Virus record (IMG/VR): IMGVR_UViG_3300005613_000005
Coordinates: 112,244 to 176,243 of that record
Strand: one strand, 5' to 3'
From: a virus
Length of the DNA stretch: 64,000 nucleotides
Within the stretch, counting starts at the first letter, position 1. Every line of letters begins with the position of its first letter. This document shows positions 1 through 64,000 of this stretch, one piece after another. The notes under the pieces were generated by a model. The model saw only the letters and a program-made list of their open reading frames with translations, searched no databases and was not told the origin of the DNA. Position numbers and translations under genes: made by a program.

Positions 1-527
1 GATAGTTCTTGTTCTCCGTTTTCCTCAAGCGGCAGTTCCTGTCCTTGAGAATTGCCTTCTGGCGGTGCTGCACCTACTTTCCCATCCGCGTTTTCATCAT
101 CTTTAACTTCTTCTATTTCTTGTGCTTCTTCTAGGTCCATTATGGCTTCTTCACTACTTAGCTTTTTCTTAAGCTCTTCCCAACGTTCCACGATGCTTTT
201 TCCTACACATTCTTTCTCGCCTTCACCAGGTCCCATACCTCTACCGTGTGGACCAGTCTCATCACGAACATGTCCTCCTGGCCCTATCTTTTTGTCTTTC
301 TTAGATTTCTTTTTATCATCTTCATCTTTTTCTTTTTTTTCGGCGACGCGCGTATCTGCATCATGCGAACCACCGTTGGCCATGTGTCGTTTTCCTTCAC
401 TCTCTTCATCTTGGTTCAAGTGTTTGACAGACAGTGCGGGTTGTTTTTCGAGCTCTTCATTACCATAGTCATACTCTTGTTTGCCATCGGCTTCACGATC
501 AATTCGTTTTTTATCTTGTTTTTTCAT
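1..527 (-). CDS. Hypothetical charged protein, 3' end outside window
   Basis: An open minus-strand frame of 175 codons runs off the left edge, so the C-terminus is missing. It begins MKKQDKKRIDREADGKQEYD and is very rich in Lys, Glu and Asp, with a Gly-rich stretch in the middle and no membrane segment. Its ATG overlaps the stop of the upstream HNH gene (TAATG), and the AAAGGAATT ribosome site lies in the HNH 3' end. No family is recognised. Its position beside head-completion genes suggests a structural or assembly accessory role, which is inference only. Confidence 0.6.
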   Translation of the reverse strand, partial: MKKQDKKRIDREADGKQEYDYGNEELEKQPALSVKHLNQDEESEGKRHMANGGSHDADTRVAEKKEKDEDDKKKSKKDKKIGPGGHVRDETGPHGRGMGPGEGEKECVGKSIVERWEELKKKLSSEEAIMDLEEAQEIEEVKDDENADGKVGAAPPEGNSQGQELPLEENGEQEL

Positions 528-1144
528 TACTTAATTCCTTTGCTCAAGTTATCTTTGGCCCATAAAGGCTGCAAATTACTGTAATGACAAGCTTTTTTGA
601 GCTGTTCTCTGTCATTGAGGTCAAACTTGCTTAAAGGTTTAACGTGGTCTATGTGCCAACCGTTTCTAGTCCAGTTGTCCCAAGACATGCCCGGTTTAAA
701 TTTGGACTCCAGATGCTTCTTAAGTTCTTCTATAGTACAGCCTAGGTCTCTAACGGCGGAGCCCCGTTTTGAGTTATTTTTGAGGGCACGATTTAATCTA
801 GAACGCAAACAGGATGACAATTTACGTTGAATATCATTATGATATTTATCTATAAAATATTGCTTGTGCTTATCTCTACGTAATAAACGACTATGTTTAT
901 CACAGCATATCCTAGTACAAAATTGTTTATCTTTCCTTGTTTTATTGAACATAGATCCACAATATTTGCATTTAATAGGTAAATATGATACTTTTTTATA
1001 TTTACTGATAAGTTTCCATTTTTTATTTTTATAATTACTGGAAATACATTGTTTACAGATAGATTTACGTCCATATCTTGCTGTTCCTAGATGAAAATCA
1101 TCCAAAAACATGTTTCGTTTACATTGGTTACATTTCTTCTTCAT
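527..1144 (-). CDS. HNH homing endonuclease (subfamily A)
   Basis: A free-standing 205-residue HNH nuclease. Cys pairs at residues 5/8, 30/33 and 59/62 suggest N-terminal zinc ribbons. The catalytic WHIDH motif lies at 163-167, followed by CHYSNLQPLWAKDN at 186-199, the typical second half of the HNH fold. Residues from about 128 onward (GSAVRDLGC) are nearly the same in the HNH genes at 46 and 51 kb, which marks one mobile family. A ribosome site (AGAGG) precedes the ATG. It sits between two structural genes and probably spreads by cutting alleles that lack it. The cleavage site cannot be read from the sequence. Confidence 0.9.
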   Translation of the reverse strand: MKKKCNQCKRNMFLDDFHLGTARYGRKSICKQCISSNYKNKKWKLISKYKKVSYLPIKCKYCGSMFNKTRKDKQFCTRICCDKHSRLLRRDKHKQYFIDKYHNDIQRKLSSCLRSRLNRALKNNSKRGSAVRDLGCTIEELKKHLESKFKPGMSWDNWTRNGWHIDHVKPLSKFDLNDREQLKKACHYSNLQPLWAKDNLSKGIK

Positions 1145-1160
1145 AGTACTACTTTACCTC

Positions 1161-1991
1161 TTAAAACCAGTCCACCAAGAATGATCGTTGATAGTAAGTT
1201 TTAGCTGCTTCAGTTTGCGTAGCGCGCTGTTTCTCTAAATCAGCTAATCTATTTTGAAAAAATGCTGGACCTAAGGTACTTACGCTTTGTGATGTACCAT
1301 CGATTCCAATACTTGTAGAATTTTGTGGAAAAAGAATAGGTCCCAACATAGAAAGTGTTTTTATCCCTGCGATAGTTTCTATAAGTGCAGTAAGCACGGC
1401 CGGACATTGACCATCAGGAAAACCAGCCTCATAGGTAATTCTGATACCGCCGGGAAAATTGGTTATGCCGATAGCTCTCAACGCGTGAAACTGAGTTCCT
1501 GAAAATGCCGACAACAAAAAACCACTTAAAGATGTCCCAAACGCCGGCACCAGTTGTATTACTCCCTCTTGTGGCATCAAGTGCACGTGCTCTAGTGGAA
1601 AATCTACGAACGGTGTGTTTTCTATATCGTTGGTAAAAGACAACTGCACGGATAGTATAGAATACACGTTCGGATGATTTAACTTCAAATAGTTGTAGTT
1701 CCACGTAAAGTTATGACGTAAGTAATCGTGTTTTTCTTTAAATTTAACCGGTGTTATATATAAGTCTAATAAGTGTTCAACTTCTGATATCGCTTCATTG
1801 ATATAACGTTGAAGTTGCTCATCTGTTACCGAATCGTTCGTGAACGCTGACTGCATTGGTATACCAAACAAAGCTCCTTGTCGTAAAGTAGTCGGTGTTG
1901 GAAGTGGATTAAACCTATCAACTTTAGGAGTTAGTTCCTCTTCTGACCAAGCAGGATTTAGAGTTATATCTGGTGTTCTATCGATAGACAT
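1161..1991 (-). CDS. Virion connector-like structural protein
   Basis: A 276-residue protein whose ATG overlaps the stop of the upstream gene (TAATG), with GGAGAA eight bases before it. A helical N-terminal part (DEQLQRYINEAISEVEHLLD) is followed by a beta-rich part and a C-terminal run resembling gp6-type head-tail connector proteins (YEAGFPDGQCPAVLTALIE). There is no signal peptide. A place in the neck or connector fits the neighbouring virion genes and the general shape, but the match is to a style of protein rather than a clear family. Confidence 0.45.
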   Translation of the reverse strand: MSIDRTPDITLNPAWSEEELTPKVDRFNPLPTPTTLRQGALFGIPMQSAFTNDSVTDEQLQRYINEAISEVEHLLDLYITPVKFKEKHDYLRHNFTWNYNYLKLNHPNVYSILSVQLSFTNDIENTPFVDFPLEHVHLMPQEGVIQLVPAFGTSLSGFLLSAFSGTQFHALRAIGITNFPGGIRITYEAGFPDGQCPAVLTALIETIAGIKTLSMLGPILFPQNSTSIGIDGTSQSVSTLGPAFFQNRLADLEKQRATQTEAAKTYYQRSFLVDWF

Positions 1992-3490
1992 TATTCTTCT
2001 CCTTCAGGCTTTTTAGGTTGCGCAACAGCTGCTTCAGTCGCACGTATATTAGCGGCGCGCCTCATAGCTTCTTTCGGCACTTCACCCGCAGCCACAACGT
2101 GGTCTCCCATCTTGCCAGCGATTCTACGCCCTGCATAAGTACTAAACTTAGTACCCATACCAGGTTTATATCTAGACAAGGCGTCCATTAGACCGTGAAA
2201 ACCCGCCATGTGCAGATCATCAGATTCTACTCCTTCATGAACTTTACCAGCACCTTGTAATTTCTTACTGTGCAGATTGATCAACGGAGCATGTTCTGTT
2301 ACAAACTGGTTTAATAATTTTTGATTAGCTGGATCTTTCAACAATCCAGACGCAGGAGTTTCTACTTTTTCTTTAACGGGTTGAGCACTAATGCCTTGTG
2401 AAGTTCTAGCAGCCATAACACGTTTATATCGATCTTGCTGTTCAGGTGATGCTCTCTGTATCGCTTCACGAAGTTTGGGATTAGCTTCAGCAAACGCGGC
2501 CAACGGATCTTTCTTGATAGTAGTCTGCAATTGACCACCTTCTCCCTTAGTACCACCGGCTTGCTGAACAGCTTCGGCCATCGTTGTCTCGACGGGCATA
2601 CCAACGCCACCTCTCATTATATGCTGCATCTTCTCATGCAGGTCAGCATTAGCAGCCTCTTTTATATCTTTCGCAGAGCCATGCGCTTCTTTTATAGCTT
2701 GACGACCTTCAGCATGCTCTGGATTTTGTGCCTCATAATCTTTATGAAATTTCCTGATCGCACGTACTTTATCTATACCCTTTAAATCTTTTATAGATTC
2801 CATGAACTTCTGACGAGCATCATGAAAAGGAATAGCATAATTTTGAACAGCACTCAAGATCTTACCACGAACATGTTTTTCAGGACTTTTACTTGGATCA
2901 GCGGTCAGATAATCATGCTTGCGCGCGTTCTCTACCCATTCTTGCGCTAAGGGTTGCAATCTCTCTAACATCTTTGGTGACATCTCACTGGGATGTACGG
3001 TATGTAATAATGCTTCTTGAAGAGTTTTAGGACCTCCATGAGCTCCCGCAAGATATTCAGCTTCACGATGAGTATAGCCTTCTTTCAGATATTTATCCAT
3101 GGCCTCCTGATGCTCTGGAGAATACTTTTCTTGCGGTTGCCATTCTTTATATAAAGATCTCACAGGTTTTTTAGTCGGTTCTTTTTGTTTTGCTTCTTGT
3201 TCTTGAATAAAACGAGCAGCCTCATCTTCTTCATCGAGTTTCTCAGGATCAATGATCTGCATCCCTTCAAGATCTTCTTCACTAATATCGTCTTCATTAA
3301 CCTTACTAAGCTGATCACGAAATTTCTGTAGCGTATCAAGTACGATGTCGGTCTTTTTCATTTTCTGATATATACTATTGACCAACGCCCAGTATCTATC
3401 ACCGTCACCTTCGTTCAATGTTTTGTTGGCAGCTTGCTTAGCTTTCTGCCACCTTTTTTCATCAGCAGGAGTTTTAATAAAAACCGGCAT
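1991..3490 (-). CDS. Structural-region protein with C-terminal sigma-70 region-2-like domain
   Basis: A 499-residue protein. The N-terminus (TPADEKRWQKAKQAANK...YWALVNSIYQKM) is a motif common at the start of phage head-associated proteins. The middle is long, helical and charged. Residues about 424-480 read DDLHMAGFHGLMDALSRYKP, then FSTYAGRRIAGKMGDHV. This is the pattern of sigma-70 region 2 (DL..G..GL..A...P..G.KFSTYA..RI). A short region-3-like segment (VPKEAMRRAANI) follows. The ATG overlaps the upstream stop. It could be a virion protein that borrowed a sigma fold or one delivering a transcription factor. Coding is certain; the role is not. Confidence 0.75.
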   Translation of the reverse strand: MPVFIKTPADEKRWQKAKQAANKTLNEGDGDRYWALVNSIYQKMKKTDIVLDTLQKFRDQLSKVNEDDISEEDLEGMQIIDPEKLDEEDEAARFIQEQEAKQKEPTKKPVRSLYKEWQPQEKYSPEHQEAMDKYLKEGYTHREAEYLAGAHGGPKTLQEALLHTVHPSEMSPKMLERLQPLAQEWVENARKHDYLTADPSKSPEKHVRGKILSAVQNYAIPFHDARQKFMESIKDLKGIDKVRAIRKFHKDYEAQNPEHAEGRQAIKEAHGSAKDIKEAANADLHEKMQHIMRGGVGMPVETTMAEAVQQAGGTKGEGGQLQTTIKKDPLAAFAEANPKLREAIQRASPEQQDRYKRVMAARTSQGISAQPVKEKVETPASGLLKDPANQKLLNQFVTEHAPLINLHSKKLQGAGKVHEGVESDDLHMAGFHGLMDALSRYKPGMGTKFSTYAGRRIAGKMGDHVVAAGEVPKEAMRRAANIRATEAAVAQPKKPEGEE

Positions 3491-4428
3491 TACTTGCCCC
3501 CTTTAACTGGTGAACCTATGTTAAGCGGTTTAAAATCAGGCTTATCATGTATATGTTTAAAAGGATGCTGTTCACTTTTAACACCGCTGGTTTTTAACTT
3601 ATATTGTTCGGGGTTTTCTTGCTCTAGTTTTTCTTGACGCGCAAACCAATTTTCAGCGTGCGGCTGATTGTAATAAGCATCTAGAGCTTCATGGTACCCT
3701 TTTATATCATGTGATTTACCATGTTTCATTATCGGATGATAGTCAAATTCATGGTGTTGAAAAGTTCCAGGAGATTTGAGCCCTTGATTTATATGAACGT
3801 ATTTACCATTAACACTTGTTTCATGTGCCGGCCATGTTTTGTTGTGGCCATGCTTAGAGACTTCTTTCATGTACGCAGGATCTTTTTCACTGGGAGCCTT
3901 AAACAACCAACTTACATCTTTCGTGCCATGAACTCGCGACAATCCCTTAGTTTTAGTTGTAAAATCACCGGACTTATATCGTCCACTTTGAACATGCGGA
4001 TGATCAACTTCATATTGTTTCTCATATTTAGAACGTTCCCATGGTTTTATATCGACGTAGTTTAACGCAAGACCTCCCATAGAATGTTTCTGCGCTTGTT
4101 GCGCAACATGCATTATCTTAAGTGCCTGATGCATATGTTGATTAGCTAAACTTTCATTGCCAGCACGGTGTGCCGCAGCAGCGTGAGAAAAATGATGTCC
4201 CAGTGCTCCGCGAATCATCTCAGGATGATGTGGCATCATCTTCGTGGCGAACTCCGCCATAACAGGGGACGGATTTCTGCCGACCGCTTCGTTGATGGCC
4301 ATCTTCTCCAACGACTCTACCACCATCCCGGCGATTACATCGTCAGCCGCGCATTTTATCAAAGTTTGTAGTATTGGATCGTCTTCTACTTTACGAAGCA
4401 GAAGCGCCTTAAAACTCTCAAGTTTCAT
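3490..4428 (-). CDS. Hypothetical His-rich structural-cluster protein
   Basis: A 312-residue protein with GGAGTAACCT before its ATG; its stop overlaps the next start. The first 130 residues are helical and include a His-rich stretch (MMPHHPEMIRGALGHHFSHA). The rest is polar with many His, Tyr and Lys residues and no hydrophobic segment. No known domain is recognised. It is co-transcribed with the sigma-like protein and the connector-like protein, so a virion or assembly role is likely. Confidence 0.5.
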   Translation of the reverse strand: MKLESFKALLLRKVEDDPILQTLIKCAADDVIAGMVVESLEKMAINEAVGRNPSPVMAEFATKMMPHHPEMIRGALGHHFSHAAAAHRAGNESLANQHMHQALKIMHVAQQAQKHSMGGLALNYVDIKPWERSKYEKQYEVDHPHVQSGRYKSGDFTTKTKGLSRVHGTKDVSWLFKAPSEKDPAYMKEVSKHGHNKTWPAHETSVNGKYVHINQGLKSPGTFQHHEFDYHPIMKHGKSHDIKGYHEALDAYYNQPHAENWFARQEKLEQENPEQYKLKTSGVKSEQHPFKHIHDKPDFKPLNIGSPVKGGK

Positions 4429-4441
4429 AGGTTACTCCCGC

Positions 4442-5104
4442 TTATACGTTTATAATTTCAAAGATACATGCCTGATCGGTGTACACGTAATCATCAGATG
4501 TATACACGTAGTACATGTGGTTAGGCGGAAATTTAATAGTTTCGGCCATCTTGTCGAAGGTAAACGTGAAACCAGATGTACCAGCAGAAACTTGTTCCAT
4601 GGTGCTGAAACCATCGTGCGCTACTACTATATTTCCCGCTAGATCATCAGAACCGGCTGAAAACTTAGCGTCAGCGATTATTTTAGTGTAAACTGCAGTG
4701 CCCACTTGTGCCGCTGTCATGCCAGTAGTAACCGTCGTGATCTCTACGCTCCTGTCTGCTCCATGTGCTGGTTCTGCCGTTCCTGAATCGTCTACGTCTA
4801 TCCAGAAAGCTACTGATCCAGCATCGTCCTCTAATATAAAATACGTGCCGTCTAAAGAACCTGCAACGTCAGCTACACATGCGATAGCAGTAGATCCTAT
4901 ATCTGAATCGCCAAAAGCCATTGAAGTGGCGCTAGCACCGGTTATAACACGACAGAATTTTTGATATCCAATTGAAGTAGGAGTAATTGCAGACACAGAA
5001 ACTCTCCTACCAGGAATGTGAATTCCGTGTACCGTTTGTCCTATATCTGTAAAATTCTTAGAACGAATTGGTCCAAAATTATCTTGATTAGGTCGTCTAG
5101 CCAT
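4442..5104 (-). CDS. Putative virion structural protein
   Basis: A 220-residue, Gly/Ala/Thr/Asp-rich, beta-type protein (DGTYFILEDDAGSVAFWIDV; TTVTTGMTAAQVGTAVYTKI), a composition typical of phage neck, tail or decoration proteins. AAAGGAGATACC precedes the ATG, and an extended -10 promoter lies at 5137-5145, so it starts the operon that runs down to position 1. No specific family is recognised. Confidence 0.5.
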   Translation of the reverse strand: MARRPNQDNFGPIRSKNFTDIGQTVHGIHIPGRRVSVSAITPTSIGYQKFCRVITGASATSMAFGDSDIGSTAIACVADVAGSLDGTYFILEDDAGSVAFWIDVDDSGTAEPAHGADRSVEITTVTTGMTAAQVGTAVYTKIIADAKFSAGSDDLAGNIVVAHDGFSTMEQVSAGTSGFTFTFDKMAETIKFPPNHMYYVYTSDDYVYTDQACIFEIINV

Positions 5105-5136
5105 GGTATCTCCTTTATAAACCTCGTTATAAAGAT

Positions 5137-5145
5137 ATTATACCA
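5137..5145 (-). promoter_or_regulatory. Extended -10 promoter TGGTATAAT
   Basis: The minus strand reads TGGTATAAT about 35 bases upstream of the gene starting at 5104. The same extended -10 word recurs before many genes here, usually without a convincing -35 box. It is the likely start of the leftward structural operon. Confidence 0.7.
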
Positions 5146-5170
5146 TAACCGACTATAGAAAAATCGGTTA
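5146..5170 (-). other. Hairpin, possible weak terminator
   Basis: TAACCGA and TCGGTTA form a perfect 7-bp stem between the stop of the phosphatase gene and the next promoter. No U-tract follows on the minus strand, so termination is only possible. Confidence 0.3.
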
Positions 5171-5178
5171 AAAACTAG

Positions 5179-5823
5179 TTATTTAACTTCTTTAAAGTAA
5201 CGGGTCGTCTCCCACAGATCGCGTACTTTTTCAAAATCTCCTTCTTCGATCTCCACGTCTCGCGTTATTGGTGATTCGATCAAGAATATCTGGTTCACGT
5301 TTGTATTCTCAGACACGTCCTTGATGTTGTCCAGATTGTCGTCCATGAACCCCTGGATATTGTATTGTTTGGATAAGTTTCTGATTTTCTTAGCTTTATC
5401 TTTCTCAAATATCAGTTCATGATAGGGTAAATCATTAGAGAATATCCACAAACGAGTTTGCTCCTTATACTGTTCATCGCGAGCTGTCATCAAGATTATA
5501 TGGTAACCTAACTTATCAAAAGCGACTAAAGCTTCTCTAGCGTGAGGTAAGAGTGGCATTATAGCGTATATACCGTGTGGCTCCCACTCTTTAAACGTGG
5601 CGAACAACTCTTCACCGGTAACACTGTTGCCCCTGACATCAGTAACGTTTAGATCGACAAAGTTGTAGGTTTTAATGTCGTTATGCGATACTGAAGTTCC
5701 TTTAAGTTTATTCTGAAGCCAAGTAAGCGTGTATAAAAAATCACCTATAACACCGTCCATGTCGATGACGATAGCTTTTGGTTTAGTAACACGCTTTTTT
5801 CTTTTAGGGGCTTCACTGACCAT
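5179..5823 (-). CDS. 5'(3')-deoxyribonucleotidase-like HAD phosphatase
   Basis: A 214-residue HAD-superfamily phosphatase of the NT5C type. Motif I is DMDG at 21-24, motif II is the TAR of LMTARDEQ, a Lys follows in FEKDKAKK, and the acidic motif is MDDNLDN. Such enzymes remove phosphate from deoxynucleoside monophosphates. Its ATG overlaps the stop of the A1-like gene (TAATG), so the two are translationally coupled. In phage T5 the pre-early region likewise pairs A1 with the monophosphatase Dmp. Family membership is well supported; substrate is inferred. Confidence 0.8.
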   Translation of the reverse strand: MVSEAPKRKKRVTKPKAIVIDMDGVIGDFLYTLTWLQNKLKGTSVSHNDIKTYNFVDLNVTDVRGNSVTGEELFATFKEWEPHGIYAIMPLLPHAREALVAFDKLGYHIILMTARDEQYKEQTRLWIFSNDLPYHELIFEKDKAKKIRNLSKQYNIQGFMDDNLDNIKDVSENTNVNQIFLIESPITRDVEIEEGDFEKVRDLWETTRYFKEVK

Positions 5824-7547
5824 TATTTAATTCTCCATTTACCTTTTATCACGTTAATTAACTGACGAGAACCATTAGGATAAACGATGCAAGAAGTATG
5901 CGCCCACGATGAAGGCCCCTGATTGTAGGATAATTTAAGTCTAGTAGACGTACCGACGACCCAAGCTCCTCTAAGTATCTCTGGTGAATGAGTATGGGCT
6001 GTAACAGATTGACCGTATGCGTTCTCCATACCGCGTGTGCTTCCTCTAGCACCATTAGCACCCTTATCGCCGTGGGCTCCTAACTGTATGCGAGCGATAA
6101 CATAATCGTCATCTCGTCTCAACCACCTGATCTTCTCACCTCTTTTTAACCCTAACTGCTCACAACCAAACTTTATAGGATCATGTCCGTCTAGAAATGC
6201 CCTGGCGAGATCTAGACTAAACCTGTGGTTGTACGCATCGTTCGCATATTTGCACTCACACAGGTACGATTCTAAAAACTCATCGTGGTTCGATTTCACG
6301 ACCACTATCTCCTCAGAGTTCCATTTAGTAAGATCATTGAGGTCTTTAACCATATTCACGAACTCATCGCGCAGGTTCAGATGTCCTTTTTGTGCTCTCT
6401 GTGATCTAAGGATGATGTTATGTTCTTCATGATGGTTGATCGACAAACCGTCAAAAAGATCGTGAAGTATCAATCGTTTAGGTTTCAATAATTTAGTCAT
6501 CTCTTTCCAACACTGAACGACCGTATCGTTGGTGGACCCTGAATGCCAATCACCAAGGACAAACGCTGCCGGTTCTATGTCAGCGACCGCTTCACTAGAA
6601 TATTCTTTTCCAATATCAATAAAGTTACCATCTTTATCGGCCTGTATCTGTCTAAAATGATATATCTTATCGTCCTCGATCTCAACTATTATAGCTCCCA
6701 TGATATGATCGTGTTCTGCTATGACTGCGGTTCGGTCACTCATATAACGTTCTGAAACGTAGTTCGGTAGCGTGATAGCACCAGTAGTCATCACGGCGTG
6801 AGTTGACCTATTGTTACCGGTAGCAACAAACTTCAAACGCTGTTTAGGAGAAGCATATATGAACGTGCCATCACGTTGTCCTATCCTGGTCAACGAAGTG
6901 ATCGGATCGATATGTTTAGCACTCAGTTTGATCGTATTGATATGTATGTTACTGTTTAAACTGACGTTCGCGACCACTATGTTCTCTATAGGAATTTTAG
7001 GATCTACGAAACCAAATTTGTTAACGCTAGCAGCAGGATCAGAAGCTACCAACACCAGAAGTTCAGCGTTATGAATTTTGCTATAGTTCTGAATGCTAGC
7101 TAAAAAATTAGCGTCAACCGAACAACCACTAACAGCAGTAGTAACTATAAAACGCTTAGCATCTTTGATCTTCGTTCTAAGACGCTGTATAGCTTTAGGG
7201 TTAAATATCGAATCGTCCAATATACTTTTAAAATTCTTAGGAAATTTCTTGCGTGCGGCAACCTTCAATCTACCCAACGACCCATGATGGTGAGAAACCA
7301 TATCCTTAGTATATACCGACATGTCCGTGAACTCGTTCATTGTAGGATATCGTTTTAATTTAGCACATACATCAGCGTATTTTTTGACCATCTGTTCTTT
7401 TTTGCTGATTTTCTTGTTGTGTTTTTTCTTGGTTGGTTTTTTCTTGATTGATTTTTTCTTTTCTGCGATCTCGTTAATTATCTTTTTAATTTTTTCTCTG
7501 GGCACTGTTGGTTTTCTCTCAGTTGTTTTTATTGTTCTTTTAGCCAT
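5823..7547 (-). CDS. T5 A1-like metallophosphoesterase (putative host-DNA nuclease)
   Basis: A 574-residue protein. Residues 1-55 are extremely Lys-rich. Residues 56-105 (KRYPTMNEFTD...HHHGSLGRLKVAARK) resemble the small repeat found with homing endonucleases. The C-terminal half is a calcineurin-type phosphoesterase: GDWH at 332-335, HD at 362, NHH at 371, SNHD at 419-422, HGDKG at 492 and AHTHS at 517. This layout resembles phage T5 A1, the pre-early protein needed for host DNA breakdown. GAGAGGTATCT precedes the ATG and a -10 lies at 7574-7579. The metal site is clear; homology to A1 is my best reading. Confidence 0.65.
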   Translation of the reverse strand: MAKRTIKTTERKPTVPREKIKKIINEIAEKKKSIKKKPTKKKHNKKISKKEQMVKKYADVCAKLKRYPTMNEFTDMSVYTKDMVSHHHGSLGRLKVAARKKFPKNFKSILDDSIFNPKAIQRLRTKIKDAKRFIVTTAVSGCSVDANFLASIQNYSKIHNAELLVLVASDPAASVNKFGFVDPKIPIENIVVANVSLNSNIHINTIKLSAKHIDPITSLTRIGQRDGTFIYASPKQRLKFVATGNNRSTHAVMTTGAITLPNYVSERYMSDRTAVIAEHDHIMGAIIVEIEDDKIYHFRQIQADKDGNFIDIGKEYSSEAVADIEPAAFVLGDWHSGSTNDTVVQCWKEMTKLLKPKRLILHDLFDGLSINHHEEHNIILRSQRAQKGHLNLRDEFVNMVKDLNDLTKWNSEEIVVVKSNHDEFLESYLCECKYANDAYNHRFSLDLARAFLDGHDPIKFGCEQLGLKRGEKIRWLRRDDDYVIARIQLGAHGDKGANGARGSTRGMENAYGQSVTAHTHSPEILRGAWVVGTSTRLKLSYNQGPSSWAHTSCIVYPNGSRQLINVIKGKWRIK

Positions 7548-7573
7548 AGATACCTCTCAAACGATTCAATTCT

Positions 7574-7582
7574 ATTATACAA
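7574..7582 (-). promoter_or_regulatory. -10 promoter TTGTATAAT
   Basis: TATAAT on the minus strand 27 bases before the ATG at 7547 leaves a leader containing the ribosome site GAGAGG. It would drive the A1/phosphatase pair. Confidence 0.55.
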
Positions 7583-7620
7583 AATTCAAACAACACGAGA
7601 GCCTACGTAGGACTTTCATG

Positions 7621-8058
7621 TCATAACGTATCATTAATATTAGTCTTTTTAGGTTTATGAGGAATTAAACGATATCCTTGCCCTTCCAAACGTTGAACAC
7701 TGCCATATTTTTCATTGACGTCACGGAGGGTAACTGGTTTATCTGTTAAACGTTGACCTTTCTCATGTATGTGATATAGATCTTCAGAACCTGACTGTTC
7801 AGCTTTTTTAATGTTCCACTGGCCGTTTTGATCATACGTGATCTCTTCACTGCGCCAAAAACTGGTTATGCCACGATTGGCCGAAATTATCCTTTTATGA
7901 CGAACAGCACCTCTTCTAGCAATACGCGCTCGACGAGGTAACTGGGGTGTTATAGGTCTACGTCCAGGATTTCTGGTTCCCCAACGAGCTTTTTCTAATA
8001 TTTCTCTTATTGTTTTCAAAGATTTTTCTAAGATATTTAAACGATTGCTTTCACCCAT
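7621..8058 (-). CDS. Hypothetical basic protein
   Basis: A 145-residue protein starting MGESNRLNILEK. I chose this start over one 33 codons upstream because AAGGGGTG lies seven bases before it and the upstream extension would run through a terminator and a promoter. The middle is very Arg-rich (RRPITPQLPRRARIARR), suggesting nucleic-acid or surface binding. No domain is recognised. It has its own promoter at 8093-8101 and ends with TGA. Confidence 0.55.
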   Translation of the reverse strand: MGESNRLNILEKSLKTIREILEKARWGTRNPGRRPITPQLPRRARIARRGAVRHKRIISANRGITSFWRSEEITYDQNGQWNIKKAEQSGSEDLYHIHEKGQRLTDKPVTLRDVNEKYGSVQRLEGQGYRLIPHKPKKTNINDTL

Positions 8059-8092
8059 AAAGCACCCCTTTTTCAACGATTTTGATACTATA

Positions 8093-8101
8093 ATTATACC
8101 A
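8093..8101 (-). promoter_or_regulatory. Extended -10 promoter TGGTATAAT
   Basis: An exact TGGTATAAT sits on the minus strand 35 bases before the ATG at 8058, just after the terminator at 8111-8140. This gives the downstream gene an independent transcription unit. Confidence 0.7.
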
Positions 8102-8110
8102 TAGGGACAA

Positions 8111-8140
8111 TTAAAAAACCCGGTACCATCTGGTACCGGG
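8111..8140 (-). terminator. Rho-independent terminator
   Basis: On the minus strand CCCGGTACC pairs with GGTACCGGG over a four-base loop (9 bp), followed directly by TTTTTT. This is a textbook intrinsic terminator at the end of the short transcript that starts near 8187. Confidence 0.85.
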
Positions 8141-8187
8141 CGATATTTAATCGCCACTAGCTGAGGAAGCTTAGTGTGGGCGCTAAG
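8111..8187 (-). ncRNA. Candidate small structured RNA
   Basis: An exact TGGTATAAT at 8193-8201 should start a transcript near 8187 that ends at the strong terminator, giving about 75 nt. It would contain a CTTAG/CTAAG hairpin, a GGCGAT/ATCGCC hairpin (6 bp, loop TAAAT) and the terminator stem. The first bases also cover the last codon or two of the upstream gene and no gene lies inside. It could be a small RNA, or simply a promoter that escaped selection beside a terminator. Confidence 0.4.
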
Positions 8188-8473
8188 TTTTAATTATACC
8201 AAGTTTGTAAGTTAAACATTTTTGACAGCTCTTATCGTACATCAAACGCCTGACATGATCAACCATATACCATAAAGACCGTACCTCTGGTGCTTTATAC
8301 ACATCGAGTTGTTCGAGCAACAACAAGAATTGTTTGACGTCTCTTTCATATATGTAATGCAACGAATATTCCCACAGATAATCAGGGCCAAGATCATCAA
8401 CTGGGTCGCATTGATAGTTGTTGTCGTCTATCAACTGTCTAGTAGTAAGCTTATTCTTTGATGCGCGGTTCAT
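8183..8473 (-). CDS. Hypothetical protein, TAG stop
   Basis: A 96-residue acidic and aromatic protein (LGPDYLWEYSLHYIYERDVKQ) with a C-terminal Cys pair in KSCQKCLTYK. No family is recognised. It overlaps the 3' end of the upstream gene by 23 bases, which suggests coupling. The stop is TAG; read-through would add three residues before a TAA. Confidence 0.5.
   Translation of the reverse strand: MNRASKNKLTTRQLIDDNNYQCDPVDDLGPDYLWEYSLHYIYERDVKQFLLLLEQLDVYKAPEVRSLWYMVDHVRRLMYDKSCQKCLTYKLGIIKT
8193..8201 (-). promoter_or_regulatory. Extended -10 promoter before the small RNA
   Basis: TGGTATAAT on the minus strand lies inside the last codons of the gene at 8183-8473. The only thing between it and the next terminator is the structured segment. 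Confidence 0.5.
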
Positions 8474-8864
8474 CCCATCTCTCCCTTATAGCGTCCCACA
8501 AGTGAAACAAGTTCAACTTGACCGGCAACATCTGATCTTTGTGTATGATCCCCAGTTTAAAGTAAACGTACAGTATATCTTCTATGACATCCGTGCTGTA
8601 ATCGTAACGATGCTGCCAATACCATCTCCACCAATATAGACCAAATGAATAATGAGGGCCATCGTACCAGGTATATCTGAAACCGATCAAACGAGTTTCA
8701 GTACCGGTATGCATCATCGACCATTTACCGCCGCGAAGCATGGTATCAGTATGAAATCTCCAACCGCCGCGCTCTGTCAATATGCATATAATACTTCCTA
8801 ACGAAGTCTTCCACCAGAACCACTCTTGTATCTTACTTATTAATGTTCGGATCTTCTGAATCAT
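8451..8864 (-). CDS. Hypothetical Trp/Tyr-rich protein
   Basis: A 137-residue protein with an unusual load of aromatic residues (YSFGLYWWRWYWQHRYDY). It starts inside the end of the upstream membrane-protein gene and overlaps the next gene. There is no signal peptide or known motif. The aromatic density resembles the membrane-anchored protein at 43.2-44.1 kb in general character only. Confidence 0.5.
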   Translation of the reverse strand: MIQKIRTLISKIQEWFWWKTSLGSIICILTERGGWRFHTDTMLRGGKWSMMHTGTETRLIGFRYTWYDGPHYSFGLYWWRWYWQHRYDYSTDVIEDILYVYFKLGIIHKDQMLPVKLNLFHLWDAIRERWDEPRIKE

Positions 8865-9045
8865 CAGACTGCTTCTTCAACTCTTTTAAAACGTGAGTAT
8901 TGACCATAGTTTGAAGTTTGTTGGTCTTCTTATCTTTACGTATCATTATCATGGTCCTATATTGAAAATAGCATGCTATGCAGAACGTCACGCACGATAT
9001 GAACGACAACACCAGCATCGATATGTGGATCGTGTAAATACTCAT
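8833..9045 (-). CDS. Small membrane protein, leaderless start
   Basis: A 70-residue protein with one N-terminal membrane segment (residues 4-27) and a charged, probably cytoplasmic tail (RKDKKTNKLQ). The start codon is preceded by TGGTATAAT and exactly six bases, so the mRNA should begin at the AUG, with no Shine-Dalgarno. It heads a three-gene overlapping operon. Function unknown. Confidence 0.55.
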   Translation of the reverse strand: MSIYTIHISMLVLSFISCVTFCIACYFQYRTMIMIRKDKKTNKLQTMVNTHVLKELKKQSDDSEDPNINK

Positions 9046-9051
9046 GCTATC

Positions 9052-9060
9052 ATTATACCA
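9052..9060 (-). promoter_or_regulatory. Leaderless-type promoter TGGTATAAT-N6-ATG
   Basis: TGGTATAAT, then GATAGC, then the ATG at 9045. With the usual -10 to +1 spacing, transcription starts on the A of the start codon. Confidence 0.7.
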
Positions 9061-9084
9061 AAGATTTCAAGATATTAAGTATTA

Positions 9085-9268
9085 GAGTCCTATAGTTTTA
9101 AAACCCTTTAATCCGACCTGCAATCAGCTCACAGACCATCGGTCAAGCCAGGATCATCTAATACGGTCGCCAACATCTCCGTCGTGTATCAGACCTTTGC
9201 TTTGGGTTCCCATCGACACGTACCTCGCTGTGACGGTTCGGGTACATAGCTCCCGGGTGCTCAATATA
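9085..9268 (-). ncRNA. Candidate structured noncoding RNA
   Basis: This gap of about 200 bases has no convincing gene, is visibly richer in G and C than its surroundings, and follows a -10 (AGGTATAAT, 9274-9282). On the minus strand helices can be drawn: GTACC/GGTAC, CCGT/ACGG enclosing CGTGT/ACACG, CGACC/GGTCG enclosing CCTG/CAGG, and a GACC-GAT-GGTC hairpin. It is not a tRNA or a known ribozyme by eye. A 29-codon Arg-rich frame exists but does not look like coding sequence. The ends are estimates. Confidence 0.4.
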
Positions 9269-9273
9269 CTTAT

Positions 9274-9282
9274 ATTATACCT
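9274..9282 (-). promoter_or_regulatory. -10 promoter AGGTATAAT before candidate ncRNA
   Basis: AGGTATAAT on the minus strand lies just below the stop at 9286; the next gene start is more than 200 bases away at 9045. That gap is filled by the candidate RNA. Confidence 0.5.
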
Positions 9283-9285
9283 AAT

Positions 9286-9477
9286 TTACTCGTCTGACAA
9301 TAGTTTATCCACTGGATCATCAAGCAAAGACATGATCTTGTTGTATCTTTTGATTTGCTTTTCATTGTCTAGGATAGTATTGATCTGTTTGGCGAGATGT
9401 CTTATATCACTAATGTATTGACCCCATAACTTATCGCCGATATCTTTCCTTAGTATGACGATGTCCTCTGCAATCAC
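9286..9477 (-). CDS. Hypothetical small protein
   Basis: A 63-residue acidic helical protein (MIAEDIVILRKDIGDKLWGQ). The start is a GTG whose codon overlaps the TGA of the upstream gene (GTGTGATT), implying translational coupling. No family is recognised. Confidence 0.5.
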   Translation of the reverse strand: MIAEDIVILRKDIGDKLWGQYISDIRHLAKQINTILDNEKQIKRYNKIMSLLDDPVDKLLSDE

Positions 9478-9746
9478 ACTGCCGTCAGCAGCCTTGTCAA
9501 AAAAGATACCTGTATCCCGTCTTCTAAATTGGAGGTTATCTCAATCTTTTTGTTACCTACATCAGCACGAACTATGCATCGCGCGCGCGATGAATAATGG
9601 TCGGTAGAAAAACTCACGTCATCGGTCTCGTTGCGCAGATATTTTTCAGCTAGTTCAGTTATATGAACGATCGCGGCCGTGATTACGTCATGGACTTCCA
9701 CAGGTTTCACTGTGAACTTATGCTTATTGAAACTCAACCATCTCAT
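9474..9746 (-). CDS. Hypothetical small protein
   Basis: About 90 residues. I prefer the ATG at 9746 (MRWLSFNKHK) because AAAGG sits six bases before it; an ATG two codons earlier is also possible. A central Ser/Arg segment (SFSTDHYSSRARCIVRADV) precedes a beta-rich C-terminus. It is coupled to RtcB upstream and to the next small gene. No function is recognised. Confidence 0.5.
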   Translation of the reverse strand: MRWLSFNKHKFTVKPVEVHDVITAAIVHITELAEKYLRNETDDVSFSTDHYSSRARCIVRADVGNKKIEITSNLEDGIQVSFLTRLLTAV

Positions 9747-9748
9747 AA

Positions 9749-11047
9749 TCATCCTTTTATTACCGCTAATGGCGACAGTTCGATAACTATATCAACCAGA
9801 TCTTTCTGCTCATCCATCACTGTACTTATATCTTTATAAGCACCGCTTGCCTCATCCAGATCTTTGGTTCCCCTGATAGAATGCAATATACCTTGCTCAT
9901 CTAATTTCTTCTGTTCATTTTTAAAATCAAGTTCTCGCTGCGCGCGTTTCCGACTCATCCTGCGTCCAGCTCCATGACTGCAGCTCATGAATGATTGTTC
10001 ACTCCCTTTTCCTTTAACTATGTACGAACACGTACCTTGAGATCCAGGAATGATGCCTAACTCGCCTTCTTTAGCAGACGTAGCACCTTTTCTGTGAACC
10101 CAAACGTTCTTGCCAAAATGATGCTCGATGGACGCGTAGTTATGGTGTATGTTTATGTAATCGGTAAATTCAACGTCTTCATGAACGGGTCTTATACCAG
10201 TCCCGCCGCACGCGTCACACTTGTTACCTCTCTTACCACCGTTTCCACCACAACGTTCGCACGTGTGTTGTACGAACGCCTCCTTGATCCTCTCAATCAT
10301 CAGATCACGATTAGCTTTAGCAAATTCTAAGCAAAACTGCATCTCTCTCAGATAACTCTGACCTTCAGCGGTTTTAATCGGTAGGAAAGCTAGTCCGCCT
10401 TCTCCCTTATATTCTGGTATATTAGAGTACCAAGTCTCGCACAATCCCTGTGCCAGATCGTTGTAGAATTTAGCGACTTTATAACCTAAATTTCTTGATC
10501 CAGAATGAACCATGAACCAAATATAACCATCAGATCCTCTCTGAATCTCTATGAAATGATTACCGCCGCCTAAAGTACCGATCTGCTTCAAAGCACTACT
10601 ATATTCTCCCCATACTACAGGATACGAGTCGTAGGTTATGGCATCCTCGTGGTTAATCTCTGCTACGAGATCGTATTTTGGAGCTGGCATCAACGCCGCG
10701 TCTTGAGATTTAGAATGATGACTGAAACCCAGAGGTATCTTCTTTCTTATCAAGGTCATTATCTCTTTCAACCGTTCCTGCGATATATCCTTTAAATTAG
10801 TCTTGACGGCTGCCATACCACAACCGATATCAACACCAACAGCGTTAGGTATCACCACGTCCTCACAAGCTATAACCCCACCTATTGGCATGCCATATCC
10901 TTGATGGGTGTCCGGCATCAGTGCAACGTGCCTGAACACGAACGGGAGTTTAGCCAAGTCTTTAGCCTGTTCAATAGCTCCTTCCTCAGGGTTCTCGCAC
11001 CAGTTAAAGATAGGGACTCGGGTATTCTCATATTTAACCGCTTTCAT
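9749..11047 (-). CDS. rtcB: RtcB RNA ligase with inserted zinc finger
   Basis: A 432-residue RtcB-family 3'-phosphate/5'-OH RNA ligase. Conserved blocks include GVDIGCGM (Cys76), GGGNHFIEI (His164), HSGSRNLG (His181), HHNYA at 301 and SCSHGAGRRMSR with His358, the residue expected to carry GMP. Residues 263-284 add two CxxCGGxG repeats (Cys263/266/277/280), a DnaJ-type zinc finger not normally present in RtcB. Start and stop overlap the neighbours in one operon. The enzyme probably repairs cleaved tRNAs or other RNA ends during infection. Confidence 0.93.
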   Translation of the reverse strand: MKAVKYENTRVPIFNWCENPEEGAIEQAKDLAKLPFVFRHVALMPDTHQGYGMPIGGVIACEDVVIPNAVGVDIGCGMAAVKTNLKDISQERLKEIMTLIRKKIPLGFSHHSKSQDAALMPAPKYDLVAEINHEDAITYDSYPVVWGEYSSALKQIGTLGGGNHFIEIQRGSDGYIWFMVHSGSRNLGYKVAKFYNDLAQGLCETWYSNIPEYKGEGGLAFLPIKTAEGQSYLREMQFCLEFAKANRDLMIERIKEAFVQHTCERCGGNGGKRGNKCDACGGTGIRPVHEDVEFTDYINIHHNYASIEHHFGKNVWVHRKGATSAKEGELGIIPGSQGTCSYIVKGKGSEQSFMSCSHGAGRRMSRKRAQRELDFKNEQKKLDEQGILHSIRGTKDLDEASGAYKDISTVMDEQKDLVDIVIELSPLAVIKG

Positions 11048-11349
11048 TCATCCTCCAACAAAAACGCTTTTTCAAAATCATCATCGATCAGTTTTTTAAA
11101 AATCTCTAGTGTCTCTTTATCTTCGTGTTTGATCGCTTCTTTTTCATATTGCTCGTGGTTATCGCAATAAAACTTTTTAGCTATCATAAATTTACTATAT
11201 ATCATATGATTATATCGTTTGGTTTCAAACTCTATATCTTTAGAATGGTGCGGGTTCAAACGTCTTCGCATGTGAAAACATCTGTCAAGGGTAACTATAC
11301 TATTGCATAGAGCAATCCATTCTTTCAACGACATCTTGTCTTCATGCAT
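11044..11349 (-). CDS. Hypothetical charged protein
   Basis: A 101-residue helical protein rich in Lys, Glu, Asp and His (DDDFEKAFLLEDE at the end). It overlaps the start of rtcB by four bases and begins inside the 3' end of the TAG-interrupted gene. An in-frame ATG five codons later is another possible start. No family is recognised. Confidence 0.5.
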   Translation of the reverse strand: MHEDKMSLKEWIALCNSIVTLDRCFHMRRRLNPHHSKDIEFETKRYNHMIYSKFMIAKKFYCDNHEQYEKEAIKHEDKETLEIFKKLIDDDFEKAFLLEDE

Positions 11350-11534
11350 TTGATCGCGTCCGTCTTGTTTTTAATCTTTACGTTCCAAACATTACCCATG
11401 CAACATTTCTCGATTATATGACGATATACTTTCTCCTGATGCTACAGCATGTCTCTGCAACGTTTCTCAGCGATGTTCTTACCACCAAAGAAGCCACCGA
11501 TCGTTAGAACAACTATTATTATAAATTCAAACAT
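11325..11534 (-). CDS. Small membrane protein interrupted by one in-frame TAG
   Basis: A strong ribosome site (TTAGGAG, seven bases before ATG) starts a frame that encodes a membrane segment (FEFIIIVVLTIGGFFGG) and a basic stretch, reaching TAG at codon 31 (11442-11444). The same frame then stays open for 38 codons of protein-like sequence (HQEKVYRHIIEKCC...NVWNVKIKNKTDAIKCMK) to a TGA that overlaps the next gene. With the CUA tRNA at 50.1 kb this could be read as a 69-residue protein. The alternatives are a 30-residue peptide with a TAG stop, or a nonsense mutation. Function unknown. Confidence 0.5.
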
Positions 11535-11686
11535 TTACATACTCCTAATTTTTCTAACAATTCTATCAATCCCAAAGATCCAGGGTACTTATAGTGGAAA
11601 ACCACCCTCGCCCACGTTTTTGGACTAAGAGTTATGTATCGCATCGCGTCAAAAAGGTCTTCGTGAACGATATTATTATCACTCAC
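11519..11686 (-). CDS. Hypothetical small protein, GTG start
   Basis: A 55-codon frame beginning GTG with AGAGG nine bases upstream encodes SDNNIVHEDLFDAMRYITLS, then WARVVFHYKYPGSLGLIELL. The composition looks like real protein and the frame fills the gap exactly between its neighbours, overlapping the next start. No family is recognised. Confidence 0.55.
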   Translation of the reverse strand: MSDNNIVHEDLFDAMRYITLSPKTWARVVFHYKYPGSLGLIELLEKLGVCKCLNL

Positions 11687-11690
11687 GTTA

Positions 11691-11954
11691 TCATGCCTCT
11701 GGCGTGCGCTTTATCAACTCATGAAATAGCGCCATCAAGAAAATCTTGTCCATGCATTCAGTATCCACTTTGAATTGACCGTCGCTTTTATCTGTGTAGA
11801 ACGTTACTTCGCCAAAACCTATGCCTTTAGCACTCCACCGTATAACGAAACCGCTGAATCTTTCGTTTATAAAAGGTTCAACTTCAAGGTGAGTAAACTC
11901 ATATCCTGTAGCAGGACGCTCACCAAATACTTTTTCAAATATATCTTTTGCCAT
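11691..11954 (-). CDS. Hypothetical protein
   Basis: An 87-residue protein with a beta-rich middle (FSGFVIRWSAKGIGFGEVTF) and a helical end. No clear ribosome site precedes its ATG; a TATAAT lies about 25 bases upstream. It resembles in size and layout the small proteins at 30.1 and 47.5-48.5 kb, but I cannot show homology. Confidence 0.5.
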   Translation of the reverse strand: MAKDIFEKVFGERPATGYEFTHLEVEPFINERFSGFVIRWSAKGIGFGEVTFYTDKSDGQFKVDTECMDKIFLMALFHELIKRTPEA

Positions 11955-11989
11955 GATGATATTCTACTGTTTTGAGATATTATATAGAT

Positions 11990-12844
11990 CTATTGGTCGA
12001 ATATTATGTAATCAGCTATAGCACCATAAGTAGGATGCAAGATCGTAAAATTTGCTGACCGATTACACGTAGCCTGTACTATGGTCGCTATTTTTTTGTC
12101 AGGAGATCGATTGTTCAGACGCGCCGTTAATCCCAGTTTATATTCGGCATGAAAGTTACCGACTATGATAAAAAACTTATTTCGACTGATATCTATTAAA
12201 GAATGATAGGCCATCGTATCGTCCCACACTGAATGCGCCGCAAAAAAATTCTTTGTCGCACCGTCAAGCATATCGTGCTTCATGTATTTCATGGTACTTT
12301 TGAAGCGCTTGTAGTACAAGTCACCACCGACACTAAAGTCTTCTGGCAATAATTTCTTTTCCTGCTCGCTCAACGTGCATAAACCCTGCATGGCAATCTT
12401 ATGCACTAACGCGTTGGGAGCATTGATGCCATACACGCGTCCACCAGAAGTTACCGCAATCTCTATCAGCGGTTCATAATACGCGAACGACGTTTTTCCC
12501 CATTGCATCGCTTTTAAAAAATCCGCCTCGTTCTTACCACCGTTCAAAAATAAATCTAAAGTTCCTTGATCTATCCAGGATACGAATTCTAGGCCGACGT
12601 CGATCGATCCATGTTTGGCTACTTCGCTGATTACATCCAGTTGATTTTTGTGATGGACAGCGCTGTCATGCTTCTCACCAAAAACTATGATATCATAGTT
12701 TAACAGGTCCTTTACGAGAGTCTGTCTATCAATAAATTCACCACGATCTGTCGAGAAAATATTACGCATGCTATTACGATCCGCCTCAGTAATCAAACAT
12801 AAAAGCATCACTAAAATAGAATATCGCAAGATGCTTACCCACAT
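11990..12844 (-). CDS. ChaN-like (Tiki superfamily) secreted protein
   Basis: A 284-residue protein with an N-terminal hydrophobic segment (VSILRYSILVMLLCLITEA), so probably exported or membrane-tethered. The mature part matches the ChaN/haem-binding-uptake pattern: YDIIVFGEKHDSAVHHKNQLD, GLEFVSWIDQGTLDLFL, then W..T.FAYYEP and GINAPN. Bacterial ChaN is a haem-binding lipoprotein; a phage copy is unusual. It ends in TAG. The start lies six bases after a TATAAT, a leaderless arrangement, and the gene follows the capsid terminator. Family call is good, role unknown. Confidence 0.7.
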   Translation of the reverse strand: MWVSILRYSILVMLLCLITEADRNSMRNIFSTDRGEFIDRQTLVKDLLNYDIIVFGEKHDSAVHHKNQLDVISEVAKHGSIDVGLEFVSWIDQGTLDLFLNGGKNEADFLKAMQWGKTSFAYYEPLIEIAVTSGGRVYGINAPNALVHKIAMQGLCTLSEQEKKLLPEDFSVGGDLYYKRFKSTMKYMKHDMLDGATKNFFAAHSVWDDTMAYHSLIDISRNKFFIIVGNFHAEYKLGLTARLNNRSPDKKIATIVQATCNRSANFTILHPTYGAIADYIIFDQ

Positions 12845-12850
12845 TAATAT

Positions 12851-12856
12851 ATTATA
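12851..12856 (-). promoter_or_regulatory. Leaderless-type promoter TATAAT-N6-ATG
   Basis: TATAAT, ATATTA, then the ATG at 12844. It lies directly below the T-tract of the capsid terminator, and no ribosome site is present. Confidence 0.6.
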
Positions 12857-12862
12857 CTAGAT

Positions 12863-12899
12863 AAAAAAAAGGACGGCTGTTAACCGTCCTTTATTTTTT
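12863..12899 (-). terminator. Terminator after the major capsid gene
   Basis: AAAGGACGG and CCGTCCTTT form a 9-bp stem with a 7-base loop. On the minus strand it is followed by a T-tract. Because it is flanked by T/A runs on both sides it may work in both directions. Confidence 0.88.
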
Positions 12900-12923
12900 T
12901 TCAGAGTATTTTAAGTCTATGAC

Positions 12924-14390
12924 TTATTTTCCAACGTTCTTTAAGAAACAGTTGAATCTTGGTGTGTAAACAAACAGAGCTCCATAAAGTACGATGGCGA
13001 ATTCAAGAGCGGTTGACACGATAGCAAAATTGATTTTGCTAAGAGGTGCTAACTGTTTGAACTTCATGCATTCTGCACTCATGTCGAGTAAGAAAGCTTC
13101 ACCAAGGCCAGGAGATTTCTGTCCTGAGTCCACGAGAGTAAGATCAGCAGGATCATATTTGAAATTTCCTACGAACTTCTCTGTTCCAACAGCTCCGCCA
13201 GAAGCAGAACGGTAAACTTTAAAGTACTTGGTGTTAGCAGGTACGTTAGCTACTGTCAGGATCAGAGATCCGTTAGCATCTGGGTTACCGTTTACGGTTG
13301 ACTGAATAGGAGCACTTTCACCAAAGTCATTGACTGCAGTGATTTTGTACTGGTAAACACCACCGGAAGTAAGCTGACCAACAGGACTGACAGCGCCACC
13401 AGTGTTGTGTCCACAAGCAAAAGTGCCAAGCGCAGGAGCGTTAGCGTTAACGGCCTGTGTCCTATACTGAGCTCTAGGACGTAAGAAAAGGTTAGGTTTA
13501 AGATCTACAGTACCAGCAGTAGTTGTGATCTTAGATACATCGTAGCCAACTGCTTGACCAGCGAGACCCGGAGCACTTCTAAACTGTGGATAGAACTGTT
13601 TTACGAACGCACTGATAACAACTGGTTCAGCGTGTAATTGATTTGGAGCACCGAAGTTTTCCAGAGCAATAACAGCCAGTCTTTCAATGTCGTCCTGCTG
13701 CATAACAGCACCAGCGAGATCCTGTCCGATTGATGACCAATCGCCAAAACCTTCAAAGTCTTTAGATTTGTGCTGAGCGTCATCGTCGCCTTTTAACAGC
13801 TGCTGAAGCAGACCGTTCATCTTGATAGAATTGGCTGGAATATCACTAACAGCACCGTTCATAGCACCAGAAGCAATGTTCATGTAGTGAGCATGTCCCC
13901 AATAAAGTTCTCTTTCGATATGCTTTAAGAGATGCATTGTTCCTTCTTTTGCTTGCTGAGCTACGATATCGCCAACAGTTGTTCTTACTAGTGTCATCTG
14001 ATGAGATACTTTTCTGCGTGTTCCAAAGAAAACGATTCTTTGTCCATCACGAATGTAAGTGCTGTCTTCCTGTTGAGGAGCACCACCTTCACCCATGTAT
14101 GGGGAAGCGTCAGAACCATAACCAATCAAACGATTGTACTGTTCAAACAGATTGTAAGCTTTATCAATGCTTACTGCTGGCCAGAATTTTAAGTTTTTCA
14201 TGTCAAAAGTCACGGACTTGAGTGTTGACTCAAGAGATTCGGCTTGAAGCACACCACCATAAGTTAGGTCAGTGGGTTTCCCAGCTCCACCGTAACCGGC
14301 TGTGATAGCCTTGTTAAGAGCTTCAATGTCTTCAGGAGTAACGAGTCCGTTTTCAATTCCCTGTAGGATTTGATTCATTTGTTCGTTCAT
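12924..14390 (-). CDS. Major capsid protein
   Basis: A 488-residue protein. The N-terminal 24-45 region (AGYGGAGKPTDLTYGGVLQ) is followed by an HK97-like arrangement (FWPAVSIDKAYNLFEQYN, then FGTRRKVSHQMTLVRTTVGD). Residues near 330-400 contain a fibronectin-III-like insertion (YQYKITAVNDFGESAP; KYFKVYRSASGG), a surface-domain pattern seen in other phage capsids. It lies just downstream of scaffold and small structural genes and ends in a dedicated terminator, consistent with very high expression. The AGYGG motif also appears in the protease gene and may be a maturation signal. Confidence 0.85.
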   Translation of the reverse strand: MNEQMNQILQGIENGLVTPEDIEALNKAITAGYGGAGKPTDLTYGGVLQAESLESTLKSVTFDMKNLKFWPAVSIDKAYNLFEQYNRLIGYGSDASPYMGEGGAPQQEDSTYIRDGQRIVFFGTRRKVSHQMTLVRTTVGDIVAQQAKEGTMHLLKHIERELYWGHAHYMNIASGAMNGAVSDIPANSIKMNGLLQQLLKGDDDAQHKSKDFEGFGDWSSIGQDLAGAVMQQDDIERLAVIALENFGAPNQLHAEPVVISAFVKQFYPQFRSAPGLAGQAVGYDVSKITTTAGTVDLKPNLFLRPRAQYRTQAVNANAPALGTFACGHNTGGAVSPVGQLTSGGVYQYKITAVNDFGESAPIQSTVNGNPDANGSLILTVANVPANTKYFKVYRSASGGAVGTEKFVGNFKYDPADLTLVDSGQKSPGLGEAFLLDMSAECMKFKQLAPLSKINFAIVSTALEFAIVLYGALFVYTPRFNCFLKNVGK

Positions 14391-15151
14391 TACTTATCTC
14401 CTTTTAAGTTATACTTTTCAATAATTGCCTGAAGATCTCCGCCTGTCTCTGCAGTGCTTATATCTAAGGTGTCTACTTCTTTTCCGGACTTCTTCAACTC
14501 AAATAATTTACTGGCGACTTCACTTTTGCTCAACGGTTCAACTTCTTCGCTCTTTTTAAGTGGAACGATTCCGTCTATACCTTTTTTAGCAACAGGTTGG
14601 TCGGCCATTTTCTCAACAACTTCCATTAATCCAGCGATCTTCTTTTCTAAACCGCTGATGGCGTCGTTAAACTGTGATTTTAAAAGTTCATCTCTCTCGT
14701 CAAGAGATTTCTTTAAATCTTCAGCTTCATCTTCAGATTTTTTACAAGCTTTCTCAGCTTCTTCTTTTTCAGCTTCTTCTTTTGCAGCTTCTTCTTTTTC
14801 AGTTTCTTCTTTTTCAGTTTCTTCTTTTTCAGTTTCTTCTTTTGCAGCCTCTTCCGATTTTGCAGCTTCTTCATTGATACCTTTTTCCATATCAGCTTTC
14901 TCAGCTTCGTCGAGCACGCCTTTTTCAACTTCCTCTTTTTTAGCTTCGTCGTCATCATCGTCGTCATCGTCGTCGTCTTTGTCTTTTTCTTCTTTGCCGA
15001 TACTGCCGTTGGAAGGTTGACCCGCAAGGCCATCACCAGGACCTTCAATCTTAACTTCAGAAGCAGCGAAACGAGATTTCTTCAGATCTTCGATCTCAGA
15101 AATTGTTTCGTCGATGAGGCTAGTAAGACTCTTAATTAATTTTTCGTCCAT
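14390..15151 (-). CDS. Prohead scaffold/core-like protein
   Basis: A 253-residue, extremely acidic and helical protein. I start at ATG 15151 (MDEKLIKSLTSLID) because TAAGGAG precedes it; a longer frame would overlap the upstream gene. Residues about 70-130 are Asp runs followed by tandem short Glu/Lys/Ala repeats. The C-terminal third is a coiled coil (SLDERDELLKSQF...MEVVEKM). Position between a small structural gene and the capsid gene and the composition fit a scaffold. There is no sequence proof of scaffolding. Confidence 0.6.
   Translation of the reverse strand: MDEKLIKSLTSLIDETISEIEDLKKSRFAASEVKIEGPGDGLAGQPSNGSIGKEEKDKDDDDDDDDDDEAKKEEVEKGVLDEAEKADMEKGINEEAAKSEEAAKEETEKEETEKEETEKEEAAKEEAEKEEAEKACKKSEDEAEDLKKSLDERDELLKSQFNDAISGLEKKIAGLMEVVEKMADQPVAKKGIDGIVPLKKSEEVEPLSKSEVASKLFELKKSGKEVDTLDISTAETGGDLQAIIEKYNLKGDK
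14745..14875 (-). repeat. Short tandem coding repeat in scaffold gene
   Basis: Repeats of about 15 bases built from GAAGAA and AAAGAA triplets encode tandem EKEE(T/A) units. They could expand or contract by slippage without shifting frame. Confidence 0.8.
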
Positions 15152-15176
15152 ACTATTCTCCTTAATAGTTGTAAGA

Positions 15177-15590
15177 TTACTGTCCAAGTCCAACCAGGTC
15201 ATTCATCCCTTTAACTCTAACGAGTTCAGCAGAAGTACCAATTCCTTCATTTCCATCCTGAACAGAAACGTCATTAGCAAAACCACAACAGATAGAGAAC
15301 ATCTTTACAGCAACAGCTGTATCGAATACATCTGCGATTGCGTCGTTACCAGCAGCATTCTTACTGAAAACGATGTAACCAGGATTTGCAACTCCGATTC
15401 CTAGGTATGGAGAACTAGCGTCAGAAACCCCGCCCATGGGTTCTTGGATACTTGCAGCCTGATACTTGATCAGAATGTCGTCGCCACCGTCGTCAACGAT
15501 AACTTGATCTGCTGTATGTGAATTTACAGTGAGACCTTCTAGTTCAGCTGCACGGGCAATTTTGTCTAAAATTTGTACTGAATTTGCCAT
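15177..15590 (-). CDS. Putative capsid-associated structural protein
   Basis: A 137-residue beta-rich protein (DQVIVDDGGDDILIKYQ; NPGYIVFSKNAAGNDAIADV) with the same SPY segment style as the capsid protein. It is the first gene of the scaffold-capsid unit, with GGAGAAACG before the ATG and a -10 at 15640-15648. A decoration or minor head protein is plausible; no family is recognised. Confidence 0.5.
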   Translation of the reverse strand: MANSVQILDKIARAAELEGLTVNSHTADQVIVDDGGDDILIKYQAASIQEPMGGVSDASSPYLGIGVANPGYIVFSKNAAGNDAIADVFDTAVAVKMFSICCGFANDVSVQDGNEGIGTSAELVRVKGMNDLVGLGQ

Positions 15591-15639
15591 TCGTTTCTCC
15601 TTGTATTTTTGTTATAGAATACAATTATAATCAACTTAT

Positions 15640-15648
15640 AGTATACCA
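15640..15648 (-). promoter_or_regulatory. Extended -10 promoter TGGTATACT
   Basis: TGGTATACT on the minus strand lies about 50 bases before the ATG at 15590. It probably drives the decoration-scaffold-capsid unit that ends at the 12.9 kb terminator. Confidence 0.6.
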
Positions 15649-15700
15649 TATTACTTACTTAATTGTTTAAACCAGTAACCATGTTAAGCGATAACTAGTG

Positions 15701-15706
15701 TATAAT
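15701..15706 (+). promoter_or_regulatory. Near-leaderless promoter of plus-strand HNH gene
   Basis: TATAAT followed by eight bases and the ATG at 15715, with no good ribosome site. This gives the HNH gene its own transcription, opposite to the head operon. Confidence 0.55.
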
Positions 15707-15714
15707 AAGGTTGT

Positions 15715-16494
15715 ATGTTAGAACAATGGAATCTAAAAAAATGCCCCCACTGTGGTCTCATTAAACCTCTTGATAGCTTTCACAATAACAAAAGTCGACG
15801 CGATGGAAAAAATAATTGGTGCAAAACATGTATGAAACCAGCACTAAAAAAACAACGTCAACGCAAAAATCACCAAAAACAGCAACAACGGGTCCAAAAT
15901 AGTATCAAACATTGGAATAACTTACCAGGAGAAATATGGAAAGATATAAAAGGATACGAAGGATCATATCAGATATCCAATAAAGCTAGAATAAAATCAA
16001 CAGCTAAAGGATTAGGGATCTGGAAACTAAAGAAGACGCCTGTCAATAAAACAACAGGGTATCCATATGTAGGATTGTCAATAAAGGGTCGTAATAAAAC
16101 CTATTATTTACATGTTTTAATGGCCACAGCTTTTATTGACAATCCAAACAATTATAAAGTAGTAAACCACATAAACGGTAATAAAACCGATTGTTCATTA
16201 GATAACTTACAGTGGTGCTCTCAAAATCAAAACGTGGCCCACGCGATTCACACGTTGCACAAACATAATTCGCTATACCGGCAAAGAACTCCCAAAAATT
16301 TAAGTTCTAGTCACCGCAAAGCAATTAAGCAGATATACAACAAGGCGCGCCAAAAAACAAAAGAAACAGGTATCAAATACTCCGTCGACCATATTCATCC
16401 TTTATATGGTAAAACAAGTTGGGGATTACACGTGCCCTGGAATTTACAAATTATTTTACTTAAAGATAACCAAAGAAAAAATAATAAAAATTAA
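15715..16494 (+). CDS. NUMOD4/HNH homing endonuclease with second HNH-like end
   Basis: A 259-residue protein, the only clear plus-strand gene in the first 54 kb. An N-terminal zinc ribbon (CPHCGLIKPLDSFHNNK...WCKTCM) is followed by NUMOD4 (EIWKDIKGYEGSYQISN) and an HNH_3 motif (VVNHINGNKTDCSLDNLQW). The C-terminus adds a second HNH-like motif (SVDHIHPLYG...HVPWNLQ). It converges on the protease gene with one base between stops and so looks like an insertion into the head operon. The DNA is more AT-rich than its neighbours. Confidence 0.88.
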   Translation: MLEQWNLKKCPHCGLIKPLDSFHNNKSRRDGKNNWCKTCMKPALKKQRQRKNHQKQQQRVQNSIKHWNNLPGEIWKDIKGYEGSYQISNKARIKSTAKGLGIWKLKKTPVNKTTGYPYVGLSIKGRNKTYYLHVLMATAFIDNPNNYKVVNHINGNKTDCSLDNLQWCSQNQNVAHAIHTLHKHNSLYRQRTPKNLSSSHRKAIKQIYNKARQKTKETGIKYSVDHIHPLYGKTSWGLHVPWNLQIILLKDNQRKNNKN

Positions 16495-16495
16495 A

Positions 16496-17464
16496 CTATA
16501 TTAACTCGAAAATTTTAGCGAACGGAAAGGATTTATTGCAGTGACGACACTTGACCTGATTGCTCATGTATACCTGTTCTTTACCACAACTAGGACATGT
16601 TATATACTTGAAATCGTCTTCTAACGCTTCACGTTGGAGTACCGTACCGCCAGTACGATTGGTGGGTGCACTAACTCCGCCATAACCAGCGCATAATGCT
16701 TTAACTAATTTATTGATTTTATTTATATTTTTATCAATCTTATGTTCTAGTGCTTTCTCAACGATATCTTTAGGATCAATGTTTGGAAAGCATTTTTCGA
16801 TGCCAAGATCGTTTACTATCTTTTGAATTTTTTCGACGTTGGTTTTTATCTTGTTCGCACTCGCGTTCCTCGTTATGTGTCGAAACGACGGTACATCTGT
16901 CTTTGCCAAGTGCATCACCGATCGTATGAGTTCCATGTCAGCTTTCTCTTGATCCGGATTAGCATTTTTTTGCAGGTTGATAGGCTCTGCTAAGGTCGCC
17001 TGGTTGGCCGGCGTAAAAGTAAGCGCGACAGAATGGATCTTGGTTCGAGCCAGTAATGAAGGATCTTTGATACCGCGCTGTATAACTCCCCCTTCAACTG
17101 AAGTTTTTAACTTAAGTGGAGAATCTTCCTTATGAATGTTCCTTAATATAGCAGCGGCGGCTTTCGCGTTCTGATGATCATCGTTGTATAAATATCCCTT
17201 ACAATAGATATAAGGTGTCTTAACTTTCTCCCAATAATACCTATGCCTATCATTCTCGCAATCTTCTTCCTTAAATATCTTCTTAGCTTCTGTTATACGA
17301 CCTATAGAATTAAAAAATCCTTTACCATGGTTATCATTCCAACGACCTTTTCCAACTTCTAATTCACTTATATCGGCACCTTCGATCGACAGCATCTCGC
17401 CTTGCGAATCTCTCAATTGTGAGCCCGCTATACAGTCCAACCACATTTTATCATTTTTAGGCAT
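16496..17464 (-). CDS. Capsid maturation protease with C-terminal zinc ribbon
   Basis: About 322 residues from MPKNDKMWLDC. I chose the ATG at 17464 because TTAGGAG precedes it, and the upstream in-frame ATG lies almost on the -10. The core resembles phage prohead proteases (LKLKTSVEGGVIQRG; KIHSVALTFTPANQATLAEP). The end carries AGYGGVSAPTNRTGGTVLQ, shared with the capsid N-terminus, then a zinc ribbon CPSCG...CRHC. It probably cleaves scaffold and capsid during head maturation. The stop is TAG and it meets the HNH gene head to head. Confidence 0.65.
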   Translation of the reverse strand: MPKNDKMWLDCIAGSQLRDSQGEMLSIEGADISELEVGKGRWNDNHGKGFFNSIGRITEAKKIFKEEDCENDRHRYYWEKVKTPYIYCKGYLYNDDHQNAKAAAAILRNIHKEDSPLKLKTSVEGGVIQRGIKDPSLLARTKIHSVALTFTPANQATLAEPINLQKNANPDQEKADMELIRSVMHLAKTDVPSFRHITRNASANKIKTNVEKIQKIVNDLGIEKCFPNIDPKDIVEKALEHKIDKNINKINKLVKALCAGYGGVSAPTNRTGGTVLQREALEDDFKYITCPSCGKEQVYMSNQVKCRHCNKSFPFAKIFELI

Positions 17465-17483
17465 AATAAGACTCCTAAAAGTC

Positions 17484-17492
17484 ATTATACCA
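17484..17492 (-). promoter_or_regulatory. Extended -10 promoter TGGTATAAT
   Basis: An exact TGGTATAAT 20 bases before the protease ATG; the short leader keeps TTAGGAG as ribosome site. Confidence 0.7.
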
Positions 17493-17547
17493 GATTATAA
17501 CTCTAATTTTACATTGGTTTAACGTATATGAATATGTTATCTAAAAT

Positions 17548-17907
17548 CTAACTATCTAATATAGAAGATCCTTTATGCCCATCGATAAGTTCACGAAATA
17601 CGTCAGTGTTACGGATCTTTTCAATGGCATTTTTTTCAATTTTGCGCACCGTATCCATCGATATGTTCATGAAATGAGCTATCTCCATCTCAGATGGTGC
17701 TTTATCAGGAAGAAAGTCTTGTAAATACTTAAAAAAACAATAGTTAGCAAGCTGATGGTTGATGGCCCACGGACATCCCGGAAGCTTTGCCTCATCTTCT
17801 TCTGAAAGTTCTTCACTCGCATTTCTAAGAGCTTTTAATCTGAGTACAGCAAGTGGACAAAAACAATCTGGTAACTCGCACAACTTCCTAGGGCATCGAG
17901 GATCCAT
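17548..17907 (-). CDS. Sigma-70 region-4-like HTH protein
   Basis: A 119-residue protein. The first 40 residues are Cys-rich (CPRKLCELPDCFCPLAVL). CPWAINHQLANYCFFKYL follows, then a helix-turn-helix (APSEMEIAHFMNISMDTVRKIEKNAIEKIRN) of the sigma region-4 type, which in complete sigma factors binds the -35 box. No region 2 is present. It may direct late transcription of the head genes, by analogy to T4 gp55-type factors. The stop is TAG; read-through would add 12 residues. Confidence 0.65.
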   Translation of the reverse strand: MDPRCPRKLCELPDCFCPLAVLRLKALRNASEELSEEDEAKLPGCPWAINHQLANYCFFKYLQDFLPDKAPSEMEIAHFMNISMDTVRKIEKNAIEKIRNTDVFRELIDGHKGSSILDS

Positions 17908-17909
17908 GA

Positions 17910-18314
17910 TTATTTATCGTCTTTCTTGATCTTGCTGACATATGAGATAAGTTTTTGATAATATTTACTGTTCTTGATAAAAAACTTCACGTCGCGCACG
18001 CGTCGCATGATACTGGCAAACTCAGTTATCACCAGCTCATTAAAACCAACAGCGCCTATCTTCTCTTTAACGTACCCGTATATCTCTTGGTCGATGTGGG
18101 TGATACCCGTCATGAGATCAGTAGTATTCATGGTTATAAGCGTACCATACTGTTTGTCCGATAGAAGATCGTGAACCAACAGCGTACAACGTAACTTCAT
18201 GTCAACTTGAGGTAACTTACAATATTTAACGACGACGTGTTTACCACGCAGTAAATAATATCTACGAACTAGCTTTTTATACAGTTCATTCAACTTTTTC
18301 TTGTTTATTTTCAC
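17910..18314 (-). CDS. Hypothetical protein, GTG start
   Basis: A 134-residue basic, helical protein. I chose the GTG at 18314 (MKINKKKLNELYKK) because AAGGAGAGG stands just upstream; an ATG 14 codons earlier would overlap the upstream gene deeply. No domain is recognised. It lies between a coiled-coil protein and the sigma-4-like gene and could be a partner of either. Confidence 0.5.
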   Translation of the reverse strand: MKINKKKLNELYKKLVRRYYLLRGKHVVVKYCKLPQVDMKLRCTLLVHDLLSDKQYGTLITMNTTDLMTGITHIDQEIYGYVKEKIGAVGFNELVITEFASIMRRVRDVKFFIKNSKYYQKLISYVSKIKKDDK

Positions 18315-18975
18315 AGCAACCCTCTCCTTTGTTACATTTACTATCGCAACCTTCACACTTTGATTTTAAATCTTCTGGAAGACCGTCCTTCAGAACATCA
18401 ACTTCTTCAACGGCTGGAACTTTACGAATACCTAAAATCTCAATAACATGTTTCTTATCGTTGATAGTAAAATCGAACTTATCACCTACTTTTTTACCAG
18501 GAAATTCTTTGATGGCGTTGGCGTTTGAGCTTTCGTCTAACTTAAACTTAGAACGGAAAATGGACGCATCAGGATCTTCTTCACACGTTGATGCGATGAT
18601 CACGACGCTGTCTTTCTCAATAGTGTCGACTATCTCATATTTTTTTTCTGCGTCTTCTTTATCAGAAGCATCATTGAAATCCTTAAGCTTCATGTCGGCT
18701 GCTATCTTCTCTAATTTATCCTTGTCCATGTTGGTTATCTTCATCATGGCCAATGTCCTGTACTGAAGATCGTTCAGCACTCCCATGGAACTGCTGATGT
18801 CTTTTTCCATCAACTGGAGACTGTTACCAAACTGCTGCATCCCCATCTGTAATACCCTAAGTGCCATCTGTATGTTAGCGAACATCTTCTCTAACTCTTC
18901 GATCCTTTGAGTTTTATTGGGTTTGGGAGCGTTCCTAAATCCTTTTTTAGGGGCTATTGGTTTCTTGTTACTCAT
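18286..18975 (-). CDS. Hypothetical coiled-coil protein with Cys-rich tail
   Basis: A 229-residue protein. Residues 20-90 form a likely coiled coil (RIEELEKMFANIQMALRVLQ). The middle is a beta-rich domain ending FPGKKVGDKFDFTINDKKHV, faintly like the C-terminal domain of GreA or FKBP-like proteins. The tail contains seven Cys (KCEGCDSKCNKGEGCC), a probable metal site. It overlaps the stop of the kinase gene. Function not recognised. Confidence 0.5.
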   Translation of the reverse strand: MSNKKPIAPKKGFRNAPKPNKTQRIEELEKMFANIQMALRVLQMGMQQFGNSLQLMEKDISSSMGVLNDLQYRTLAMMKITNMDKDKLEKIAADMKLKDFNDASDKEDAEKKYEIVDTIEKDSVVIIASTCEEDPDASIFRSKFKLDESSNANAIKEFPGKKVGDKFDFTINDKKHVIEILGIRKVPAVEEVDVLKDGLPEDLKSKCEGCDSKCNKGEGCCENKQEKVE

Positions 18976-19760
18976 CTCGTTTCCTCCGTCTTGTTAAACA
19001 TTCTTTGACAGAAAAGTTTAAGAGTTTCAACCTCACGTTCAGTAAAATTTTTATCTGACGATGAGCCAAATAAAGCACCTAACTTTTCCTGTAAAAATTC
19101 TCTTATACTATTTTCCAACGCGTCGTATGCTTCACCTTTTCTCTTTATTATGCGAGCACTCAGAAGCGTGTTTATGGCATTAGCTTGTTCTAACTTTAAT
19201 TGCTGCGCAGATTTAGAGGGTTTTAAAGATACAACCGGTTCATCTATCTTTTCTTTGGTAGTCTTCTTAGATACGATCTTTTTACTCTTTATAAAATCCT
19301 TCATCTGGCGCTTTTTAAAACCGTATTTTATCGCCATCTTGTCATACAATGCTACAGCCTGTACAAACTGACTTCTCTTAAGATTTTCTTTGTTGGCGAC
19401 GCATCTTTTCCAATGGGCATCCACGTTTGAATCGTACATCAATATATATCTGGTAGCATTTTTACTTTCAAACTCGCGCAAAACTTCTATCTCTTCATCG
19501 GTCAACTTAGGATTGCGTCCAAAAACATATGGCCATATGCATTCTCCATAAGGAGATCTGTCAAATATCACGTCCTCCCCATCGTACTTCATGTAAACGT
19601 CGAGTAACTCATCGCAATATGACGGTCCAGTATATCCAGGATTAAAGTATTTCTTGTCAGGCGCGGACATATGATGAACAATGTATCCACGTTTTTTATA
19701 ATGCTCAGCAACAGTCGATTTGCCCGAACGGTCAAGTCCTTCAAGTATAATAAATCCCAT
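18972..19760 (-). CDS. Thymidylate-kinase-like P-loop kinase
   Basis: A 262-residue protein. Walker A is GLDRSGKST at 8-16, with the DR motif in VIFDRSPYGECIWPY and a lid region near 110-135, the layout of dTMP kinases. The last 110 residues form an extra charged helical domain not found in the basic enzyme. It probably phosphorylates deoxynucleotides for phage DNA synthesis. AGGAGATTAT precedes the ATG. Specificity for dTMP is inferred. Confidence 0.7.
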   Translation of the reverse strand: MGFIILEGLDRSGKSTVAEHYKKRGYIVHHMSAPDKKYFNPGYTGPSYCDELLDVYMKYDGEDVIFDRSPYGECIWPYVFGRNPKLTDEEIEVLREFESKNATRYILMYDSNVDAHWKRCVANKENLKRSQFVQAVALYDKMAIKYGFKKRQMKDFIKSKKIVSKKTTKEKIDEPVVSLKPSKSAQQLKLEQANAINTLLSARIIKRKGEAYDALENSIREFLQEKLGALFGSSSDKNFTEREVETLKLFCQRMFNKTEETR

Positions 19761-19786
19761 ATAATCTCCTATAAATTATATTTTAC

Positions 19787-20281
19787 CTATCCCTCATAAT
19801 TATTAGATTTTTTAAGGTTTTTAATTGCCTCTTTAGGCTGTAAATTCTTTAATGACCAGCATTCTTTAAATTCAGGATCATGTACAGAACTATAATTAAA
19901 CCAACTATCAGGCTTCACGTGATCTATATTCCAAGTTCTCTTATCTTTTACATAAATTCCATAATTCTCCCAATTCATCCAAGATTCCCATAATGACTCT
20001 ATGTGCTTTTTAAGATCGTCCACCGTATATCCTAGCAAGTCAAAAGTAGATTTTTTATTTTTGTTTATTAATCTTTGCTTTAATCTAGCTGACAAATTTG
20101 CTTTCATGGACGAACGAATCTTTTTATGTTCTGCACTATAAAATCTTTGTAATTGATTTTGACAGTTAACGCACGTTCTATTTGCATCACAATTGCGTCT
20201 ATAACCGACATCAATCTTACAGCGTGGACAAATTTGCCGATACAGTATATTTTTGCCTCCATTTTTAGTTGCTTTAATCAT
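19787..20281 (-). CDS. HNH homing endonuclease (subfamily B), TAG stop
   Basis: A 164-residue HNH protein with a Cys4 zinc ribbon (CPRCKIDVGYRRNC...CVNC) and the catalytic segment WNIDHVKPDSWFNYSS, then SLKNLQPKEAIKNL. From LGYTVDDLKKHIESLWE on it matches the HNH gene at 57.2 kb, so the two form a second mobile subfamily. It sits between the kinase and the saccharopine-dehydrogenase-like gene, in very AT-rich DNA. No strong ribosome site is seen; TATAAA lies just before the ATG. Confidence 0.88.
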   Translation of the reverse strand: MIKATKNGGKNILYRQICPRCKIDVGYRRNCDANRTCVNCQNQLQRFYSAEHKKIRSSMKANLSARLKQRLINKNKKSTFDLLGYTVDDLKKHIESLWESWMNWENYGIYVKDKRTWNIDHVKPDSWFNYSSVHDPEFKECWSLKNLQPKEAIKNLKKSNNYEG

Positions 20282-20296
20282 ATTTTATACAAAATA

Positions 20297-21376
20297 TTAA
20301 TTCATTTCGATTCGTATCCCATAATTCCTTAAAAAATCAATAACATATTTGACTAACTTCTTATTTTTACCAATAATTTCAGGTACATGAACTCCATGTG
20401 CTTTAAATTTTTTCTTAGCTATTAACTTAACCATCGCTACAGCTGGCAACCCGGTCACGCGAGCCATAGAATGGTTAGTTCCATCATGCTCATCGTACAC
20501 GATCGTCTTTATCTTTTTGTTCTCGTTCTTAGATATAATCTCTAATACGCTCATGTCACGATACGCACTCGTCATTTTCCATTCATTTGTCAACATCTTG
20601 ACCGTTTTCTCTAAATTATTAGGAGAAAAATATTCGTTTTCTTTGAGCATACGTATGTAATTAAAATGTTTATCGTATCGCAGTGTTATCTCATACATGT
20701 TTTTAATCGGTAGAGTAACCAACAAGGAACGTAAACCATCAGAAACAAAACCACTGGTCTTTAAATTGAGTTTATCGTTGTGATATAAATAATTCAACAT
20801 GAACGGTTCCTCAACTACTTCTTCACCGTTTCTGATAACGCGAGCTGGACGCGTATATTCTTCGACGATATCGACCGGTGAAAAAACGGCCTTGTAATCA
20901 GCGCTTTTATCTAACGGTAACCCACCGACCCATATACTACACGTATCAATGTCTTTATTGAATTCATGATGATAATGATATCCAGCAAACAAGTGCGATA
21001 ATCCCGGAGCGAAACCAAAATCTGCAACAACACACACGTTATTCTTTTTTGCAAGTATATCTAACTCTAAAAAATCTTCTGGCATAAACGAAAAATCAAC
21101 TACGGTTAATTTATGTTCTATACACATCTTAAGTATACGATATCCCATAAAACCAGGCATAGCATTGACAATTATGTCTTCGTTGCGCAGTACACTGTTT
21201 AATACATCATCGTCGTTTAGGTCTGCCTTATATCTATGTTGGGTTTTACATTTTTTAAGATTATCGTCGTTAACGTCGACGACCGCGACCTCTAGCGTTT
21301 TATCTTTTTGTAGTTCGTTCGTAACAAAAGAGCCAATTAATCCGGCCCCTAAAACCATAACTCTTCGCATACACAC
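20297..21376 (-). CDS. Saccharopine-dehydrogenase-family oxidoreductase
   Basis: A 359-residue protein with a Rossmann NAD(P) motif (VMVLGAGLIGSFVTNEL), DVNDDNL at the end of the second strand, the family segments VNAMPGFMGY, VVADFGFAPGLSHLFAGY and WVGGLPLD, and a C-terminal YDEHDGTNHSMARVTGLPA region. These define the saccharopine-dehydrogenase/Lys9-like family, which makes or breaks secondary-amine links in amino-acid or polyamine metabolism. It is complete and intact. The substrate cannot be told. As a phage gene it is a probable metabolic acquisition. Confidence 0.8.
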   Translation of the reverse strand: MCMRRVMVLGAGLIGSFVTNELQKDKTLEVAVVDVNDDNLKKCKTQHRYKADLNDDDVLNSVLRNEDIIVNAMPGFMGYRILKMCIEHKLTVVDFSFMPEDFLELDILAKKNNVCVVADFGFAPGLSHLFAGYHYHHEFNKDIDTCSIWVGGLPLDKSADYKAVFSPVDIVEEYTRPARVIRNGEEVVEEPFMLNYLYHNDKLNLKTSGFVSDGLRSLLVTLPIKNMYEITLRYDKHFNYIRMLKENEYFSPNNLEKTVKMLTNEWKMTSAYRDMSVLEIISKNENKKIKTIVYDEHDGTNHSMARVTGLPAVAMVKLIAKKKFKAHGVHVPEIIGKNKKLVKYVIDFLRNYGIRIEMN

Positions 21377-21413
21377 CCCTTAAAATATTATACAGATGTG
21401 TAGTAACGTATAG

Positions 21414-23324
21414 TTATTTATCGTTTTTCTTATTCAAGGGATTAGCTACTGGCTTATCACCTATCTTAAGCGGTTTAGATGCTGCACCAACACTCTTTGC
21501 AGTTTCCTGTAATCCTTTTTTCCCACCAACAACACTGTGAGCTGCAGCGTTTGCCTTATCATTCATCATGGTATCATGAACTTCTTGTTCACGTTTATGA
21601 CTACCTTCAGCATGCTCCATCTGTTGTTCCAACATCTTCTGTTGCTGCTCCATCTGACCTTCAACCTGTACATCTTGTTTTTTCTGTCGATCGATAGTTA
21701 ACAATAACTGTTGCCAACCAAGAAACGCAGGATCAGAGGGTATATATTGAAGTTCACGTTTTTTAGAGGCACCTTTGTCACCAAAGAAATGCTCGCGTAT
21801 CTCACCGCGCGTCATATTCTTCTCAATCAACATCCAGAATGCCTGATTTAATGGTAGATCACATCCAGGAATCTTTATCGGTTTCTTCTGTGCTGCGGTA
21901 AGAAGATCGTTCAACGAACTGTGAACAGTCATCTCAGCTTGAAGCTGTTGGACTAACGTTTGAGGTGTTTCTTCTTCATATCCTATGAACTCAAACTTAT
22001 ATTTTTTAGCAAGTTCTACATCCAACGAAGGAATTATATCGCAATTGATAAGATCTTCAAAAAACATCAACAACGGATATAGTCCGCGTTCACGAGAATA
22101 CTCGATCTTGTAAGCATTATTCGCCTGTTGCATCGGAGCTCTTCCTGTCAACGAGGTAAGAAAATCGAGGCCTAATTCTATAGGATCTATCTGGAACTGG
22201 GTACATATCGCGCGCATGATGTGACTGTTGAAGTTGATATATTCCATGTCTTTAGCAGAACCTGCCATCGGAACCCAGTTTATATCTTCTAGTCCAGCGA
22301 TGATCGGTGTTTTCCACGCGTGCTGAGCACCGTTTATAGTGTTGTAGAACTGCCTGCGAAATGCTGTCAGTTGACTCTGAGTTACTGTACCTTTAAGATG
22401 TAGTATACCACGGGCAGCTTGACCGTGCGTAAAGAAATTAGCGTTGTAATTTTCAGCATTTAAGTGATTAGTCACGTTGACGATAGCCAATTCTAACGGA
22501 GAATAACAATATCCCATAGAATCAATAAAATTCTGTGGATTATACAACTTAAATACCATATCCTCATCACCAAAAATCGCTAATATGGTCTGATCAAGCG
22601 ATACCTGAACATATTTGTAATATTCTAAGTCTTCTTCATTTATAACCTGATTTTCTGCAGGATCATTGTTGCTACCGATCCGATATTTACTATGACCTGC
22701 CTTTAAAGAACTCTCAATTACTTCTTTAGAGCTTTTCTTATTGACTAAGTATACAGATTCAGCCGGTAAAGGACGAAAACGATGTAAGCCACCACTGCGA
22801 GTCTTAACTTTCTCAATAGCCACATGACCGAACGTGAGTGCGTCACGAGTGCATTTCTTTAAAAAAGTACCGAACAGCATCTTATCATCCGGTGGCGTAT
22901 CCTTCATGCGTCCACATCGATATATGAAATTTTCTAACTTCTTGATTTCCTCTAGTTCCTCATCCACTATCTCTTCTTTTTGATCGCGTTTGACAAACCT
23001 AAAACCCATCTTGAAACGATCGTGTTCAGGGCGAGAAAGTCTCAGTAAAGTATCAGTTCTAGCTTGAATAATCGCAGATACTAACCAATCCCTTATTGAC
23101 ACATCTTTTAGCGTCTTGTTAGACAACCTTGAAGCACGATGCTTGTATATAACGCTCTGAGAAATTTGATCAAAATACGGATCAGAAAGCATAGCTTTCT
23201 GACCGATCTGCTTGCTAGCATCATGATCGTTCTCAGGTTTATCAGGTAAAGAATCAACATCTGTTTTTAGCATATCATCAATCTGTGCTTGCTGAGTCTT
23301 TCTTAGCCAATCAAAAATTCCCAT
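21414..23324 (-). CDS. Portal protein
   Basis: A 636-residue protein directly downstream of terminase. It has the usual portal features: a long alpha/beta body with VSIRDWLVSAIIQARTDTLL, FVKRDQKEE, and YNPQNFIDSMGYCYSPLELA, then SHIMRAICTQFQIDPIELGL, the typical clip/stem region, and a Gln-rich helical C-terminus (QVEGQMEQQQKMLEQQ). It forms the ring through which DNA is packaged. GCAGGAAGT precedes the ATG; an extended -10 lies at 23356-23364. Confidence 0.88.
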   Translation of the reverse strand: MGIFDWLRKTQQAQIDDMLKTDVDSLPDKPENDHDASKQIGQKAMLSDPYFDQISQSVIYKHRASRLSNKTLKDVSIRDWLVSAIIQARTDTLLRLSRPEHDRFKMGFRFVKRDQKEEIVDEELEEIKKLENFIYRCGRMKDTPPDDKMLFGTFLKKCTRDALTFGHVAIEKVKTRSGGLHRFRPLPAESVYLVNKKSSKEVIESSLKAGHSKYRIGSNNDPAENQVINEEDLEYYKYVQVSLDQTILAIFGDEDMVFKLYNPQNFIDSMGYCYSPLELAIVNVTNHLNAENYNANFFTHGQAARGILHLKGTVTQSQLTAFRRQFYNTINGAQHAWKTPIIAGLEDINWVPMAGSAKDMEYINFNSHIMRAICTQFQIDPIELGLDFLTSLTGRAPMQQANNAYKIEYSRERGLYPLLMFFEDLINCDIIPSLDVELAKKYKFEFIGYEEETPQTLVQQLQAEMTVHSSLNDLLTAAQKKPIKIPGCDLPLNQAFWMLIEKNMTRGEIREHFFGDKGASKKRELQYIPSDPAFLGWQQLLLTIDRQKKQDVQVEGQMEQQQKMLEQQMEHAEGSHKREQEVHDTMMNDKANAAAHSVVGGKKGLQETAKSVGAASKPLKIGDKPVANPLNKKNDK

Positions 23325-23355
23325 ACTTCCTGCCTTTTTATATTATATACTATCA

Positions 23356-23364
23356 ATTATACCA
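23356..23364 (-). promoter_or_regulatory. Extended -10 promoter TGGTATAAT
   Basis: An exact TGGTATAAT between terL and the portal gene gives the portal gene its own start with a leader of about 25 bases containing AGGAAG. Confidence 0.65.
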
Positions 23365-23373
23365 AAATTTACT

Positions 23374-26300
23374 TCAAACAGACCAGAGAAATCCCCCATC
23401 ACCACCTATCTCATCCTCTTCATCTTCTTCACTGTCTAATTCATTTGCAGTACCAATTTTGCCGACTTTGGACGTATCAACTTCTTCACTGAACGGTATA
23501 CCCATACTTTCTGCAAATTCACCGGCCGACGGTGTACGATAAAACTGATTGTTAGCATACACACCAACACGATGATCAGATTCTGCTGCTAGCGCTGTAA
23601 GCATAGTTGAGTGCCCTAAAAGCATGTTAAGCGGATATCGTATAGCATCAAGCCAATGATTAAAAGCATCTTCAGGTTGATCGGTAACTTCACCAGCCGT
23701 ATTTAATTTAAAGTGATACAAGCTAAACTCTTCTATCAACGACTGACATGTCTCTTTAGCCACGTGAAATTTAGTATCTTCAGTACCAGGAACTCGTAAT
23801 AACCGTTTTATTATCTGCACGCCTGTCATAATCTCAGGCTTAACGTAGTTCGCCACCGGTAATCCTATCTTCTTCATCTCTTCCATAGAACCAGGAACAG
23901 CGGCGTCTGGAAAGTATAGTTGACATTTGTAAGCGTGATGATACTTAGTTTTAACATAATTTGCCCAAGTAGGATCACTTACATAACACATACCATCTGC
24001 GCGAACAGCGTATACGTTCTCTCTCTTGTCCAAGAAAAAGTACACCACCGTACTCGGTGCTGACCATCCCCAGTCGATCCCCGCGTAGCACGGCAACTTC
24101 AACTGGTGGCATTTCTTAACGAATATATCGTGAGTACATTCACCGGGATATTCTACACCAGTCAACTTCTTCCACATCTCGTTCCACGTGTTAACGTGTA
24201 CTCTCTCATCAAATTCCCTGTATATGATACCTTCTACTGAGGGTTTAAGATTCATGAGCTGAGCCAATGCCCAATCTGGACCTTTTCTAACCTTATTCAT
24301 TATGTCTTGTATCGGCTTCAACATCGGTGATTTTGAAGTTTGTTTTTTAGCGTCTCCCAAGCATATAGCAGCTGCTGGACATTTCCTACACTTAGATCCC
24401 GGAAACGTATATCGCATGAACTCTTTCTGTTTTTGCTTACTTTTTAACTTGTATTCTTCTTCTGTTAATACTATGAAATCTTCTTGAAGTACCCATAGAT
24501 CAGTCTCATCAGTACCTGATCTATCATCAGGACATCTTTCAGAAAACTCCCAGGCTGTCCATTTTCTTACCGTACGCCCTTCAGTATCAGCGTTTTCCAT
24601 CTGCTGATTCATCAGTCCATATCGTGACTTGCGCGTAGATATACCAACACGAAGCGCGTGTTTAGTTCCTTTTGAATCCAGCATACCAGAAATTTCACCA
24701 AAGGCCTTAACTCCTTCGCCTGATACTGTATCTATCTCGTCGACCACTACCATGGGAACGTGAGGACCATTACATTGTAAACTATTAATACCATTAACTA
24801 AAAACGAATGATCAGAGCGATTATTTCCTTCAACTTCAATGTCTATTAAGCGCTGTTTACCTAAAAATTCAATATTTACTACAGATAAACTATCTTTACT
24901 CCATTTTCTAAACCATTGTTTCCACTGTTTATTACTAAATTGTCCATCGGTCACTTCTTTCAATAAAACGCTACAACCCGTCTTACTAATATCAATTTCA
25001 TCTCCCATATCAAATGAATATAATTTCTCAGGAACAATATCTGTTGATATTTTATAGTACATGGTTGGATGAACGTAACGCTGTACAATGTCACGCATAG
25101 TTCGTGTATCACTGCTGTTAAAACGAATTACGTTATATTTATGCGAATTACGAACATGAGCTGATTTTAAATTAAATTTACTGTGAAACATATTCAACAG
25201 TTTATTACATTCTTTATCAGTTAAAGAACAAGTCGATAACTCTAATTGTTGACCAGCAATACCATCATCTTGAATCCAAAAAGCCAATGCAATCTCATCT
25301 ATGTAATCAACCAATTGATCAGTAATTATTTTTTTATTTATTCGTTGATCGGTAAAAAGTTCAACTAAAAATTGCAACTCTTCAGTTGATTCTGTAATTA
25401 ATTCTTTGATATTGCTTCCATAACCAGATTTTTTATCTCTAATTTGATTAACTTTAATATGTTGCTCAATAATTTCGCGGCAATAATTAAAGTACTCATG
25501 CTGCTTGATCGAATGTCCTTTATATAATCTGGCATTGCCAATTTGCTTACGATCTTTTATTTTAATACTTAAATGAGCATCTCCCAACATCATACCGATT
25601 AAAGCAGAACGCCACTGTTGCTGATTAAAATTAGGTTTATTCCAACGATATTTAGTTTTGCTACTATTCTTCTTAAACTGCGGAGCGCGTACAATTTTCG
25701 TATTGTAATTAATATCGCATAGTCGTTGCCAACCAAAACGCGTCAATATTTTATTGTCATAACCACCAGTACTTTCTAAACCATCTTCTAATGTAATCTT
25801 ATAAGTATCAGAATATTTAGTCCATTTGTCGATAACTTTTCGATATGTGCTTTGTGGAAATTCACCTCGCATATAATCCCAAGATGCTATATAATCGCCA
25901 ATTCTTACAGAATCAATGGAATGATATCCTCCACGTTTTGTTTTTACTATTGATTGTGGGTCAACACAAGCTTTCAGCGTACAAGGAAGTACCTCTAACG
26001 ATACAGTCTGACCATTAACATTAAACAACGACTTACTCATGTTAGCTTTATTTAATATTCGCTTGTCTTCTGCAAGGTTAGAAGGGGTAACAAGCGTTTT
26101 CAAACGCCGATTGTACAAGAAATTTTTAATATAATCATAACAGCGAGTTGCCTGCGCCATAACTGCGCCAACGTGAACAATATCCCGTTGATCATGCAAG
26201 ACGATCATCATCTCAACTATGGCCATCCCTAAAGTTTTTCCCGAACCTCTTCCAGCAACCAATAACAACTCGTTGATCATCTCCGGATTCTTGTTTAAAA

Positions 26301-26493
26301 CCGCAATCTGATATATCTCCCATATAGCATTGAAAGGGTTAGTATCTGCATACCTAGAAACCGTACAGTCAGGAAGATGAATGTCTAGATGAAACTTGAT
26401 CCATTTCTTGAATTCTGCTTTAGTTTTGCAGGGTTTTAATAATAATTTCTTACGTTGTTCGTAAGTTAAGTTCTGAACTTTCTTCTTTGCCAT
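23374..26493 (-). CDS. terL: Terminase large subunit interrupted by an intein
   Basis: A 1039-residue precursor. Residues 1-175 and 574-1039 are the terminase: Walker A is VAGRGSGKT near 79-87, Walker B/catalytic is VPMVVVDEID at 579-588, and the nuclease half includes YAGIDWGWSAPSTVVYF and the late acidic motif FNHWLDAIRYPL. Residues 176-573 are a LAGLIDADG intein inserted between Walker A and Walker B, so splicing is needed for function. The mature protein would be 641 residues. The ATG overlaps the stop of the probable small terminase gene. Confidence 0.93.
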   Translation of the reverse strand: MAKKKVQNLTYEQRKKLLLKPCKTKAEFKKWIKFHLDIHLPDCTVSRYADTNPFNAIWEIYQIAVLNKNPEMINELLLVAGRGSGKTLGMAIVEMMIVLHDQRDIVHVGAVMAQATRCYDYIKNFLYNRRLKTLVTPSNLAEDKRILNKANMSKSLFNVNGQTVSLEVLPCTLKACVDPQSIVKTKRGGYHSIDSVRIGDYIASWDYMRGEFPQSTYRKVIDKWTKYSDTYKITLEDGLESTGGYDNKILTRFGWQRLCDINYNTKIVRAPQFKKNSSKTKYRWNKPNFNQQQWRSALIGMMLGDAHLSIKIKDRKQIGNARLYKGHSIKQHEYFNYCREIIEQHIKVNQIRDKKSGYGSNIKELITESTEELQFLVELFTDQRINKKIITDQLVDYIDEIALAFWIQDDGIAGQQLELSTCSLTDKECNKLLNMFHSKFNLKSAHVRNSHKYNVIRFNSSDTRTMRDIVQRYVHPTMYYKISTDIVPEKLYSFDMGDEIDISKTGCSVLLKEVTDGQFSNKQWKQWFRKWSKDSLSVVNIEFLGKQRLIDIEVEGNNRSDHSFLVNGINSLQCNGPHVPMVVVDEIDTVSGEGVKAFGEISGMLDSKGTKHALRVGISTRKSRYGLMNQQMENADTEGRTVRKWTAWEFSERCPDDRSGTDETDLWVLQEDFIVLTEEEYKLKSKQKQKEFMRYTFPGSKCRKCPAAAICLGDAKKQTSKSPMLKPIQDIMNKVRKGPDWALAQLMNLKPSVEGIIYREFDERVHVNTWNEMWKKLTGVEYPGECTHDIFVKKCHQLKLPCYAGIDWGWSAPSTVVYFFLDKRENVYAVRADGMCYVSDPTWANYVKTKYHHAYKCQLYFPDAAVPGSMEEMKKIGLPVANYVKPEIMTGVQIIKRLLRVPGTEDTKFHVAKETCQSLIEEFSLYHFKLNTAGEVTDQPEDAFNHWLDAIRYPLNMLLGHSTMLTALAAESDHRVGVYANNQFYRTPSAGEFAESMGIPFSEEVDTSKVGKIGTANELDSEEDEEDEIGGDGGFLWSV
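24775..25968 (-). mobile_element. Intein with LAGLIDADG homing endonuclease in terL
   Basis: 398 residues starting at Cys176 (CVDPQSIVKTKRGG, splicing block A) and ending FLVNGINSLQ before Cys574. The endonuclease motifs are LIGMMLGDAHL near 298 and IALAFWIQDDGI near 401. The last intein residue is Gln where Asn is usual, and the one before is not His. Both are known but rarer variants. The segment is visibly more AT-rich than the flanking terminase coding sequence. Confidence 0.9.
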
Positions 26494-27098
26494 TACTCAT
26501 CGTACTCAATATCGTCCAACGATATCTCTTTAATATCATGTTGTTCTAAAGATTGTTTTTTGTCAGATGGCGCTAGTGCGTTGAAAAGCGGTGAACTCTT
26601 TGCCCTAGAGTTAGGAGTAGCGCCAGAAACTATCTTATATAGTGTCTCGATAACTTCTTTATATTCCTTGATTGTTTCTATTGTTAAATCAGGTTTCACA
26701 TTGTTATCAGGATCAGCGACATATTTGCGCATAGCACTCATTCGCTGTGCATTGTTTACAGATAATAAAGTAGTTAAAAAGTCAACTTGCTCAATGACTG
26801 ACTTAACAACTTTAGCTTGTACTCTATCGCGCAAACTATGCTGCATCTTATCTCTGTCATGACACCATCCAGCTAGAGCGGCCGTCAATATTATCTTTCC
26901 CATCTCATATTGCGGAAATTGTTGGTGTATTTCTACAAACGTATGGCCTATCAAAAACATCTCTAATAACTTTAAAGATTCCGGTTCCTTGATTCGACCT
27001 GCTGTCTTATGTTTTCTCAGATATTTTTCCGCTAATTTAATCTCTTGTTGCGTTAAGCTATAACGCTCATGTTCCGTTAAGTTTCTTTTTAGAGCCAT
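26493..27098 (-). CDS. Probable terminase small subunit
   Basis: A 201-residue helical protein directly upstream of and overlapping terL. The N-terminal region (LTQQEIKLAEKYLRKHKTAG...FLIGHTFVEIHQQFPQY) could be a helix-turn-helix for DNA recognition, followed by a helical oligomerisation region and an acidic tail (KEISLDDIEYDE). AAAAGGTCA precedes the ATG. The call rests on position and architecture, not a clear family match. Confidence 0.5.
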   Translation of the reverse strand: MALKRNLTEHERYSLTQQEIKLAEKYLRKHKTAGRIKEPESLKLLEMFLIGHTFVEIHQQFPQYEMGKIILTAALAGWCHDRDKMQHSLRDRVQAKVVKSVIEQVDFLTTLLSVNNAQRMSAMRKYVADPDNNVKPDLTIETIKEYKEVIETLYKIVSGATPNSRAKSSPLFNALAPSDKKQSLEQHDIKEISLDDIEYDE

Positions 27099-27492
27099 TG
27101 ACCTTTTCCCTTAATTGTTCCCACGCCGGATTATCACGGATGACGTTAATAGTCTGCATTATTCTAATCTTACTAATACCTTTATACTTAGCTATTTCAG
27201 GTACTGTAAAGTTTATGACCATTAGATATATGATAGATCGTTCAAACTCAGTAAAGTTCAACAAAAATTCATGTATATCGTAACCATCTTTTATATAATC
27301 GCGCAAGAATTGCTTGCTATTTTTATGTTCTTTGGAATGTAAACGCAAATACTCTAAGAAGTCGTCAAAGGATAAAGTAGAATTATTCTCAAGATAATAG
27401 ACCCAAAGATCCTGTCGATAATCTTCATTGCTGGTCAAATTATTTATCGTTTGAATTATCGATGTCGATGCCTTTTTCATCTCCAAAACCAT
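27067..27492 (-). CDS. Hypothetical HTH protein
   Basis: A 141-residue protein. Residues about 85-125 (FERSIIYLMVINFTVPEIAK, then GISKIRIMQTINVI) look like a sigma-4 or LuxR-type helix-turn-helix. It overlaps both neighbours in the packaging operon. It could be a regulator or a second DNA-recognition subunit for packaging. An alternative start is the Met at residue 5. Confidence 0.45.
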   Translation of the reverse strand: MVLEMKKASTSIIQTINNLTSNEDYRQDLWVYYLENNSTLSFDDFLEYLRLHSKEHKNSKQFLRDYIKDGYDIHEFLLNFTEFERSIIYLMVINFTVPEIAKYKGISKIRIMQTINVIRDNPAWEQLREKVNGSKKKLNGT

Positions 27493-27883
27493 TCTTATAG
27501 TGTCTATAATCTACAACGTCCACGTCTACTGACCACTTCGGTCCACAAAAACTTTTAACAAACTGGTTAAGAAGATGGTTAAAATTTAAGTTACCTTCCT
27601 TAGCTAAGTACCTTTTGAATCTCCATAGTCCCAACAAGCTTTTCGCGTAGGAGAGTTTACGATATTTGTTAGACTTTTTAAGTAACTTTTTAGTAACATA
27701 TACTTGATAATAGACTTTTTTATTGTCCATATCCAACTTTAGTTCAACAGCCTGCACATCTTGATGCACGATAGAACCATAGAAAAATAGCTGATTTTTG
27801 ATATTATCAGTTACAAGACCGTGGTTCATCATAAATCGACAGTGATCTATATACTCCATCAATTTAGCATCATCCATGTTCAA
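27440..27883 (-). CDS. Hypothetical protein
   Basis: A 147-residue basic protein (KKLLKKSNKYRKLSYAKSLLGL) with an acidic end. GGAGATTGAAC precedes the ATG and TGGTATAAT lies at 27904-27912, so it starts the terminase operon. No domain is recognised. Confidence 0.5.
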   Translation of the reverse strand: MNMDDAKLMEYIDHCRFMMNHGLVTDNIKNQLFFYGSIVHQDVQAVELKLDMDNKKVYYQVYVTKKLLKKSNKYRKLSYAKSLLGLWRFKRYLAKEGNLNFNHLLNQFVKSFCGPKWSVDVDVVDYRHYKNGFGDEKGIDIDNSNDK

Positions 27884-27903
27884 TCTCCATTTCGCTTAAC
27901 TCT

Positions 27904-27912
27904 ATTATACCA
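27904..27912 (-). promoter_or_regulatory. Extended -10 promoter TGGTATAAT
   Basis: Exact extended -10 about 25 bases before the ATG at 27883, leaving a leader with GGAG. Probable promoter of the terminase unit. Confidence 0.65.
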
Positions 27913-27966
27913 GATGAGAACAGAGTTTTAAACGATATGTAACTATATGATAACTTCTATCAATTC

Positions 27967-29064
27967 CTAATGAAAATCGGTATTACCTTTTCTTAATAAG
28001 TATTCATCACTTACAAATTTAAGTATTTTTCTCCCGATATAAGATCTTTGTTCATAGATTGGCTTAATTACAACGCCTTCTCGTATCGTCTGTAACGGAA
28101 ACAATACTGAATCGCCTTTTGTAAGTTCTCGTACTTTTTCAACATTAAAAGGTCCTCTATATAACTCAGGAACGATATCGAGATTTTTATTTTTACAGTA
28201 ATTTATAAGTGAATCGTGGCCAATATACAGGCCGTTCCACATCAGGTCAAAGATCACGAGTTTATGCTCGTTGGGTCCACAACCGTACTTATAGTTTTTC
28301 TGGATCCCGTCGCCGTATATCTCGCCATATACTATCTCATTGTAACCTATCTTGTTTTTTAAGTCATATTGCTTAACAATCTTAGTGTACACATTTTTCT
28401 CATAAAAATCTTTACATTGCGTTTCTTGTCCCTGTAATTGAACGTTATGACTACCGAACACAAATTGGTATCCTTTATTACCCATAATATAACTCTTAAA
28501 CTTATCCCATCTTCTTACAGCTGGCACCCAACCACAACGAAAATTAGTGCCATGTATCTTTTCAGTTATGATGACCGTTTCACTGTCTTGAAAAATCTCA
28601 GGATAATTTTTGATGTTCTCAATTTCCGTATATTTTTTAAAATGCTCGTTGTTCTTATGTTTTCTAACCTTAAAACCACCGGTCAAATTACGATTAGGCA
28701 CAACGGGTTCATATTTTTTAACACCGAAACGATCAGTAAGATCGACGCCCAATACACAATCCGATGCGATACCTAGAGTAGGTAGATCAACCAATAATCC
28801 CTGTGATACAGCGCCGCGTAGTTTTATAGTCTTAACCCGACTCTTATGCAACTTGACCTTAGAATTAGGGCCAAATATGGCACACTCTATTTTAGGTGGT
28901 AAGATGCTGTCGATAGGAAAATATATTGCTTTGTCGCCGATCTTATACTCACCCTTACGAACAACGCAATTCCATCCCTTAACCAACGCTATCTCTAAAC
29001 GATCTGCGTTAGGATGTGGTTGGATATCTTTAATTTCTACAACTTCAACTTTTAAGATGCCCAT
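27967..29064 (-). CDS. Rnl-type RNA ligase
   Basis: A 365-residue nucleotidyltransferase. The N-terminal 110 residues (VEIKDIQPHPNADRLEIA; KAIYFPIDSILP) form the extra domain seen in DraRnl-like (Rnl5) ligases. Motif I is EKIHGTNFR with the adenylated Lys; motif III is in IYGDGIQKNY; motif IV is REGVVIKP and motif V IGRKILKFVSDEYL. It seals RNA nicks or tRNA breaks and, with RtcB, gives the phage two chemically different RNA ligation routes. GAGGGCCGAAC precedes the ATG. The stop is TAG. Confidence 0.85.
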   Translation of the reverse strand: MGILKVEVVEIKDIQPHPNADRLEIALVKGWNCVVRKGEYKIGDKAIYFPIDSILPPKIECAIFGPNSKVKLHKSRVKTIKLRGAVSQGLLVDLPTLGIASDCVLGVDLTDRFGVKKYEPVVPNRNLTGGFKVRKHKNNEHFKKYTEIENIKNYPEIFQDSETVIITEKIHGTNFRCGWVPAVRRWDKFKSYIMGNKGYQFVFGSHNVQLQGQETQCKDFYEKNVYTKIVKQYDLKNKIGYNEIVYGEIYGDGIQKNYKYGCGPNEHKLVIFDLMWNGLYIGHDSLINYCKNKNLDIVPELYRGPFNVEKVRELTKGDSVLFPLQTIREGVVIKPIYEQRSYIGRKILKFVSDEYLLRKGNTDFH

Positions 29065-30067
29065 GTTCGGCCCTCATTTCTTTCAAAATTTGTAGTGCAT
29101 TGTCGGCAACTTTTGTTTTATCTATACTACCGTTATACACCTTATTAACACATTCCTCAATTATTTGTTCCATCGACACTGCTTTGATTTCGACTCTCTT
29201 TTTTTCTTTGTCGATAAACTTAGGTTTTATACGAATGTCCACATCTTTCTGCAGTTGACCATAACGTTCACTAGCTATATACGCTGTTATCTCTGCACGT
29301 GGTCCAGAAATCTCAACTATCCAATGATCCTGTTTAGTGACGCTCTTAACCAAATCACTGTGTAAATCTTCTATAGAAAAACCAGGACCAAGTTCATATT
29401 TGATACCAGACCATTTAGGTAATGGAATCTCGATAAAACGTTGTTGATAGGTCTCCGTATCAAACATCATAACACCCTTAATTTGGTTAATGTCATTAAC
29501 AGATTGAGCATATGGTGTCCCCGGATAATAACATTTACCGAACGATTGTCTGATGTGAACGTGTCCTGAGATAATAATCTCAGCTCGTACCTTATCAGCA
29601 TCGACACCAACTTCGGGTCTAGTATAGCCATAATCTGCTCCTACAAAGGTTTGATGCGCGACACATATCGATTGAGTATCTAAAGGAAATTTAGTGTGAT
29701 CAGGAATATAAGGAACCATAGTTATGTTATCAACGTCTAACCGTTTATCGACTACGGTAAAATTATCATACAAGCCAATCATGCTCTGAAACGCATGATA
29801 CTTATCATCTTTTGGCCTATACATATCATGGTTACCTAAAATATAATACGTCGGTATCCCTAACTGTCTTACGTAATCTATATGTTTCCTGAACTCAGAC
29901 ATCAACTCTGAACGAAGTACAGCATGAGAGTCCATGTCGTCACCAAGACACACATACATGTCTGGCATCTCTTCTTTGATCATGGTATTCAACAATGCTA
30001 AAAATTGTTTTGCTAGATCAAATCTAGTTATTTTAAGGTGTTTATCGCCGCAAAACAATATCTTCAT
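29045..30067 (-). CDS. SbcD/gp47-like exonuclease subunit
   Basis: A 340-residue calcineurin-type nuclease. The metal motifs are FCGDKH near 5-10, CLGDDMDSH, YILGNHDMYR and the SGHVHIRQ segment near 170. It pairs with the SbcC-like ATPase at 40.2-41.9 kb; together they process DNA ends for recombination, as T4 gp46/47 or T5 D12/D13. It overlaps the RNA ligase and the small gene upstream. Confidence 0.88.
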   Translation of the reverse strand: MKILFCGDKHLKITRFDLAKQFLALLNTMIKEEMPDMYVCLGDDMDSHAVLRSELMSEFRKHIDYVRQLGIPTYYILGNHDMYRPKDDKYHAFQSMIGLYDNFTVVDKRLDVDNITMVPYIPDHTKFPLDTQSICVAHQTFVGADYGYTRPEVGVDADKVRAEIIISGHVHIRQSFGKCYYPGTPYAQSVNDINQIKGVMMFDTETYQQRFIEIPLPKWSGIKYELGPGFSIEDLHSDLVKSVTKQDHWIVEISGPRAEITAYIASERYGQLQKDVDIRIKPKFIDKEKKRVEIKAVSMEQIIEECVNKVYNGSIDKTKVADNALQILKEMRAEHGHLKS

Positions 30068-30378
30068 AACAGCACCGCTTTTTCAAACTCTTCGTCCAGC
30101 CATCTTTGATACTCATCTGGATTCATCGGTAAAGTGTCACGCGGAAGATCATAAGAAATTTTAACTCCCACATATCCATTGCGTGTTCTAAGATTGATCT
30201 CGAAAAGTGAATGATTGTGGTTTGGCGTATATCGCATTGTTCCCTCTACCATCTGTATCCACGACCTAACAGTCACGTAAACATGTGATGGTAATTTACC
30301 GTGTACATCAAAATATTCTTCCGCACAATCTATAGCTCGTGCTGTATGATCATCATATATCTGTTGGGTCAATGTCAA
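30064..30378 (-). CDS. Hypothetical small protein, TTG start
   Basis: A 104-residue protein (HVYVTVRSWIQMVEGTMRY; LPMNPDEYQRWLDEEFEKAV) that begins with TTG inside the end of recA, preceded by GGGGGACA, and overlaps the SbcD-like start. Its size and style match the small proteins at 47.5-48.5 kb. No family is recognised. Confidence 0.45.
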   Translation of the reverse strand: MTLTQQIYDDHTARAIDCAEEYFDVHGKLPSHVYVTVRSWIQMVEGTMRYTPNHNHSLFEINLRTRNGYVGVKISYDLPRDTLPMNPDEYQRWLDEEFEKAVLL

Positions 30379-31462
30379 TGTCCCCCACTGATATTTCTTT
30401 ATTTCTAGCTGTTGCTACTTCTTCATCAACTTCACAACAAGCTTGAAAAATTTCTTCTTGTATATCCTTATCGCCCAACACCCATGTTCTCATATTAGCT
30501 TCACCACGGATAGGATCGTGTTCAGCAAACTGCCACATCTGATTGTTGACTTTTCCAGTCTCTTCATTAAGAGGATGCTTGATGATATTCAAACTGATCG
30601 CAAGATCAACCAACTCGTTTGCTATGTTTATGATACCTTCTGTATAACTCAACGCAAGCTGAGCAGTACGATACGGTGCAGCACATCTGTTTTTCTTAGC
30701 TTTAACTCTTATGAGATGCCCAATCTGTTGTGCACCACCGTATATGTTCTTGCCTTCTTCGATACGGCCTTGTTTGTTTTCAATTTTTTCTACCTGTAGC
30801 ATGTAATCGCAAAAATGCTTCAATGCTCGACCATCAGGAACTATCCATGGATTGTTCATTTTCTTGTACTGATCCATCTCCTCATATACTTGCTGTACTA
30901 AAAGCGTAGTGACGTTAAACTCACGAATAACCGGTAATACACCTTTCAACGCTGATCCTAGATAAGAAGCTCCACCGCCGCCCATGGTTTGATCAGTAGT
31001 TTTATTCTTAACATCTTTTGGATAACGAATAGATTTAACAGAATCTATGCCGATAGCCTTTATCGGGGCACCATCTTGCAACATCTGATGTAATTCTCCA
31101 CCGACACTTATTTTATCAAAGATCTGAAGAGGATCGTTAGTCTGTTTAACCATGAGACGTTTTAAATCACCGCCTAGTTGCTGAAACCAATTCTTGTTAA
31201 AAGAAAACTCAGCGTCAAACAAAATACATATCGCATCTGGATCATCTTTCTGTATCTGAATCATCACAAGCTGCATCAGCAAACTCTTACCGCCTGATTC
31301 TGGACCAAAAAAACATATAGATTTACCTTCTACAAGACCACCGTTTCCAACTGCCCAATTTAAAGATGGCGATGGCATCTTGATAACATGATCTTGAGGC
31401 GCGGGCATGGCATCCGCCAACATACCAAAATCTTTTGTAAGTTTGCTCATCCAATTAGACAT
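30353..31462 (-). CDS. RecA/UvsX-like recombinase
   Basis: A 369-residue strand-exchange protein. Walker A is GPESGGKS at 53-60, Walker B lies in AICILFDAEFSF and APIKAIGIDSVKSIR, and the L2-adjacent region is NVTTLLVQQVYEE. It carries out homologous pairing in recombination and recombination-dependent replication. AAGGAGTAATAT precedes the ATG. Neighbours are SbcD, a UvsY-like protein and the SSB. Confidence 0.92.
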   Translation of the reverse strand: MSNWMSKLTKDFGMLADAMPAPQDHVIKMPSPSLNWAVGNGGLVEGKSICFFGPESGGKSLLMQLVMIQIQKDDPDAICILFDAEFSFNKNWFQQLGGDLKRLMVKQTNDPLQIFDKISVGGELHQMLQDGAPIKAIGIDSVKSIRYPKDVKNKTTDQTMGGGGASYLGSALKGVLPVIREFNVTTLLVQQVYEEMDQYKKMNNPWIVPDGRALKHFCDYMLQVEKIENKQGRIEEGKNIYGGAQQIGHLIRVKAKKNRCAAPYRTAQLALSYTEGIINIANELVDLAISLNIIKHPLNEETGKVNNQMWQFAEHDPIRGEANMRTWVLGDKDIQEEIFQACCEVDEEVATARNKEISVGDIDIDPTDI

Positions 31463-31465
31463 ATA

Positions 31466-31660
31466 TTACTCCTTAAATTTTATAAACTGTAACTCAGGAT
31501 CAAGATTGTATTTCTTACATACTTCCTTGGAAACTACATAATATATATATTTCTCGTTTTCAACACTGTTATATATCTGCAAATTTCCATCCTTATCTAT
31601 TTTGTTGAGCGTCTTCATCGCTTTATAAATCAACACGAAAGTTCTTATTAAATTAATCAT
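31466..31660 (-). CDS. Hypothetical small protein
   Basis: A 64-residue protein (MINLIRTFVLIYKAMKTLNK...YIYYVVSKEVCKKYNLD) lying between recA and the UvsY-like gene, overlapping the latter by four bases. No family is recognised. Confidence 0.5.
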   Translation of the reverse strand: MINLIRTFVLIYKAMKTLNKIDKDGNLQIYNSVENEKYIYYVVSKEVCKKYNLDPELQFIKFKE

Positions 31661-32130
31661 GACATCCCCTCATCTGGTGATTGATATTGATCAGAATATA
31701 CCATTTTCTTGACATCGTCGTGAGCTTGTCGAAAAGCCTGATGTTTGTTTTTTAAAAAAGTCACCAACGCCGCTGTTTTAGCCTTCAACTGGTGTGCCGC
31801 TTTAACATCGGCGTCTAGTTCAACGTAACGCTTACGAGCTTCAGCAGAATCTTTTATTCCTTTAGATTTTAGATAATCACCGGCTTTATCTAAATACGCT
31901 ATCGCTTTAGCAGTTTCTAACGCATTAGCAGCTTCAAGATCGTATCTAACAGCGTGTGATAACAAAGTGCTAGTGTGATCTTGAGCTATGATAAAATCGC
32001 GTAAATATTGTGGGGCCATCATGTTGTTGAGGCCCCCAATTCTTTCTATTTTTTTGGTATATTCAATTAACCGTGTAACGTCTAACCTAAGAAGTTTCTT
32101 CTCAAGTACGACCAACGCGTTATTCGACAT
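31657..32130 (-). CDS. UvsY-like recombination mediator (putative)
   Basis: A 157-residue helical protein. The pattern LLSHAVRYDLEAANALETAK, then GIKDSAEARKRYVELDADVK and ALVTFLKNKHQAFRQAHDDV, matches the general layout of T4-type UvsY, including the single central helical domain. The gene lies between recA and the SSB gene, exactly where a mediator that loads recombinase onto SSB-coated DNA would be expected. AGGAGGATATAT precedes the ATG. Assignment is moderate. Confidence 0.55.
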   Translation of the reverse strand: MSNNALVVLEKKLLRLDVTRLIEYTKKIERIGGLNNMMAPQYLRDFIIAQDHTSTLLSHAVRYDLEAANALETAKAIAYLDKAGDYLKSKGIKDSAEARKRYVELDADVKAAHQLKAKTAALVTFLKNKHQAFRQAHDDVKKMVYSDQYQSPDEGMS

Positions 32131-32139
32131 ATATCCTCC

Positions 32140-33147
32140 TTAATCTTTGAGGATACTGTCTGCCATAGCTAAAAATGGATCATCATCAGTTTTTGTCTGT
32201 TTATCAGCTGCTGACATGTTTGGTCTAGTTTCCGCAATATTAACATGTGCAGGTTCATCATCCTCATCGTTGAGCTTGATATTAACTTTACCAGTATTAA
32301 TCGCAGGTATTGCAACAGTTGCTGGTGTAACAACTGGTACGGCTGCATTAGGGATAAAACCCTCGATAGCTGCATCCGGACACTCATTTATGATAGCAGG
32401 CATATTAGCCATTAATATCTCACGCAGTTCGTCGTACGTTTTCTTCTGATAAATTGATCCTAAATCATAAGCTAATTCTTTCCAATTTACACGAATATTC
32501 TCAGGTAACGCTGATCTATCATCGATAAACACTAATTGTCCATCAACTCTCTGTTGTTTCTGAAGTTTTTTAGCACTATACTCAGTATCAAAACCTTCAC
32601 CTTCTCTAGTGATGTTAAACCATACACCAGAATCATCACGTTCACAGTTCACTGAAGTAGGATCTTGGTTGTAGTCCGAGATATACTGATTCATCTGTTT
32701 TTTCAATGCTTTATGCGCTGTCGCTTTGAGTTCTAAAATTCCTACCTGACCCGATTGATCAACCGCGTTCCATGCGTAAACTGTTTTCAAACGATAGTCA
32801 GAAATCACTTTGTTTAAAGGTTTTAACATTTCTTTGATAGTTTTTTCATCGTAACCCGCAGTTTTAAGTTCACTTTTCTTAGCTTCTGCTTTCTTTTGTA
32901 AAAGTCCAACCCATTCAAAAATCGGACATCTCTGTTCAGTTGTAAGTGAACTTGCATAAGGACGCATTCTTTGTGTCTGTGGATCGATAAGTCCCCATAC
33001 GATCATCCATTTACGATAAGGATAACCATTGCTTGCTTCGCCAAACGGAGGTAAGAAACGATAGAAGTTACTACCTTCTTTAATCTTATGGCGTTTCCAT
33101 TCTTTTCTTTCTGCTAATGCTTTGGGATTAATAGAGATCTTTGACAT
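32140..33147 (-). CDS. gp32-like single-stranded DNA-binding protein
   Basis: A 335-residue protein with a basic N-terminus (KALAERKEWKRHKIKEGSNF), a core including YRFLPPFGEASNGYPYRKWM and CPIFEWVGLLQKKAEAKK, and a long flexible acidic C-terminal tail (KLNDEDDEPAHVN; TKTDDDPFLAMADSILKD), the layout of T4 gp32. It coats ssDNA and recruits replication and recombination proteins by its tail. A short leader ORF precedes it. Confidence 0.75.
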   Translation of the reverse strand: MSKISINPKALAERKEWKRHKIKEGSNFYRFLPPFGEASNGYPYRKWMIVWGLIDPQTQRMRPYASSLTTEQRCPIFEWVGLLQKKAEAKKSELKTAGYDEKTIKEMLKPLNKVISDYRLKTVYAWNAVDQSGQVGILELKATAHKALKKQMNQYISDYNQDPTSVNCERDDSGVWFNITREGEGFDTEYSAKKLQKQQRVDGQLVFIDDRSALPENIRVNWKELAYDLGSIYQKKTYDELREILMANMPAIINECPDAAIEGFIPNAAVPVVTPATVAIPAINTGKVNIKLNDEDDEPAHVNIAETRPNMSAADKQTKTDDDPFLAMADSILKD

Positions 33148-33164
33148 AATTTTTCCTTTCTACC

Positions 33165-33200
33165 TTAACAGGCATAGTAATTACTACCGCAATACGGCAT
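33165..33200 (-). CDS. Possible 11-codon leader peptide upstream of SSB
   Basis: TGGTATAAT, six bases, then ATG begins a reading frame MPYCGSNYYAC ending in TAA 18 bases before the SSB start codon. It lies where a leader peptide would, but the frame is too short to prove coding. Confidence 0.3.
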   Translation of the reverse strand: MPYCGSNYYAC

Positions 33201-33206
33201 AACTCT

Positions 33207-33215
33207 ATTATACCA
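33207..33215 (-). promoter_or_regulatory. Extended -10 promoter TGGTATAAT for SSB operon
   Basis: An exact TGGTATAAT followed by AGAGTT and ATG (33200), the leaderless geometry. It would drive SSB, the UvsY-like gene and recA. Confidence 0.7.
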
Positions 33216-33222
33216 TAAAATA

Positions 33223-33684
33223 TTATTTTTTATCTTCTTTTTTTGTAAATTTAGTGATACCATTTTGCATAAACGCTTTAGTATCAATATCATCACCAAC
33301 AAAATATATCAATGAAACTTTAGGATCACGGCCTTTGATCTTAGCATCAATGTAATTGTAAAAAATCGATGGACAATCATTCCTTAACATCGGAACGACG
33401 ATCTTTTTACTAAGATCAACAACATCATCGTATGCAACACCATCATATACAATCGTCTTACAAGCAGTCATAGGATTGAAGTCCAACGATCCGTAGTTAA
33501 GACCGATCTTTTCCACGATCTTGCGAAGATAATTAGATGTAGCGATTTTGGTACCATCACGTAGTTTAGCAGTAGGTGGTGCTGGACACTCATTGATCTC
33601 TTCTATGAAATCAGGTGTTTTGATGACCATCTCATCATTTTTTAACGACTTTGGTATTTCTTTAACAATCTTAAATTTAGCCAT
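33223..33684 (-). CDS. Hypothetical protein
   Basis: A 153-residue protein beginning MAKFKIVKEIPKS at 33684, chosen because AAAGGAGATTAT stands before it; a longer frame would overlap the upstream gene. Basic and acidic segments alternate and the end is Lys-rich. No domain is recognised. It sits between the SSB operon and two membrane proteins. Confidence 0.5.
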   Translation of the reverse strand: MAKFKIVKEIPKSLKNDEMVIKTPDFIEEINECPAPPTAKLRDGTKIATSNYLRKIVEKIGLNYGSLDFNPMTACKTIVYDGVAYDDVVDLSKKIVVPMLRNDCPSIFYNYIDAKIKGRDPKVSLIYFVGDDIDTKAFMQNGITKFTKKEDKK

Positions 33685-33697
33685 ATAATCTCCTTTA

Positions 33698-33913
33698 TTA
33701 TTTCTTAGTACCTGCTTCCAACGTTGTCCCATCTTTTAAAACTTTCTTCTGATAGACATTAGCACCAGCATAAACAGCCACTAAAAATCCCATACCATAA
33801 ATAAAACCTTCACTGGCTACTTTTCCAAAATACGTCAAGACCGATAAGACAATAAAAGCTTCTTGAGCGAAGAAAAATTTCTTACCACCAAAAAATTCAT
33901 ATATCTTGTTCAT
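33698..33913 (-). CDS. Small membrane protein
   Basis: A 71-residue protein (MNKIYEFFGGKKFFFAQEAF) with two likely membrane segments (FIVLSVLTYF; GFIYGMGFLVAVYAGA). The ATG at 33913 has AAGGAG seven bases upstream; an upstream ATG would place that site inside the coding region. A phage holin or other envelope role is possible, but nothing specific shows it. Confidence 0.5.
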   Translation of the reverse strand: MNKIYEFFGGKKFFFAQEAFIVLSVLTYFGKVASEGFIYGMGFLVAVYAGANVYQKKVLKDGTTLEAGTKK

Positions 33914-33923
33914 GTTAGACTCC

Positions 33924-34097
33924 TTATTCATCCTTTGTTAAAACATGATATCTAAAAAACGAATACGCGATAGCTAATAATCCAGCGAATATCGTTGGAC
34001 CCGTTTTACCATAAAAATATAGATTATATAGTTCATTTACAACTAAAATAACACCGACAATGAAAAATATACTTGATACCATAAAGCGTTTACTCAT
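33924..34097 (-). CDS. Small membrane protein
   Basis: A 57-residue protein (MSKRFMVSSIFFIVGVILVV) with two hydrophobic segments and a charged end (HVLTKDE). The ATG at 34097 overlaps the end of the polymerase gene and follows AAAGGATTG. Co-transcribed with the polymerase and the next membrane protein. Function unknown. Confidence 0.5.
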   Translation of the reverse strand: MSKRFMVSSIFFIVGVILVVNELYNLYFYGKTGPTIFAGLLAIAYSFFRYHVLTKDE

Positions 34098-37000
34098 CTT
34101 CAATCCTTTCGATCTCAGATATCTCAATGGAAACTGGCGTTTTCCATCCTTCTTTCAATGTACCTCGTACATAAACCAATGAGTCTTTTGGCCATTTCAA
34201 TGCTTTTTTTATGTTCCATGAAGACGCTTCGATCGTTGAATAGCCGTCAGATAACTTAACCACGCATAAATTCCACGGTTTACCAGTACGTTTAGAAATT
34301 CCACTCTTAATCTGCGAACTTTCATATAATAATATGAGTCCAACATTATCTCCTTGATCGTGTTCTAACACCCCAGCAGCGACCTTTATATTACACAATA
34401 CAGGAACATTGCCCATGATAAATGGGACAGCCTGACGTCCAGTTTTCTTCAACGCCGGCCACTTTTTATCGATAAAATCGATGATCTCTTCGTTAGACAA
34501 GAGATACTTATTAAAGGCTTTGTTGGTATCTCGTTCTTGCAAAAATATAGTTAGAGGATCAAAGTCGCGCATCTCGTCGTTGAACTGACTGGTCCTCGAA
34601 CTTTTCATGGATATATAATCTTCCATGAATTTTTTACGAGCCTCTACATACGGTAAATTTTTATCCATAAAAGCATCGGCAGCGCGTCCCTTTATCAACG
34701 CTGAAACTGCTCCAATATTACATTTGGTATGATTGATCTTATTCATGAAATCAGATAGGTCATCGTACGGACCAGTTTCTACCAAATGAGCGATAACTTT
34801 TGGACCGATACCTTTCATGACGCCTATAGGTGCGATAATCTTATCATCATGCACAGCAAACCGCTCCAACGGATTCTTCAGTGACGGAGGCTGTATAAGA
34901 TCACCCAACAAAGTTATATAATGTCTGAGTTTCGACTCAGTTCTTTCTGAGTTAAGGACTGCACACCACCATTCAGTTCGATGATAGTGCTTAAGATACA
35001 TGGTTATGTAACCTAATTCTCCGTACGCGTGCGAATGAGAACGGTTAAACGAATATTTAGAAAACGCAACGATCTGATTACAGACAGCATCAGCTTGCTG
35101 TAAACTCCAACCACGCTTCATAGTTGACTTGCGAATAGTATCGAACGTCTTGATTATGATGTCTTCTTTTTTCTTAGCTATAGCATTACGAATTTGATCG
35201 GCTTCTTCCCAGGTATGACCGCCTATCTCTACTATAAACTTCATGACTTCTTCTTGGTAAACAAATACGCCGTTCGTCGTGTAATTAGCAAGATCAGGAT
35301 GAAGGTAGCTGAGTCTACGATCGTTGTTTCTGACGTCTATGTAATATTGAGCAGCTGATATACCATCGTCCAAGCTGATCTCATCGTTCATGAATGGAGC
35401 GTCCAATGCACCAGGTCGACAAAGTGCTGTAAGTTCATACAGGTGGTTTCTCTGAACCGGATTAAATCTCTGTATGTATCCTTTGATTAAACTAGTGTTA
35501 AACTGAAACGAAGAATCAGTCTTCTTGTTGTAAAAATCACGATATACTCCAATATCTTCAGGTAAGCGATATATCTTAGCAATACCGAACTCATCTTCTT
35601 CAAGATAGTCTATACCAGTACGTTCTTTAACGGACATAACGCAGTCTGACAGTGCAGTCAAGGTCTTTAATCCTAATATATCAGCTTTTACGAGACCACA
35701 CTTCTCAACGAGGGTCGCGTCATACTGCGTTACCGTTATGGTTCCCAAAGTCTTATCAGTCATGGTCATCGTCGGCACTCGCGAACTCGACAGATCAAGG
35801 GTAGATATAACGAACGCTGAAGCGTGTCTGCTCCATCCACGAGGCATTCCTAGCAATCGCTTGACCATATTTTCAACTTCCTGATGACTCTCAAAAAAAT
35901 TTGCTAAAAGTTTATTGCGCTCAACTTCACCTTCATTATAGTTACCTTCGTTATCAGTATATCCATACAAAAAATCATGCTCATCAATGCCCTGCGATGA
36001 ATCAGGAATAGTATCGCAGACGCTTTTAACTTCTGGATCATTCCTGTTCTTACCGTATATAGCGAACATAGAATCTTTTATCGCGTTTTTGGTCTTCATC
36101 TTATTAAACGTCGCGATCTGCGCGAAACCTAGCCCATATTTTTCCTGCAAATAGTTCATGATCAGCGGGCGAGCACGATCGCCGATATCGATGTCTATGT
36201 CCGGAAACGACCCCGCACGAATTCTCGCATGAGATAAGAAACGCTCAAAAGGTAGATGGGCTTTTATCGGATCGATGTGTATTATCTTCAGATAATAACT
36301 GATCAACGATCCACCAGCAGATCCACGACCGAGGTTCTGCAATATGTTCTGACTTCTAACAAACTTAGATATATCCTCGTACATCAAAAAATACGGTATG
36401 AAGTTAAGGGTATCGTTGTTCATTATCACGTCGATCTCACTCTTGAACCTGGTAATATACTCAGGATCATCTCTCCATCTACCGTGTTCTTCAATCTTCT
36501 TCATTAATAATAGGTACAGTCGTTTGTTCGGATCATCGGTGCGCTTAGCTATGTTATCCGGAATCGATATCTGAGGTAAATGATAATCGAAATTTACCTC
36601 TATGTTTCTGGCGGCGTTCATTATCTCGTACGTATTCTCTATCCATTGTTCAAATTTTTCTTCGGTCAACCATTCACCCAAATGTGTTTTCAACATCGTA
36701 AAAATTTCATCAGCTCTATGTTGATGATATGATTCATAAAAATACCAACCATTATCGTTGCCGTTCTTCAACAAACAATCTTGAATCACCTTATCTTCAG
36801 GCGATATAAAATGAGCGTCGGTAGCAGGTATCGGTTTGCCACCGTGTTTATCGACCATCTCCGCTAAAAACTTGTTGTACGCTTTCTGTTGGTTGCCGTC
36901 TGGCGCCAGTAACGTCGCTGGTATAGGATCAAAACCACCGGTCTTCTTGTTGAAGTTGTGCGTTAGATCGGTAGGATGAAACTCAACGTAAAGATCATCG

Positions 37001-37542
37001 CCAAATAACTTAACGTATTCTTTATAAACGTCTTCCGCGTCTGAATAACTACCGTTCATGATGCATCGACCAAGAGGACTAGCAATACACGCAGTTCCAA
37101 ATTTTAGTCCCTCACGATACTGATCAAGTTGATCAAACGTAACCCTACCTTTTTTAACACCGTAATAAACAACTGTGTCATTGTAGGCCAACGAAGCTAA
37201 TTTCATTAGGTTACGGTAACCAACGTTGTTAACGGCCCACACGTTTATGTGATAATGACCGCGATCTTTAGCGTTTAACTTTACGTACAGTTCAACACCG
37301 GGAACTCCGACGACCTTGTCCAACGAATAGTTCGTTCCATGTTTCTCGTTGTATTTTTTTATCAGCTCTGGAAATCTAGTCGCATAATATAACGATATCG
37401 CCGTACCATGATCGGTAATAGAAAATCCAGGAGTATCGTTCTCCAAGCACCACGCTACCCATTCTTCAGCAGAAGGAACAGCATCGAGGAGTGAGTACAT
37501 GCTGTGGTTGTGCAGTTGACAGGGTTCTTTAAAACGCGACAT
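34090..37542 (-). CDS. dnaE: DNA polymerase III alpha (DnaE-type) replicative polymerase
   Basis: A 1150-residue C-family polymerase. The N-terminal PHP domain has LHNHS at 10-14, DH at 44-45 and TDAHF at 241-245. The palm has GRGSAGGS at 405-412 and the catalytic PDIDID at 447-452. The finger region includes VFVYQEEVMKFI. A tRNA-anticodon-like OB domain closes the protein (KRTGKPWNLCVVKLSDG). No separate proofreading subunit is visible, though the PHP residues could provide 3'-5' exonuclease activity. Bacterial-type PolIII in a phage points to a large genome with its own replisome. Confidence 0.95.
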   Translation of the reverse strand: MSRFKEPCQLHNHSMYSLLDAVPSAEEWVAWCLENDTPGFSITDHGTAISLYYATRFPELIKKYNEKHGTNYSLDKVVGVPGVELYVKLNAKDRGHYHINVWAVNNVGYRNLMKLASLAYNDTVVYYGVKKGRVTFDQLDQYREGLKFGTACIASPLGRCIMNGSYSDAEDVYKEYVKLFGDDLYVEFHPTDLTHNFNKKTGGFDPIPATLLAPDGNQQKAYNKFLAEMVDKHGGKPIPATDAHFISPEDKVIQDCLLKNGNDNGWYFYESYHQHRADEIFTMLKTHLGEWLTEEKFEQWIENTYEIMNAARNIEVNFDYHLPQISIPDNIAKRTDDPNKRLYLLLMKKIEEHGRWRDDPEYITRFKSEIDVIMNNDTLNFIPYFLMYEDISKFVRSQNILQNLGRGSAGGSLISYYLKIIHIDPIKAHLPFERFLSHARIRAGSFPDIDIDIGDRARPLIMNYLQEKYGLGFAQIATFNKMKTKNAIKDSMFAIYGKNRNDPEVKSVCDTIPDSSQGIDEHDFLYGYTDNEGNYNEGEVERNKLLANFFESHQEVENMVKRLLGMPRGWSRHASAFVISTLDLSSSRVPTMTMTDKTLGTITVTQYDATLVEKCGLVKADILGLKTLTALSDCVMSVKERTGIDYLEEDEFGIAKIYRLPEDIGVYRDFYNKKTDSSFQFNTSLIKGYIQRFNPVQRNHLYELTALCRPGALDAPFMNDEISLDDGISAAQYYIDVRNNDRRLSYLHPDLANYTTNGVFVYQEEVMKFIVEIGGHTWEEADQIRNAIAKKKEDIIIKTFDTIRKSTMKRGWSLQQADAVCNQIVAFSKYSFNRSHSHAYGELGYITMYLKHYHRTEWWCAVLNSERTESKLRHYITLLGDLIQPPSLKNPLERFAVHDDKIIAPIGVMKGIGPKVIAHLVETGPYDDLSDFMNKINHTKCNIGAVSALIKGRAADAFMDKNLPYVEARKKFMEDYISMKSSRTSQFNDEMRDFDPLTIFLQERDTNKAFNKYLLSNEEIIDFIDKKWPALKKTGRQAVPFIMGNVPVLCNIKVAAGVLEHDQGDNVGLILLYESSQIKSGISKRTGKPWNLCVVKLSDGYSTIEASSWNIKKALKWPKDSLVYVRGTLKEGWKTPVSIEISEIERIEDE

Positions 37543-37562
37543 ATATCTCCCTTAAATTAAAG

Positions 37563-37590
37563 GTCCTGGAAATATTGTACATTCCAGGAC
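37563..37590 (-). promoter_or_regulatory. Stable hairpin upstream of polymerase gene
   Basis: GTCCTGGAA and TTCCAGGAC form a perfect 9-bp stem with a 10-base loop, 20 bases above the polymerase ATG. On the minus strand it is followed by CTTTAATTTAA, a weak T-tract. It may be a terminator/attenuator or an RNA-processing site. Confidence 0.5.
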
Positions 37591-37619
37591 ACAAAATAGG
37601 TATCGTTAAGAGAGCAACG

Positions 37620-37751
37620 TTATTTTTTGGATTGTTTTCTGGTTTTCCACCAGTTCTCGGCATACCTCAACCCATAAAACACCAATACGAGTTTTATAAT
37701 GTCGAAGAATTGAGTGCAAACTGCTACTTTTATAACATCCCAGTTTGTCAT
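37620..37751 (-). CDS. Small membrane protein
   Basis: A 43-codon frame MTNWDVIKVAVCTQFFDIIK with a hydrophobic segment (VIKVAVCTQFF; LVLVFYGL) and a basic end (WWKTRKQSKK). AAGGG stands eight bases before the ATG. A second overlapping frame (start 37791, MDDDPSEPKKGIKDD, end 37606) is also open; I prefer the present one on composition and ribosome site, but both could be real. Function unknown. Confidence 0.45.
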   Translation of the reverse strand: MTNWDVIKVAVCTQFFDIIKLVLVFYGLRYAENWWKTRKQSKK

Positions 37752-37807
37752 CTTTAATGCCCTTTTTCGGTTCAGAAGGATCGTCGTCCATTTATATGAG
37801 ACACCTC

Positions 37808-38137
37808 TTAGAACGTAAACGTTATGGTTACCGCATTAGTAGTAGCATCTACCGCAGCGATAGAAAAAGATAGTTCACTTGTCATAATGTCTTCACTAGC
37901 TAGATATTGGTATAAACCACTCTTAAAAGCGTTCCATATGGTACCTTGCAATATCATGCCAGCGGGGTTATGGGTCGCGTTGGCACTGTACGTAACAGTC
38001 GATTGTCCAAGGCCAGAAGCTGTTGTCAAAGCCGTGTTTATAGCGGCGTTATTTGTAGTTCCCCACGCACTACCGGCTGCTATAGCCGCGTTGATGGCAG
38101 TATCTAAGGCACCTGTATATGTAGTTCTGAGACTCAT
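37808..38137 (-). CDS. Putative structural small protein
   Basis: A 109-residue Ala/Thr/Asn-rich protein (AINAAIAAGSAWGTTNNAAI; FSIAAVDATTNAVTITFTF) with the low-charge composition of virion proteins. AAGGAGTAAAAC precedes the ATG and TGATATAAT lies at 38166-38174. No family is recognised, and its place among replication genes is odd for a virion gene. Confidence 0.5.
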   Translation of the reverse strand: MSLRTTYTGALDTAINAAIAAGSAWGTTNNAAINTALTTASGLGQSTVTYSANATHNPAGMILQGTIWNAFKSGLYQYLASEDIMTSELSFSIAAVDATTNAVTITFTF

Positions 38138-38165
38138 GTTTTACTCCTTGTTATCTTATATACTA

Positions 38166-38174
38166 ATTATATCA
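38166..38174 (-). promoter_or_regulatory. Extended -10 promoter TGATATAAT
   Basis: TGATATAAT on the minus strand 28 bases before the ATG at 38137, leaving a leader with AAGGAG. It may also feed the polymerase gene downstream. Confidence 0.55.
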
Positions 38175-38178
38175 TGGC

Positions 38179-38469
38179 TTAGATATTAGAGTCATCATCG
38201 TCTTCTTTTAATTCTCTGCGTTTATCCAACAAAAACGCTACTTTAGCATGTTCGTAGGATATGGCAGAATTATAACCTGACTCTAGATCTTTTTTGACCT
38301 GCTTTGCGGCCTGAAGTTGAGAATCGTTGTCTTTCTCTTCCTCAAGATCCTTGATCTTTTGCATGGCAGTAGCGATCCTGGCGTTGATCTCGTCTTCACC
38401 GAGCTCTGAATTGTTGTCGACAAAAGATTGACTTAAAATTTTCTTTGCTTTACTTACATCAATACCCAT
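38179..38469 (-). CDS. Hypothetical coiled-coil protein
   Basis: A 96-residue charged helical protein (IATAMQKIKDLEEEKDNDSQ) ending in a run of Asp. TAGGAG stands seven bases before the ATG; its TAG is the stop of the resolvase gene. The two genes are in the same frame across that TAG. No family is recognised. Confidence 0.5.
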   Translation of the reverse strand: MGIDVSKAKKILSQSFVDNNSELGEDEINARIATAMQKIKDLEEEKDNDSQLQAAKQVKKDLESGYNSAISYEHAKVAFLLDKRRELKEDDDDSNI

Positions 38470-38478
38470 ATCATGCTC

Positions 38479-39111
38479 CTATTCGTAAACATACATCGTT
38501 TTAGTAACTTTATTGAATTTTACATCTTCAGGAATCGGTTTGGTGACCGTAAAGTTGTGTATGTTCTTATAGATAGCGAGATAAAAGATACCCATAGCTA
38601 CCGCGTCCACGATGTCGTTCTTGAACTTTACGGGCTTGTTGGTCTTCAACGACGTGGAATGGTTCGGAAACCTTATTTTCCATCTTTTCCAAAGCGCATC
38701 CTGAGTCATCAGTTTTTTAGCAGGTTCTTTACCCCATTGTTTAATTTGTACTTTAGTGGGACGAGATTTACCAAAGTTGATGAATTTCTTCCACAAAGTA
38801 ATGTTCAAGACAGTATATGGTATGTTGTTGCGAGCGCACAAGAGTTGTATCATGGCTCTATAAGCACAATTTAAGTTAGCACCTTGAGATGCAAACTTAC
38901 TGAAAAAATAATCCTCGTGTGCTACTTCTTCTATATCATGGAAGTCAATCAAGGCCTGTATCTTATTGATAAAATCTTGATATTGCTTACCCATATGTTC
39001 ATCATCATCAACATCAATAAAACCGTAGTCGTATATATCTGCGAAACCATCTTCGACATGGATAATACAATAGCCGCTAATGCATCCTGGATCAATTATA
39101 AGTATCTTCAT
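38479..39111 (-). CDS. RuvC-like Holliday-junction resolvase, TAG stop
   Basis: A 210-residue RNase-H-fold nuclease. The acidic residues lie in LIIDPGCISGYC (Asp7), AHEDYFFSK (Glu near 66) and KNDIVDAVAMG (two Asp near 166-169), the RuvC order. It probably resolves branched DNA before packaging. AAGGAG precedes the ATG. The stop is TAG and read-through would enter the next gene in frame. Confidence 0.7.
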   Translation of the reverse strand: MKILIIDPGCISGYCIIHVEDGFADIYDYGFIDVDDDEHMGKQYQDFINKIQALIDFHDIEEVAHEDYFFSKFASQGANLNCAYRAMIQLLCARNNIPYTVLNITLWKKFINFGKSRPTKVQIKQWGKEPAKKLMTQDALWKRWKIRFPNHSTSLKTNKPVKFKNDIVDAVAMGIFYLAIYKNIHNFTVTKPIPEDVKFNKVTKTMYVYE

Positions 39112-39112
39112 T

Positions 39113-39832
39113 TTACTCCTTATATTTTAATATATACCCTTTAGTATGAGTATTTTGACCATTTAAAACTTTTCGCATATTAGACGGTTGTAATCCTAAT
39201 TGTTTTGCACATTTTGTTTTATTAATCCATGTTCCTACATATTTTTTATCAATTGTATATACGTCAAAAGGTTTAGAACCGCGCTTCATCGCAGCAATTT
39301 TACGTTTATTGTCATCCGCCCAATATTTTCTTTGATACTTTGATATTTTACCATTGCGAACCGGATTTGTCATAGCTCGTCTATGATTAGTCCTCATTTT
39401 TAGTTTATCAATTGGTGACATATTAGCAAAACTTTGTTTAACTCGTTGTGCATTAATCTCTCGATTTTTAGGATCTTTATTGAATTCTTTTAATGTTTTA
39501 GAAATTTTAGCTCTCGTTTCTGCCCCAATAAACCAACCTGGCGTTCCTTCTCCACCATCAGTCATATTATATCCATTAGGATATTTCGTGTTATATAGTT
39601 TAATATAGTACGATTCTAATTTCATCGCTTCTTCAGCAGTTTTTATATTCGTATGTAAAATTTTCCACTCTGCTATCAATTGATTTTTTCTTAATTCTTC
39701 ATGAAATATAAATTTTGTTCTTTGAGTTCGAGCATCGTTAATATACTGCTTTTGTCTAACTTTAAAAGATTGGCCCGTAACACCAATATATGCTTTATTG
39801 GCAATAATAGCACAATATATAACAAATTTCAC
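39113..39832 (-). CDS. GIY-YIG homing endonuclease, leaderless GTG start
   Basis: A 239-residue protein. The GIY-YIG core is VIYCAIIANKAYIGVTG at 4-20, with Glu in KLESYYIKLYN and NMTDGGEG. NUMOD3 (GAETRAKISKTLKE) and NUMOD1 (DKKYVGTWINKTKCAKQLGL) DNA-binding modules follow. The start is a GTG six bases after a TATAAT, with no ribosome site. It sits between two genes, in AT-rich DNA, as a free-standing homing gene. Confidence 0.9.
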   Translation of the reverse strand: MKFVIYCAIIANKAYIGVTGQSFKVRQKQYINDARTQRTKFIFHEELRKNQLIAEWKILHTNIKTAEEAMKLESYYIKLYNTKYPNGYNMTDGGEGTPGWFIGAETRAKISKTLKEFNKDPKNREINAQRVKQSFANMSPIDKLKMRTNHRRAMTNPVRNGKISKYQRKYWADDNKRKIAAMKRGSKPFDVYTIDKKYVGTWINKTKCAKQLGLQPSNMRKVLNGQNTHTKGYILKYKE

Positions 39833-39838
39833 ACTAAT

Positions 39839-39844
39839 ATTATA
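39839..39844 (-). promoter_or_regulatory. Leaderless-type promoter TATAAT-N6-GTG
   Basis: TATAAT, ATTAGT, then GTG at 39832. Six-base spacing places +1 on the start codon of the GIY-YIG gene. Confidence 0.65.
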
Positions 39845-39877
39845 CTATGATATCTAGTAAAATTAGCTAATTGTTTA

Positions 39878-40198
39878 CTATTTTTTATCTGGTTGGCGTG
39901 AGAATAACTTAAGATATTCTTCCTCTTCTCGTTTTCCAAGTGACCACTGACCATTCTTTGCTATCTTTAACTTTGATTGCCATTGACCCGCATCCTTTAT
40001 CTTAGCGGCTTTTAGATCGGCTTTGATGTTAGGATCCTGATTCTGTTTTTGCTCAGCAACCTTGATGGGATTCTTGATGGAAGGTGGTTTTATCCCAGGC
40101 ATCTTAGGAACTGAAGGAATACGAGGAGCCTTGATTGCGTTTTTAAACTGTGTAAGTATTTTAACTAATTGATCTAACTTATCGCCGCGTAAACTCAT
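39878..40198 (-). CDS. Hypothetical protein, TAG-TAA tandem stop
   Basis: A 106-residue basic, Pro/Lys-rich protein (IKAPRIPSVPKMPGIKPPSI) with no known domain. It starts six bases after a TATAAT (leaderless type) and ends TAG followed at once by TAA, a backup stop that would matter if UAG is suppressed. Confidence 0.5.
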   Translation of the reverse strand: MSLRGDKLDQLVKILTQFKNAIKAPRIPSVPKMPGIKPPSIKNPIKVAEQKQNQDPNIKADLKAAKIKDAGQWQSKLKIAKNGQWSLGKREEEEYLKLFSRQPDKK

Positions 40199-40204
40199 AG
40201 TCTA

Positions 40205-40213
40205 ATTATATCA
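40205..40213 (-). promoter_or_regulatory. Leaderless-type promoter TGATATAAT-N6-ATG
   Basis: TGATATAAT, TAGACT, ATG at 40198. It overlaps the stop codon of the SbcC-like gene. Confidence 0.65.
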
Positions 40214-41939
40214 CATCAGAGACTATAACCGATATACCTTTTTTCTTCTCTACCCGTATTATCTGAGTAAACATGGCTTTTGCTTCCGAAGCATGGTCGA
40301 TAACCCAAATCTGATGTTTTACAGCTAGTTTTTCAAGTAGTCCAATAACCGTCTCTCTACCGGACACGTCCAATCCTTCAAACGGCTCATCAAGAATTAT
40401 AGGGTTGAGCGTCATACCAAACTGCTTTCCCAATATATCGATAATCGCGAAATCTATAGCTAGGGATAGTGCTCTATACTCACCACCCGACAGACTACCG
40501 ATCGAACATTTATGGTCGTTGTTTATAAAAGTCTCTGAAAATTTTGCGACGACATCACCCTTCTTATTTTCCTTATAAGATTTAAGTTGATAACTGGCGT
40601 TAGGCCATATCAACATCACATATTCAGATACCATATCGTTGAACGACTCGACCGTCGAATCTAAGATATAAGCTGGTGCTCCCGTTGGTGCATATATGGT
40701 CGCTACGGCTTGTAAAATTTCAACTTGTTCTTTTTTCTGTTGAATCTGTAATAAAAAGCGATTTTTGAAACCAGACAATTCTTTAATCTTATTTTGAATT
40801 TCATCAGCACGTTTAACATCTGCTTCCCACATTTTGTAATTATTGTCTATAACTTTATTATGTGACGATAATTCCTGTATTCTCATTTGAGCATCATTAT
40901 AATCATAAGATTCTTGAGCTTTCTTTTCTTTTATCTGTTGCATCAAAGAGCGAACTTGCTGTTCTTTCTCAAGTTTTTTATCTAGTTCTTTGATTTCTTT
41001 ACCAATCGCCATCATCGTGTCTTTTATCTTATGTTGATTTTCTTTGTGTTTCTTTTTAGCTTCTTCATTGTCCAACGGTGCTCCACAGTTAAAACAATTC
41101 TCAGCTCCGTCAAATGACTTTATCTGATCGTTGAACCGTTTAAATTCATGATACCGTTGATCCCGCAATGCTCTGTATCTGATTAATTTATTTAGTTTAT
41201 CTTGAGTTTTTAACTGTAACTCGTCATACCGGCTTAAATCAGGTTTAGGAACTAGTTGGAGTTCTTTAATCTGTCGATTGATCTGCTGCTGTTCGCCGAA
41301 CGAGTTTACCATCTTTTTTTTAAGTGAATCAATATCTGTATACGTAGTTTCATAGACTCCTATCTGCGACTTAACTTTCTCCAGTTCTATAGTAAGATCG
41401 TTAAGTTCGCTCTGCAACCGTTTGATGTGTTGATCCGTCTTTTTCTTGCATGCAGTAAATTCGTTCAAGTTCATCAATTGTAGTAAGAAATCTTTCTTAG
41501 CGGTATCGTTGAGGTCTATGAACTTGTTGCTGGCTCTCTGAACCGTGTACATCGATATCAAGAACTGATCGTACGTTAATCCCAACAAAGATTCCCATTC
41601 TTCTTGGGTGATATCTAAATCCTTACCACTTTTCTTGAACTTAACGTTCTTTGGACGTTCACGAATTACCTCGTATATCCGATTCTTGATCTTGATTTTT
41701 ACGTGTACAAAACCACTCTTTGACTTACGACGCTTTATCTCCGTCGCGCTGATCTTACGCGGTACTTTATCGTACAATCCAAACGCAAGTGCGTTGAAGA
41801 TAGCGGTCTTTCCAGCACCATTGGCCTTGTTATCGTCGAAGTTCCATCCGTCAACTAATACTAAACCACTATTATCAAACTTAAGTTCAGCATCTTTTAT
41901 GCTAAGGATATTGTGAATTTTCAACAATACTATCTGCAT
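40206..41939 (-). CDS. SbcC/gp46-like ATPase subunit
   Basis: A 577-residue SMC-like ATPase. Walker A is NGAGKT at 40-45, followed by long coiled coils with a zinc hook (CFNCGAPL) in the middle, the signature SIGSLSGGEYRAL, and Walker B/D loop PIILDEPFEGLDVSG. It pairs with the SbcD-like nuclease 10 kb downstream. The start is six bases after TACAAT, a leaderless-type start. Confidence 0.92.
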   Translation of the reverse strand: MQIVLLKIHNILSIKDAELKFDNSGLVLVDGWNFDDNKANGAGKTAIFNALAFGLYDKVPRKISATEIKRRKSKSGFVHVKIKIKNRIYEVIRERPKNVKFKKSGKDLDITQEEWESLLGLTYDQFLISMYTVQRASNKFIDLNDTAKKDFLLQLMNLNEFTACKKKTDQHIKRLQSELNDLTIELEKVKSQIGVYETTYTDIDSLKKKMVNSFGEQQQINRQIKELQLVPKPDLSRYDELQLKTQDKLNKLIRYRALRDQRYHEFKRFNDQIKSFDGAENCFNCGAPLDNEEAKKKHKENQHKIKDTMMAIGKEIKELDKKLEKEQQVRSLMQQIKEKKAQESYDYNDAQMRIQELSSHNKVIDNNYKMWEADVKRADEIQNKIKELSGFKNRFLLQIQQKKEQVEILQAVATIYAPTGAPAYILDSTVESFNDMVSEYVMLIWPNASYQLKSYKENKKGDVVAKFSETFINNDHKCSIGSLSGGEYRALSLAIDFAIIDILGKQFGMTLNPIILDEPFEGLDVSGRETVIGLLEKLAVKHQIWVIDHASEAKAMFTQIIRVEKKKGISVIVSDVI

Positions 41940-41945
41940 GATAGT

Positions 41946-41951
41946 ATTGTA
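41946..41951 (-). promoter_or_regulatory. Leaderless-type promoter TACAAT-N6-ATG
   Basis: TACAAT, ACTATC, ATG at 41939. The -10 is one base off consensus, but the six-base spacing is the same. Confidence 0.5.
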
Positions 41952-41954
41952 CCG

Positions 41955-42311
41955 TCAGCGTTCATGCGGAGGTTTAGTATAGATGTGCATCTGCATATTA
42001 TCGTCAAACCATACCCATCCTTTTTCAATCATAGTTTCTATAGAATACTTACCAGAATTTACCATCTTAGGGACTTCAACTCCCCAATAATATTTTTGAC
42101 TCCTAGCCTTTATAATCTCGTCTTGGTTATCGATGTGCCGTGTATTAACTACGGGATCAACAAGTTCACGTTTCTGTGATGGACCGTTGAGTACAGGGAG
42201 TTCGCGCTTCATCTCTGATTTACACTTCTTACATCTTAAGGTAAGTTTATCACGAGGAGCATACTTAACTACGGAATTACCACACTCACACGTATACTTA
42301 TATTTTGGCAT
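41955..42311 (-). CDS. Zinc-ribbon protein (FmdB-like)
   Basis: A 118-residue protein with an N-terminal zinc ribbon (YTCECGNSV...LRCKKCKSEM) like the FmdB/regulatory zinc-ribbon family, then a polar region and a C-terminal SIETMIEKGWVWFDDN. AAAGGTGATGTA precedes the ATG. It may bind DNA or RNA; partner unknown. Confidence 0.6.
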   Translation of the reverse strand: MPKYKYTCECGNSVVKYAPRDKLTLRCKKCKSEMKRELPVLNGPSQKRELVDPVVNTRHIDNQDEIIKARSQKYYWGVEVPKMVNSGKYSIETMIEKGWVWFDDNMQMHIYTKPPHER

Positions 42312-42523
42312 TACATCACCTTTATAGAATCCTCATCGATGACAACTATGTCCAGACGACCGTTTAAAGTATTAATAGCTATCAACTCTTCATATTGATT
42401 TTCAAGATCAGTGATCGGAAAAAACTGTTTTTTAAACAGATCGTATATTCTTTTGCCCATGATCACCTTAGACGGTTTTTGAATGTGAACAGCAAGTTCA
42501 TTAATAAGATCTATTAACTCCAT
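42311..42523 (-). CDS. Hypothetical small protein
   Basis: A 70-residue acidic protein (MELIDLINELAVHIQKPSKV). It overlaps both neighbours by single bases (TAATG), so it is coupled in an operon with the envelope protein upstream. No family is recognised. Confidence 0.5.
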   Translation of the reverse strand: MELIDLINELAVHIQKPSKVIMGKRIYDLFKKQFFPITDLENQYEELIAINTLNGRLDIVVIDEDSIKVM

Positions 42524-43236
42524 TAAAACCTCACTCCCAAACCACCACCTACAGCAAACGAACTGTTAAAATTAGATTCAGTATGCAGATCTAAGAATAT
42601 GGGACCAAAGATATCATAAGATACGTTACCGTAATAGTTCTTGTTAGACAGATATCCAATACCTAGACCAAACGACTTAGGATTTATGATCGTTATTTTT
42701 TCTTTCTCTAGTTTTTCTATGCGGGTTTTGTACTCTTGTTCTCGTTTGTCAAAATCTTTCTTCAATATCTCAACTCGCTTCTTATGTATGTCCTGCCACT
42801 TGTAAGCGATAGATTTTATCTTTGTATCGAACTCTTCCCTAATCTTAGTTACAATCTGAGTAGTTTCACTCAGTTCAGATTCTTTGTATTGTCTTATTTC
42901 GATCGTACCATCTGGTTTAACGATCTTGTAGAACGTCTCTTTCTTCTTGGCGTTGAGCTCTTTAACTTGAACTTCTAATTTGTTGATTTCTTTAGACATC
43001 TCAATCTTATATTCAGAATGCTCTTCTACTTTTTTCACTATATCTTCCGTTAACTCTTTTCGTATCTGTTCTTTCTCTTCAACTACTTTATCGATCTTCT
43101 CTTGATATTCTTGTTTAACGCGCTCCTCAATTCGTTTGGTCGGGTAGAATATCGCACCGATAACGATCCCCACGATCAACACCAGCACAAACTGCGCCAC
43201 ACGATTTTTCTTTACGAAATCAATTATCTTTTTCAT
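42523..43236 (-). CDS. Envelope-spanning coiled-coil protein with beta-strand C-terminus
   Basis: A 237-residue protein: an N-terminal membrane anchor (FVLVLIVGIVIGAIF, residues 16-30), a continuous 150-residue coiled coil, then about 50 residues of alternating beta strands (SFGLGIGYLSNKNYYGNVSY; SFAVGGGLGVRF) ending in aromatic Phe, like an outer-membrane beta signal. It could connect the inner and outer membranes, for example in lysis (spanin-like) or superinfection control. No family is recognised and the role is inferred from shape. Confidence 0.55.
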   Translation of the reverse strand: MKKIIDFVKKNRVAQFVLVLIVGIVIGAIFYPTKRIEERVKQEYQEKIDKVVEEKEQIRKELTEDIVKKVEEHSEYKIEMSKEINKLEVQVKELNAKKKETFYKIVKPDGTIEIRQYKESELSETTQIVTKIREEFDTKIKSIAYKWQDIHKKRVEILKKDFDKREQEYKTRIEKLEKEKITIINPKSFGLGIGYLSNKNYYGNVSYDIFGPIFLDLHTESNFNSSFAVGGGLGVRF

Positions 43237-43237
43237 A

Positions 43238-44107
43238 TTACTCTCCTAACAAACAAAGCGATAGTTTATATAAATCACTGTCTTCACCATGATATATGCG
43301 AAAAGCTTCTGTTATTCCTTTATCACCGTATAATTTCTTGATCTTCCTGTTAAACATCCACCTAAACGGCCTCATATACCATTTATGACCTATCGCTTTA
43401 TATCGTAACCACGATATCAACTTACCGGTAGTCTTGTTCGGATCATTATTTTCAAACGACACTTTTCCAACATACCACAGATAAAACAACGGATTAGGAA
43501 CACAATCGGCGGATACTTGATACGTAAAGACATGCCATCCTTGACGAACACATTCAAAATATTTAAGATTAGGAAGAGGATCGAATAGTTTATGAACGCT
43601 GAATTTCATAGGGGCACGGTTGTCGTACGAATACCACCAAAATTTCTTACCATACTGGAGTATCTCTTGCGGATAACGCTGAAATTCTTTTCCGAACATC
43701 ACGCTGAACGATATCGCAGCATAGTTATCCCATTGATCCTTACGATCATCACGACCAGGATTACGATTGTATAGTCCAGGTATTATATCTTCGCCGAAAC
43801 CACCGGATCTGCGACGTCCCAGATTACGTATAGCTTTGTGCAAGCGATCCGCGTCTACTTCATCGAATATTCCTAATTCATGGAACAACGCGTACATCTC
43901 CATAGTAAACAATATAGTATTGTCAGAATAATACTGATAATATAAACCATTATATAGTTCACTTATCATCTTAGCTTTTATTTTCTTTGCTTTTTCAATA
44001 TTCATATCAATCTCATCCTTATCGTTGCATCGATCATGCAGTAGCAACATAATACCACCAAAAATAATCAATGTTAATATAACATACTTAACGATATTAC
44101 TGCCCAA
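43238..44107 (-). CDS. Membrane-anchored aromatic-rich protein, TTG start
   Basis: A 289-residue protein with one N-terminal membrane segment (YVILTLIIFGGIMLLL) and a large Trp/Tyr/Arg-rich domain (KFWWYSYDNRAPMKFSVHKL; IGHKWYMRPFRWMFNRKIKK). The start is a TTG overlapping the end of groEL with GGAGGAT close by. The aromatic composition recalls the gene at 8451-8864. No family is recognised. Confidence 0.5.
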   Translation of the reverse strand: MGSNIVKYVILTLIIFGGIMLLLHDRCNDKDEIDMNIEKAKKIKAKMISELYNGLYYQYYSDNTILFTMEMYALFHELGIFDEVDADRLHKAIRNLGRRRSGGFGEDIIPGLYNRNPGRDDRKDQWDNYAAISFSVMFGKEFQRYPQEILQYGKKFWWYSYDNRAPMKFSVHKLFDPLPNLKYFECVRQGWHVFTYQVSADCVPNPLFYLWYVGKVSFENNDPNKTTGKLISWLRYKAIGHKWYMRPFRWMFNRKIKKLYGDKGITEAFRIYHGEDSDLYKLSLCLLGE

Positions 44108-45818
44108 ATCCTCCTGCTCCCATCATGTCCCTAAACGACTTTTCTGCTAGATCAAGTTGATTTTCAAGATCAGAATTACGCGGCACTACTACAAGACCAC
44201 CTAAAGTTATCAGGAGTAAAGCAACTGAAAGAGCATTACCGATAGCGACTCTTGCAACTTTAGCAGGTTCGATGATACCGGCCTCAAAAGGATCAGTAAC
44301 CTTATGTTCACTTGCGTCAAACACTTTCTTGGGTAAACCTTCTTGATTATGCGCGCGCAGCATCTCCCTGATATGATCTATATCGTCGTTGTTTTCTCCA
44401 CAGTTGTTCATGAGTAAATTGAACGGTTCACGTAGAGCGTTGACTATTATATCGTACGACGGTTTCTTATCTTTCAACTCATCGATTATATCAGCCAACT
44501 GTAACGTCACGGTGCAACCACCCGGAATAACTCCTTCGGCAATAGCAGAGCGAACAGATTCAACTGCATCTTCAACACGAGCCATCTTTTCCCTGGTCTC
44601 TAACACGGAAGTAGCACCGACCCATATAGTAGAAACACCGCCTGTTAACTTACTTATAGCGGTGCGTATATGCATCTTGTCTAGATCACTAAAAGCCTGA
44701 TTTAAGATACTTTTAAGCTCAGATATACGATTGTCTACAGCATCAGCATCAGGACAACATTGAATAAACGCTTCATATAAATTAATGGTGGCTTGATCAA
44801 ACTCGCCGAACACGTCGTCGGGGATATCGTCCATGGTAAAAGCAGTAACGCTGACAGGATCCCAGATCTTTCCACCAGTATACGCTGACATGTCTTCTAA
44901 AAACATAGATCTTCCATTAGGTAAACCAGACCTGGGAGTTTTGACCGGAACGACCGTAAGGCCGTTCTTAGTCGTTGTCACCAACTTGTCGATAACTATA
45001 TCAGAGAACTCATGAGCCATTATGATTATCGGTTCACCCGGAATTTCTCTGGCCTGATAGATATCTTGAATTATGCCAGGAACCTTAAGGTCGGTTATCT
45101 TTCCATCGTAGAGAAAAACCACACCTTGATCCATGTAAACCTGTTGATTAGCCCTATCATTGATGAACGCAGGTCCCATGTGTCCTATCTCTTTAAGACC
45201 GCTGGTAACTATATACCCATCTAAAGCTTCAACACGGATCTGATCTCCCTGAGCTTCTTCGATCAAAACCTTACCATCGTCTCCTGCAGCTAGAACTGCT
45301 TCTACAGCGTACCTCGCTATCTCAGTATCACCGTTAGCTGATATAGTAGCAACTTGACGAAGTTGTTCGTCGGTCTCTGCTTTGACTGCGTTATCTTTTA
45401 AATACGGGACGATCACGTCCGTATACAGTTTATTAAGTTCGTTGGCGATTTTCTGCGGGTTATATTTGGGATTCTCAACGACGAACTGTTGCCCATATTT
45501 CGTGATAGCGTCGGCTAAAACTATAGCCGTCGTAGTTCCATCACCCGCATCTTTCGCAGTGTTGATGCATATCTCTTTACAGGCTTCTACTATAGTATTT
45601 GCTCCAGCATCAGCCATTCCTAATTCTTTAGCGACCGTTACGCCATCTTTAGTTACCAATGGAGCCATATTATCACGTTCTATTAAAACTCCGCGACCTC
45701 CAGGACCTAAGGTTCGACCGACTGATGCTGCCATAGTCCCTATACTATCGGCAACTAATTTACTAAGTCGCGCGGTATCAGATATGATATCTTTTGCTTT
45801 TGATTTACTATAAATCAT
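44097..45818 (-). CDS. groEL: GroEL-type chaperonin
   Basis: A 573-residue group I chaperonin. Diagnostic segments include TLGPGGRGVLIERD, KDAGDGTTTAIVLADAI (the ATP-binding DGTTT), VEDAVESVRSAIAEGVIPGG and the apical domain around 190-370. The usual Gly-Gly-Met tail is replaced by FRDMMGAGGFGQ. No GroES is visible nearby, so it either uses the host co-chaperonin or works alone as in some giant phages. AAAAGGAGAAGTA precedes the ATG. Confidence 0.93.
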   Translation of the reverse strand: MIYSKSKAKDIISDTARLSKLVADSIGTMAASVGRTLGPGGRGVLIERDNMAPLVTKDGVTVAKELGMADAGANTIVEACKEICINTAKDAGDGTTTAIVLADAITKYGQQFVVENPKYNPQKIANELNKLYTDVIVPYLKDNAVKAETDEQLRQVATISANGDTEIARYAVEAVLAAGDDGKVLIEEAQGDQIRVEALDGYIVTSGLKEIGHMGPAFINDRANQQVYMDQGVVFLYDGKITDLKVPGIIQDIYQAREIPGEPIIIMAHEFSDIVIDKLVTTTKNGLTVVPVKTPRSGLPNGRSMFLEDMSAYTGGKIWDPVSVTAFTMDDIPDDVFGEFDQATINLYEAFIQCCPDADAVDNRISELKSILNQAFSDLDKMHIRTAISKLTGGVSTIWVGATSVLETREKMARVEDAVESVRSAIAEGVIPGGCTVTLQLADIIDELKDKKPSYDIIVNALREPFNLLMNNCGENNDDIDHIREMLRAHNQEGLPKKVFDASEHKVTDPFEAGIIEPAKVARVAIGNALSVALLLITLGGLVVVPRNSDLENQLDLAEKSFRDMMGAGGFGQ

Positions 45819-45833
45819 TACTTCTCCTTTTAC

Positions 45834-46094
45834 TCATCGTAATTCTGTAACAAAATATTGATTTGATGCATTACATTCAAAATGAACAACATAAACTATA
45901 TAATCAACCATTAGATTTGAAAAATGATCCATATTTTCAACTGTTCCGTGTAATTTACATCTATGAAATTCATGGCGTTCACGAACACGTGCTGATTTAC
46001 ATTGATCGATGTGAACTACATCACCATGTTTATATTTTAAAACGGGTTCCGAACATCCAACCAACAACAACAATAACAATATATATTTCATCAT
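45834..46094 (-). CDS. Small lipoprotein
   Basis: An 86-residue protein with a signal peptide and lipobox (YILLLLLLVGC), so it should be lipid-modified at Cys14 and anchored in the envelope. The mature part is His/Cys-rich (VHIDQCKSARVRERHEFHRC). AAAGGATAA precedes the start. It could be an outer spanin or a superinfection-exclusion protein; neither is proven. Confidence 0.55.
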   Translation of the reverse strand: MMKYILLLLLLVGCSEPVLKYKHGDVVHIDQCKSARVRERHEFHRCKLHGTVENMDHFSNLMVDYIVYVVHFECNASNQYFVTELR

Positions 46095-46132
46095 TTATCC
46101 TTTTCTATTATTTTAAATATTTGCTGATCCAT

Positions 46133-46163
46133 TTACCATCTCTTTTTCTGTTTATGATCTTTA
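46133..46163 (-). repeat. Direct repeat, HNH copy
   Basis: 31 bases match the segment at 46735-46765 at 27 positions without gaps. It encodes the final KQKKRW and stop of the HNH gene. Confidence 0.85.
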
Positions 46164-46741
46164 TACTTACTGCCCTTACTTAAATTATCTTTAGCCCACA
46201 TAGGTTGCAGATTACTGTAATGGCAAGCTTTCTTTAATTCTTCAGGGCTAGATAAGTTAAATTTGCTCAAAGGTTTAACGTGGTCTATGTGCCACTGTCC
46301 ATAGTTATCCCAGGACATCCCTGGTTGGAACTTTAACTCTAAGTGTCTTTTAAACTCTTCTATTGAACAGCCTAAGTCTCTAACCGCCGAACCATGTTTT
46401 TGATTGTTTTTAAGGGCGTTGTAAAGTCGTATTCGTAAATACTTTACTATTCGATAATCAATATCATATTTTAATCGTTTTTTACAATAATTATTTCGAA
46501 TATTACGACTTGCAATATTATATTGTTTAACCTTATCAGGATTATTTTCTCGCCATCTTTTTCCCTTCACTAACTCTCGTTCTTTATTTAATTGATAATA
46601 CTGTTTTCTATATCGCTTTTGTGCCTCAACATTGATTGTCCGGCCACGACATGTCCTACAAGTAGTCTTATATACAACATCTCCATTTTTTCTCTTATGA
46701 GATATTTCTAATTTATTGCCGCATTTACATCTCATTACCAT
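46133..46741 (-). CDS. HNH homing endonuclease (subfamily A)
   Basis: A 202-residue HNH nuclease with a zinc ribbon (CKCGNKLEI...CRTCRG), the shared GSAVRDLGCSIEEFKRHLEL segment, WHIDHVKPLSKFNLS and ACHYSNLQPMWAKDNLS. Its last residues (KDHKQKKRW) repeat the end of the upstream methylase-like protein (KDYKQKKRW). The start overlaps that gene's stop; the Met at 46735 (TAATG) is an alternative start. Confidence 0.92.
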   Translation of the reverse strand: MVMRCKCGNKLEISHKRKNGDVVYKTTCRTCRGRTINVEAQKRYRKQYYQLNKERELVKGKRWRENNPDKVKQYNIASRNIRNNYCKKRLKYDIDYRIVKYLRIRLYNALKNNQKHGSAVRDLGCSIEEFKRHLELKFQPGMSWDNYGQWHIDHVKPLSKFNLSSPEELKKACHYSNLQPMWAKDNLSKGSKYKDHKQKKRW

Positions 46742-46765
46742 CTCTTCTTTTGTTTGTAATCTTTA
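46735..46765 (-). repeat. Direct repeat, methylase copy
   Basis: The second copy, at the end of the methylase-like gene. Together the copies bracket the HNH gene and suggest that insertion recreated the 3' end of the target. Confidence 0.85.
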
Positions 46766-47439
46766 ACAATCTTATGATATTTCTTTATCTTTCGCTTATC
46801 TCGTTCATATCCATAAAACGAATGACCTAGCTTGAGTGCCGCCCTAAGAGCAGCGGTTGACGACATAAAAGGATCGAATATTATGGAGCCGGGTAGACAA
46901 TCCGTCATGCGAATCAACAACTCAGCTAGGTCTACGGGATAAGAGTCATCGAGCGAACCGGTCTCTACCAACCAACTGTTGCCCGGACACGTCACTTCCT
47001 CAGGTGTTTTCATGTACTGCCGTATAGGTAAACGATCTAGTTTCCAAACGACCCCATTGCAGAAGTGCAAGACGAATTCATGGGTATTGACCAAACTCGT
47101 CTCTGATCGTTTACCTGGAAACCAACTTTTTTGAACTATGATATTGTCTATATGATGAAAATTACATTCTTTCATTACTTTACATACCTCAAACGGTCTC
47201 GATTTATCTTCAACAGGAGCGTAACATATTAAAAACACTACACCGTTTGGTACCATATGAGCTTTTAGTTTGTTGGCAAATTTCTTAATATATTCAACTG
47301 AATAACCATCTCGTTTACGAATAGGTATACGACATATGCAACACTCGATACCATGAGGCCATATGGCATGCTCGTCCATCGCATCGAGATCGCTCAGATG
47401 TATGTTAGTATTAAAAAGTATAGACAAATTGTCCACCAA
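46735..47439 (-). CDS. DNA methylase-like protein (N4/N6 fold, atypical)
   Basis: A 234-residue protein. The C-terminal part (YPVDLAELLIRMTDCLPGSI, then DPFMSSTAALRAALKLGHSF) is the AdoMet-binding end of the N6/N4 DNA methylase family. Where the catalytic DPPY motif is expected I see only CICRIPIRKRDGY, so it may be inactive or have another target. The start is TTG or the following GTG, both with TAGGAG upstream. It may protect phage DNA or be a decayed enzyme. Confidence 0.65.
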   Translation of the reverse strand: MVDNLSILFNTNIHLSDLDAMDEHAIWPHGIECCICRIPIRKRDGYSVEYIKKFANKLKAHMVPNGVVFLICYAPVEDKSRPFEVCKVMKECNFHHIDNIIVQKSWFPGKRSETSLVNTHEFVLHFCNGVVWKLDRLPIRQYMKTPEEVTCPGNSWLVETGSLDDSYPVDLAELLIRMTDCLPGSIIFDPFMSSTAALRAALKLGHSFYGYERDKRKIKKYHKIVKDYKQKKRW

Positions 47440-47469
47440 TAAAGCTCCTACGTATAGTTATACCTATTT

Positions 47470-47814
47470 TTAAGAGTTCTGTGTGAAAAGTGTATGAACT
47501 GCTTTATCTATCTGTTCCTTGCGTAACTCGTCTGCTTCTTTGATAAAAGCATCAACGTTACGTATGGTCGCTACCACTTTAAGACGATTGTTCTGGATAT
47601 AGTATTTTAAGCTCATATGATTAGTAGGTTCAGGAATGGCATTATCACAGGCACCGACCAACTCAACCGTGGCTGCTATAGTATTGTAAGCAGAAGCTAT
47701 AACACCGAATGGACCAACGGTTGATGGTACTTGATGTTGGTAGTTGACGGTCATGACAGCAATCGAAAACCCATACCAACCAAATATCTCTTCTAGTTCT
47801 TCATGGTAGTTCAT
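47470..47814 (-). CDS. Hypothetical small protein
   Basis: A 114-residue protein (FGWYGFSIAVMTVNYQHQVP; AFIKEADELRKEQIDKAVHT), the last of three overlapping genes of similar size (47.5-48.5 kb). Its ATG overlaps the upstream stop. No family is recognised. Confidence 0.45.
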   Translation of the reverse strand: MNYHEELEEIFGWYGFSIAVMTVNYQHQVPSTVGPFGVIASAYNTIAATVELVGACDNAIPEPTNHMSLKYYIQNNRLKVVATIRNVDAFIKEADELRKEQIDKAVHTLFTQNS

Positions 47815-48137
47815 GTCTTGTCTTCCGAATCGTCTGCTAAAAATTCTCGGATCACATGATCTGAGACATTTTTATAATAAGTTCTATAAGTTTCAACGTA
47901 GTGATCGACATCTCGTATGCGAAGTCGTATACACTTCTTACCATCGATCTCGTCGTACTGTATCTCAGTTTTACCAGCCGTTAACCAATCTATATCACCA
48001 TCCCCGATCAACACAACATCAGCGCTTCTTAAAGATAATAGTCCTTTACTAAAATAAGTATCAGAACTAAACGAAATTTCAACGATCGTAAAACCTAAAT
48101 TCTCTATGATATCTTTTAAAATCGCGTCTGGGCTCAT
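47811..48137 (-). CDS. Hypothetical small protein
   Basis: A 108-residue protein (NLGFTIVEISFSSDTYFSKG; LRIRDVDHYVETYRTYYKNV). It overlaps both neighbours by four bases. The layout (short helix, beta-rich core, helical end) matches its two neighbours, suggesting an old tandem duplication. Confidence 0.45.
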   Translation of the reverse strand: MSPDAILKDIIENLGFTIVEISFSSDTYFSKGLLSLRSADVVLIGDGDIDWLTAGKTEIQYDEIDGKKCIRLRIRDVDHYVETYRTYYKNVSDHVIREFLADDSEDKT

Positions 48138-48523
48138 TCTTCGTCCTTGGTCAATAACTTATCCATAAACTGATCGAAAAGGTGAGAGTACATCTCATGT
48201 AATTCTTTTTTAACATCGTCAACAAACTTCTTTAAATTATACGTCACCATCTTACATTCGATAACATCACCGACAGTTGATCCCATTTTAATGGTAGCAT
48301 CCTGCATAACCTGCGGCAAGATCTGTGGTGAATGAAGCATCATGGTTATCTCAATCGAAGTATACGTAGTGGAAGTTACAGTACAAACAGCATTAGTGCC
48401 GGTATGATACGTCATATATGGTGAGTTATTTTTTCCTAAACTAACAGTTACCAAAGATATCTCATCACCGTAACAACCTTTGAGTAACATTATTAAATCT
48501 TGAATAGCATCAGTGTCCATCAT
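48134..48523 (-). CDS. Hypothetical small protein
   Basis: A 129-residue protein (CYGDEISLVTVSLGKNNSPY; LKKFVDDVKKELHEMYSHLF), first of the three small overlapping genes after dUTPase. No family is recognised. Confidence 0.45.
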   Translation of the reverse strand: MMDTDAIQDLIMLLKGCYGDEISLVTVSLGKNNSPYMTYHTGTNAVCTVTSTTYTSIEITMMLHSPQILPQVMQDATIKMGSTVGDVIECKMVTYNLKKFVDDVKKELHEMYSHLFDQFMDKLLTKDEE

Positions 48524-49056
48524 TTACCGCTCGATCCAAAACCACCGTCGCCGCGATCCGTATCTGTATCAACACTTTCGACTTGTTCAACGAAAAACTC
48601 ACTGTTGTGAGGATTAATGGTCATCTGCGCGATCTTCTCGCCTTTCTTAACGGCGATGTTCTTCTGCCTGTACTGCATGGACGAAGATACTCCTTGATAG
48701 TATTCTTTATCATAGTAGTTGAGGTTAGTACATATGACATGCGGGACACCACGGTATCCTTCATCTATCACGCCGGCCCATACTAACATACCTTTTGAGC
48801 CAAGCCCTGATTTTGTCTCTATCCTTCCCCAAACTCCTCGAGGAAACTTGACCCTGATGTTCAACGGGTGTTTTATGACTTGACCGGGTGCTATAGAGAT
48901 ATCTTCCGTAGCGTACAGGTCGAAACCCGCGTCTGTGGGATGAGCTTTAGTCGGCAGGGTGCCATTCTCGAGTACTTCTACCTCAATCTTGAAAGCATCG
49001 TCATGGATTTTCTTCATCCACCGCTGTTTTTTAGCAATATCGTCTGAATTGTGCAT
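48520..49056 (-). CDS. dut: dUTPase
   Basis: A 178-residue trimeric-type dUTPase. The motifs are DAGFDLYA at 42-49, SGLGSKG at 83-89, GVIDEGYRG at 95-103, GEKIAQM and the C-terminal RGDGGFGSSG at 168-177. It hydrolyses dUTP to dUMP and so keeps uracil out of phage DNA and supplies dTMP synthesis. GGAGTATAGT precedes the ATG, which overlaps the YqeY-like gene stop region. Confidence 0.95.
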   Translation of the reverse strand: MHNSDDIAKKQRWMKKIHDDAFKIEVEVLENGTLPTKAHPTDAGFDLYATEDISIAPGQVIKHPLNIRVKFPRGVWGRIETKSGLGSKGMLVWAGVIDEGYRGVPHVICTNLNYYDKEYYQGVSSSMQYRQKNIAVKKGEKIAQMTINPHNSEFFVEQVESVDTDTDRGDGGFGSSGK

Positions 49057-49057
49057 A

Positions 49058-49498
49058 CTATACTCCGTTCTTTTTCATGTAACTGTCAACGGCCATGAAC
49101 GCTACGCGACCGGAAACTATCTTACCTATTTTTTTACCCTCTGATTTAACGTATGCTATCAGTATCCCTTTATTAATTTCTGCCGGTTTAACCGTTGAAA
49201 GATAGTCGTCTAAGATTTTATAAGCTTCATCTACGCTGATCTCTTGCGGCATGAACTCTTTAACTATCGCCATCTCTCTTTTAGTTTTATCTATGAAATC
49301 CTGCGCGATGTTTTTTATGAAAGTAGCTTTCTCAAGTTTCGTATAATAAGCACAGATAACTTCTATCTCAGTTCGTTTATCTTTTGCTTTCTTACTTTCT
49401 TCTTCAATACATGACTTTATCATGCGCAACACATCGCGCCTAAAAAAATCTTTGCTCTTCATCGCCGCCACGATCTCTTCGTTTATTTTTTTCAGCAT
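49058..49498 (-). CDS. YqeY/GatB-tail-like protein, TAG stop
   Basis: A 146-residue protein from MLKKINEEIVAAMK; I chose ATG 49498 because GTGGAG lies seven bases upstream. The pattern AMKSKDFFRRDVLRMIKSCI, then KEFMPQEISVDEAYKILDDY and VSGRVAFMAVDSYMK is that of YqeY, related to the tRNA-binding tail of the GatB amidotransferase. Its cellular role is poorly known. It lies about 600 bases from the suppressor tRNA, a possible functional link. Stop TAG. Confidence 0.75.
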   Translation of the reverse strand: MLKKINEEIVAAMKSKDFFRRDVLRMIKSCIEEESKKAKDKRTEIEVICAYYTKLEKATFIKNIAQDFIDKTKREMAIVKEFMPQEISVDEAYKILDDYLSTVKPAEINKGILIAYVKSEGKKIGKIVSGRVAFMAVDSYMKKNGV

Positions 49499-49715
49499 AT
49501 CATTTCTCCACAATATAAAACAATTCTACTACACCACAATATCTTTATGTTTTTAAAAAAAATATTGCGAGTCACACGATCTTGCGGGTAAAATAAAATC
49601 CTGGTCAACACCACCTCACCTTACTTAACTATACCTTACAAACTATAGTCTACAGATTTTGCGTTCCGCAAAACTGATATTCGCGCGTTTCGCGCGAAGT
49701 GAAGTGATGTAAGGT
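49499..49715 (-). other. Intergenic region with two tight hairpins
   Basis: No convincing gene. Just after the DenV-like stop the minus strand carries two perfect hairpins with three-base loops: TTCGCGCG/CGCGCGAA (49680-49698) and TTTTGCG/CGCAAAA (49657-49673). A GTG-started frame of about 40 codons (VLTRILFYPQDRVTRNIFF) runs into the YqeY start after an AAGGTGAGG, but its composition is not persuasive. It could be a 3' RNA structure or processing signal. Confidence 0.45.
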
Positions 49716-50075
49716 TTAGTCAGGATAGATGTTGTTCATAAAATAATTATATTTTTTACGACAATGCTCACATCGGTCTAACAGATCTTTAAGAGCGTTT
49801 GGTACGTTGACGCGGTAGTACTGTTGATGGTCAGGTAGATAAGATATATCTGGTTGTTCATAGTTACTTTTATGGTTGTATCCACGCCATTCCATCTCGT
49901 GCGCTAGTTGATCGTGGCGTCGCTTCATGTGCATTGGCTCTATGCAGTTGTTTTTTATATAGCCGTCTATCTTATGCTGTTTCACGAATACGTGACGATG
50001 TTTGTGAAGCTCATTGTATTCACCGAGCAGGTGTTTCCTGCACAAGATTCTCGGATCGACCATCCACATTCTCAT
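49716..50075 (-). CDS. Pyrimidine-dimer DNA glycosylase (DenV-like)
   Basis: A 119-residue protein. MRMWMVDPRILCRKHLLGEY, NELHKHRHVFVKQHKI and RRHDQLAHEMEWRGYNHKS follow the pattern of the pyrimidine-dimer glycosylase/T4 endonuclease V family (HLxxEYxEL, RHDxLxxEMxxRG). T4 DenV uses an N-terminal Thr as nucleophile; here the protein begins Met-Arg, so chemistry may differ. It would remove UV dimers. CGGAGTTTAC precedes the ATG, directly downstream of the tRNA. Confidence 0.7.
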   Translation of the reverse strand: MRMWMVDPRILCRKHLLGEYNELHKHRHVFVKQHKIDGYIKNNCIEPMHMKRRHDQLAHEMEWRGYNHKSNYEQPDISYLPDHQQYYRVNVPNALKDLLDRCEHCRKKYNYFMNNIYPD

Positions 50076-50095
50076 GTAAACTCCGTTATCAATAT

Positions 50096-50173
50096 TGGTG
50101 CCCCGGGAGGGATTTGAACCCTCAACAACGCTGTTTTAGAGACAGCTGCTCTGGCCAATTGAGCTACCGGGAC
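50096..50173 (-). tRNA. Suppressor tRNA, anticodon CUA (reads UAG)
   Basis: The minus strand folds into a full cloverleaf: acceptor GTCCCGG/CCGGGGC (7 pairs, one G-T), D stem GCTC/GAGC, anticodon stem GCTGT/ACAGC with loop CTCTAAA (positions 32-38, so 34-36 = CTA), T stem GAGGG/CCCTC with loop TTCAAAT, discriminator A and an encoded CCA. CUA pairs with UAG. The anticodon arm resembles tRNA-Trp changed by one base, but the amino acid cannot be read from the sequence. Variable loop is 6 nt. Confidence 0.93.
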
Positions 50174-50191
50174 ATACCTATATTTTACCGA

Positions 50192-50620
50192 TCAGATCTC
50201 GTCTAGCTCATTCTCGTAGCGTTCGTACGCCGCCAGACATTTCATGTCATCGTCGGCCTCTTTCTTTATCTCAGCGATCAAAGATTCAGGAATTTCGTGT
50301 TTACTGAGCCTGTCTTTCCAATCACTGTACCACCGTTGACCGTAAATGTACTCACACCGTTCACCAACGCAGATCTGAAACGGGTCACTGTATATCCTCT
50401 CGCCCTCGAACTCCAGGTAAGGCATAATGTAGTATGGTGAATCGCTACAGCAACCACAGCTGTGCGTTGCCGTATATTTGTTGACTCTAACGTTAACTGA
50501 CTTAGCACACAAAAATTTTTTATTCCAACGATCCCTGCCTTCTCTCAGATCCGGAAACTCTTTCCTGATTTTTTCTAATTTATTCGCTTCTTCTCTGAGT
50601 TCTTTTATCTTATCTTTCAT
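50192..50620 (-). CDS. Hypothetical protein with CGCC motif
   Basis: A 142-residue protein: a helical N-terminus (KIKELREEANKLEKIRKEFP), a middle with HSCGCCSDSPYYIMPYLEFE and a Cys-containing FQICVGERCEYI, then a helical end. The Cys residues suggest a metal or redox site. AAGGAGTTAACT precedes the ATG. No family is recognised. Confidence 0.5.
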   Translation of the reverse strand: MKDKIKELREEANKLEKIRKEFPDLREGRDRWNKKFLCAKSVNVRVNKYTATHSCGCCSDSPYYIMPYLEFEGERIYSDPFQICVGERCEYIYGQRWYSDWKDRLSKHEIPESLIAEIKKEADDDMKCLAAYERYENELDEI

Positions 50621-50631
50621 AGTTAACTCCT

Positions 50632-50937
50632 TTATAGTAATGGTATGTTTTCTAATATCTTCTCTACCTGTTCAGTCGCGTGTGTTGCAAAAGCGGTCAT
50701 GCTATCGTTAAGATCTGGTTCATGAAAAGGATATGCGATACCATCAGATTCATTAACTTGATCAAGTAGTTTGTCTAACTCTTGCTCGTTTTGAACCTTT
50801 AAATATACTAGAGTACATCCTTCATATTCTTGTTTAGCTAGACCACCCCACACGACAATTTCCATCGCCGCGTGTCCTGCTTGTATTGCCTGCTGCGATC
50901 TCGACAGATCGTTACGCACTACGACGAAGACCTTCAT
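50632..50937 (-). CDS. Peptidyl-tRNA hydrolase 2 (Pth2)-like protein
   Basis: A 101-residue protein. VVVRNDLSRSQQAIQAGHAA is the Pth2 start and PFHEPDLNDSMTAFATH matches the family's EPDL...TA motif. Pth2 frees tRNA from stalled peptidyl-tRNA. It is a short but complete domain. It lies in the same operon as the suppressor tRNA. GAGGATG overlaps the upstream gene. Confidence 0.65.
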   Translation of the reverse strand: MKVFVVVRNDLSRSQQAIQAGHAAMEIVVWGGLAKQEYEGCTLVYLKVQNEQELDKLLDQVNESDGIAYPFHEPDLNDSMTAFATHATEQVEKILENIPLL

Positions 50938-51211
50938 CCTCGACCTCCTTCGCCTGTGCTTTTGCTCTGTCGATGATCCTGTCTACCTCAGCCCACACCG
51001 GTTTGTTGTCAGGATGCGGTTGTTCTATTTTTTCGTACGGCACACCGCGCAATAGACAGTATGCTATATGCTTGTGTCTGGCATAGTAGCGTTTGTAGTA
51101 CAGCCCGTCTACGAAACCGTACTTGCTGGATTTTCTTTGACTTTTAAGCTCGCGTATCTCAACGGCGAGCTGTTTAAGTTCTTGTTTTAATTTTTTGATT
51201 TGTTCTTTCAT
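50912..51211 (-). CDS. Hypothetical coiled-coil protein under hairpin control
   Basis: A 99-residue protein from MKEQIKKLKQELKQLAVEIR; ATG 51211 has GGAG seven bases upstream, whereas an ATG four codons earlier would hide that site. It is a coiled coil followed by a basic Tyr-rich region (YYKRYYARHKHIAY). Its ribosome site is the 3' arm of a 10-bp hairpin (51216-51262), so translation may be regulated. No family is recognised. Confidence 0.55.
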   Translation of the reverse strand: MKEQIKKLKQELKQLAVEIRELKSQRKSSKYGFVDGLYYKRYYARHKHIAYCLLRGVPYEKIEQPHPDNKPVWAEVDRIIDRAKAQAKEVEDEGLRRSA

Positions 51212-51215
51212 TGGT

Positions 51216-51262
51216 ATCTCCATAGTTAAAGTTGTTGAAACACTTTCGAATTCTATGGAGAT
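51216..51262 (-). promoter_or_regulatory. Hairpin sequestering the ribosome site
   Basis: ATCTCCATAG (51262-51253) is the exact reverse complement of CTATGGAGAT (51225-51216), which contains the GGAG of the gene starting at 51211. An inner AAAGT/ACTTT helix can extend it. The structure would hide the ribosome site, as in an RNA thermometer or a ligand- or protein-controlled switch. Confidence 0.65.
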
Positions 51263-51296
51263 TTTAAGGTGGTTTAAATTTCTACGTCATATTTAG

Positions 51297-51305
51297 ATTA
51301 TACCT
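51297..51305 (-). promoter_or_regulatory. Promoter AGGTATAAT above the hairpin leader
   Basis: AGGTATAAT, CTAAAT, ATG (51290), then ACG TAG: a leaderless two-codon frame followed by the sequestering hairpin. Confidence 0.55.
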
Positions 51306-51874
51306 TATTTTTCAGTAAAACAATTCTTTTTTAAATTATCTGCGGCCCATAACGGCTGTAAATTACTATAATGACAGGCTTTCTTAAATTCAATAGGATC
51401 CGATAGATTAAATTGACTAAGAGGAATAATATGGTCTATATGCCAGCCGTCACGTGAATGATTATCCCAAGTCATCCCTGGTTGCCATTTGGATTCTATA
51501 TATTTTTTAAATTGTTCTATACTGCAGCCTAGATCTTTAACTGCCGAACCAGTCTTATAATTATTTATTAATGCTTGCTGTAATCGACTACGCAGATTAA
51601 CTTTAATTTTATATAGTATATCGGTATCATATTGTTTCTTACTTAATTTTCGCTTATATTCGCGTCTATATTCTTTATTGTTTTTTGTCCATTGTTTATG
51701 GTTTTTATAGGCAATATCTTTGTTGTTTTGATACCATTCAGCCATTTTTAGCTTTTCATACTGTTTATTATTTGAATACCAATGATCTTTGCAGCATTTT
51801 TTGGAACAATATTTAGCTTTAGAACTTTTGTATATAAAATTAGTATTACAATGTAAACACTGTTTAATCTTCAT
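51305..51874 (-). CDS. HNH homing endonuclease (subfamily A)
   Basis: About 189 residues from MKIKQCLHCNTNFIY; a start nine codons earlier is also possible. It has two zinc ribbons, the shared GSAVKDLGCSIEQFKKYIES segment, WHIDHIIPLSQFNLSDP and CHYSNLQPLWAADNL. It overlaps the last codons of the amidase gene, so it is a free-standing insertion behind it. It belongs with the genes at 0.5 and 46 kb. Confidence 0.9.
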   Translation of the reverse strand: MKIKQCLHCNTNFIYKSSKAKYCSKKCCKDHWYSNNKQYEKLKMAEWYQNNKDIAYKNHKQWTKNNKEYRREYKRKLSKKQYDTDILYKIKVNLRSRLQQALINNYKTGSAVKDLGCSIEQFKKYIESKWQPGMTWDNHSRDGWHIDHIIPLSQFNLSDPIEFKKACHYSNLQPLWAADNLKKNCFTEK

Positions 51875-52355
51875 CGTCGCCGGAAAACACTTGATTTTCA
51901 ATATCTATTAGACTTATTTCGATTTCATCGTCTGATGGACCATCAGGCAAATATTCTTCGGTTCGCAGTGATTTTCGTAACTCTGCCATATCAAGATTCG
52001 GACATGTTTTTCCTGAATATAGTTCATAATGGCCTACAACATCATCGACTGAAAGATCATAGTTTTTCATAAGTCCACGTAAGATACGATCTAGAGTTTT
52101 CTTCTGTTCCTCGGTTATCTCATCGATACCTACCCATACTATGCCCACAGAATCACGGTTATGACCTTTTACATGGGCACCGATCTGAGATTCGGGACGA
52201 CCTTGTTCACACTTGCCATCGCGACGGATAACCCAATGATAACCTACGTCGTTAAAGCCTCGCTGCTTATGCCATTCGCGTATTTCTTTTACACCGATAT
52301 CCATAGTATCAGGACTAGCTGAGCAATGAACAACAATTTTCTTGATCTTTCTCAT
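51864..52355 (-). CDS. N-acetylmuramoyl-L-alanine amidase (T7-lysozyme-like endolysin)
   Basis: A 163-residue Amidase_2 enzyme. Zinc ligands fit VVHCSAS (His10), GHYELYSGKTCPN (His and Cys); other family blocks are YHWVIRRDGKCEQGR and HVKGHNRDSVGIVWVG. It cleaves the sugar-peptide bond of peptidoglycan for lysis. There is no signal peptide, so a holin or other export is needed. The acidic tail from 145 on is extra. The start lies six bases after TGGTATAAT, a leaderless start. Confidence 0.92.
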   Translation of the reverse strand: MRKIKKIVVHCSASPDTMDIGVKEIREWHKQRGFNDVGYHWVIRRDGKCEQGRPESQIGAHVKGHNRDSVGIVWVGIDEITEEQKKTLDRILRGLMKNYDLSVDDVVGHYELYSGKTCPNLDMAELRKSLRTEEYLPDGPSDDEIEISLIDIENQVFSGDDED

Positions 52356-52361
52356 GATTCT

Positions 52362-52370
52362 ATTATACCA
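52362..52370 (-). promoter_or_regulatory. Leaderless-type promoter TGGTATAAT-N6-ATG
   Basis: TGGTATAAT, AGAATC, ATG at 52355. This is a perfect extended -10 with six-base spacing in front of the endolysin gene. Confidence 0.75.
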
Positions 52371-52374
52371 GATA

Positions 52375-52581
52375 TCACTTATTTTTAAGAATTATATCGT
52401 CTATATTTGTTTCTGGTTGGAAATGCTCGAACATCTTACGAAATATCCGTTTGAGCGCGTACTGCAAGTTATCCAATACATCACAGGCATCACCAAATTT
52501 AATGTTATGTATCATAGCATCTATCTCAGATTCTATTTCTTCTAGTATCTCATCTTTTGACTTATCAGAATAATAGATCAT
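52375..52581 (-). CDS. Hypothetical small acidic protein
   Basis: A 68-residue acidic helical protein (DEILEEIESEIDAMIHNIKF). AGGAAGATAG precedes the ATG, which overlaps the end of the upstream gene. No family is recognised. Confidence 0.45.
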   Translation of the reverse strand: MIYYSDKSKDEILEEIESEIDAMIHNIKFGDACDVLDNLQYALKRIFRKMFEHFQPETNIDDIILKNK

Positions 52582-52771
52582 CTATCTTCCTGTAACCATA
52601 GTTCATCAACTCGTATTTCGATATCTTTACTGGTATTTCGCATTCTAATACGCATATTCCCCATTCACAGTGAGGATAGAAGTATATCTCTAAGATCTCG
52701 TTGTCTTTTTGCCATGTAGTTTTTGTTCTCGGATGACCGTTCAAAATATCGTCCATGCTGCACATCTCCAT
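52565..52771 (-). CDS. Hypothetical small protein
   Basis: A 68-residue protein with two Cys (PHCEWGICVLECEIPVKI), AAGGAGATAAC before its ATG and a short overlap with the next gene. No family is recognised. Confidence 0.45.
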   Translation of the reverse strand: MEMCSMDDILNGHPRTKTTWQKDNEILEIYFYPHCEWGICVLECEIPVKISKYELMNYGYRKIDDLLF

Positions 52772-52772
52772 G

Positions 52773-53039
52773 TTATCTCCTTGATTTTATAGCAACTTTG
52801 CATCTATGATTGATGTAGTCTAACGCTTCTTGTTTGGTTACTGGGCAGGGATAATCGCGTTTCAACCATATACATACCTTATGCGCCCTTATTTCCTTAT
52901 CTTCTCGTATTATTTCGAGCATGCATTGTATTCTTGATAATCTTTCGTTAACTTGTTTTAAATCTTGATGCGCTCGTTCAAGGTCGTTGGAGGTGTTGCA
53001 CGATACCATAAACAACAATAAAACAATCAGTGTTTTCAT
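52773..53039 (-). CDS. Small lipoprotein (possible lysis accessory)
   Basis: An 88-residue protein with a signal peptide and lipobox (VLLLFMVSC), helical region (ERAHQDLKQVNERLSRIQCM) and several further Cys. Its ATG follows directly on the TAG stop of the UvsW-like gene and is in frame with it. Being near the amidase, an outer-spanin role is possible but unproven. Confidence 0.5.
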   Translation of the reverse strand: MKTLIVLLLFMVSCNTSNDLERAHQDLKQVNERLSRIQCMLEIIREDKEIRAHKVCIWLKRDYPCPVTKQEALDYINHRCKVAIKSRR

Positions 53040-54425
53040 CTATATCTCCTTTATCTTATCAGTGATCTCTCTATAATATCTCAACCTTTGGTCAGCATGT
53101 CTCGACAGCATGTCAGATCCCGTAGGACGATAGTCCAGAATGATGCAGTGAGTTTTATCGCCTTCTTTTCTGAGTCCTCTGCCGATGCACTGTAAAACTG
53201 GCCCCTTACCTGCTACAAAATTAGCGAGTATCAATACTTCAACGGGTTTAGTATTTACGCCCTCACCTATCTTGCCATCAGTACCTACTAGACCCATGAT
53301 CTTCTTGGCGTTGAAATCGTCTACGTAGCCCTGAGACTTCTTATCTTTGCCCGTCGCAAAAGGAATGCCGAGGACGCGTGAAAGCTCACGACCGTGAGCA
53401 ACCTCGTCAACCAGGCACAGTACTCGTTTGCCGTTGGCCATAAATTTCTGCATATCGCTCTGTATCTGATTCTTCATGGCGTCGCAGTTTAGAACATGGG
53501 ACTTGTAGTTCTTGAGTTTATCATGCTTGTACTGCTTACAATGCCTAGTGTCTACATTTCTCATGAAAAACACAGGTTGAGCCAACCACCCGTTCTTTAC
53601 TCCCCAGATGACGTCCCTCTTAATCAGTATCTCACCGCAGCCCGCCGTCAACATGATATCTTTACCGTCTGACCTAAACGCGGTAGCCGTTAGACCGTAC
53701 ACCCTACCTACTTCTCCTAGCTGTTTCGCGATACTGTAAAAAGTATCGGCGCTTATGTGATGTCCTTCATCGAATATAACCAATCCCAAGCCCTGTTCCT
53801 TGAATTTGTCGGCATGATTGTTGACGGACTGGGCTATACCAACAGTTATGCTTCTTATTTTTTGCTTACCGTTACCGAAATAACCTATCTTGTTGCCGCC
53901 GAACGCCAAACACAGATCTTCGTAGAACTGATCCGCTATGTTCGTGCTGGGAACTACGATCAGCGTTTTCTTTCTAAACTCTCGTATAGCATGAACGGCC
54001 AGGAGAGTTTTTCCGAGAGCGGTGGCGAAATTGATTATGCCGCGGTGGTTCTCCTTCATTAATATAAGGGCTTCGTTTTGATAATCGCGAAGGTCAAATG
54101 GCTTGTTGATCCACGGTAGAGGTATGTCGTCTCCGGTGTCTGCTCGCCGATCTTCGATATCGACGTTCATGTTTTTTATCAAAGTCGCAAAGCCAGATGC
54201 TAGAGCCAGGTGTCCATCTTTGAGTTTGTACAGTAGTGATTTATGCAGTTCTTGCCTTAACTCTTGATACAGTACTGACCTTTTGAACCAAGATTTATCT
54301 TTGTTTTTTCTTAAGCGATATTCGATCGACTTATCTTTAAAGGTTAATAGTTTATTCAAGCGTTTTTCTACGTCGACCGTAGGATCTTTCAAGACTATTA
54401 CAGAATTTGTAATTATCGCTTTCAT
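53040..54425 (-). CDS. UvsW-like DEAD/DEAH helicase, TAG stop
   Basis: A 461-residue SF2 helicase from MKAIITNSVIVLKDP; I reject a start 17 codons upstream because it would cross the promoter. The motifs are NFATALGKTLLAVHAIREFR (Walker A), VIFDEGHHISADTFY (DEGH box), GLTATAFRSDGKD, and the C-terminal QCIGRGLRKEGDKTH. UvsW-type enzymes unwind branched intermediates and R-loops. The start lies six bases after TATAAT. Confidence 0.85.
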   Translation of the reverse strand: MKAIITNSVIVLKDPTVDVEKRLNKLLTFKDKSIEYRLRKNKDKSWFKRSVLYQELRQELHKSLLYKLKDGHLALASGFATLIKNMNVDIEDRRADTGDDIPLPWINKPFDLRDYQNEALILMKENHRGIINFATALGKTLLAVHAIREFRKKTLIVVPSTNIADQFYEDLCLAFGGNKIGYFGNGKQKIRSITVGIAQSVNNHADKFKEQGLGLVIFDEGHHISADTFYSIAKQLGEVGRVYGLTATAFRSDGKDIMLTAGCGEILIKRDVIWGVKNGWLAQPVFFMRNVDTRHCKQYKHDKLKNYKSHVLNCDAMKNQIQSDMQKFMANGKRVLCLVDEVAHGRELSRVLGIPFATGKDKKSQGYVDDFNAKKIMGLVGTDGKIGEGVNTKPVEVLILANFVAGKGPVLQCIGRGLRKEGDKTHCIILDYRPTGSDMLSRHADQRLRYYREITDKIKEI

Positions 54426-54431
54426 GTATGT

Positions 54432-54437
54432 ATTATA
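54432..54437 (-). promoter_or_regulatory. Leaderless-type promoter TATAAT-N6-ATG
   Basis: TATAAT, ACATAC, ATG at 54425. It lies in the 113-base divergent gap that separates the leftward and rightward gene sets. Confidence 0.65.
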
Positions 54438-54538
54438 CAGGTATAAAAATATTAAGGCACATGCCTGGCAGACCACACAAAAATTACGGTTGTAGAATAT
54501 TTTTGTAGATTTTTTAAAAACATTTTTTTGGAGGCTTC

Positions 54539-54730
54539 ATGCAAAGTTTTGCTGGTAAGATCAAAGACAGTCTTTGGTGGTGGTTATCCCGCAACAAATC
54601 TTTCAACATCAATGACGAGTATAAACTAGAACTTCTCTACATCGATAAGAATAATAACTCAGCAAAGATCAAGATCACTAACTTAAAGAGTAACAAAGAA
54701 GTAATCCTAGATCAGGACGCTGCTGTATGA
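54539..54730 (+). CDS. Hypothetical small protein, first gene of plus-strand operon
   Basis: A 63-residue protein (MQSFAGKIKDSLWWWLSRNK) with a strong GGAGGCTTC ribosome site. It overlaps the next gene by four bases. No family is recognised. The 54440-54538 upstream region is AT-rich and must hold the promoter of this operon, but I see no clear -10 of the usual form. Confidence 0.5.
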   Translation: MQSFAGKIKDSLWWWLSRNKSFNINDEYKLELLYIDKNNNSAKIKITNLKSNKEVILDQDAAV

Positions 54731-55254
54731 GCAAGTCTGATGCTAGACGAGCTAAACTGATAGTTGAACGATGGGCAAGCGAATTGGTCCTCAAAGCTAG
54801 CAGTGAAAGAAGTCGTCATAAAGTAACTGAAAACTTCGACAACGTGTTCTACGATCTGTGGAAAGCTAGTATCCCGTTTGATATCGTCCATGATATGATG
54901 TCGACTATAATCTCCCATCATTTTCCATCACAGATAGTTGCCAAACGCACGTACCAGAACTTGAAACAACAGATGGGTGGAAAAACCTTCATAGAGTTTT
55001 TAGAAGATTGGAAAGAAGGCATAAAGAACAAAGCTTACCAATCGTTCTACGCATTGTATCCCATAGACGGTGAGATGCAACAAGAAGAGAAAAAATACGG
55101 GAACATGTCTGCGCAGGAATACAGTAAACAGCGTAAGTACGCGGAATCGTTTCCTCAACTAGACATAGACAAATTAAAAAAGCAGAGAGAAAAGATGCAG
55201 AACAACCTGGACGTTGATCTCAACAACCTGGAGGACGAAGATGGCAAAGATTGA
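54727..55254 (+). CDS. Hypothetical helical protein upstream of helicase
   Basis: A 175-residue helical, charged protein (MSKSDARRAKLIVERWASEL; FIEFLEDWKEGIKNKAYQSF) with an acidic end. It precedes the replicative helicase and overlaps it, where a helicase-loading or polymerase-linked factor might be encoded, but there is no motif to prove this. Confidence 0.5.
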   Translation: MSKSDARRAKLIVERWASELVLKASSERSRHKVTENFDNVFYDLWKASIPFDIVHDMMSTIISHHFPSQIVAKRTYQNLKQQMGGKTFIEFLEDWKEGIKNKAYQSFYALYPIDGEMQQEEKKYGNMSAQEYSKQRKYAESFPQLDIDKLKKQREKMQNNLDVDLNNLEDEDGKD

Positions 55255-56263
55255 TCCTAGAGAAGTAGACGCCATCTTGAAACAGGGTGGTTACGGCACA
55301 CAGTCTGAGATAGACGAGATGGATATTTCTTTGGACGAGCTCGACAAGTTCGGCGATAGAAATAGTCTCAGCGAGATATACACGGACATATCAAAGTACA
55401 ACCAGATGCTGAAAGAACGGATAACGTTCTGCAACGATGATCTTACAGAAGCTATCCCCTTTACACGAGAAAACCTGTATTTGATATGTGCATATTCTGG
55501 GAACGGGAAATCAACGATAGCGGCAAATGTCTCGTTTCCGCTGTGGAAACAAGGTAAAAAAACGTTGGTTATAGCGAACGAAGAACCAAAACAAGACATC
55601 TTGTTTAGGATAGGGTGTCTAGAACTTGGACTCAACTTTAACGACTATAAAAAAGGAAGAATGCCCGCTGAACAGCAAGTAAAAGTAGCCCAACTGTTCC
55701 CTGAGATATCGCGACATGTTAAGATATTGGACGTCAACTACAAGAGTGGTCTGACTACTAAGGTAGAAGGTGTTAAGAACGCTCTCAAGGCAGTTCAAAG
55801 TGCTGACTATTCTTGCGCGATGATTGACTACTATCAGTTGGTCAAATATTCTGTCGAACGTCCCAACGCCAAAACGTACGACGTCCTGAACGATCTTAGG
55901 ATATGGCTGGGACGATATATCAAGAATTCTAAGGTACCAATAGTAATATTCGCACAACTGCACTCCTTAGGTAAGAGAAACAACAAAGATTTAGACAGTC
56001 GCATCAAAGACGGACCGACCATATATGAGACCGCGACCGTGGTCATAGAAGTTATTCCAAATTTTGATGATAGAACGAGTGATTTTCTTATCCATAAAGA
56101 TCGCTTTGGACTCAGTGGAACCAGGATAAGTTGTGGTTTTCAAAATGGTCGATACATAAAATTAACTGATGAGTTTAAACAGAAGATAACTGATCGCAAG
56201 TTAGATAAGATAGTTAAAGACAGTGAAAAACATCAATCAGAGGTCAACGATGATAAGTACTAA
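55241..56263 (+). CDS. DnaB/gp41-like replicative helicase
   Basis: A 340-residue RecA-fold helicase from MAKIDPREVDAIL; GGAGG stands eight bases before ATG 55241. Walker A is AYSGNGKST, Walker B lies in CAMIDYYQLV, and the downstream segments VPIVIFAQLH and GPTIYETATVVI match DnaB. It is shorter than DnaB or gp41 and lacks a clear N-terminal primase-binding domain. It overlaps the primase gene and drives the fork with it. Confidence 0.85.
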   Translation: MAKIDPREVDAILKQGGYGTQSEIDEMDISLDELDKFGDRNSLSEIYTDISKYNQMLKERITFCNDDLTEAIPFTRENLYLICAYSGNGKSTIAANVSFPLWKQGKKTLVIANEEPKQDILFRIGCLELGLNFNDYKKGRMPAEQQVKVAQLFPEISRHVKILDVNYKSGLTTKVEGVKNALKAVQSADYSCAMIDYYQLVKYSVERPNAKTYDVLNDLRIWLGRYIKNSKVPIVIFAQLHSLGKRNNKDLDSRIKDGPTIYETATVVIEVIPNFDDRTSDFLIHKDRFGLSGTRISCGFQNGRYIKLTDEFKQKITDRKLDKIVKDSEKHQSEVNDDKY

Positions 56264-57122
56264 AAAATGCTTGATTTGTAAGGACGGTCGTAAGAATAAT
56301 TGCTTACATTGGCATCGCGATCCAGATACTGGTGATATATGGGTATATTGCGTGGGAAAATGTCAGAGAGGATATTCTCTGAGGTCATATTGTCATGAGG
56401 CAGGGATCTCGCTACCTGAATTTCTTAAGGGAGATTTCGATTTCATAGAAGCTCGTCCCAACGAAGTCAACGAGATGGATTTTCCACATTGGTTCGTCAC
56501 GCTTTCTGATCCTCGTGCTGCTAAAGGTGTTGAGTACATCAAATCGCGCGGGCTAACGTTAGACGGTGACATGTACTATGATACTGATCAAGAAGGGATA
56601 GTATTTCCTTATTATTTTCACAACACGTTCTGCGGTGCGCAGGTGCGTTTCATAGAGCCAAGGATCACCGAAGACGGCGATGAATGGAAGATAACGACCA
56701 TGTCGGGAACACGTATCGGACTACTCTTTTATGGGTGGAATCAAGGTAAATTTGTTACTAATATTCAAGGAATTATTGTGACAGAAGGAGCATTTAATGC
56801 CATTGCCATACAACAATCATTAAATCAATTATATGGAGGTATCAGCAAAAATCCTTGGAGAGTTGTGGCATGTTCAGGTTCTGGTGCAACTAAGCATCAC
56901 GTAGAAACTATAAAAGAATTAAAAGATTCTAATATTAAAGTAATCTTGGCTTTTGACTCAGATGAAGCAGGCTTAAAAGGTTTTAAAAAATTTGTTAAAG
57001 GACAAGCGATAACACACTATATTTTTACTGAAAACGCTAACAAAGATTGGAATGATATGTTGAAAGAATTAGGTCATAAAAAATTTGCACAATATTTTAT
57101 AAATAAGATTAAAAAAATATAA
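56250..57122 (+). CDS. DnaG-type primase
   Basis: A 290-residue primase from MISTKKCLICKDGRKNNCLH; AGAGGTCAACG precedes ATG 56250. A CHC2-type zinc finger occupies residues about 7-40, and the TOPRIM domain has IIVTEGAFNAIAIQ and ILAFDSDEAGLKG. It makes RNA primers at the fork. The last third is much more AT-rich than the first, up to the HNH gene that follows. Confidence 0.88.
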   Translation: MISTKKCLICKDGRKNNCLHWHRDPDTGDIWVYCVGKCQRGYSLRSYCHEAGISLPEFLKGDFDFIEARPNEVNEMDFPHWFVTLSDPRAAKGVEYIKSRGLTLDGDMYYDTDQEGIVFPYYFHNTFCGAQVRFIEPRITEDGDEWKITTMSGTRIGLLFYGWNQGKFVTNIQGIIVTEGAFNAIAIQQSLNQLYGGISKNPWRVVACSGSGATKHHVETIKELKDSNIKVILAFDSDEAGLKGFKKFVKGQAITHYIFTENANKDWNDMLKELGHKKFAQYFINKIKKI

Positions 57123-57141
57123 AACCTAATTTAATTCCTAG

Positions 57142-57147
57142 TATAAT
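57142..57147 (+). promoter_or_regulatory. Leaderless-type promoter TATAAT-N6-ATG (plus strand)
   Basis: TATAAT, AATACA, ATG at 57154. The same geometry is used on the opposite strand. Confidence 0.65.
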
Positions 57148-57153
57148 AATACA

Positions 57154-58044
57154 ATGACACACACACAAAAAATGAAAACCAAATATCCTAAACTTACAAA
57201 CGTTGATTTTTCTAATTTTATAATTAAAAACGATAATCAAAAATATTATTCAACAAAATGTCTTAAATGTAGTGCAGATAGAGGATATCAACGTCCTAGA
57301 TTTGCTAATAGATTGTGTAATGAATGCAGCAAACAACAACAAATTATTCGACATATTAAACATAACAATGTTAACATAAATGATTTTATAATTAAAATGC
57401 AAGGAAAAAATAAGAGGCCACAACGGTTTTATAGATCCTCATGTCACGGTTGCGGTAAAGATAGGGGATATATTGAACCTAAAAATTTTAATAAAAAATG
57501 CCTATCATGTATAAAAACGAAACATTCTATGCAGTTACAAAATGTCAACTATGAATCAAAAACTAAAGAAAAATATAAAGTTGCGAAATATGAAATATTT
57601 TGCCCTAAATGCGGTATCAGTAAAGGAATACTTCCTATTACATATCATAATAGATTATGTAAGCAGTGTAGTAATAATGTAATTCGTATAAAAAAAACTA
57701 AAAATACGCCAACTCAACGAAGATTAAAATCTAGATTTTCAGCACGAATTAATGATCGATTAATGAAAAACACCGGCTGTGGAAATTATATATTTAAAGA
57801 AGTAGGATATACTTTTCAAGAGCTTAAACAACACATTGAATCATTATGGGAACCATGGATGAATTGGAATAATTGGGGCAGATATGATCCTAATAATAGA
57901 ACATGGCAAATAGACCATATAATTCCTGATAGTAGTTTTACTTATACATCATACAAAGATTTAGATTTTAAAAAAAGTTGGGCTCTTAAAAATTTACAAC
58001 CATTAGAAGCTTATAAAAATCTTCAAAAAGGCAACAAGATATGA
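57154..58044 (+). CDS. HNH homing endonuclease (subfamily B)
   Basis: A 296-residue protein with several tandem zinc ribbons (CLKCSADRGYQ, CHGCGKDRGYI, CPKCGISKGI) and the C-terminal nuclease part VGYTFQELKQHIESLWE, WQIDHIIPDSSFTY and LKNLQPLEAYKNL, shared with the gene at 19.8-20.3 kb. It lies behind the primase, a classic place for homing genes, and overlaps the next gene (ATGA). Confidence 0.9.
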   Translation: MTHTQKMKTKYPKLTNVDFSNFIIKNDNQKYYSTKCLKCSADRGYQRPRFANRLCNECSKQQQIIRHIKHNNVNINDFIIKMQGKNKRPQRFYRSSCHGCGKDRGYIEPKNFNKKCLSCIKTKHSMQLQNVNYESKTKEKYKVAKYEIFCPKCGISKGILPITYHNRLCKQCSNNVIRIKKTKNTPTQRRLKSRFSARINDRLMKNTGCGNYIFKEVGYTFQELKQHIESLWEPWMNWNNWGRYDPNNRTWQIDHIIPDSSFTYTSYKDLDFKKSWALKNLQPLEAYKNLQKGNKI

Positions 58045-58415
58045 GCCGCAAAGACATCCTCGACAAGATCAACAGACGAGCTAAACGAATCGAGTATCTA
58101 AAAAAGAACACCCGTTCCAAAACCTATCGTCAGTACGTACTAGAGTTCCTGGAGAAAGTAGACGAAGTACGCTTACAAGATATCGACGAGATAGATTTCA
58201 TGGTAGCGATAGATTCAGCGGCCACAATGTTGCTGGCACGATTGAGTACCATAGATCACGGCGTAAATGCTGAGGTTATATGGAACAACCCTGACCACTA
58301 TAAGGATCTTAGGGCGGTAGGCGTGACCATATATTGGTCTAAGGAATATCGTGTTTTATATCCAGACGCCAATCCAGAAGAGTTCGTTGATGTTACGGAA
58401 CTTTTATTCGAATGA
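58041..58415 (+). CDS. Hypothetical protein
   Basis: A 124-residue protein, basic at the N-terminus (MSRKDILDKINRRAKRIEYL) then mixed with a Tyr/Trp-containing region (VTIYWSKEYRVLYPDANPEE). It is the last gene of the helicase-primase operon and overlaps the HNH gene stop. No family is recognised. Confidence 0.5.
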   Translation: MSRKDILDKINRRAKRIEYLKKNTRSKTYRQYVLEFLEKVDEVRLQDIDEIDFMVAIDSAATMLLARLSTIDHGVNAEVIWNNPDHYKDLRAVGVTIYWSKEYRVLYPDANPEEFVDVTELLFE

Positions 58416-58469
58416 ACGTTCGATATTAGTTAATTTTATAGTTATTATATGTAAAATAAAGTTCATCAC

Positions 58470-58498
58470 GCTAATTTCAAGATGTTGGCTTTCAGAAG
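58470..58498 (-). repeat. Decayed duplicate of downstream-gene sequence
   Basis: A 21-base segment differs at one position from 58873-58893 and a TCAGAAG follows, as at 58903-58909. The longer copy encodes KANILKLA near the end of the gene at 58827-59087. The short copy has no usable frame and is a decayed repeat. Confidence 0.6.
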
Positions 58499-58502
58499 TT
58501 TT

Positions 58503-58795
58503 TTAGGCCTTAATATTTTTCTTTAAAAAATCATAATAGTAAGGTCCTATAAACGATTTAGATTTAACATAATATGCATCTTTTTCTATTAAAGCTAATA
58601 ACTTGTATAATCTATCTTTAGTACAATTTTTATAACCCGCAACAGTGGTTTTTCTCCTTCTAAAGTTAAAACTTCTTCAAAAAGCCTTATAACAAAAGTC
58701 CATAATCCATTATTTTCTTTCAAATAACATAAAACTCCTGTATAAATAATATTATTTACAGAAATTGAAACTTTATCTCCTGTATTAAACTTCAT
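58503..58795 (-). pseudogene. Frameshifted small gene
   Basis: Starting at ATG 58795 the first frame reads MKFNTGDKVSISVNNIIYTG through EEVLTLEGEK, then turns into weak sequence. A one-base shift at the run of five A's (58649-58653, minus strand) restores a protein-like frame (TTVAGYKNCTKDRLYKLLAL; KSFIGPYYYDFLKKNI) that stops with TAA at 58503. The gene is either broken by a base change or uses a frameshift; I favour a break. Confidence 0.6.
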
Positions 58796-58826
58796 TATTT
58801 ATATTCTACCTTAAGTACCTTGCAAT

Positions 58827-59087
58827 CTATTCCATTTTTCCAAACTTAGCACAAAGTAGATCTAATTTTTTGGCTAATTTCAAGATGTTAGCTTTTTCTT
58901 TCTCAGAAGGAGTATGATAAACCTGCCAGGAAGGAAGATAAAGAGCATCCCTCACAGTAAAATACTCAGAGATATGAGCATAAGGATTTCCCCAATCAAC
59001 TTGTAGAGTAGGGTTTTCTTCTTGGTTAGCCTTTTTAGAGACAAAAAATGAGGAAATTAATTGTAACAAAAAGTTAAGTAATTTCAT
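58827..59087 (-). CDS. Hypothetical protein, TAG stop
   Basis: An 86-residue protein from MKLLNFLLQLISSFFVSKKA (Met at 59087 preferred; another six codons upstream). The first 17 residues are hydrophobic, like a signal or anchor. The end (TPSEKEKANILKLAKKLD) is the source of the decayed copy at 58.5 kb. It lies below the tail-fibre genes. Function unknown. Confidence 0.45.
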   Translation of the reverse strand: MKLLNFLLQLISSFFVSKKANQEENPTLQVDWGNPYAHISEYFTVRDALYLPSWQVYHTPSEKEKANILKLAKKLDLLCAKFGKME

Positions 59088-59091
59088 AGAG

Positions 59092-59718
59092 TTATTTTTT
59101 CCCATGTAAGGTAATAATAGTTACTACATCTACAGCACTGCCGTCATAGTTAGTGGTAATCCATTGAATATTTCCTGTAGATTTATTATATTCAGAATTA
59201 CATGCACATTGCCTCATTCTTGAGCTAGAATTTCCAATAATGGAAGGGGAAACATAATTACTAGAATCATTTAAAAAAGCTATTGAATCTATTGTCATGC
59301 TATAAGCTCCAGTTCCGGTTCTACTATTAGCAGTAACTAAATTTTCAGGATCTTGTAACATATCCCCATTTGAATTCATTTTGAAAATTAAAGTTCTCAT
59401 TGGATCTCCTAATAAAACCCAATCAGTTCCATCACATCTAAATTTTAGACTTTCAAATCTTCTAATTATATAAATACTTGAATTTACTCCCCTTATATCC
59501 TCAGCTCCATTAGGTGCAATCTCAACAAACTTAGTGCCTGAATCCACTTTCACTATTTCAAACTCAACCCCACTATTAACACTTGGATCAGGCAAAGTCA
59601 CCACAACATTAGCTACTGAACCTGTAGTAACTAAGATTTTTTCTACTACTAAGGTCCCATTTAAAGCAGTATTGCTGGAAATCTCTAAAACAGAAGGTTT
59701 ATCTTTAATTCTTGGCAT
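59092..59718 (-). CDS. Tail-fibre-associated protein
   Basis: A 208-residue beta-rich protein. VTTGSVANVVVTLPDPS and FEIVKVDSG recur in the gene at 63.5-63.8 kb, so the two share a fibre module. The second half (STGNIQWITTNYDGS) is typical of virion surface proteins. GAGGAGGCTTAA precedes the ATG. Confidence 0.55.
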   Translation of the reverse strand: MPRIKDKPSVLEISSNTALNGTLVVEKILVTTGSVANVVVTLPDPSVNSGVEFEIVKVDSGTKFVEIAPNGAEDIRGVNSSIYIIRRFESLKFRCDGTDWVLLGDPMRTLIFKMNSNGDMLQDPENLVTANSRTGTGAYSMTIDSIAFLNDSSNYVSPSIIGNSSSRMRQCACNSEYNKSTGNIQWITTNYDGSAVDVVTIITLHGKK

Positions 59719-60129
59719 TTAAGCCTCCTCTTTTACATACTCAGGTTTTTCAGGCCACTCAAAACTAAAAGGATTGAAATTTTCACCATTTAATAAATCC
59801 CTGAGCTCTTGTCTATAAATTATAAAGGCATCTTTGCAAGCTTGAGAAGCATCAGAATCAGGCAGTACTATGAAATCACAGGCTTTTAAAAGGTCATTTC
59901 TTTCTTTTCTTACTGCTTCCTTTTTAATTTCAAGCACTTCTACCTGCTGCTTGAGAACCTCAGGAGTCATATCAGTAAGGATATCAATAAGTTCTTGTGA
60001 TAGATCTTCTTCATCAGCTTGTAGAGATAAAGATTTTTCAGAGGTTGAGCATTGGTATCCCAGTGAAAGTAAATATTCAGCCAATAAAATTCTATCTTCT
60101 ATGTTTATGATTTGATTAACTATTCTCAT
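59719..60129 (-). CDS. Tail-fibre assembly chaperone-like protein
   Basis: A 136-residue protein. RNDLLKACDFIVLPDSDASQ, then FIIYRQELRDLLNG and FEWPEKPEYV follow the tail-assembly chaperone pattern (R..LL...D, YRQ.LRDL, WP..P). The first half is an acidic helical extension. It overlaps the large fibre gene. AGGAGTAAAAA precedes the ATG. Confidence 0.65.
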   Translation of the reverse strand: MRIVNQIINIEDRILLAEYLLSLGYQCSTSEKSLSLQADEEDLSQELIDILTDMTPEVLKQQVEVLEIKKEAVRKERNDLLKACDFIVLPDSDASQACKDAFIIYRQELRDLLNGENFNPFSFEWPEKPEYVKEEA

Positions 60130-62833
60130 TTTTTACTCCTGGTAGTTCTTGTGCGCTTAAAGACACTCTTGCTGCATAGTTTGTATAAGTTCCAGATGCC
60201 ACTTTTAAATATATTGTTACAGTATGTAGCCCTGCTGCTATATTATGTATTTCATTTAGAGAAAATCCAATATATTGATTACCTGTATCTCCTTGTTTAA
60301 TAGCAGATGCTACCCCAACCTCAATTCCATCTATAAAAATTACTGCCCAAGAAATTTGATTTGCTCCATTATTACTTCCTATCATTTTAGCATCTATCTT
60401 TAATGGATTTCCTGATGTTTTTATATTTACAGTTAAATCAGGAAGCGGAATCAAACTAGTACTGGTGGTAGTGAAATAAGAATTTATTCCTCTTGCCTGT
60501 GCAAAATTAACAACATTCTCCTCACTCTCCAAAGGCTTAACCCTTCTAATATCTAAGGATTCTCCTGCATTAGCTGTGCATATCTGCTGAAGTGCTCCTA
60601 CCGGAGATGTTAAGGTAGCTGAGCCTCCTATTACTCCTAGAGCAGCTATGTGTATTAAATAATCACTTGATAATCCATTATGTGTATTATCCTGAGTTAT
60701 TTTTAATTTATGCCATCCTAAAGTAAGTCCTGTTACTCCAAGCTTATATGCTCCAATACTTGATGCATTATATAAGTCAAATCTTCCTGTAGCTGCTGTA
60801 AATCTTTGTTCAGATTCATGCACATTAAAACTTGAAAAATTAGTTGATCCATCAATTTCAAGTTCAGGAGTACCTTGGTTGCTATTACAATTCATTACTA
60901 ACTCAAAACCTGTTCCATAAAACCATGTTTCAGCAATAGCATCAGTAGTATCATATTTTCCTTCTAGCCTATCCCAATATGTATAAACTGTTGCGCCAGC
61001 CAATCCCCAAGCAGTACTACTATCAGTTAACTTCCATCCTCTGGTAGGGCCGTAATAATTAACACCTTTGGATAAATCATCTAATTCAGTTCCAGAGTTA
61101 AACACATAATCAGCAGTGAAATCTCTGCGAGCTATTAGATTGCCTGTATCTACTGAAGAAATGGCTGATGGATCTGAAGGGATGTATTCTATGAATTTTG
61201 CTATGTGAGGAGTATTTTGTACTGCTGTTGATGACATTTGATGAATATTAAGTATATGAGTACCCATAGGAAGTCCACTACAAAGTTTTATTGTTTTATA
61301 CTCGGCTGTAGCACCGCTGGTATAATCATAAACCTTAACTCCATCAATATAAAAATCTGCATCAGATGTTTGGTTATCTTTATTTATTACTATATCAAGC
61401 CCGGTTCCATTAAATATATAAACTCCTCTATTTGATGTACCATCATCAACTGTCATGACTTCTTGAGTACTTAACTGGTTATTTGGGGTAACAATTATTC
61501 CATCATTTGACCATAAAGAAGAAATACCATCATCCATAAGAAAGGAATGAGCGCCAGCAATAGAAGAATACTGCCAATCACCACTATCCCCTGCTCCAAA
61601 AGCTCTGGGATGAATGCTTCTTGAAACTTGCTCATCTGAGTGATCTACTGCAGTATCACACTTCCCATATAAAGTTACACTTTCACCTGAAGCAAAGTTA
61701 TGATTAGCTCCAGCCTGAGTAGTCCTACTGGCAGAAGCAGTCATGGTCATCAAAGTTCCACTATCAATTGAAGTTACTCTAAAAATCTCTGAGATAGTAT
61801 ATCCAAGAGAATCATCATCAACTAACACTAGATCATCTACTGCAAAATCAGCTGTAGAAGCTACCTGCATCTGAGTAGCTCCAAAGTTGAAATTAGCAGT
61901 TAGAGTAGTAGAAGCTGTTTCAGGTTCTGAAGATGCCCACTTTCTGAGATTATCAGCCTCATCTATGTATCTATATGAAATTCCACCCATTCCATTAGAA
62001 AGAGTAGGATCAGATACACTTTGTTGAGCAAAGGATTCCTCTTTGGTTCCAAGATAAACAGAGCCAGCCTGCTCTTGTGGAGAGGAGCATATTAGGTCAA
62101 AACCGAAAATATACATAGCATAGCTTGATCCAGAATCCCCACTCACAATTTTTACAGTATGTAAATCTAATCCTGCCATAGCAGTGGAGATAGAGTCATC
62201 ACTTATAGGGACTAAAGATCTAATATTGAGTTCATTTAATACATCTGATCCTTCAAAGCTCAAATTTGTACCAGTGTCTACTCCATCAACTATTACATCT
62301 ATATCATCAGGATGCGCGGATTTAACGCTAGTGTAAATACATAAATCATCCATTATCCCGGTAACTAAAACGTAATCCCTATCTTGTGTAGCAGAGACAC
62401 ATGGGCCGGCTTTCGCAGTTACTAGGTTTTGCCAACCTGTCCCAACAAACCTAACCTGATCTCTAAATCCTTTAGGTCCAACTCCTGCTGCTATTTTCCA
62501 CACAGGGAGGTCATCTCCCATATTCTCATCAGTTAATTCAATGCTATAAACCTCAATCCTGGTTCTACCAGCTCTATATCTGAGGTCTGAGAATTTAAGT
62601 CCTCTGGGATTTGTGTTAGAGTTATCAGTTAAGGAAGTATTGGCAGAAGCAGCTTTGATGTGATTAAATTTGATAGGGAGGGCATCTTGTGAAAGCTTAT
62701 CCTCATTTACTATGTCATCTTGAAGCATATCTTGAGTGATGCTGTTGTTATTTGGTAAGCCTATGAATTTCTTGGAGGATTGAGTATAAGTCTTTGTACG
62801 GCCACCTTTATTTGATTTTTTAATATCAGCCAT
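60116..62833 (-). CDS. Large tail fibre with tandem beta-sandwich domains
   Basis: A 905-residue Ser/Thr/Gly/Asp-rich protein beginning MADIKKSNKGGRTKTYTQSS. Several segments repeat a design: GTGLDIVINKD...FYIDGVKVYDY...GTHILNIHQ and GTGFELVMNCN...LEIDGSTNF...GWHKLKITQ, which suggests tandem carbohydrate-binding-like sandwiches. The collagen-like repeats seen in some fibres are absent. It probably binds the host surface. AAAAAGGAGCAAAC precedes the ATG. Confidence 0.75.
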   Translation of the reverse strand: MADIKKSNKGGRTKTYTQSSKKFIGLPNNNSITQDMLQDDIVNEDKLSQDALPIKFNHIKAASANTSLTDNSNTNPRGLKFSDLRYRAGRTRIEVYSIELTDENMGDDLPVWKIAAGVGPKGFRDQVRFVGTGWQNLVTAKAGPCVSATQDRDYVLVTGIMDDLCIYTSVKSAHPDDIDVIVDGVDTGTNLSFEGSDVLNELNIRSLVPISDDSISTAMAGLDLHTVKIVSGDSGSSYAMYIFGFDLICSSPQEQAGSVYLGTKEESFAQQSVSDPTLSNGMGGISYRYIDEADNLRKWASSEPETASTTLTANFNFGATQMQVASTADFAVDDLVLVDDDSLGYTISEIFRVTSIDSGTLMTMTASASRTTQAGANHNFASGESVTLYGKCDTAVDHSDEQVSRSIHPRAFGAGDSGDWQYSSIAGAHSFLMDDGISSLWSNDGIIVTPNNQLSTQEVMTVDDGTSNRGVYIFNGTGLDIVINKDNQTSDADFYIDGVKVYDYTSGATAEYKTIKLCSGLPMGTHILNIHQMSSTAVQNTPHIAKFIEYIPSDPSAISSVDTGNLIARRDFTADYVFNSGTELDDLSKGVNYYGPTRGWKLTDSSTAWGLAGATVYTYWDRLEGKYDTTDAIAETWFYGTGFELVMNCNSNQGTPELEIDGSTNFSSFNVHESEQRFTAATGRFDLYNASSIGAYKLGVTGLTLGWHKLKITQDNTHNGLSSDYLIHIAALGVIGGSATLTSPVGALQQICTANAGESLDIRRVKPLESEENVVNFAQARGINSYFTTTSTSLIPLPDLTVNIKTSGNPLKIDAKMIGSNNGANQISWAVIFIDGIEVGVASAIKQGDTGNQYIGFSLNEIHNIAAGLHTVTIYLKVASGTYTNYAARVSLSAQELPGVKNENS

Positions 62834-62845
62834 GTTTGCTCCTTT

Positions 62846-63520
62846 TTATTTGATTCGCATTACCATTTTTACGAATCTTGTATGGGGATGGGTGCGAGAG
62901 CCTGTGCGGGCACCGCCTTCTGCTAATGATTGCGCTGAATCAAAGTTGATAGACCTATACACGCCTCCCGCCACACTACTTTCTTGATATCTGTTAGTTT
63001 CACTACCCTGACCTACTAGCGCACCTGTGGCGGTTTGAAACAAGTTTCTATTCAGAGCTGAAGTAGTATCTCCAGTAATTTGTTGCATCTCATCAGCAAC
63101 ACTTCCCCCACTACCTCCACCTAAATAAACACCGTCATTGGTAAAAGTTGTGTCTGCAATTACTCCATTAGCTGCTGTATCAGCTATCGTTACTGTGTTT
63201 CCAGTTATATCAATTATTTTAGGAGGTAGTCCATTAACATTGGTAATACCTGTTCCTGTAACACTATCTCCTACGTTTAGCGCATTGATATCGGCATCAA
63301 CAATTGTAGCATATGCACCGCCTACATCAGCCGTCCAGGTGACAGAAAAAGAAACATTGGCGCCATTAAGATTATACAATCTAATTCCATTATAAGGAGA
63401 AGCCGCATCATTGACCGCAGAACCATCACATTCTTTCCAATGGTCACTTATAGTCGGAGTCCCAGTCATTGTGCTTATTTGTTTTATTTCCCCAATTAAC
63501 GTATTGTCTACTTTTGGCAT
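62846..63520 (-). CDS. Tail collar/fibre protein
   Basis: A 224-residue protein. The start (LIGEIKQISTMTG...WKECDGSAVNDAASPYNGIRL) is the tail-collar pattern GEI...W..CDG.....SPY, and the end (TGSRTHPHTRFVKMVMRIK) resembles the tip of collar-type fibres. The middle is a Gly/Ala/Thr-rich insert. AATAGGAGAAACTAAA precedes the ATG. Confidence 0.65.
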   Translation of the reverse strand: MPKVDNTLIGEIKQISTMTGTPTISDHWKECDGSAVNDAASPYNGIRLYNLNGANVSFSVTWTADVGGAYATIVDADINALNVGDSVTGTGITNVNGLPPKIIDITGNTVTIADTAANGVIADTTFTNDGVYLGGGSGGSVADEMQQITGDTTSALNRNLFQTATGALVGQGSETNRYQESSVAGGVYRSINFDSAQSLAEGGARTGSRTHPHTRFVKMVMRIK

Positions 63521-63531
63521 TTTAGTTTCTC

Positions 63532-63819
63532 CTATTTTAAACCAATTGCAATTAATTGAAAATCCGCATCTTTTCTAGCTGCAGCGGCACCATCATTTAA
63601 GCGTACTCGTATTAAGGCTGTAGAAGTTGTACCACTTAATGTTACATTTCCAGAATCTATTTTTATAATTTCTATAATTCTATCTGGAAACGTAGCATTA
63701 TCAGGTAAAGTTATTTCTACATTTGCTACTGATCCTGTTGTAACTTCTGCAAGAGAAACAAATTTCTGAATTGTATAATTTATAGAAGTTTGTATTATTA
63801 ATGGTTTTATCAAAGGCAT
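63532..63819 (-). CDS. Short tail-fibre module protein, TAG stop
   Basis: A 95-residue protein (VTTGSVANVEITLPDNATFP; IEIIKIDSGNVTLSGTTSTA) sharing its core with the N-terminal half of the gene at 59.1-59.7 kb. AAGGAGTAAATAA precedes the ATG. The stop is TAG. Confidence 0.55.
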   Translation of the reverse strand: MPLIKPLIIQTSINYTIQKFVSLAEVTTGSVANVEITLPDNATFPDRIIEIIKIDSGNVTLSGTTSTALIRVRLNDGAAAARKDADFQLIAIGLK

Positions 63820-63845
63820 TTATTTACTCCTTATTAGATTCAAGT

Positions 63846-64000
63846 TTAGGCGTCTCCTATGCGCTTGATTTCAATTTGTGAATATACTTCATTAACTGAA
63901 AAACTTGAAGCAACTCCAAAACCAGTCGTTGCTTTAGTAGATGAACAATAATGTTGTAACTCGAAAGTTTTAGATGCAGTAATATTTAAAACTCCCATAG
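63846..64000 (-). CDS. Tail-fibre protein, 5' part outside window
   Basis: Fifty-one visible codons end the frame: ITASKTFELQHYCSSTKATT, then GFGVASSFSVNEVYSQIEIK. FELQH.C and NEVYS.IEI are common at the C-terminus of phage fibre or collar proteins. The start lies beyond 64000, although an ATG occurs at 63998. Stop is TAA. Confidence 0.6.
   Translation of the reverse strand, partial: MGVLNITASKTFELQHYCSSTKATTGFGVASSFSVNEVYSQIEIKRIGDA

Follow-up and report, generated by a model that had tools for sequence, protein, structure and literature searches.

Modules and genes in the window

The window, a 64,000-nt stretch of a 176-kb phage record, carries a set of genes whose start codon stands six bases behind a −10-like hexamer, together with a portal gene under a promoter with an ordinary leader and a gene for a protein with a sigma-70 region-2 domain (Table 1). 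Gene starts are the output of our own home-made gene caller. An earlier note had listed ten sites of the form TATAAT-N6-start codon and read all of them as gene starts. The hexamer lies exactly six bases 5′ of the named codon at all ten (TATAAT nine times and TACAAT once, at 41939; ATG nine times and GTG once, at 39832). As gene starts, eight of the ten stood, each opening an ORF of 70 aa or more, whereas 33200 and 51290 are promoters of genes led by a Shine-Dalgarno (SD) site, which start 53 nt (gene 32140-33147) and 79 nt downstream, respectively.

Among the eight ORF-opening sites, 9045 and 40198 are the weakest; the hexamer at 40198 shares bases with the preceding gene's stop codon. The module at 12844 lies directly behind a hairpin and T run, as read from the sequence, downstream of the capsid gene. 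Our caller placed the starts for 9045 and 12844 at 99 nt and 75 nt downstream, and 51 bases upstream of 54425 the same frame contains a GTG. For the amidase and for the SbcC-like protein, the protein-family match starts from residue 1 or 2; the protein encoded at 57154-58044 gave no match in PHROGs or Pfam. Three further TATAAT-N6-ATG matches in the window, at 11406 (-), 25884 (+) and 49739 (-), are outside the list, open 4, 44 and 7 codons, and look like chance.

Table 1 Modules, promoters and the candidate promoter reader in the window.
Feature	Position	Strand	Gene or remark
499-aa protein, sigma-70 region-2 domain at residues 417-465	1991-3490	-	Candidate promoter reader
TATAAT-N6-ATG	9043-9057	-	70-aa ORF 8833-9045; doubtful gene start, coding score -3.1
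TAGAAT-N6-ATG (variant)	11952-11966	-	Start at 11954, 87-aa ORF 11691-11954
TAGTATAAT-N6-ATG	12842-12856	-	ChaN-like gene 11990-12844 (PF04187, 144 bits)
TGGTATAAT promoter, leader and SD (contrast)	23325-23361	-	Portal gene 21414-23324; inferred +1 at 23349
TGGTATAAT-N6-ATG	33198-33212	-	Not a gene start: 11-codon ORF
TAGTATAAT-N6-GTG	39830-39844	-	GIY-YIG endonuclease gene 39113-39832
TGATATAAT-N6-ATG	40196-40210	-	106-aa ORF 39878-40198
TACAAT-N6-ATG	41937-41951	-	SbcC-like gene 40206-41939
AGGTATAAT-N6-ATG	51288-51302	-	Not a gene start: 2-codon ORF
TGGTATAAT-N6-ATG	52353-52367	-	Amidase gene 51864-52355
CTGTATAAT-N6-ATG	54423-54437	-	Helicase gene 53040-54425
TAGTATAAT-N6-ATG	57142-57156	+	296-aa Cys-rich protein 57154-58044, HNH-like by eye

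Spacing, Shine-Dalgarno use and recurrence in relatives

The N6 spacing is commoner than chance would give, as the earlier note had argued. The window holds 11 copies of TATAAT-N6-ATG, whereas 500 dinucleotide shuffles averaged 1.73 and never exceeded 6; at other spacings before ATG, TATAAT averages 1.97. The excess extends to the rest of the record, which the earlier note had not covered: these 112,243 bases hold 16 matches (other spacings, mean 3.4 and maximum 8; Poisson p = 7e-7), and with a G before the hexamer the same bases hold 12 GTATAAT-N6-ATG against 0.93 (p = 4e-10). Across the whole record the pattern is found 27 times at N6, the box position of TA-led genes (about 12 bp 5′ of the start), against once when read backwards, 7 times at N7 and about 5 times on average at spacings other than N6. 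Ranking hexamers at spacings 0-20 before ATG placed GTATAA at spacing 7 first, SD words second to fourth and TATAAT at spacing 6 fifth; among 20 hexamers of the same base composition, only TATAAT showed a large excess (21.8; next 3.7). The looser TANNNT box gave no N6 peak, and neither GTG nor TTG was clearly enriched at N6.

The N6 spacing is found at a minority of the called genes, and it leaves no space in the leader for an SD. The phage relies mainly on SD sites (199 of 265 examined starts with at least 4 SD bases; 203 of 267 genes in a second count). TANAAT-N6 precedes 15 of 66 SD-poor starts versus 2 of 199 SD starts, a bias that recurs in six relative records.

Scanning with the capsid protein found 99 relatives, 80 of which were kept; scanning with the SbcC-like protein found none. 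In distinct upstream regions, TATAAT-N6-ATG was present for thymidylate kinase in 13 of 34, for portal in 10 of 50 and for the capsid protein in 0 of 63. The portal gene, SD-led in the window phage, takes the leaderless form in several relatives. Because portal and thymidylate kinase orthologues occur in both forms, the effect of leader loss can be tested gene by gene. Across 83 loci of the relatives, where related loci make the counts non-independent, plausible starts number 53 at N6, 9 at N11-N16 and 71 at N17-N24 (60 with SD). Of the six long relative records, one (G012) has no spacing peak; TATAAT alone gives a weak N6 peak in G011 (9 versus up to 8), and G013, G014 and G015 contain 3, 0 and 1 N6 matches.

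Three relatives were found inside bacterial genomes, all in bins of Bacteroidota (G016, G017 and G018), for which SD use is unusual. In G016, 13 of 38 N6 matches lie on a 147-kb phage contig of the 4.0-Mb bin (backwards control, 15 overall). G017 has 60 matches versus 61 in the control, at least 17 of them on contig C10, which its number suggests is the 73-kb phage contig, and the 86 versus 61 in G018 may be a mild excess. For the bacterial genes of these three bins there is little to suggest use of the pattern, apart from a slight excess in one or two bins. Phage ribosomal protein S21, sought as a translation switch, had no match in the 11 virus records searched, and the only match was in the bacterial bin G016.

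Promoter, predicted transcription start and candidate reader

The SD-led and N6 classes share a promoter, TRGTATAAT, without a −35 box; in both, TTGACA-like matches were no better than in random sequence. TGGTATAAT was found 20 times versus 3.0 expected, and the T4 late box TATAAATA 15 times versus 20.7 expected. Of 119 SD-led promoters, 60% have an A directly after N6 and 69% have a T or C one base earlier. Enrichment of A at this position in the SD-led class appears to be an independent +1 signal, matching the A of ATG in the N6 class.

The position of the box, its near-exclusivity with SD, its recurrence across the family, the orthologues that differ in form and the promoter consensus, all drawn from sequence comparison, argue that this mainly SD-using phage very probably has genuine leaderless genes. 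At a TRGTATAAT promoter, RNA polymerase would take roughly the seventh base past the hexamer as +1. Where the box lies six bases before the start codon, the mRNA therefore most likely begins at that codon without a ribosome-binding site; in this minority of genes +1 would be the A of the start codon, and ribosomes would have to start on a terminal AUG because the mRNA would begin 5′-AUG. Other genes under this promoter would have their start codon at least 11 bases past +1, behind a leader that holds an SD, and leader lengths between the two forms would be avoided. The earlier idea of leaderless, SD-free starts is thus upheld by the spacing, the near-exclusion with SD, the orthologues and the +1 signal in SD-led promoters, but not phage-wide: the broad leaderless architecture that had been proposed finds no such support in a phage using mainly SD, with two of the ten sites serving as promoters with ordinary leaders.

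It is unlikely that +1 falls a few bases off the A, with leaders of about 0-4 nt sharing one route and the A merely the commonest +1. Starts at N7 (13), N8 (7), N9 (4) and N10 (9) do exceed the N11-N16 level in the relatives, and several orthologues of gene 16496-17485 have the box 10 bases before the start, but the N6 maximum is sharp in the relatives and in the record. Ordinary promoters with the real starts downstream behind an SD account for 33200 and 51290, and our caller favoured such starts at 12844 and 9045; as a general explanation this is very improbable, given that the amidase and SbcC-like family matches run from the first residues, that the relatives' thymidylate kinases begin as solved ones do (query residue 3 aligning with chain residue 2 of the E. 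coli enzyme), and that the N6 peak and the SD exclusion would be left unexplained. Chance in an A+T-rich genome, for which one could cite three to five window matches that seem to be chance hits or lack a gene and a pattern picked in the earlier note after the data were seen, is scarcely credible against the out-of-sample p values, the sole large excess of TATAAT among same-base hexamers and the recurrence in relatives. For leaderless genes there is a practical consequence: gene finders that reward SD can misplace their starts, as ours did at 12844 and 9045, where it chose codons past the module.

The family's sigma-region-2 domain might read the TRGTATAAT promoters. It is FliA-like, and some records have it fused to a larger protein; in a stand-alone 123-aa relative, the match to solved sigma factors is confined to residues 15-103, and a region-4-like match in a 119-aa protein is sub-threshold and may be any helix-turn-helix. 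We tentatively suggest, as a possibility with the odds against it, that leaderless and short-leader genes form one regulon whose reader is a phage region-2-only sigma recognizing TRGTATAAT without a −35 box; in the window phage, as in several relatives, this factor would form the C-terminal end of a larger protein whose gene lies on the capsid side of the genome. N6 matches versus backwards controls are 8/0 (G003), 11/0 (G004), 6/2 (G005), 8/2 (G006), 13/4 (G007), 17/1 (G009) and 14/2 (G010) with a fused domain, and 17/10 (G001), 9/3 (G011), 3/6 (G012) and 1/0 (G015) with a separate one; we draw no conclusion from this comparison because the stronger signal in the fused set may reflect kinship alone. 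If the regulon were real, phage transcription would have a second solution of the gp55 kind, with promoter and start codon merged into a portable 15-bp module carried by homing-endonuclease-like genes among others. The presence of free-standing endonuclease genes among the leaderless starts suggests that the module expresses a gene without help from its surroundings.

Comparison with known leaderless systems

Leaderless expression is already known, also from phage: Sevostyanova et al. 2007 reportedly described leaderless middle and late transcripts of the Thermus phage phiYS40. The available portions of later papers describe most phiYS40 middle and late mRNAs as leaderless, with 5′ ends and IF2/IF3 changes studied (PMC3594737, PMC4842269), host IF2 rising and IF3 falling during infection (PMC3594737), and the extended −10 element (TGnTA) of leaderless bacterial mRNAs also present at leaderless phage gene promoters (PMC4842269). 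Like phiYS40, the window phage is a large phage with a leaderless mRNA class, here predicted; unlike there, such starts would be a minority. The TATAAT-N6-ATG peak was absent from a 50-kb stretch of phiYS40, and likewise from stretches of T4, SPO1 and phage OC.

Lambda cI, the single repressor gene of a temperate phage, has a leaderless mRNA that starts at AUG. The phage mRNAs proposed here would start likewise, but from a class of genes. Leaderless mRNAs generally tolerate kasugamycin and are generally disfavoured by IF3. The available text of one paper names lambda as the first example of leaderless mRNA and describes TA-led bacterial genes with a TATAAT-like signal about 12 bp before the start and no SD (PMC3160421). 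The window phage resembles these in box position and lack of SD, although TA-led genes are a class in bacterial genomes and ours belong to a phage family. In Deinococcus-Thermus, according to the portion available, a −10 box directly before the start codon gives leaderless mRNA alongside SD genes, with a looser TANNNT box at almost one third of D. radiodurans ORFs (PMC12340547). The adjoining box and the coexisting SD genes are shared; unlike those bacteria, as far as that portion describes them, the phage needs the full TATAAT with a preceding G, and TANNNT shows no N6 peak.

T4 late promoters have no −35 box, carry the box TATAAATA and give mRNAs with leaders. Their factor gp55 is described, in the part of the source available, as a phage sigma factor with sigma similarity in domain 2 only (PMC2988020). 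The candidate sigma here might likewise resemble sigma in region 2 alone and would serve promoters without a −35 box, but would read TRGTATAAT instead of TATAAATA, and its domain is FliA-like and sometimes fused to a larger protein. Among the papers listed in literature searches, none was on leaderless genes in the window phage's group. A widespread uncultivated phage family would join the few phages with many leaderless genes. Its leaderless starts would run beside ordinary SD sites with almost nothing between, a clean natural contrast in which one promoter serves two modes of translation and the leader lengths separating them are avoided.

The N6 signal in the phage genome

The window, bases 112,244–176,243 of a virus record of 176,243 bases, belongs to a tailed phage, with a terminase, a portal, a DnaE-type polymerase and an SPO1-like capsid protein. 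The ten sites of an earlier note, each with a −10 hexamer six bases (N6) before a start codon, are all present (the hexamer is TATAAT in nine and TACAAT in one; the codon is ATG in nine and GTG in one), and the claimed non-random spacing was borne out: the window holds 11 TATAAT-N6-ATG, whereas 500 shuffles average 1.73 and never exceed 6. Because the pattern had been chosen from the window itself, the rest of the record is the fair test; its 112 kb contain 16 matches, with other spacings averaging 3.4 and reaching at most 8 (p = 7e-7), and 12 cases of GTATAAT at N6 before ATG versus 0.93 (p = 4e-10). The whole record has 27 TATAAT-N6-ATG versus 1 for the pattern read backwards. Among same-base hexamers (n = 20), TATAAT alone shows a large excess (21.8; runner-up, 3.7). 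Across all hexamers at spacings 0–20 before ATG, GTATAA at 7, which belongs to the same module as TATAAT at 6, ranks first, followed by AAGGAG at 5, GGAGGA at 3, AGGAGA at 4 and TATAAT at 6 itself, so two start signals are prominent, the Shine-Dalgarno sequence (SD) and the −10 box. The N6 peak is absent from 50-kb stretches of T4, SPO1, phage OC and phiYS40 (3, 2, 0 and 1 matches).

A home-made gene caller, which rewards SD and not TATAAT, found 266 genes in the record. With one gene too close to the record's end omitted, TANAAT-N6 precedes 15/66 starts with no or a three-base SD versus 2/199 with at least four SD bases (Fisher p = 2e-8). Eight of the ten sites open window genes, one of them doubtful; 33200 and 51290 fail as gene starts, having ORFs of 11 and 2 codons and SD-led starts 53 and 79 nt beyond. 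For the amidase and the SbcC-like protein, family matches start at residue 1, consistent with their N6 starts though no proof of them. TAG remains a stop in 38 of the 266 called genes despite a tRNA with a CTA anticodon.

N6 genes and other features in the window
Feature	Position	Strand	Remarks
70-aa ORF	9045		N6 start; doubtful
ChaN-like protein	12844		N6 start
GIY-YIG endonuclease	39832		N6 start, GTG
106-aa protein	40198		N6 start
SbcC-like protein	41939		N6 start
Amidase	52355		N6 start
Helicase	54425		N6 start
Cys-rich protein	57154	+	N6 start; without family match, HNH-like by eye
RtcB RNA ligase	9749-11047	−
Terminase large subunit	23374-26493	−	LAGLIDADG endonuclease-like stretch, residues 295-484, perhaps an intein
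Second RNA ligase	27967-29064	−
GroEL-like chaperonin	44097-45818	−	phage-borne
tRNA gene	50096-50173	−	CTA anticodon; tRNA-Pyl per ARAGORN; would read amber codon

One promoter with two probable leader classes

We aligned 62 N6 and 119 SD-led (N17–N30) promoters from 83 loci of relatives and the window record by their hexamers. Both sets share a G at −13 (87% and 80%, respectively), and neither has −35 box matches beyond the random level. The record contains 20 copies of TGGTATAAT, with 3.0 expected. At N6+1, where the SD-led set is unconstrained by a start codon, 60% of its promoters have A, and 69% have T or C at the base before. This bias, the best sequence-based substitute for a mapped 5′ end, points to +1 at the A of a leaderless ATG. 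Leaderless genes, as proposed earlier, are the best reading of the N6 sites. A system tuned to 70S initiation, also suggested in the note, would be a stronger claim, and the phage relies mainly on SD.

A capsid protein search yielded 99 relatives in IMG/VR, 80 of them kept as loci, and three more in bacterial bins. TATAAT-N6-ATG occurs 103 times in the 80 loci and other spacings from 0 to 25 occur 15–40 times each, except 19 (65) and 22 (48), duplicates included. Counting only ATGs that open ORFs of 80 aa or more and lie near an upstream in-frame stop, with duplicates dropped, the 83 loci contain 53 plausible starts at N6, 13 at N7, 7 at N8, 4 at N9, 9 at N10, 9 in total at N11–N16 and 71 at N17–N24, 60 of the last with SD within the leader. 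Since N11–N16 starts are scarce and N6 and N17–N24 abundant, leaders of ~5–10 nt are avoided; that length is too great for a start on a terminal AUG and leaves SD no room.

Fifteen relative records (one, G008, repeating G006) hold 126 matches versus 37 for the backwards control, with at least one in 14/15 and 3, 3, 0 and 1 in G012–G015. The SD contrast is repeated in the six long ones (166–177 kb), where an N6 box precedes SD-less versus SD starts in 14/69 versus 3/170 (G009), 11/99 versus 2/152 (G010), 13/106 versus 2/156 (G004), 8/73 versus 1/173 (G001), 3/45 versus 0/200 (G012) and 6/55 versus 0/157 (G011). For GTATAAT, five of the six show a clear peak at this spacing and G012 shows none; TATAAT by itself gives a modest peak in G001 (17 versus at most 10) and a weak one in G011 (9 versus at most 8).

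Orthologues and possibly mobile genes

Orthologues occur in both forms. After removal of 4 duplicates, 13 of 34 thymidylate kinase upstream regions have TATAAT-N6-ATG and no SD, the six spacer bases varying among most of them, and the other 21 have SD in 14 and none in 7. The start agrees with the E. coli enzyme, in which chain residue 2 aligns with query residue 3; the window record has no match to the relatives' kinase. With 11 duplicates and one row lacking a start removed, the 50 portal rows include 10 exact and 3 one-off N6 starts; nine of the ten exact rows scored as SD, but the AAGG responsible precedes +1, being within the promoter or ahead of it. The window phage's portal has the same promoter, but with a leader and SD. 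Homologues of gene 16496-17485 include 6 exact and 5 one-off N6 starts in 58 rows (14 duplicates and 2 without start removed). The capsid gene, mostly behind another gene, has SD in 62/63 rows and N6 in none (17 duplicates removed).

All ten endonuclease-looking N6 proteins (nine from relatives, one from the window record; picked by eye, hence not a rate) have a match to one or more endonuclease families in PHROGs. Many relatives carry an N6 gene, frequently endonuclease-like, that begins some 75–125 nt behind the capsid gene; in the window phage a terminator-like hairpin and then the ChaN-like gene occupy this position. A start module that works by itself would be well suited to genes moving between sites. 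The leaderless endonuclease-like proteins at L010 8450-9598 (+; by eye only) and L016 6004-7089 (+), both loci of relatives, show weak P-loop ATPase/kinase-like similarity behind their nuclease portion.

Candidate readers of the promoter and known systems

Host sigma-70 could read the family's consensus, TRGTATAAT, as an extended −10. A phage-encoded candidate is a 499-aa protein (1991-3490, −) with a C-terminal sigma-70 region-2 domain (26.7 bits; cut-off 24). It is matched in 14/14 relative records searched: the match runs through the sigma domain in seven, the domain is a separate ORF in four (G001, G011, G012 and G015), and it was not found in G002, G013 and G014. A tblastn search with the domain alone confirms the fusion in four of the seven and the separate ORF in all four, and the Pfam region-2 model matches in G000, G001, G005, G011 and G012 among 11 virus records searched. 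An additional sigma-like ORF of 231–236 aa, with a strong match, occurs in G001, G011 and G012. One separate form has 123 aa and shares 47% identity with the window domain; its residues 15–103 match sigma factors of solved structure (4.5e-15; FliA, 4.8e-14), leaving no space for region 4. If it is the reader, a factor limited to region 2 would suit promoters that lack a −35 box. Against a phage factor, the fused domains are more divergent and the N6 signal is not stronger in records with separate domains; we consider it an unlikely reader, at roughly one chance in five.

The domain is FliA-like, and its separate ORFs (L122 479-847, L123 517-918 and L125 316-792) have upstream GTATAAT promoters, that of L125 with TATAAT-N6-ATG. 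A 119-aa protein (17548-17907, −) scores 22.9 bits for a sigma region-4-like match, below the cut-off of 24.1; such weak matches occur in 6/12 records searched, none above cut-off.

A region-2-only factor has a parallel in T4, whose gp55 is reported to be similar to sigma in domain 2 alone (PMC2988020). For bacteria, PMC3160421 describes leaderless genes that have a −10-like box ~12 bp before the start, and PMC12340547 the same layout in Deinococcus-Thermus. For phages, reports cover mostly leaderless middle and late mRNAs with shifted IF2/IF3 in phiYS40 (PMC3594737) and an extended −10 motif for leaderless phage genes (PMC4842269), and the AR9 paper comments that leaderless transcripts are frequent among phages (PMC5312081). 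The kind itself is therefore known; what this analysis adds is the phage family, its strict spacing and the split of its leaders into two modes.

Follow-up and report, generated by a model that had tools for sequence, protein, structure and literature searches.

The gene for a tRNA with anticodon CUA described here is probably (we put it at about 0.7) the intact amber-reading member of a conserved pair formed by a PTH2-family gene and a stop-reading tRNA, a pair in which the tRNA would gate PTH2 in many phages and would have a read-through role in the phage studied here. We define this class by a PTH2 gene and a stop-reading tRNA lying close together on the same strand, an arrangement found in our window (the whole stretch of 64,000 nucleotides analysed, which is the final 64 kb of a 176,243-bp IMG/VR virus record) and kept in two of its relatives.

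ARAGORN detected only one tRNA in the whole window (GTCCCGGTAGCTCAATTGGCCAGAGCAGCTGTCTCTAAAACAGCGTTGTTGAGGGTTCAAATCCCTCCCGGGGCACCA), and the Rfam tRNA family RF00005 covers it across the full model (61.3 bits, E = 7.9e-11). Its four arms are all paired, the anticodon loop reads CTCTAAA, A73 serves as the discriminator and the CCA end is encoded, while the variable region counted by hand is 6 nt, one more than usual. Both programs confirmed the amber tRNA of the original prediction, with its four paired arms, loop sequence, CTA anticodon and encoded CCA. ARAGORN labels the gene 'tRNA-Pyl', which means merely that the anticodon is CUA; in shape it is a canonical elongator tRNA, as expected of an amber suppressor. 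TAG terminates 15 of the 88 window ORFs of at least 60 aa, close to the dozen or so genes first estimated. In the complete record, 46 of 285 ORFs of at least 50 aa end in TAG; UAG is therefore an ordinary stop in this phage, and its genome is not TAG-recoded as in code-15 phages, a view already taken from the window alone. The CUA tRNA is solitary, 82 kb away from a cluster of 22 tRNAs in the same record.

The PTH2 gene lies one ORF upstream of the tRNA on the same strand, with a gap of 459 bp (see the table). A search of viral sequences found no relatives of the 142-aa ORF in between. Two related genomes, G010 and G014 (64% and 68% identity in DNA polymerase, respectively), each contain one CUA tRNA and share the order PTH2 - tRNA - dUTPase. 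Since both relatives carry the CUA tRNA at the equivalent syntenic position while the tRNA bodies have diverged (the three discriminators are A, T and G), its presence is more than chance. Neither PTH2 nor a CUA tRNA, by ARAGORN or by profile, was found in the more distant G007 and G009 (about 50% identity). In G014, the homologue of the 103-aa ORF is fused to the N-terminus of PTH2.

Coordinates of the features discussed (window positions unless a record or locus is given)
Feature	Position	Strand	Basis
Amber-reading tRNA, anticodon CUA, CCA encoded	50096..50173	-	ARAGORN; Rfam tRNA, 61.3 bits
101-aa protein of the PTH2 family, paired with the tRNA, no in-frame UAG	50632..50937	-	Pfam PF01981, E 7e-7; AlphaFold; Foldseek; ATG after AGGAGG
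142-aa ORF between PTH2 and tRNA	50192..50620	-	no Pfam or PHROG match
103-aa ORF upstream of PTH2	50912..51223	-	BLAST to G010 and G014
Pyrimidine dimer DNA glycosylase, downstream neighbour	49716..50075	-	Pfam PF03013
Non-coding stretch with two strong hairpins	49514..49715	-	folding
YqeY-like protein (GatB tail family)	49058..49513	-	Pfam PF09424, E 3e-13
dUTPase, downstream anchor of the kept order PTH2 - CUA tRNA - dUTPase	48520..49056	-	Pfam PF00692; synteny with G010, G014
22 tRNAs, all amino acids but lysine	record 76049-80232 (L005, L006); 76.0-80.2 kb
UUA-anticodon (ochre-reading) tRNAs near PTH2	L180:9299-9371; L183:6794-6869; L231:5402-5478; L331:4341-4413

Several other features of this neighbourhood deserve mention. 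The non-coding stretch downstream of the glycosylase gene and a stretch that follows the CUA tRNA of G010 (G010:35129-35379) contain similar hairpin pairs with GAAA-type and GGAAC loops, possibly a conserved RNA, although we regard it as a candidate element only and its tie to the PTH2-tRNA pair as putative. Between PTH2 and the CUA tRNA of G010 (G010:34935-35052) lies a CCA-ended tRNA-like fold of about -36 kcal/mol that ARAGORN does not call. YqeY-like or amidotransferase-like proteins, such as the one encoded in the window, GAP32_189 and XacN1 ORF360, occur in phages that also carry PTH2 and a CUA tRNA, and might belong with them as a third component. Elsewhere, the window codes for a terminase large subunit of 1039 aa (23374-26493) with an internal LAGLIDADG stretch, probably an intein, and for a phage GroEL (44097-45818; PHROG 5725, E = 7.5e-99). 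The tRNA cluster of the record includes a bacterial class A RNase P RNA (L005:16259-16558, record 76259-76558; Rfam, 179.6 bits); a full-text literature search turned up no evident earlier description of an RNase P RNA in a phage, and none scored above threshold in G010.

The window PTH2 scores above the curated cut-off of its Pfam family, its AlphaFold model has a pLDDT of 96, and the top Foldseek matches of this model are archaeal and human Pth2 (2ZV3, 1XTY and 1Q7S); the protein has both the fold and the family profile of Pth2. However, alignment with 2ZV3 places a Gln at the Lys of GKxxAQ, which we take to be an active-site motif residue of Pth2, while the following Gln and the His are kept. 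Its hydrolase activity is therefore not assured, and we refer to its catalysis as putative.

An alignment of three PTH2s served as the query against viral contigs. Among the matches listed, 45 of 78 PTH2 loci carry a CUA tRNA, a fraction that is not an estimate of prevalence as the searches were pattern-seeded. All 45 tRNAs are on the PTH2 strand, 44 are within 1.5 kb and many lie less than 100 bp downstream of PTH2. A pattern search with relaxed ARAGORN settings added one further CUA tRNA (L164). Where a PTH2 locus has any tRNA, the nearest one is CUA in 40 cases out of 55. No CUA tRNA was present in 46 control loci fetched with the neighbouring glycosylase gene (P = 8e-13), loci that are poor in tRNAs in general (any tRNA in 4/46). 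The reverse test pointed the same way, with PTH2 in 9 of 15 CUA-tRNA records (three of them weak matches) compared to 3 of 27 control records (P = 0.001). The PTH2 tree contains a clade of 22 rows with neither a nearby CUA tRNA nor a UAG, and a scan of bacterial genomes for PTH2 returned two contigs, neither with a CUA tRNA. The pair is present in cultured phages of M. smegmatis, Acinetobacter, Cronobacter, Serratia, Pectobacterium and Tenacibaculum. Bixzunavirus genomes, Cane17 likewise, have a 'peptidyl-tRNA hydrolase' and a 'tRNA-suppressor (cta)' annotated next to each other, and the PTH2 query matches 193 Mycobacterium records.

The discriminators of the CUA tRNAs vary (A in 23, G in 11, T in 10 and C in 1), suggesting that decoding UAG matters more than the amino acid inserted. 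A single amino-acid identity for these tRNAs was rejected on the same grounds and on comparison of the tRNA bodies. Avoidance of TAG as the mark of an adapted genome was also rejected, as PTH2 loci lacking a CUA tRNA avoid TAG at least equally.

In-frame stop codons in PTH2 itself were found at many of these loci. Nine loci have a PTH2 frame with a single internal stop, which is TAG in all nine; its position differs from locus to locus, homology resumes after it, and on the AlphaFold fold it falls mostly between predicted secondary-structure elements. Stops bridged by at least five homologues in the viral loci examined comprised ten TAG, all in PTH2, no TGA and one TAA. Among the data examined, the one non-TAG case with good support is a DNA polymerase frame (L059:9377-13462), whose in-frame TAA is bridged by homologues and occurs in two overlapping contigs. 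Upstream of the PTH2 domain, the nearest stop is TAG in 25 of 29 loci without an intervening ATG compared to 13 of 64 loci with one (P = 2e-9, a value that overstates independence, as do our other P values, since some loci such as GAP32, CBB, BF, Kaldavass and XbC2 are near copies). An ATG nearly always stands a few codons before these 25 TAGs. Start-proximal UAGs amount to about 26 loci in total, three of which (L158, L089 and pT24) were assigned by inspection, and they occur in the finished isolates GAP32, CBB, BF, Kaldavass, XbC2, SNUABM_19, ME3, Arash and Tenacibaculum pT24. Bixzunavirus PTH2 opens with ATG-TAG-GTG (L328:7971-7979 and L329:4971-4979), the GTG being the annotated start, which makes gating ambiguous; Alice and Cane17 were left out of the gated count because of the better Shine-Dalgarno spacing of the GTG that immediately follows the UAG. 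The window PTH2, which has no in-frame TAG, falls outside this in-frame-UAG subclass, to which about 34 other loci belong. Several loci (L172, L196 and L234) have a PTH2 with UAG and no CUA tRNA in the stretch examined, and these records may be fragments.

A 3′ purine favours amber suppression. A purine follows the PTH2 UAG in 27 of 29 collapsed cases compared to 35 of 65 terminator TAGs in the same loci. On the PTH2 tree, which has few columns and many weak forks, the internal UAG (8 rows) takes 8 changes and the start-proximal UAG 11. In GAP32, BF, CBB and Kaldavass (L222, L225, L226, L227:4309-4875), the gene after PTH2 has a TAG at codon 47; the ME3 homologue of this gene is contiguous. 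At one locus (L180), UAA is the sole stop separating the ATG from the PTH2 domain, and the tRNA encoded nearby has a UUA anticodon; UUA tRNAs near PTH2 are also found in L183, L231 and Lak-B4. This small sample points in the direction that a gating model would predict. Standard annotation misses or truncates UAG-bearing PTH2 genes: the starts annotated for GAP32_397 and for the pT24 gene fall within the domain, and BF has no called gene at the PTH2 site.

Given the linkage to PTH2 and the in-frame UAG in the PTH2 of many phages, PTH2 appears to be the best-supported target of the PTH2-linked CUA tRNA class. In the window phage, homologues in the data examined bridge none of the TAGs that lie in real coding frames of the record, and no convincing gene opening with ATG-x-UAG was found there. 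The original prediction correctly placed an amber-reading tRNA in a phage that uses UAG as an ordinary stop; its further proposal, that the tRNA controls C-terminal extensions or small split genes, did not hold up in this phage, as the long extensions examined turned out to be the next gene, often with an ATG right after the TAG. The helicase at 53040-54476 has an in-frame extension corresponding to an 88-aa lipoprotein-like ORF and the RuvC-like gene at 38479-39111 a conserved 99-aa stretch, and no family spans the TAG in either case. The tie of the window tRNA to PTH2 would hence be one of synteny and family membership.

We propose that in many phages the UAG interrupting the PTH2 frame, either a few codons into the gene or within a loop of the folded protein, would be a site of competition between RF1 and the phage tRNA, presumably charged, and that full-length PTH2 would be made only if the tRNA wins. 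Such control of PTH2 by the tRNA would make the pair a feed-forward or RF1-sensing switch of natural origin. The tRNA must do more than gate, since 28 of the 45 CUA-linked PTH2 genes are ungated and so is that of the window. Because many pairs lack a UAG in PTH2, the two products probably also cooperate, with PTH2 clearing the peptidyl-tRNA that would arise from suppression. In the window phage, the tRNA would most likely yield low-level read-through of UAG, with PTH2 taking care of the peptidyl-tRNA formed in the process. That the pair is a self-contained natural switch, in which a dedicated suppressor tRNA gates essentially one gene, PTH2, whose protein would handle peptidyl-tRNA, and through which termination capacity of RF1 is both sensed and managed during infection with the code unchanged, has in our judgement about even odds.

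Persistence of the pair with an ungated PTH2, as in the window phage, could also be accounted for by a tRNA directed mainly at the host, which would weaken termination at host UAGs while PTH2 keeps the peptidyl-tRNA so formed from harming the phage. That suppressor tRNAs weaken the host has been proposed (PMC12386605). We consider this reading rather unlikely, as it leaves both the UAG inside PTH2 and its purine 3′ context unexplained. Less probable still is an anti-defence function, in which PTH2 would clear aminoacyl- or peptidyl-tRNA that host toxins have blocked, and the role of the tRNA would be that of a by-stander or decoy. Pth of another system hydrolyses N-acetyl-aminoacyl-tRNA made by a GNAT toxin (PMC9241777), and ribosome rescue has been proposed for jumbo-phage PTH2 (PMC7824862); however, a by-stander tRNA is not expected to read UAG in nearly every pair, nor is a UAG expected inside PTH2.

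It is improbable that the UAGs themselves are accidental, with ATG-x-TAG being a leader mini-ORF, PTH2 starting downstream at a rare codon (AUU or GUG) and the internal UAGs reflecting pseudogenes or sequencing errors. The codon after the UAG is ATT or GTT/GTA in several start-proximal cases, and the GTG of Alice and Cane17 also fits a downstream start. In the GAP32 group, Arash and L159, however, the next codon is AAT or AAC, neither of which is a start. Moreover, the nine internal stops are all TAG in a frame that stays open and homologous beyond them, the same UAG recurs among independently sequenced isolates, and neither version predicts linkage to a CUA tRNA. Finally, it is very improbable that the window tRNA lacks a role, as a surplus or degenerating copy of a normal phage tRNA that a single anticodon change separates from Trp or Lys: its loop CUCUAAA differs by one base from that of tRNA-Trp, which we take to be CUCCAAA, many GenBank phage matches are annotated as tRNA-Trp and some as tRNA-Lys, and the 22-tRNA cluster lacks Lys, but the four arms and the CCA end remain intact, G010 and G014 share both the CUA anticodon and the gene order although the remainder of the tRNA has diverged, and pairing with PTH2 is general.

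A gated PTH2 remains the reading we prefer, and if it is true, UAG would be a switch for one gene while still a stop elsewhere. Why standard-code phages keep stop-reading tRNAs is a published puzzle (PMC5852040, PMC12386605), for which a candidate target and a partner gene can now be named, and the occurrence of the pair in cultured phages makes it directly testable. XacN1, a standard-code phage, carries an orphan CUA tRNA whose targets were sought and none found (PMC5852040), and the role of the CUA tRNA of the Zeta crAss-like phages, which also use the standard code, was left open (PMC12386605). Both resemble the window phage in having a CUA tRNA and keeping UAG as a stop; neither paper names a PTH2 partner or a UAG inside PTH2, two features that come from the present analysis. 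The PTH2 family has been reported across jumbo-phage groups, with ribosome rescue as the proposed function (PMC7824862), in a text that does not mention suppressor tRNAs. A full-text search of the open-licence literature found no paper on a link between PTH2 and a suppressor tRNA; this link and the in-frame UAG of PTH2 are new here.

Phage suppressor tRNAs also read UAG as sense in code-15 phages (crAss-like, Lak and others), where UAG occurs in many genes, whereas here it would be sense essentially only in PTH2 and, in four phages, in the next gene. An engineered feed-forward loop or leak-dampener circuit, in which expression of a nonsense-bearing gene depends on production of a suppressor tRNA (PMC7969014), is the synthetic counterpart of what would be a natural arrangement in phages. 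Pyrrolysine tRNA has the anticodon CUA in common with the window tRNA, which has a canonical shape instead and among whose neighbours no pyrrolysine genes were noticed. RF2 (prfB) is autoregulated through an early in-frame UGA and a frameshift that senses release-factor activity. The likeness to PTH2 is that an early in-frame stop would make the gene of a translation factor sense release-factor activity; the difference is that prfB frameshifts at its UGA, whereas the UAG of phage PTH2 would be read in frame by a dedicated tRNA.
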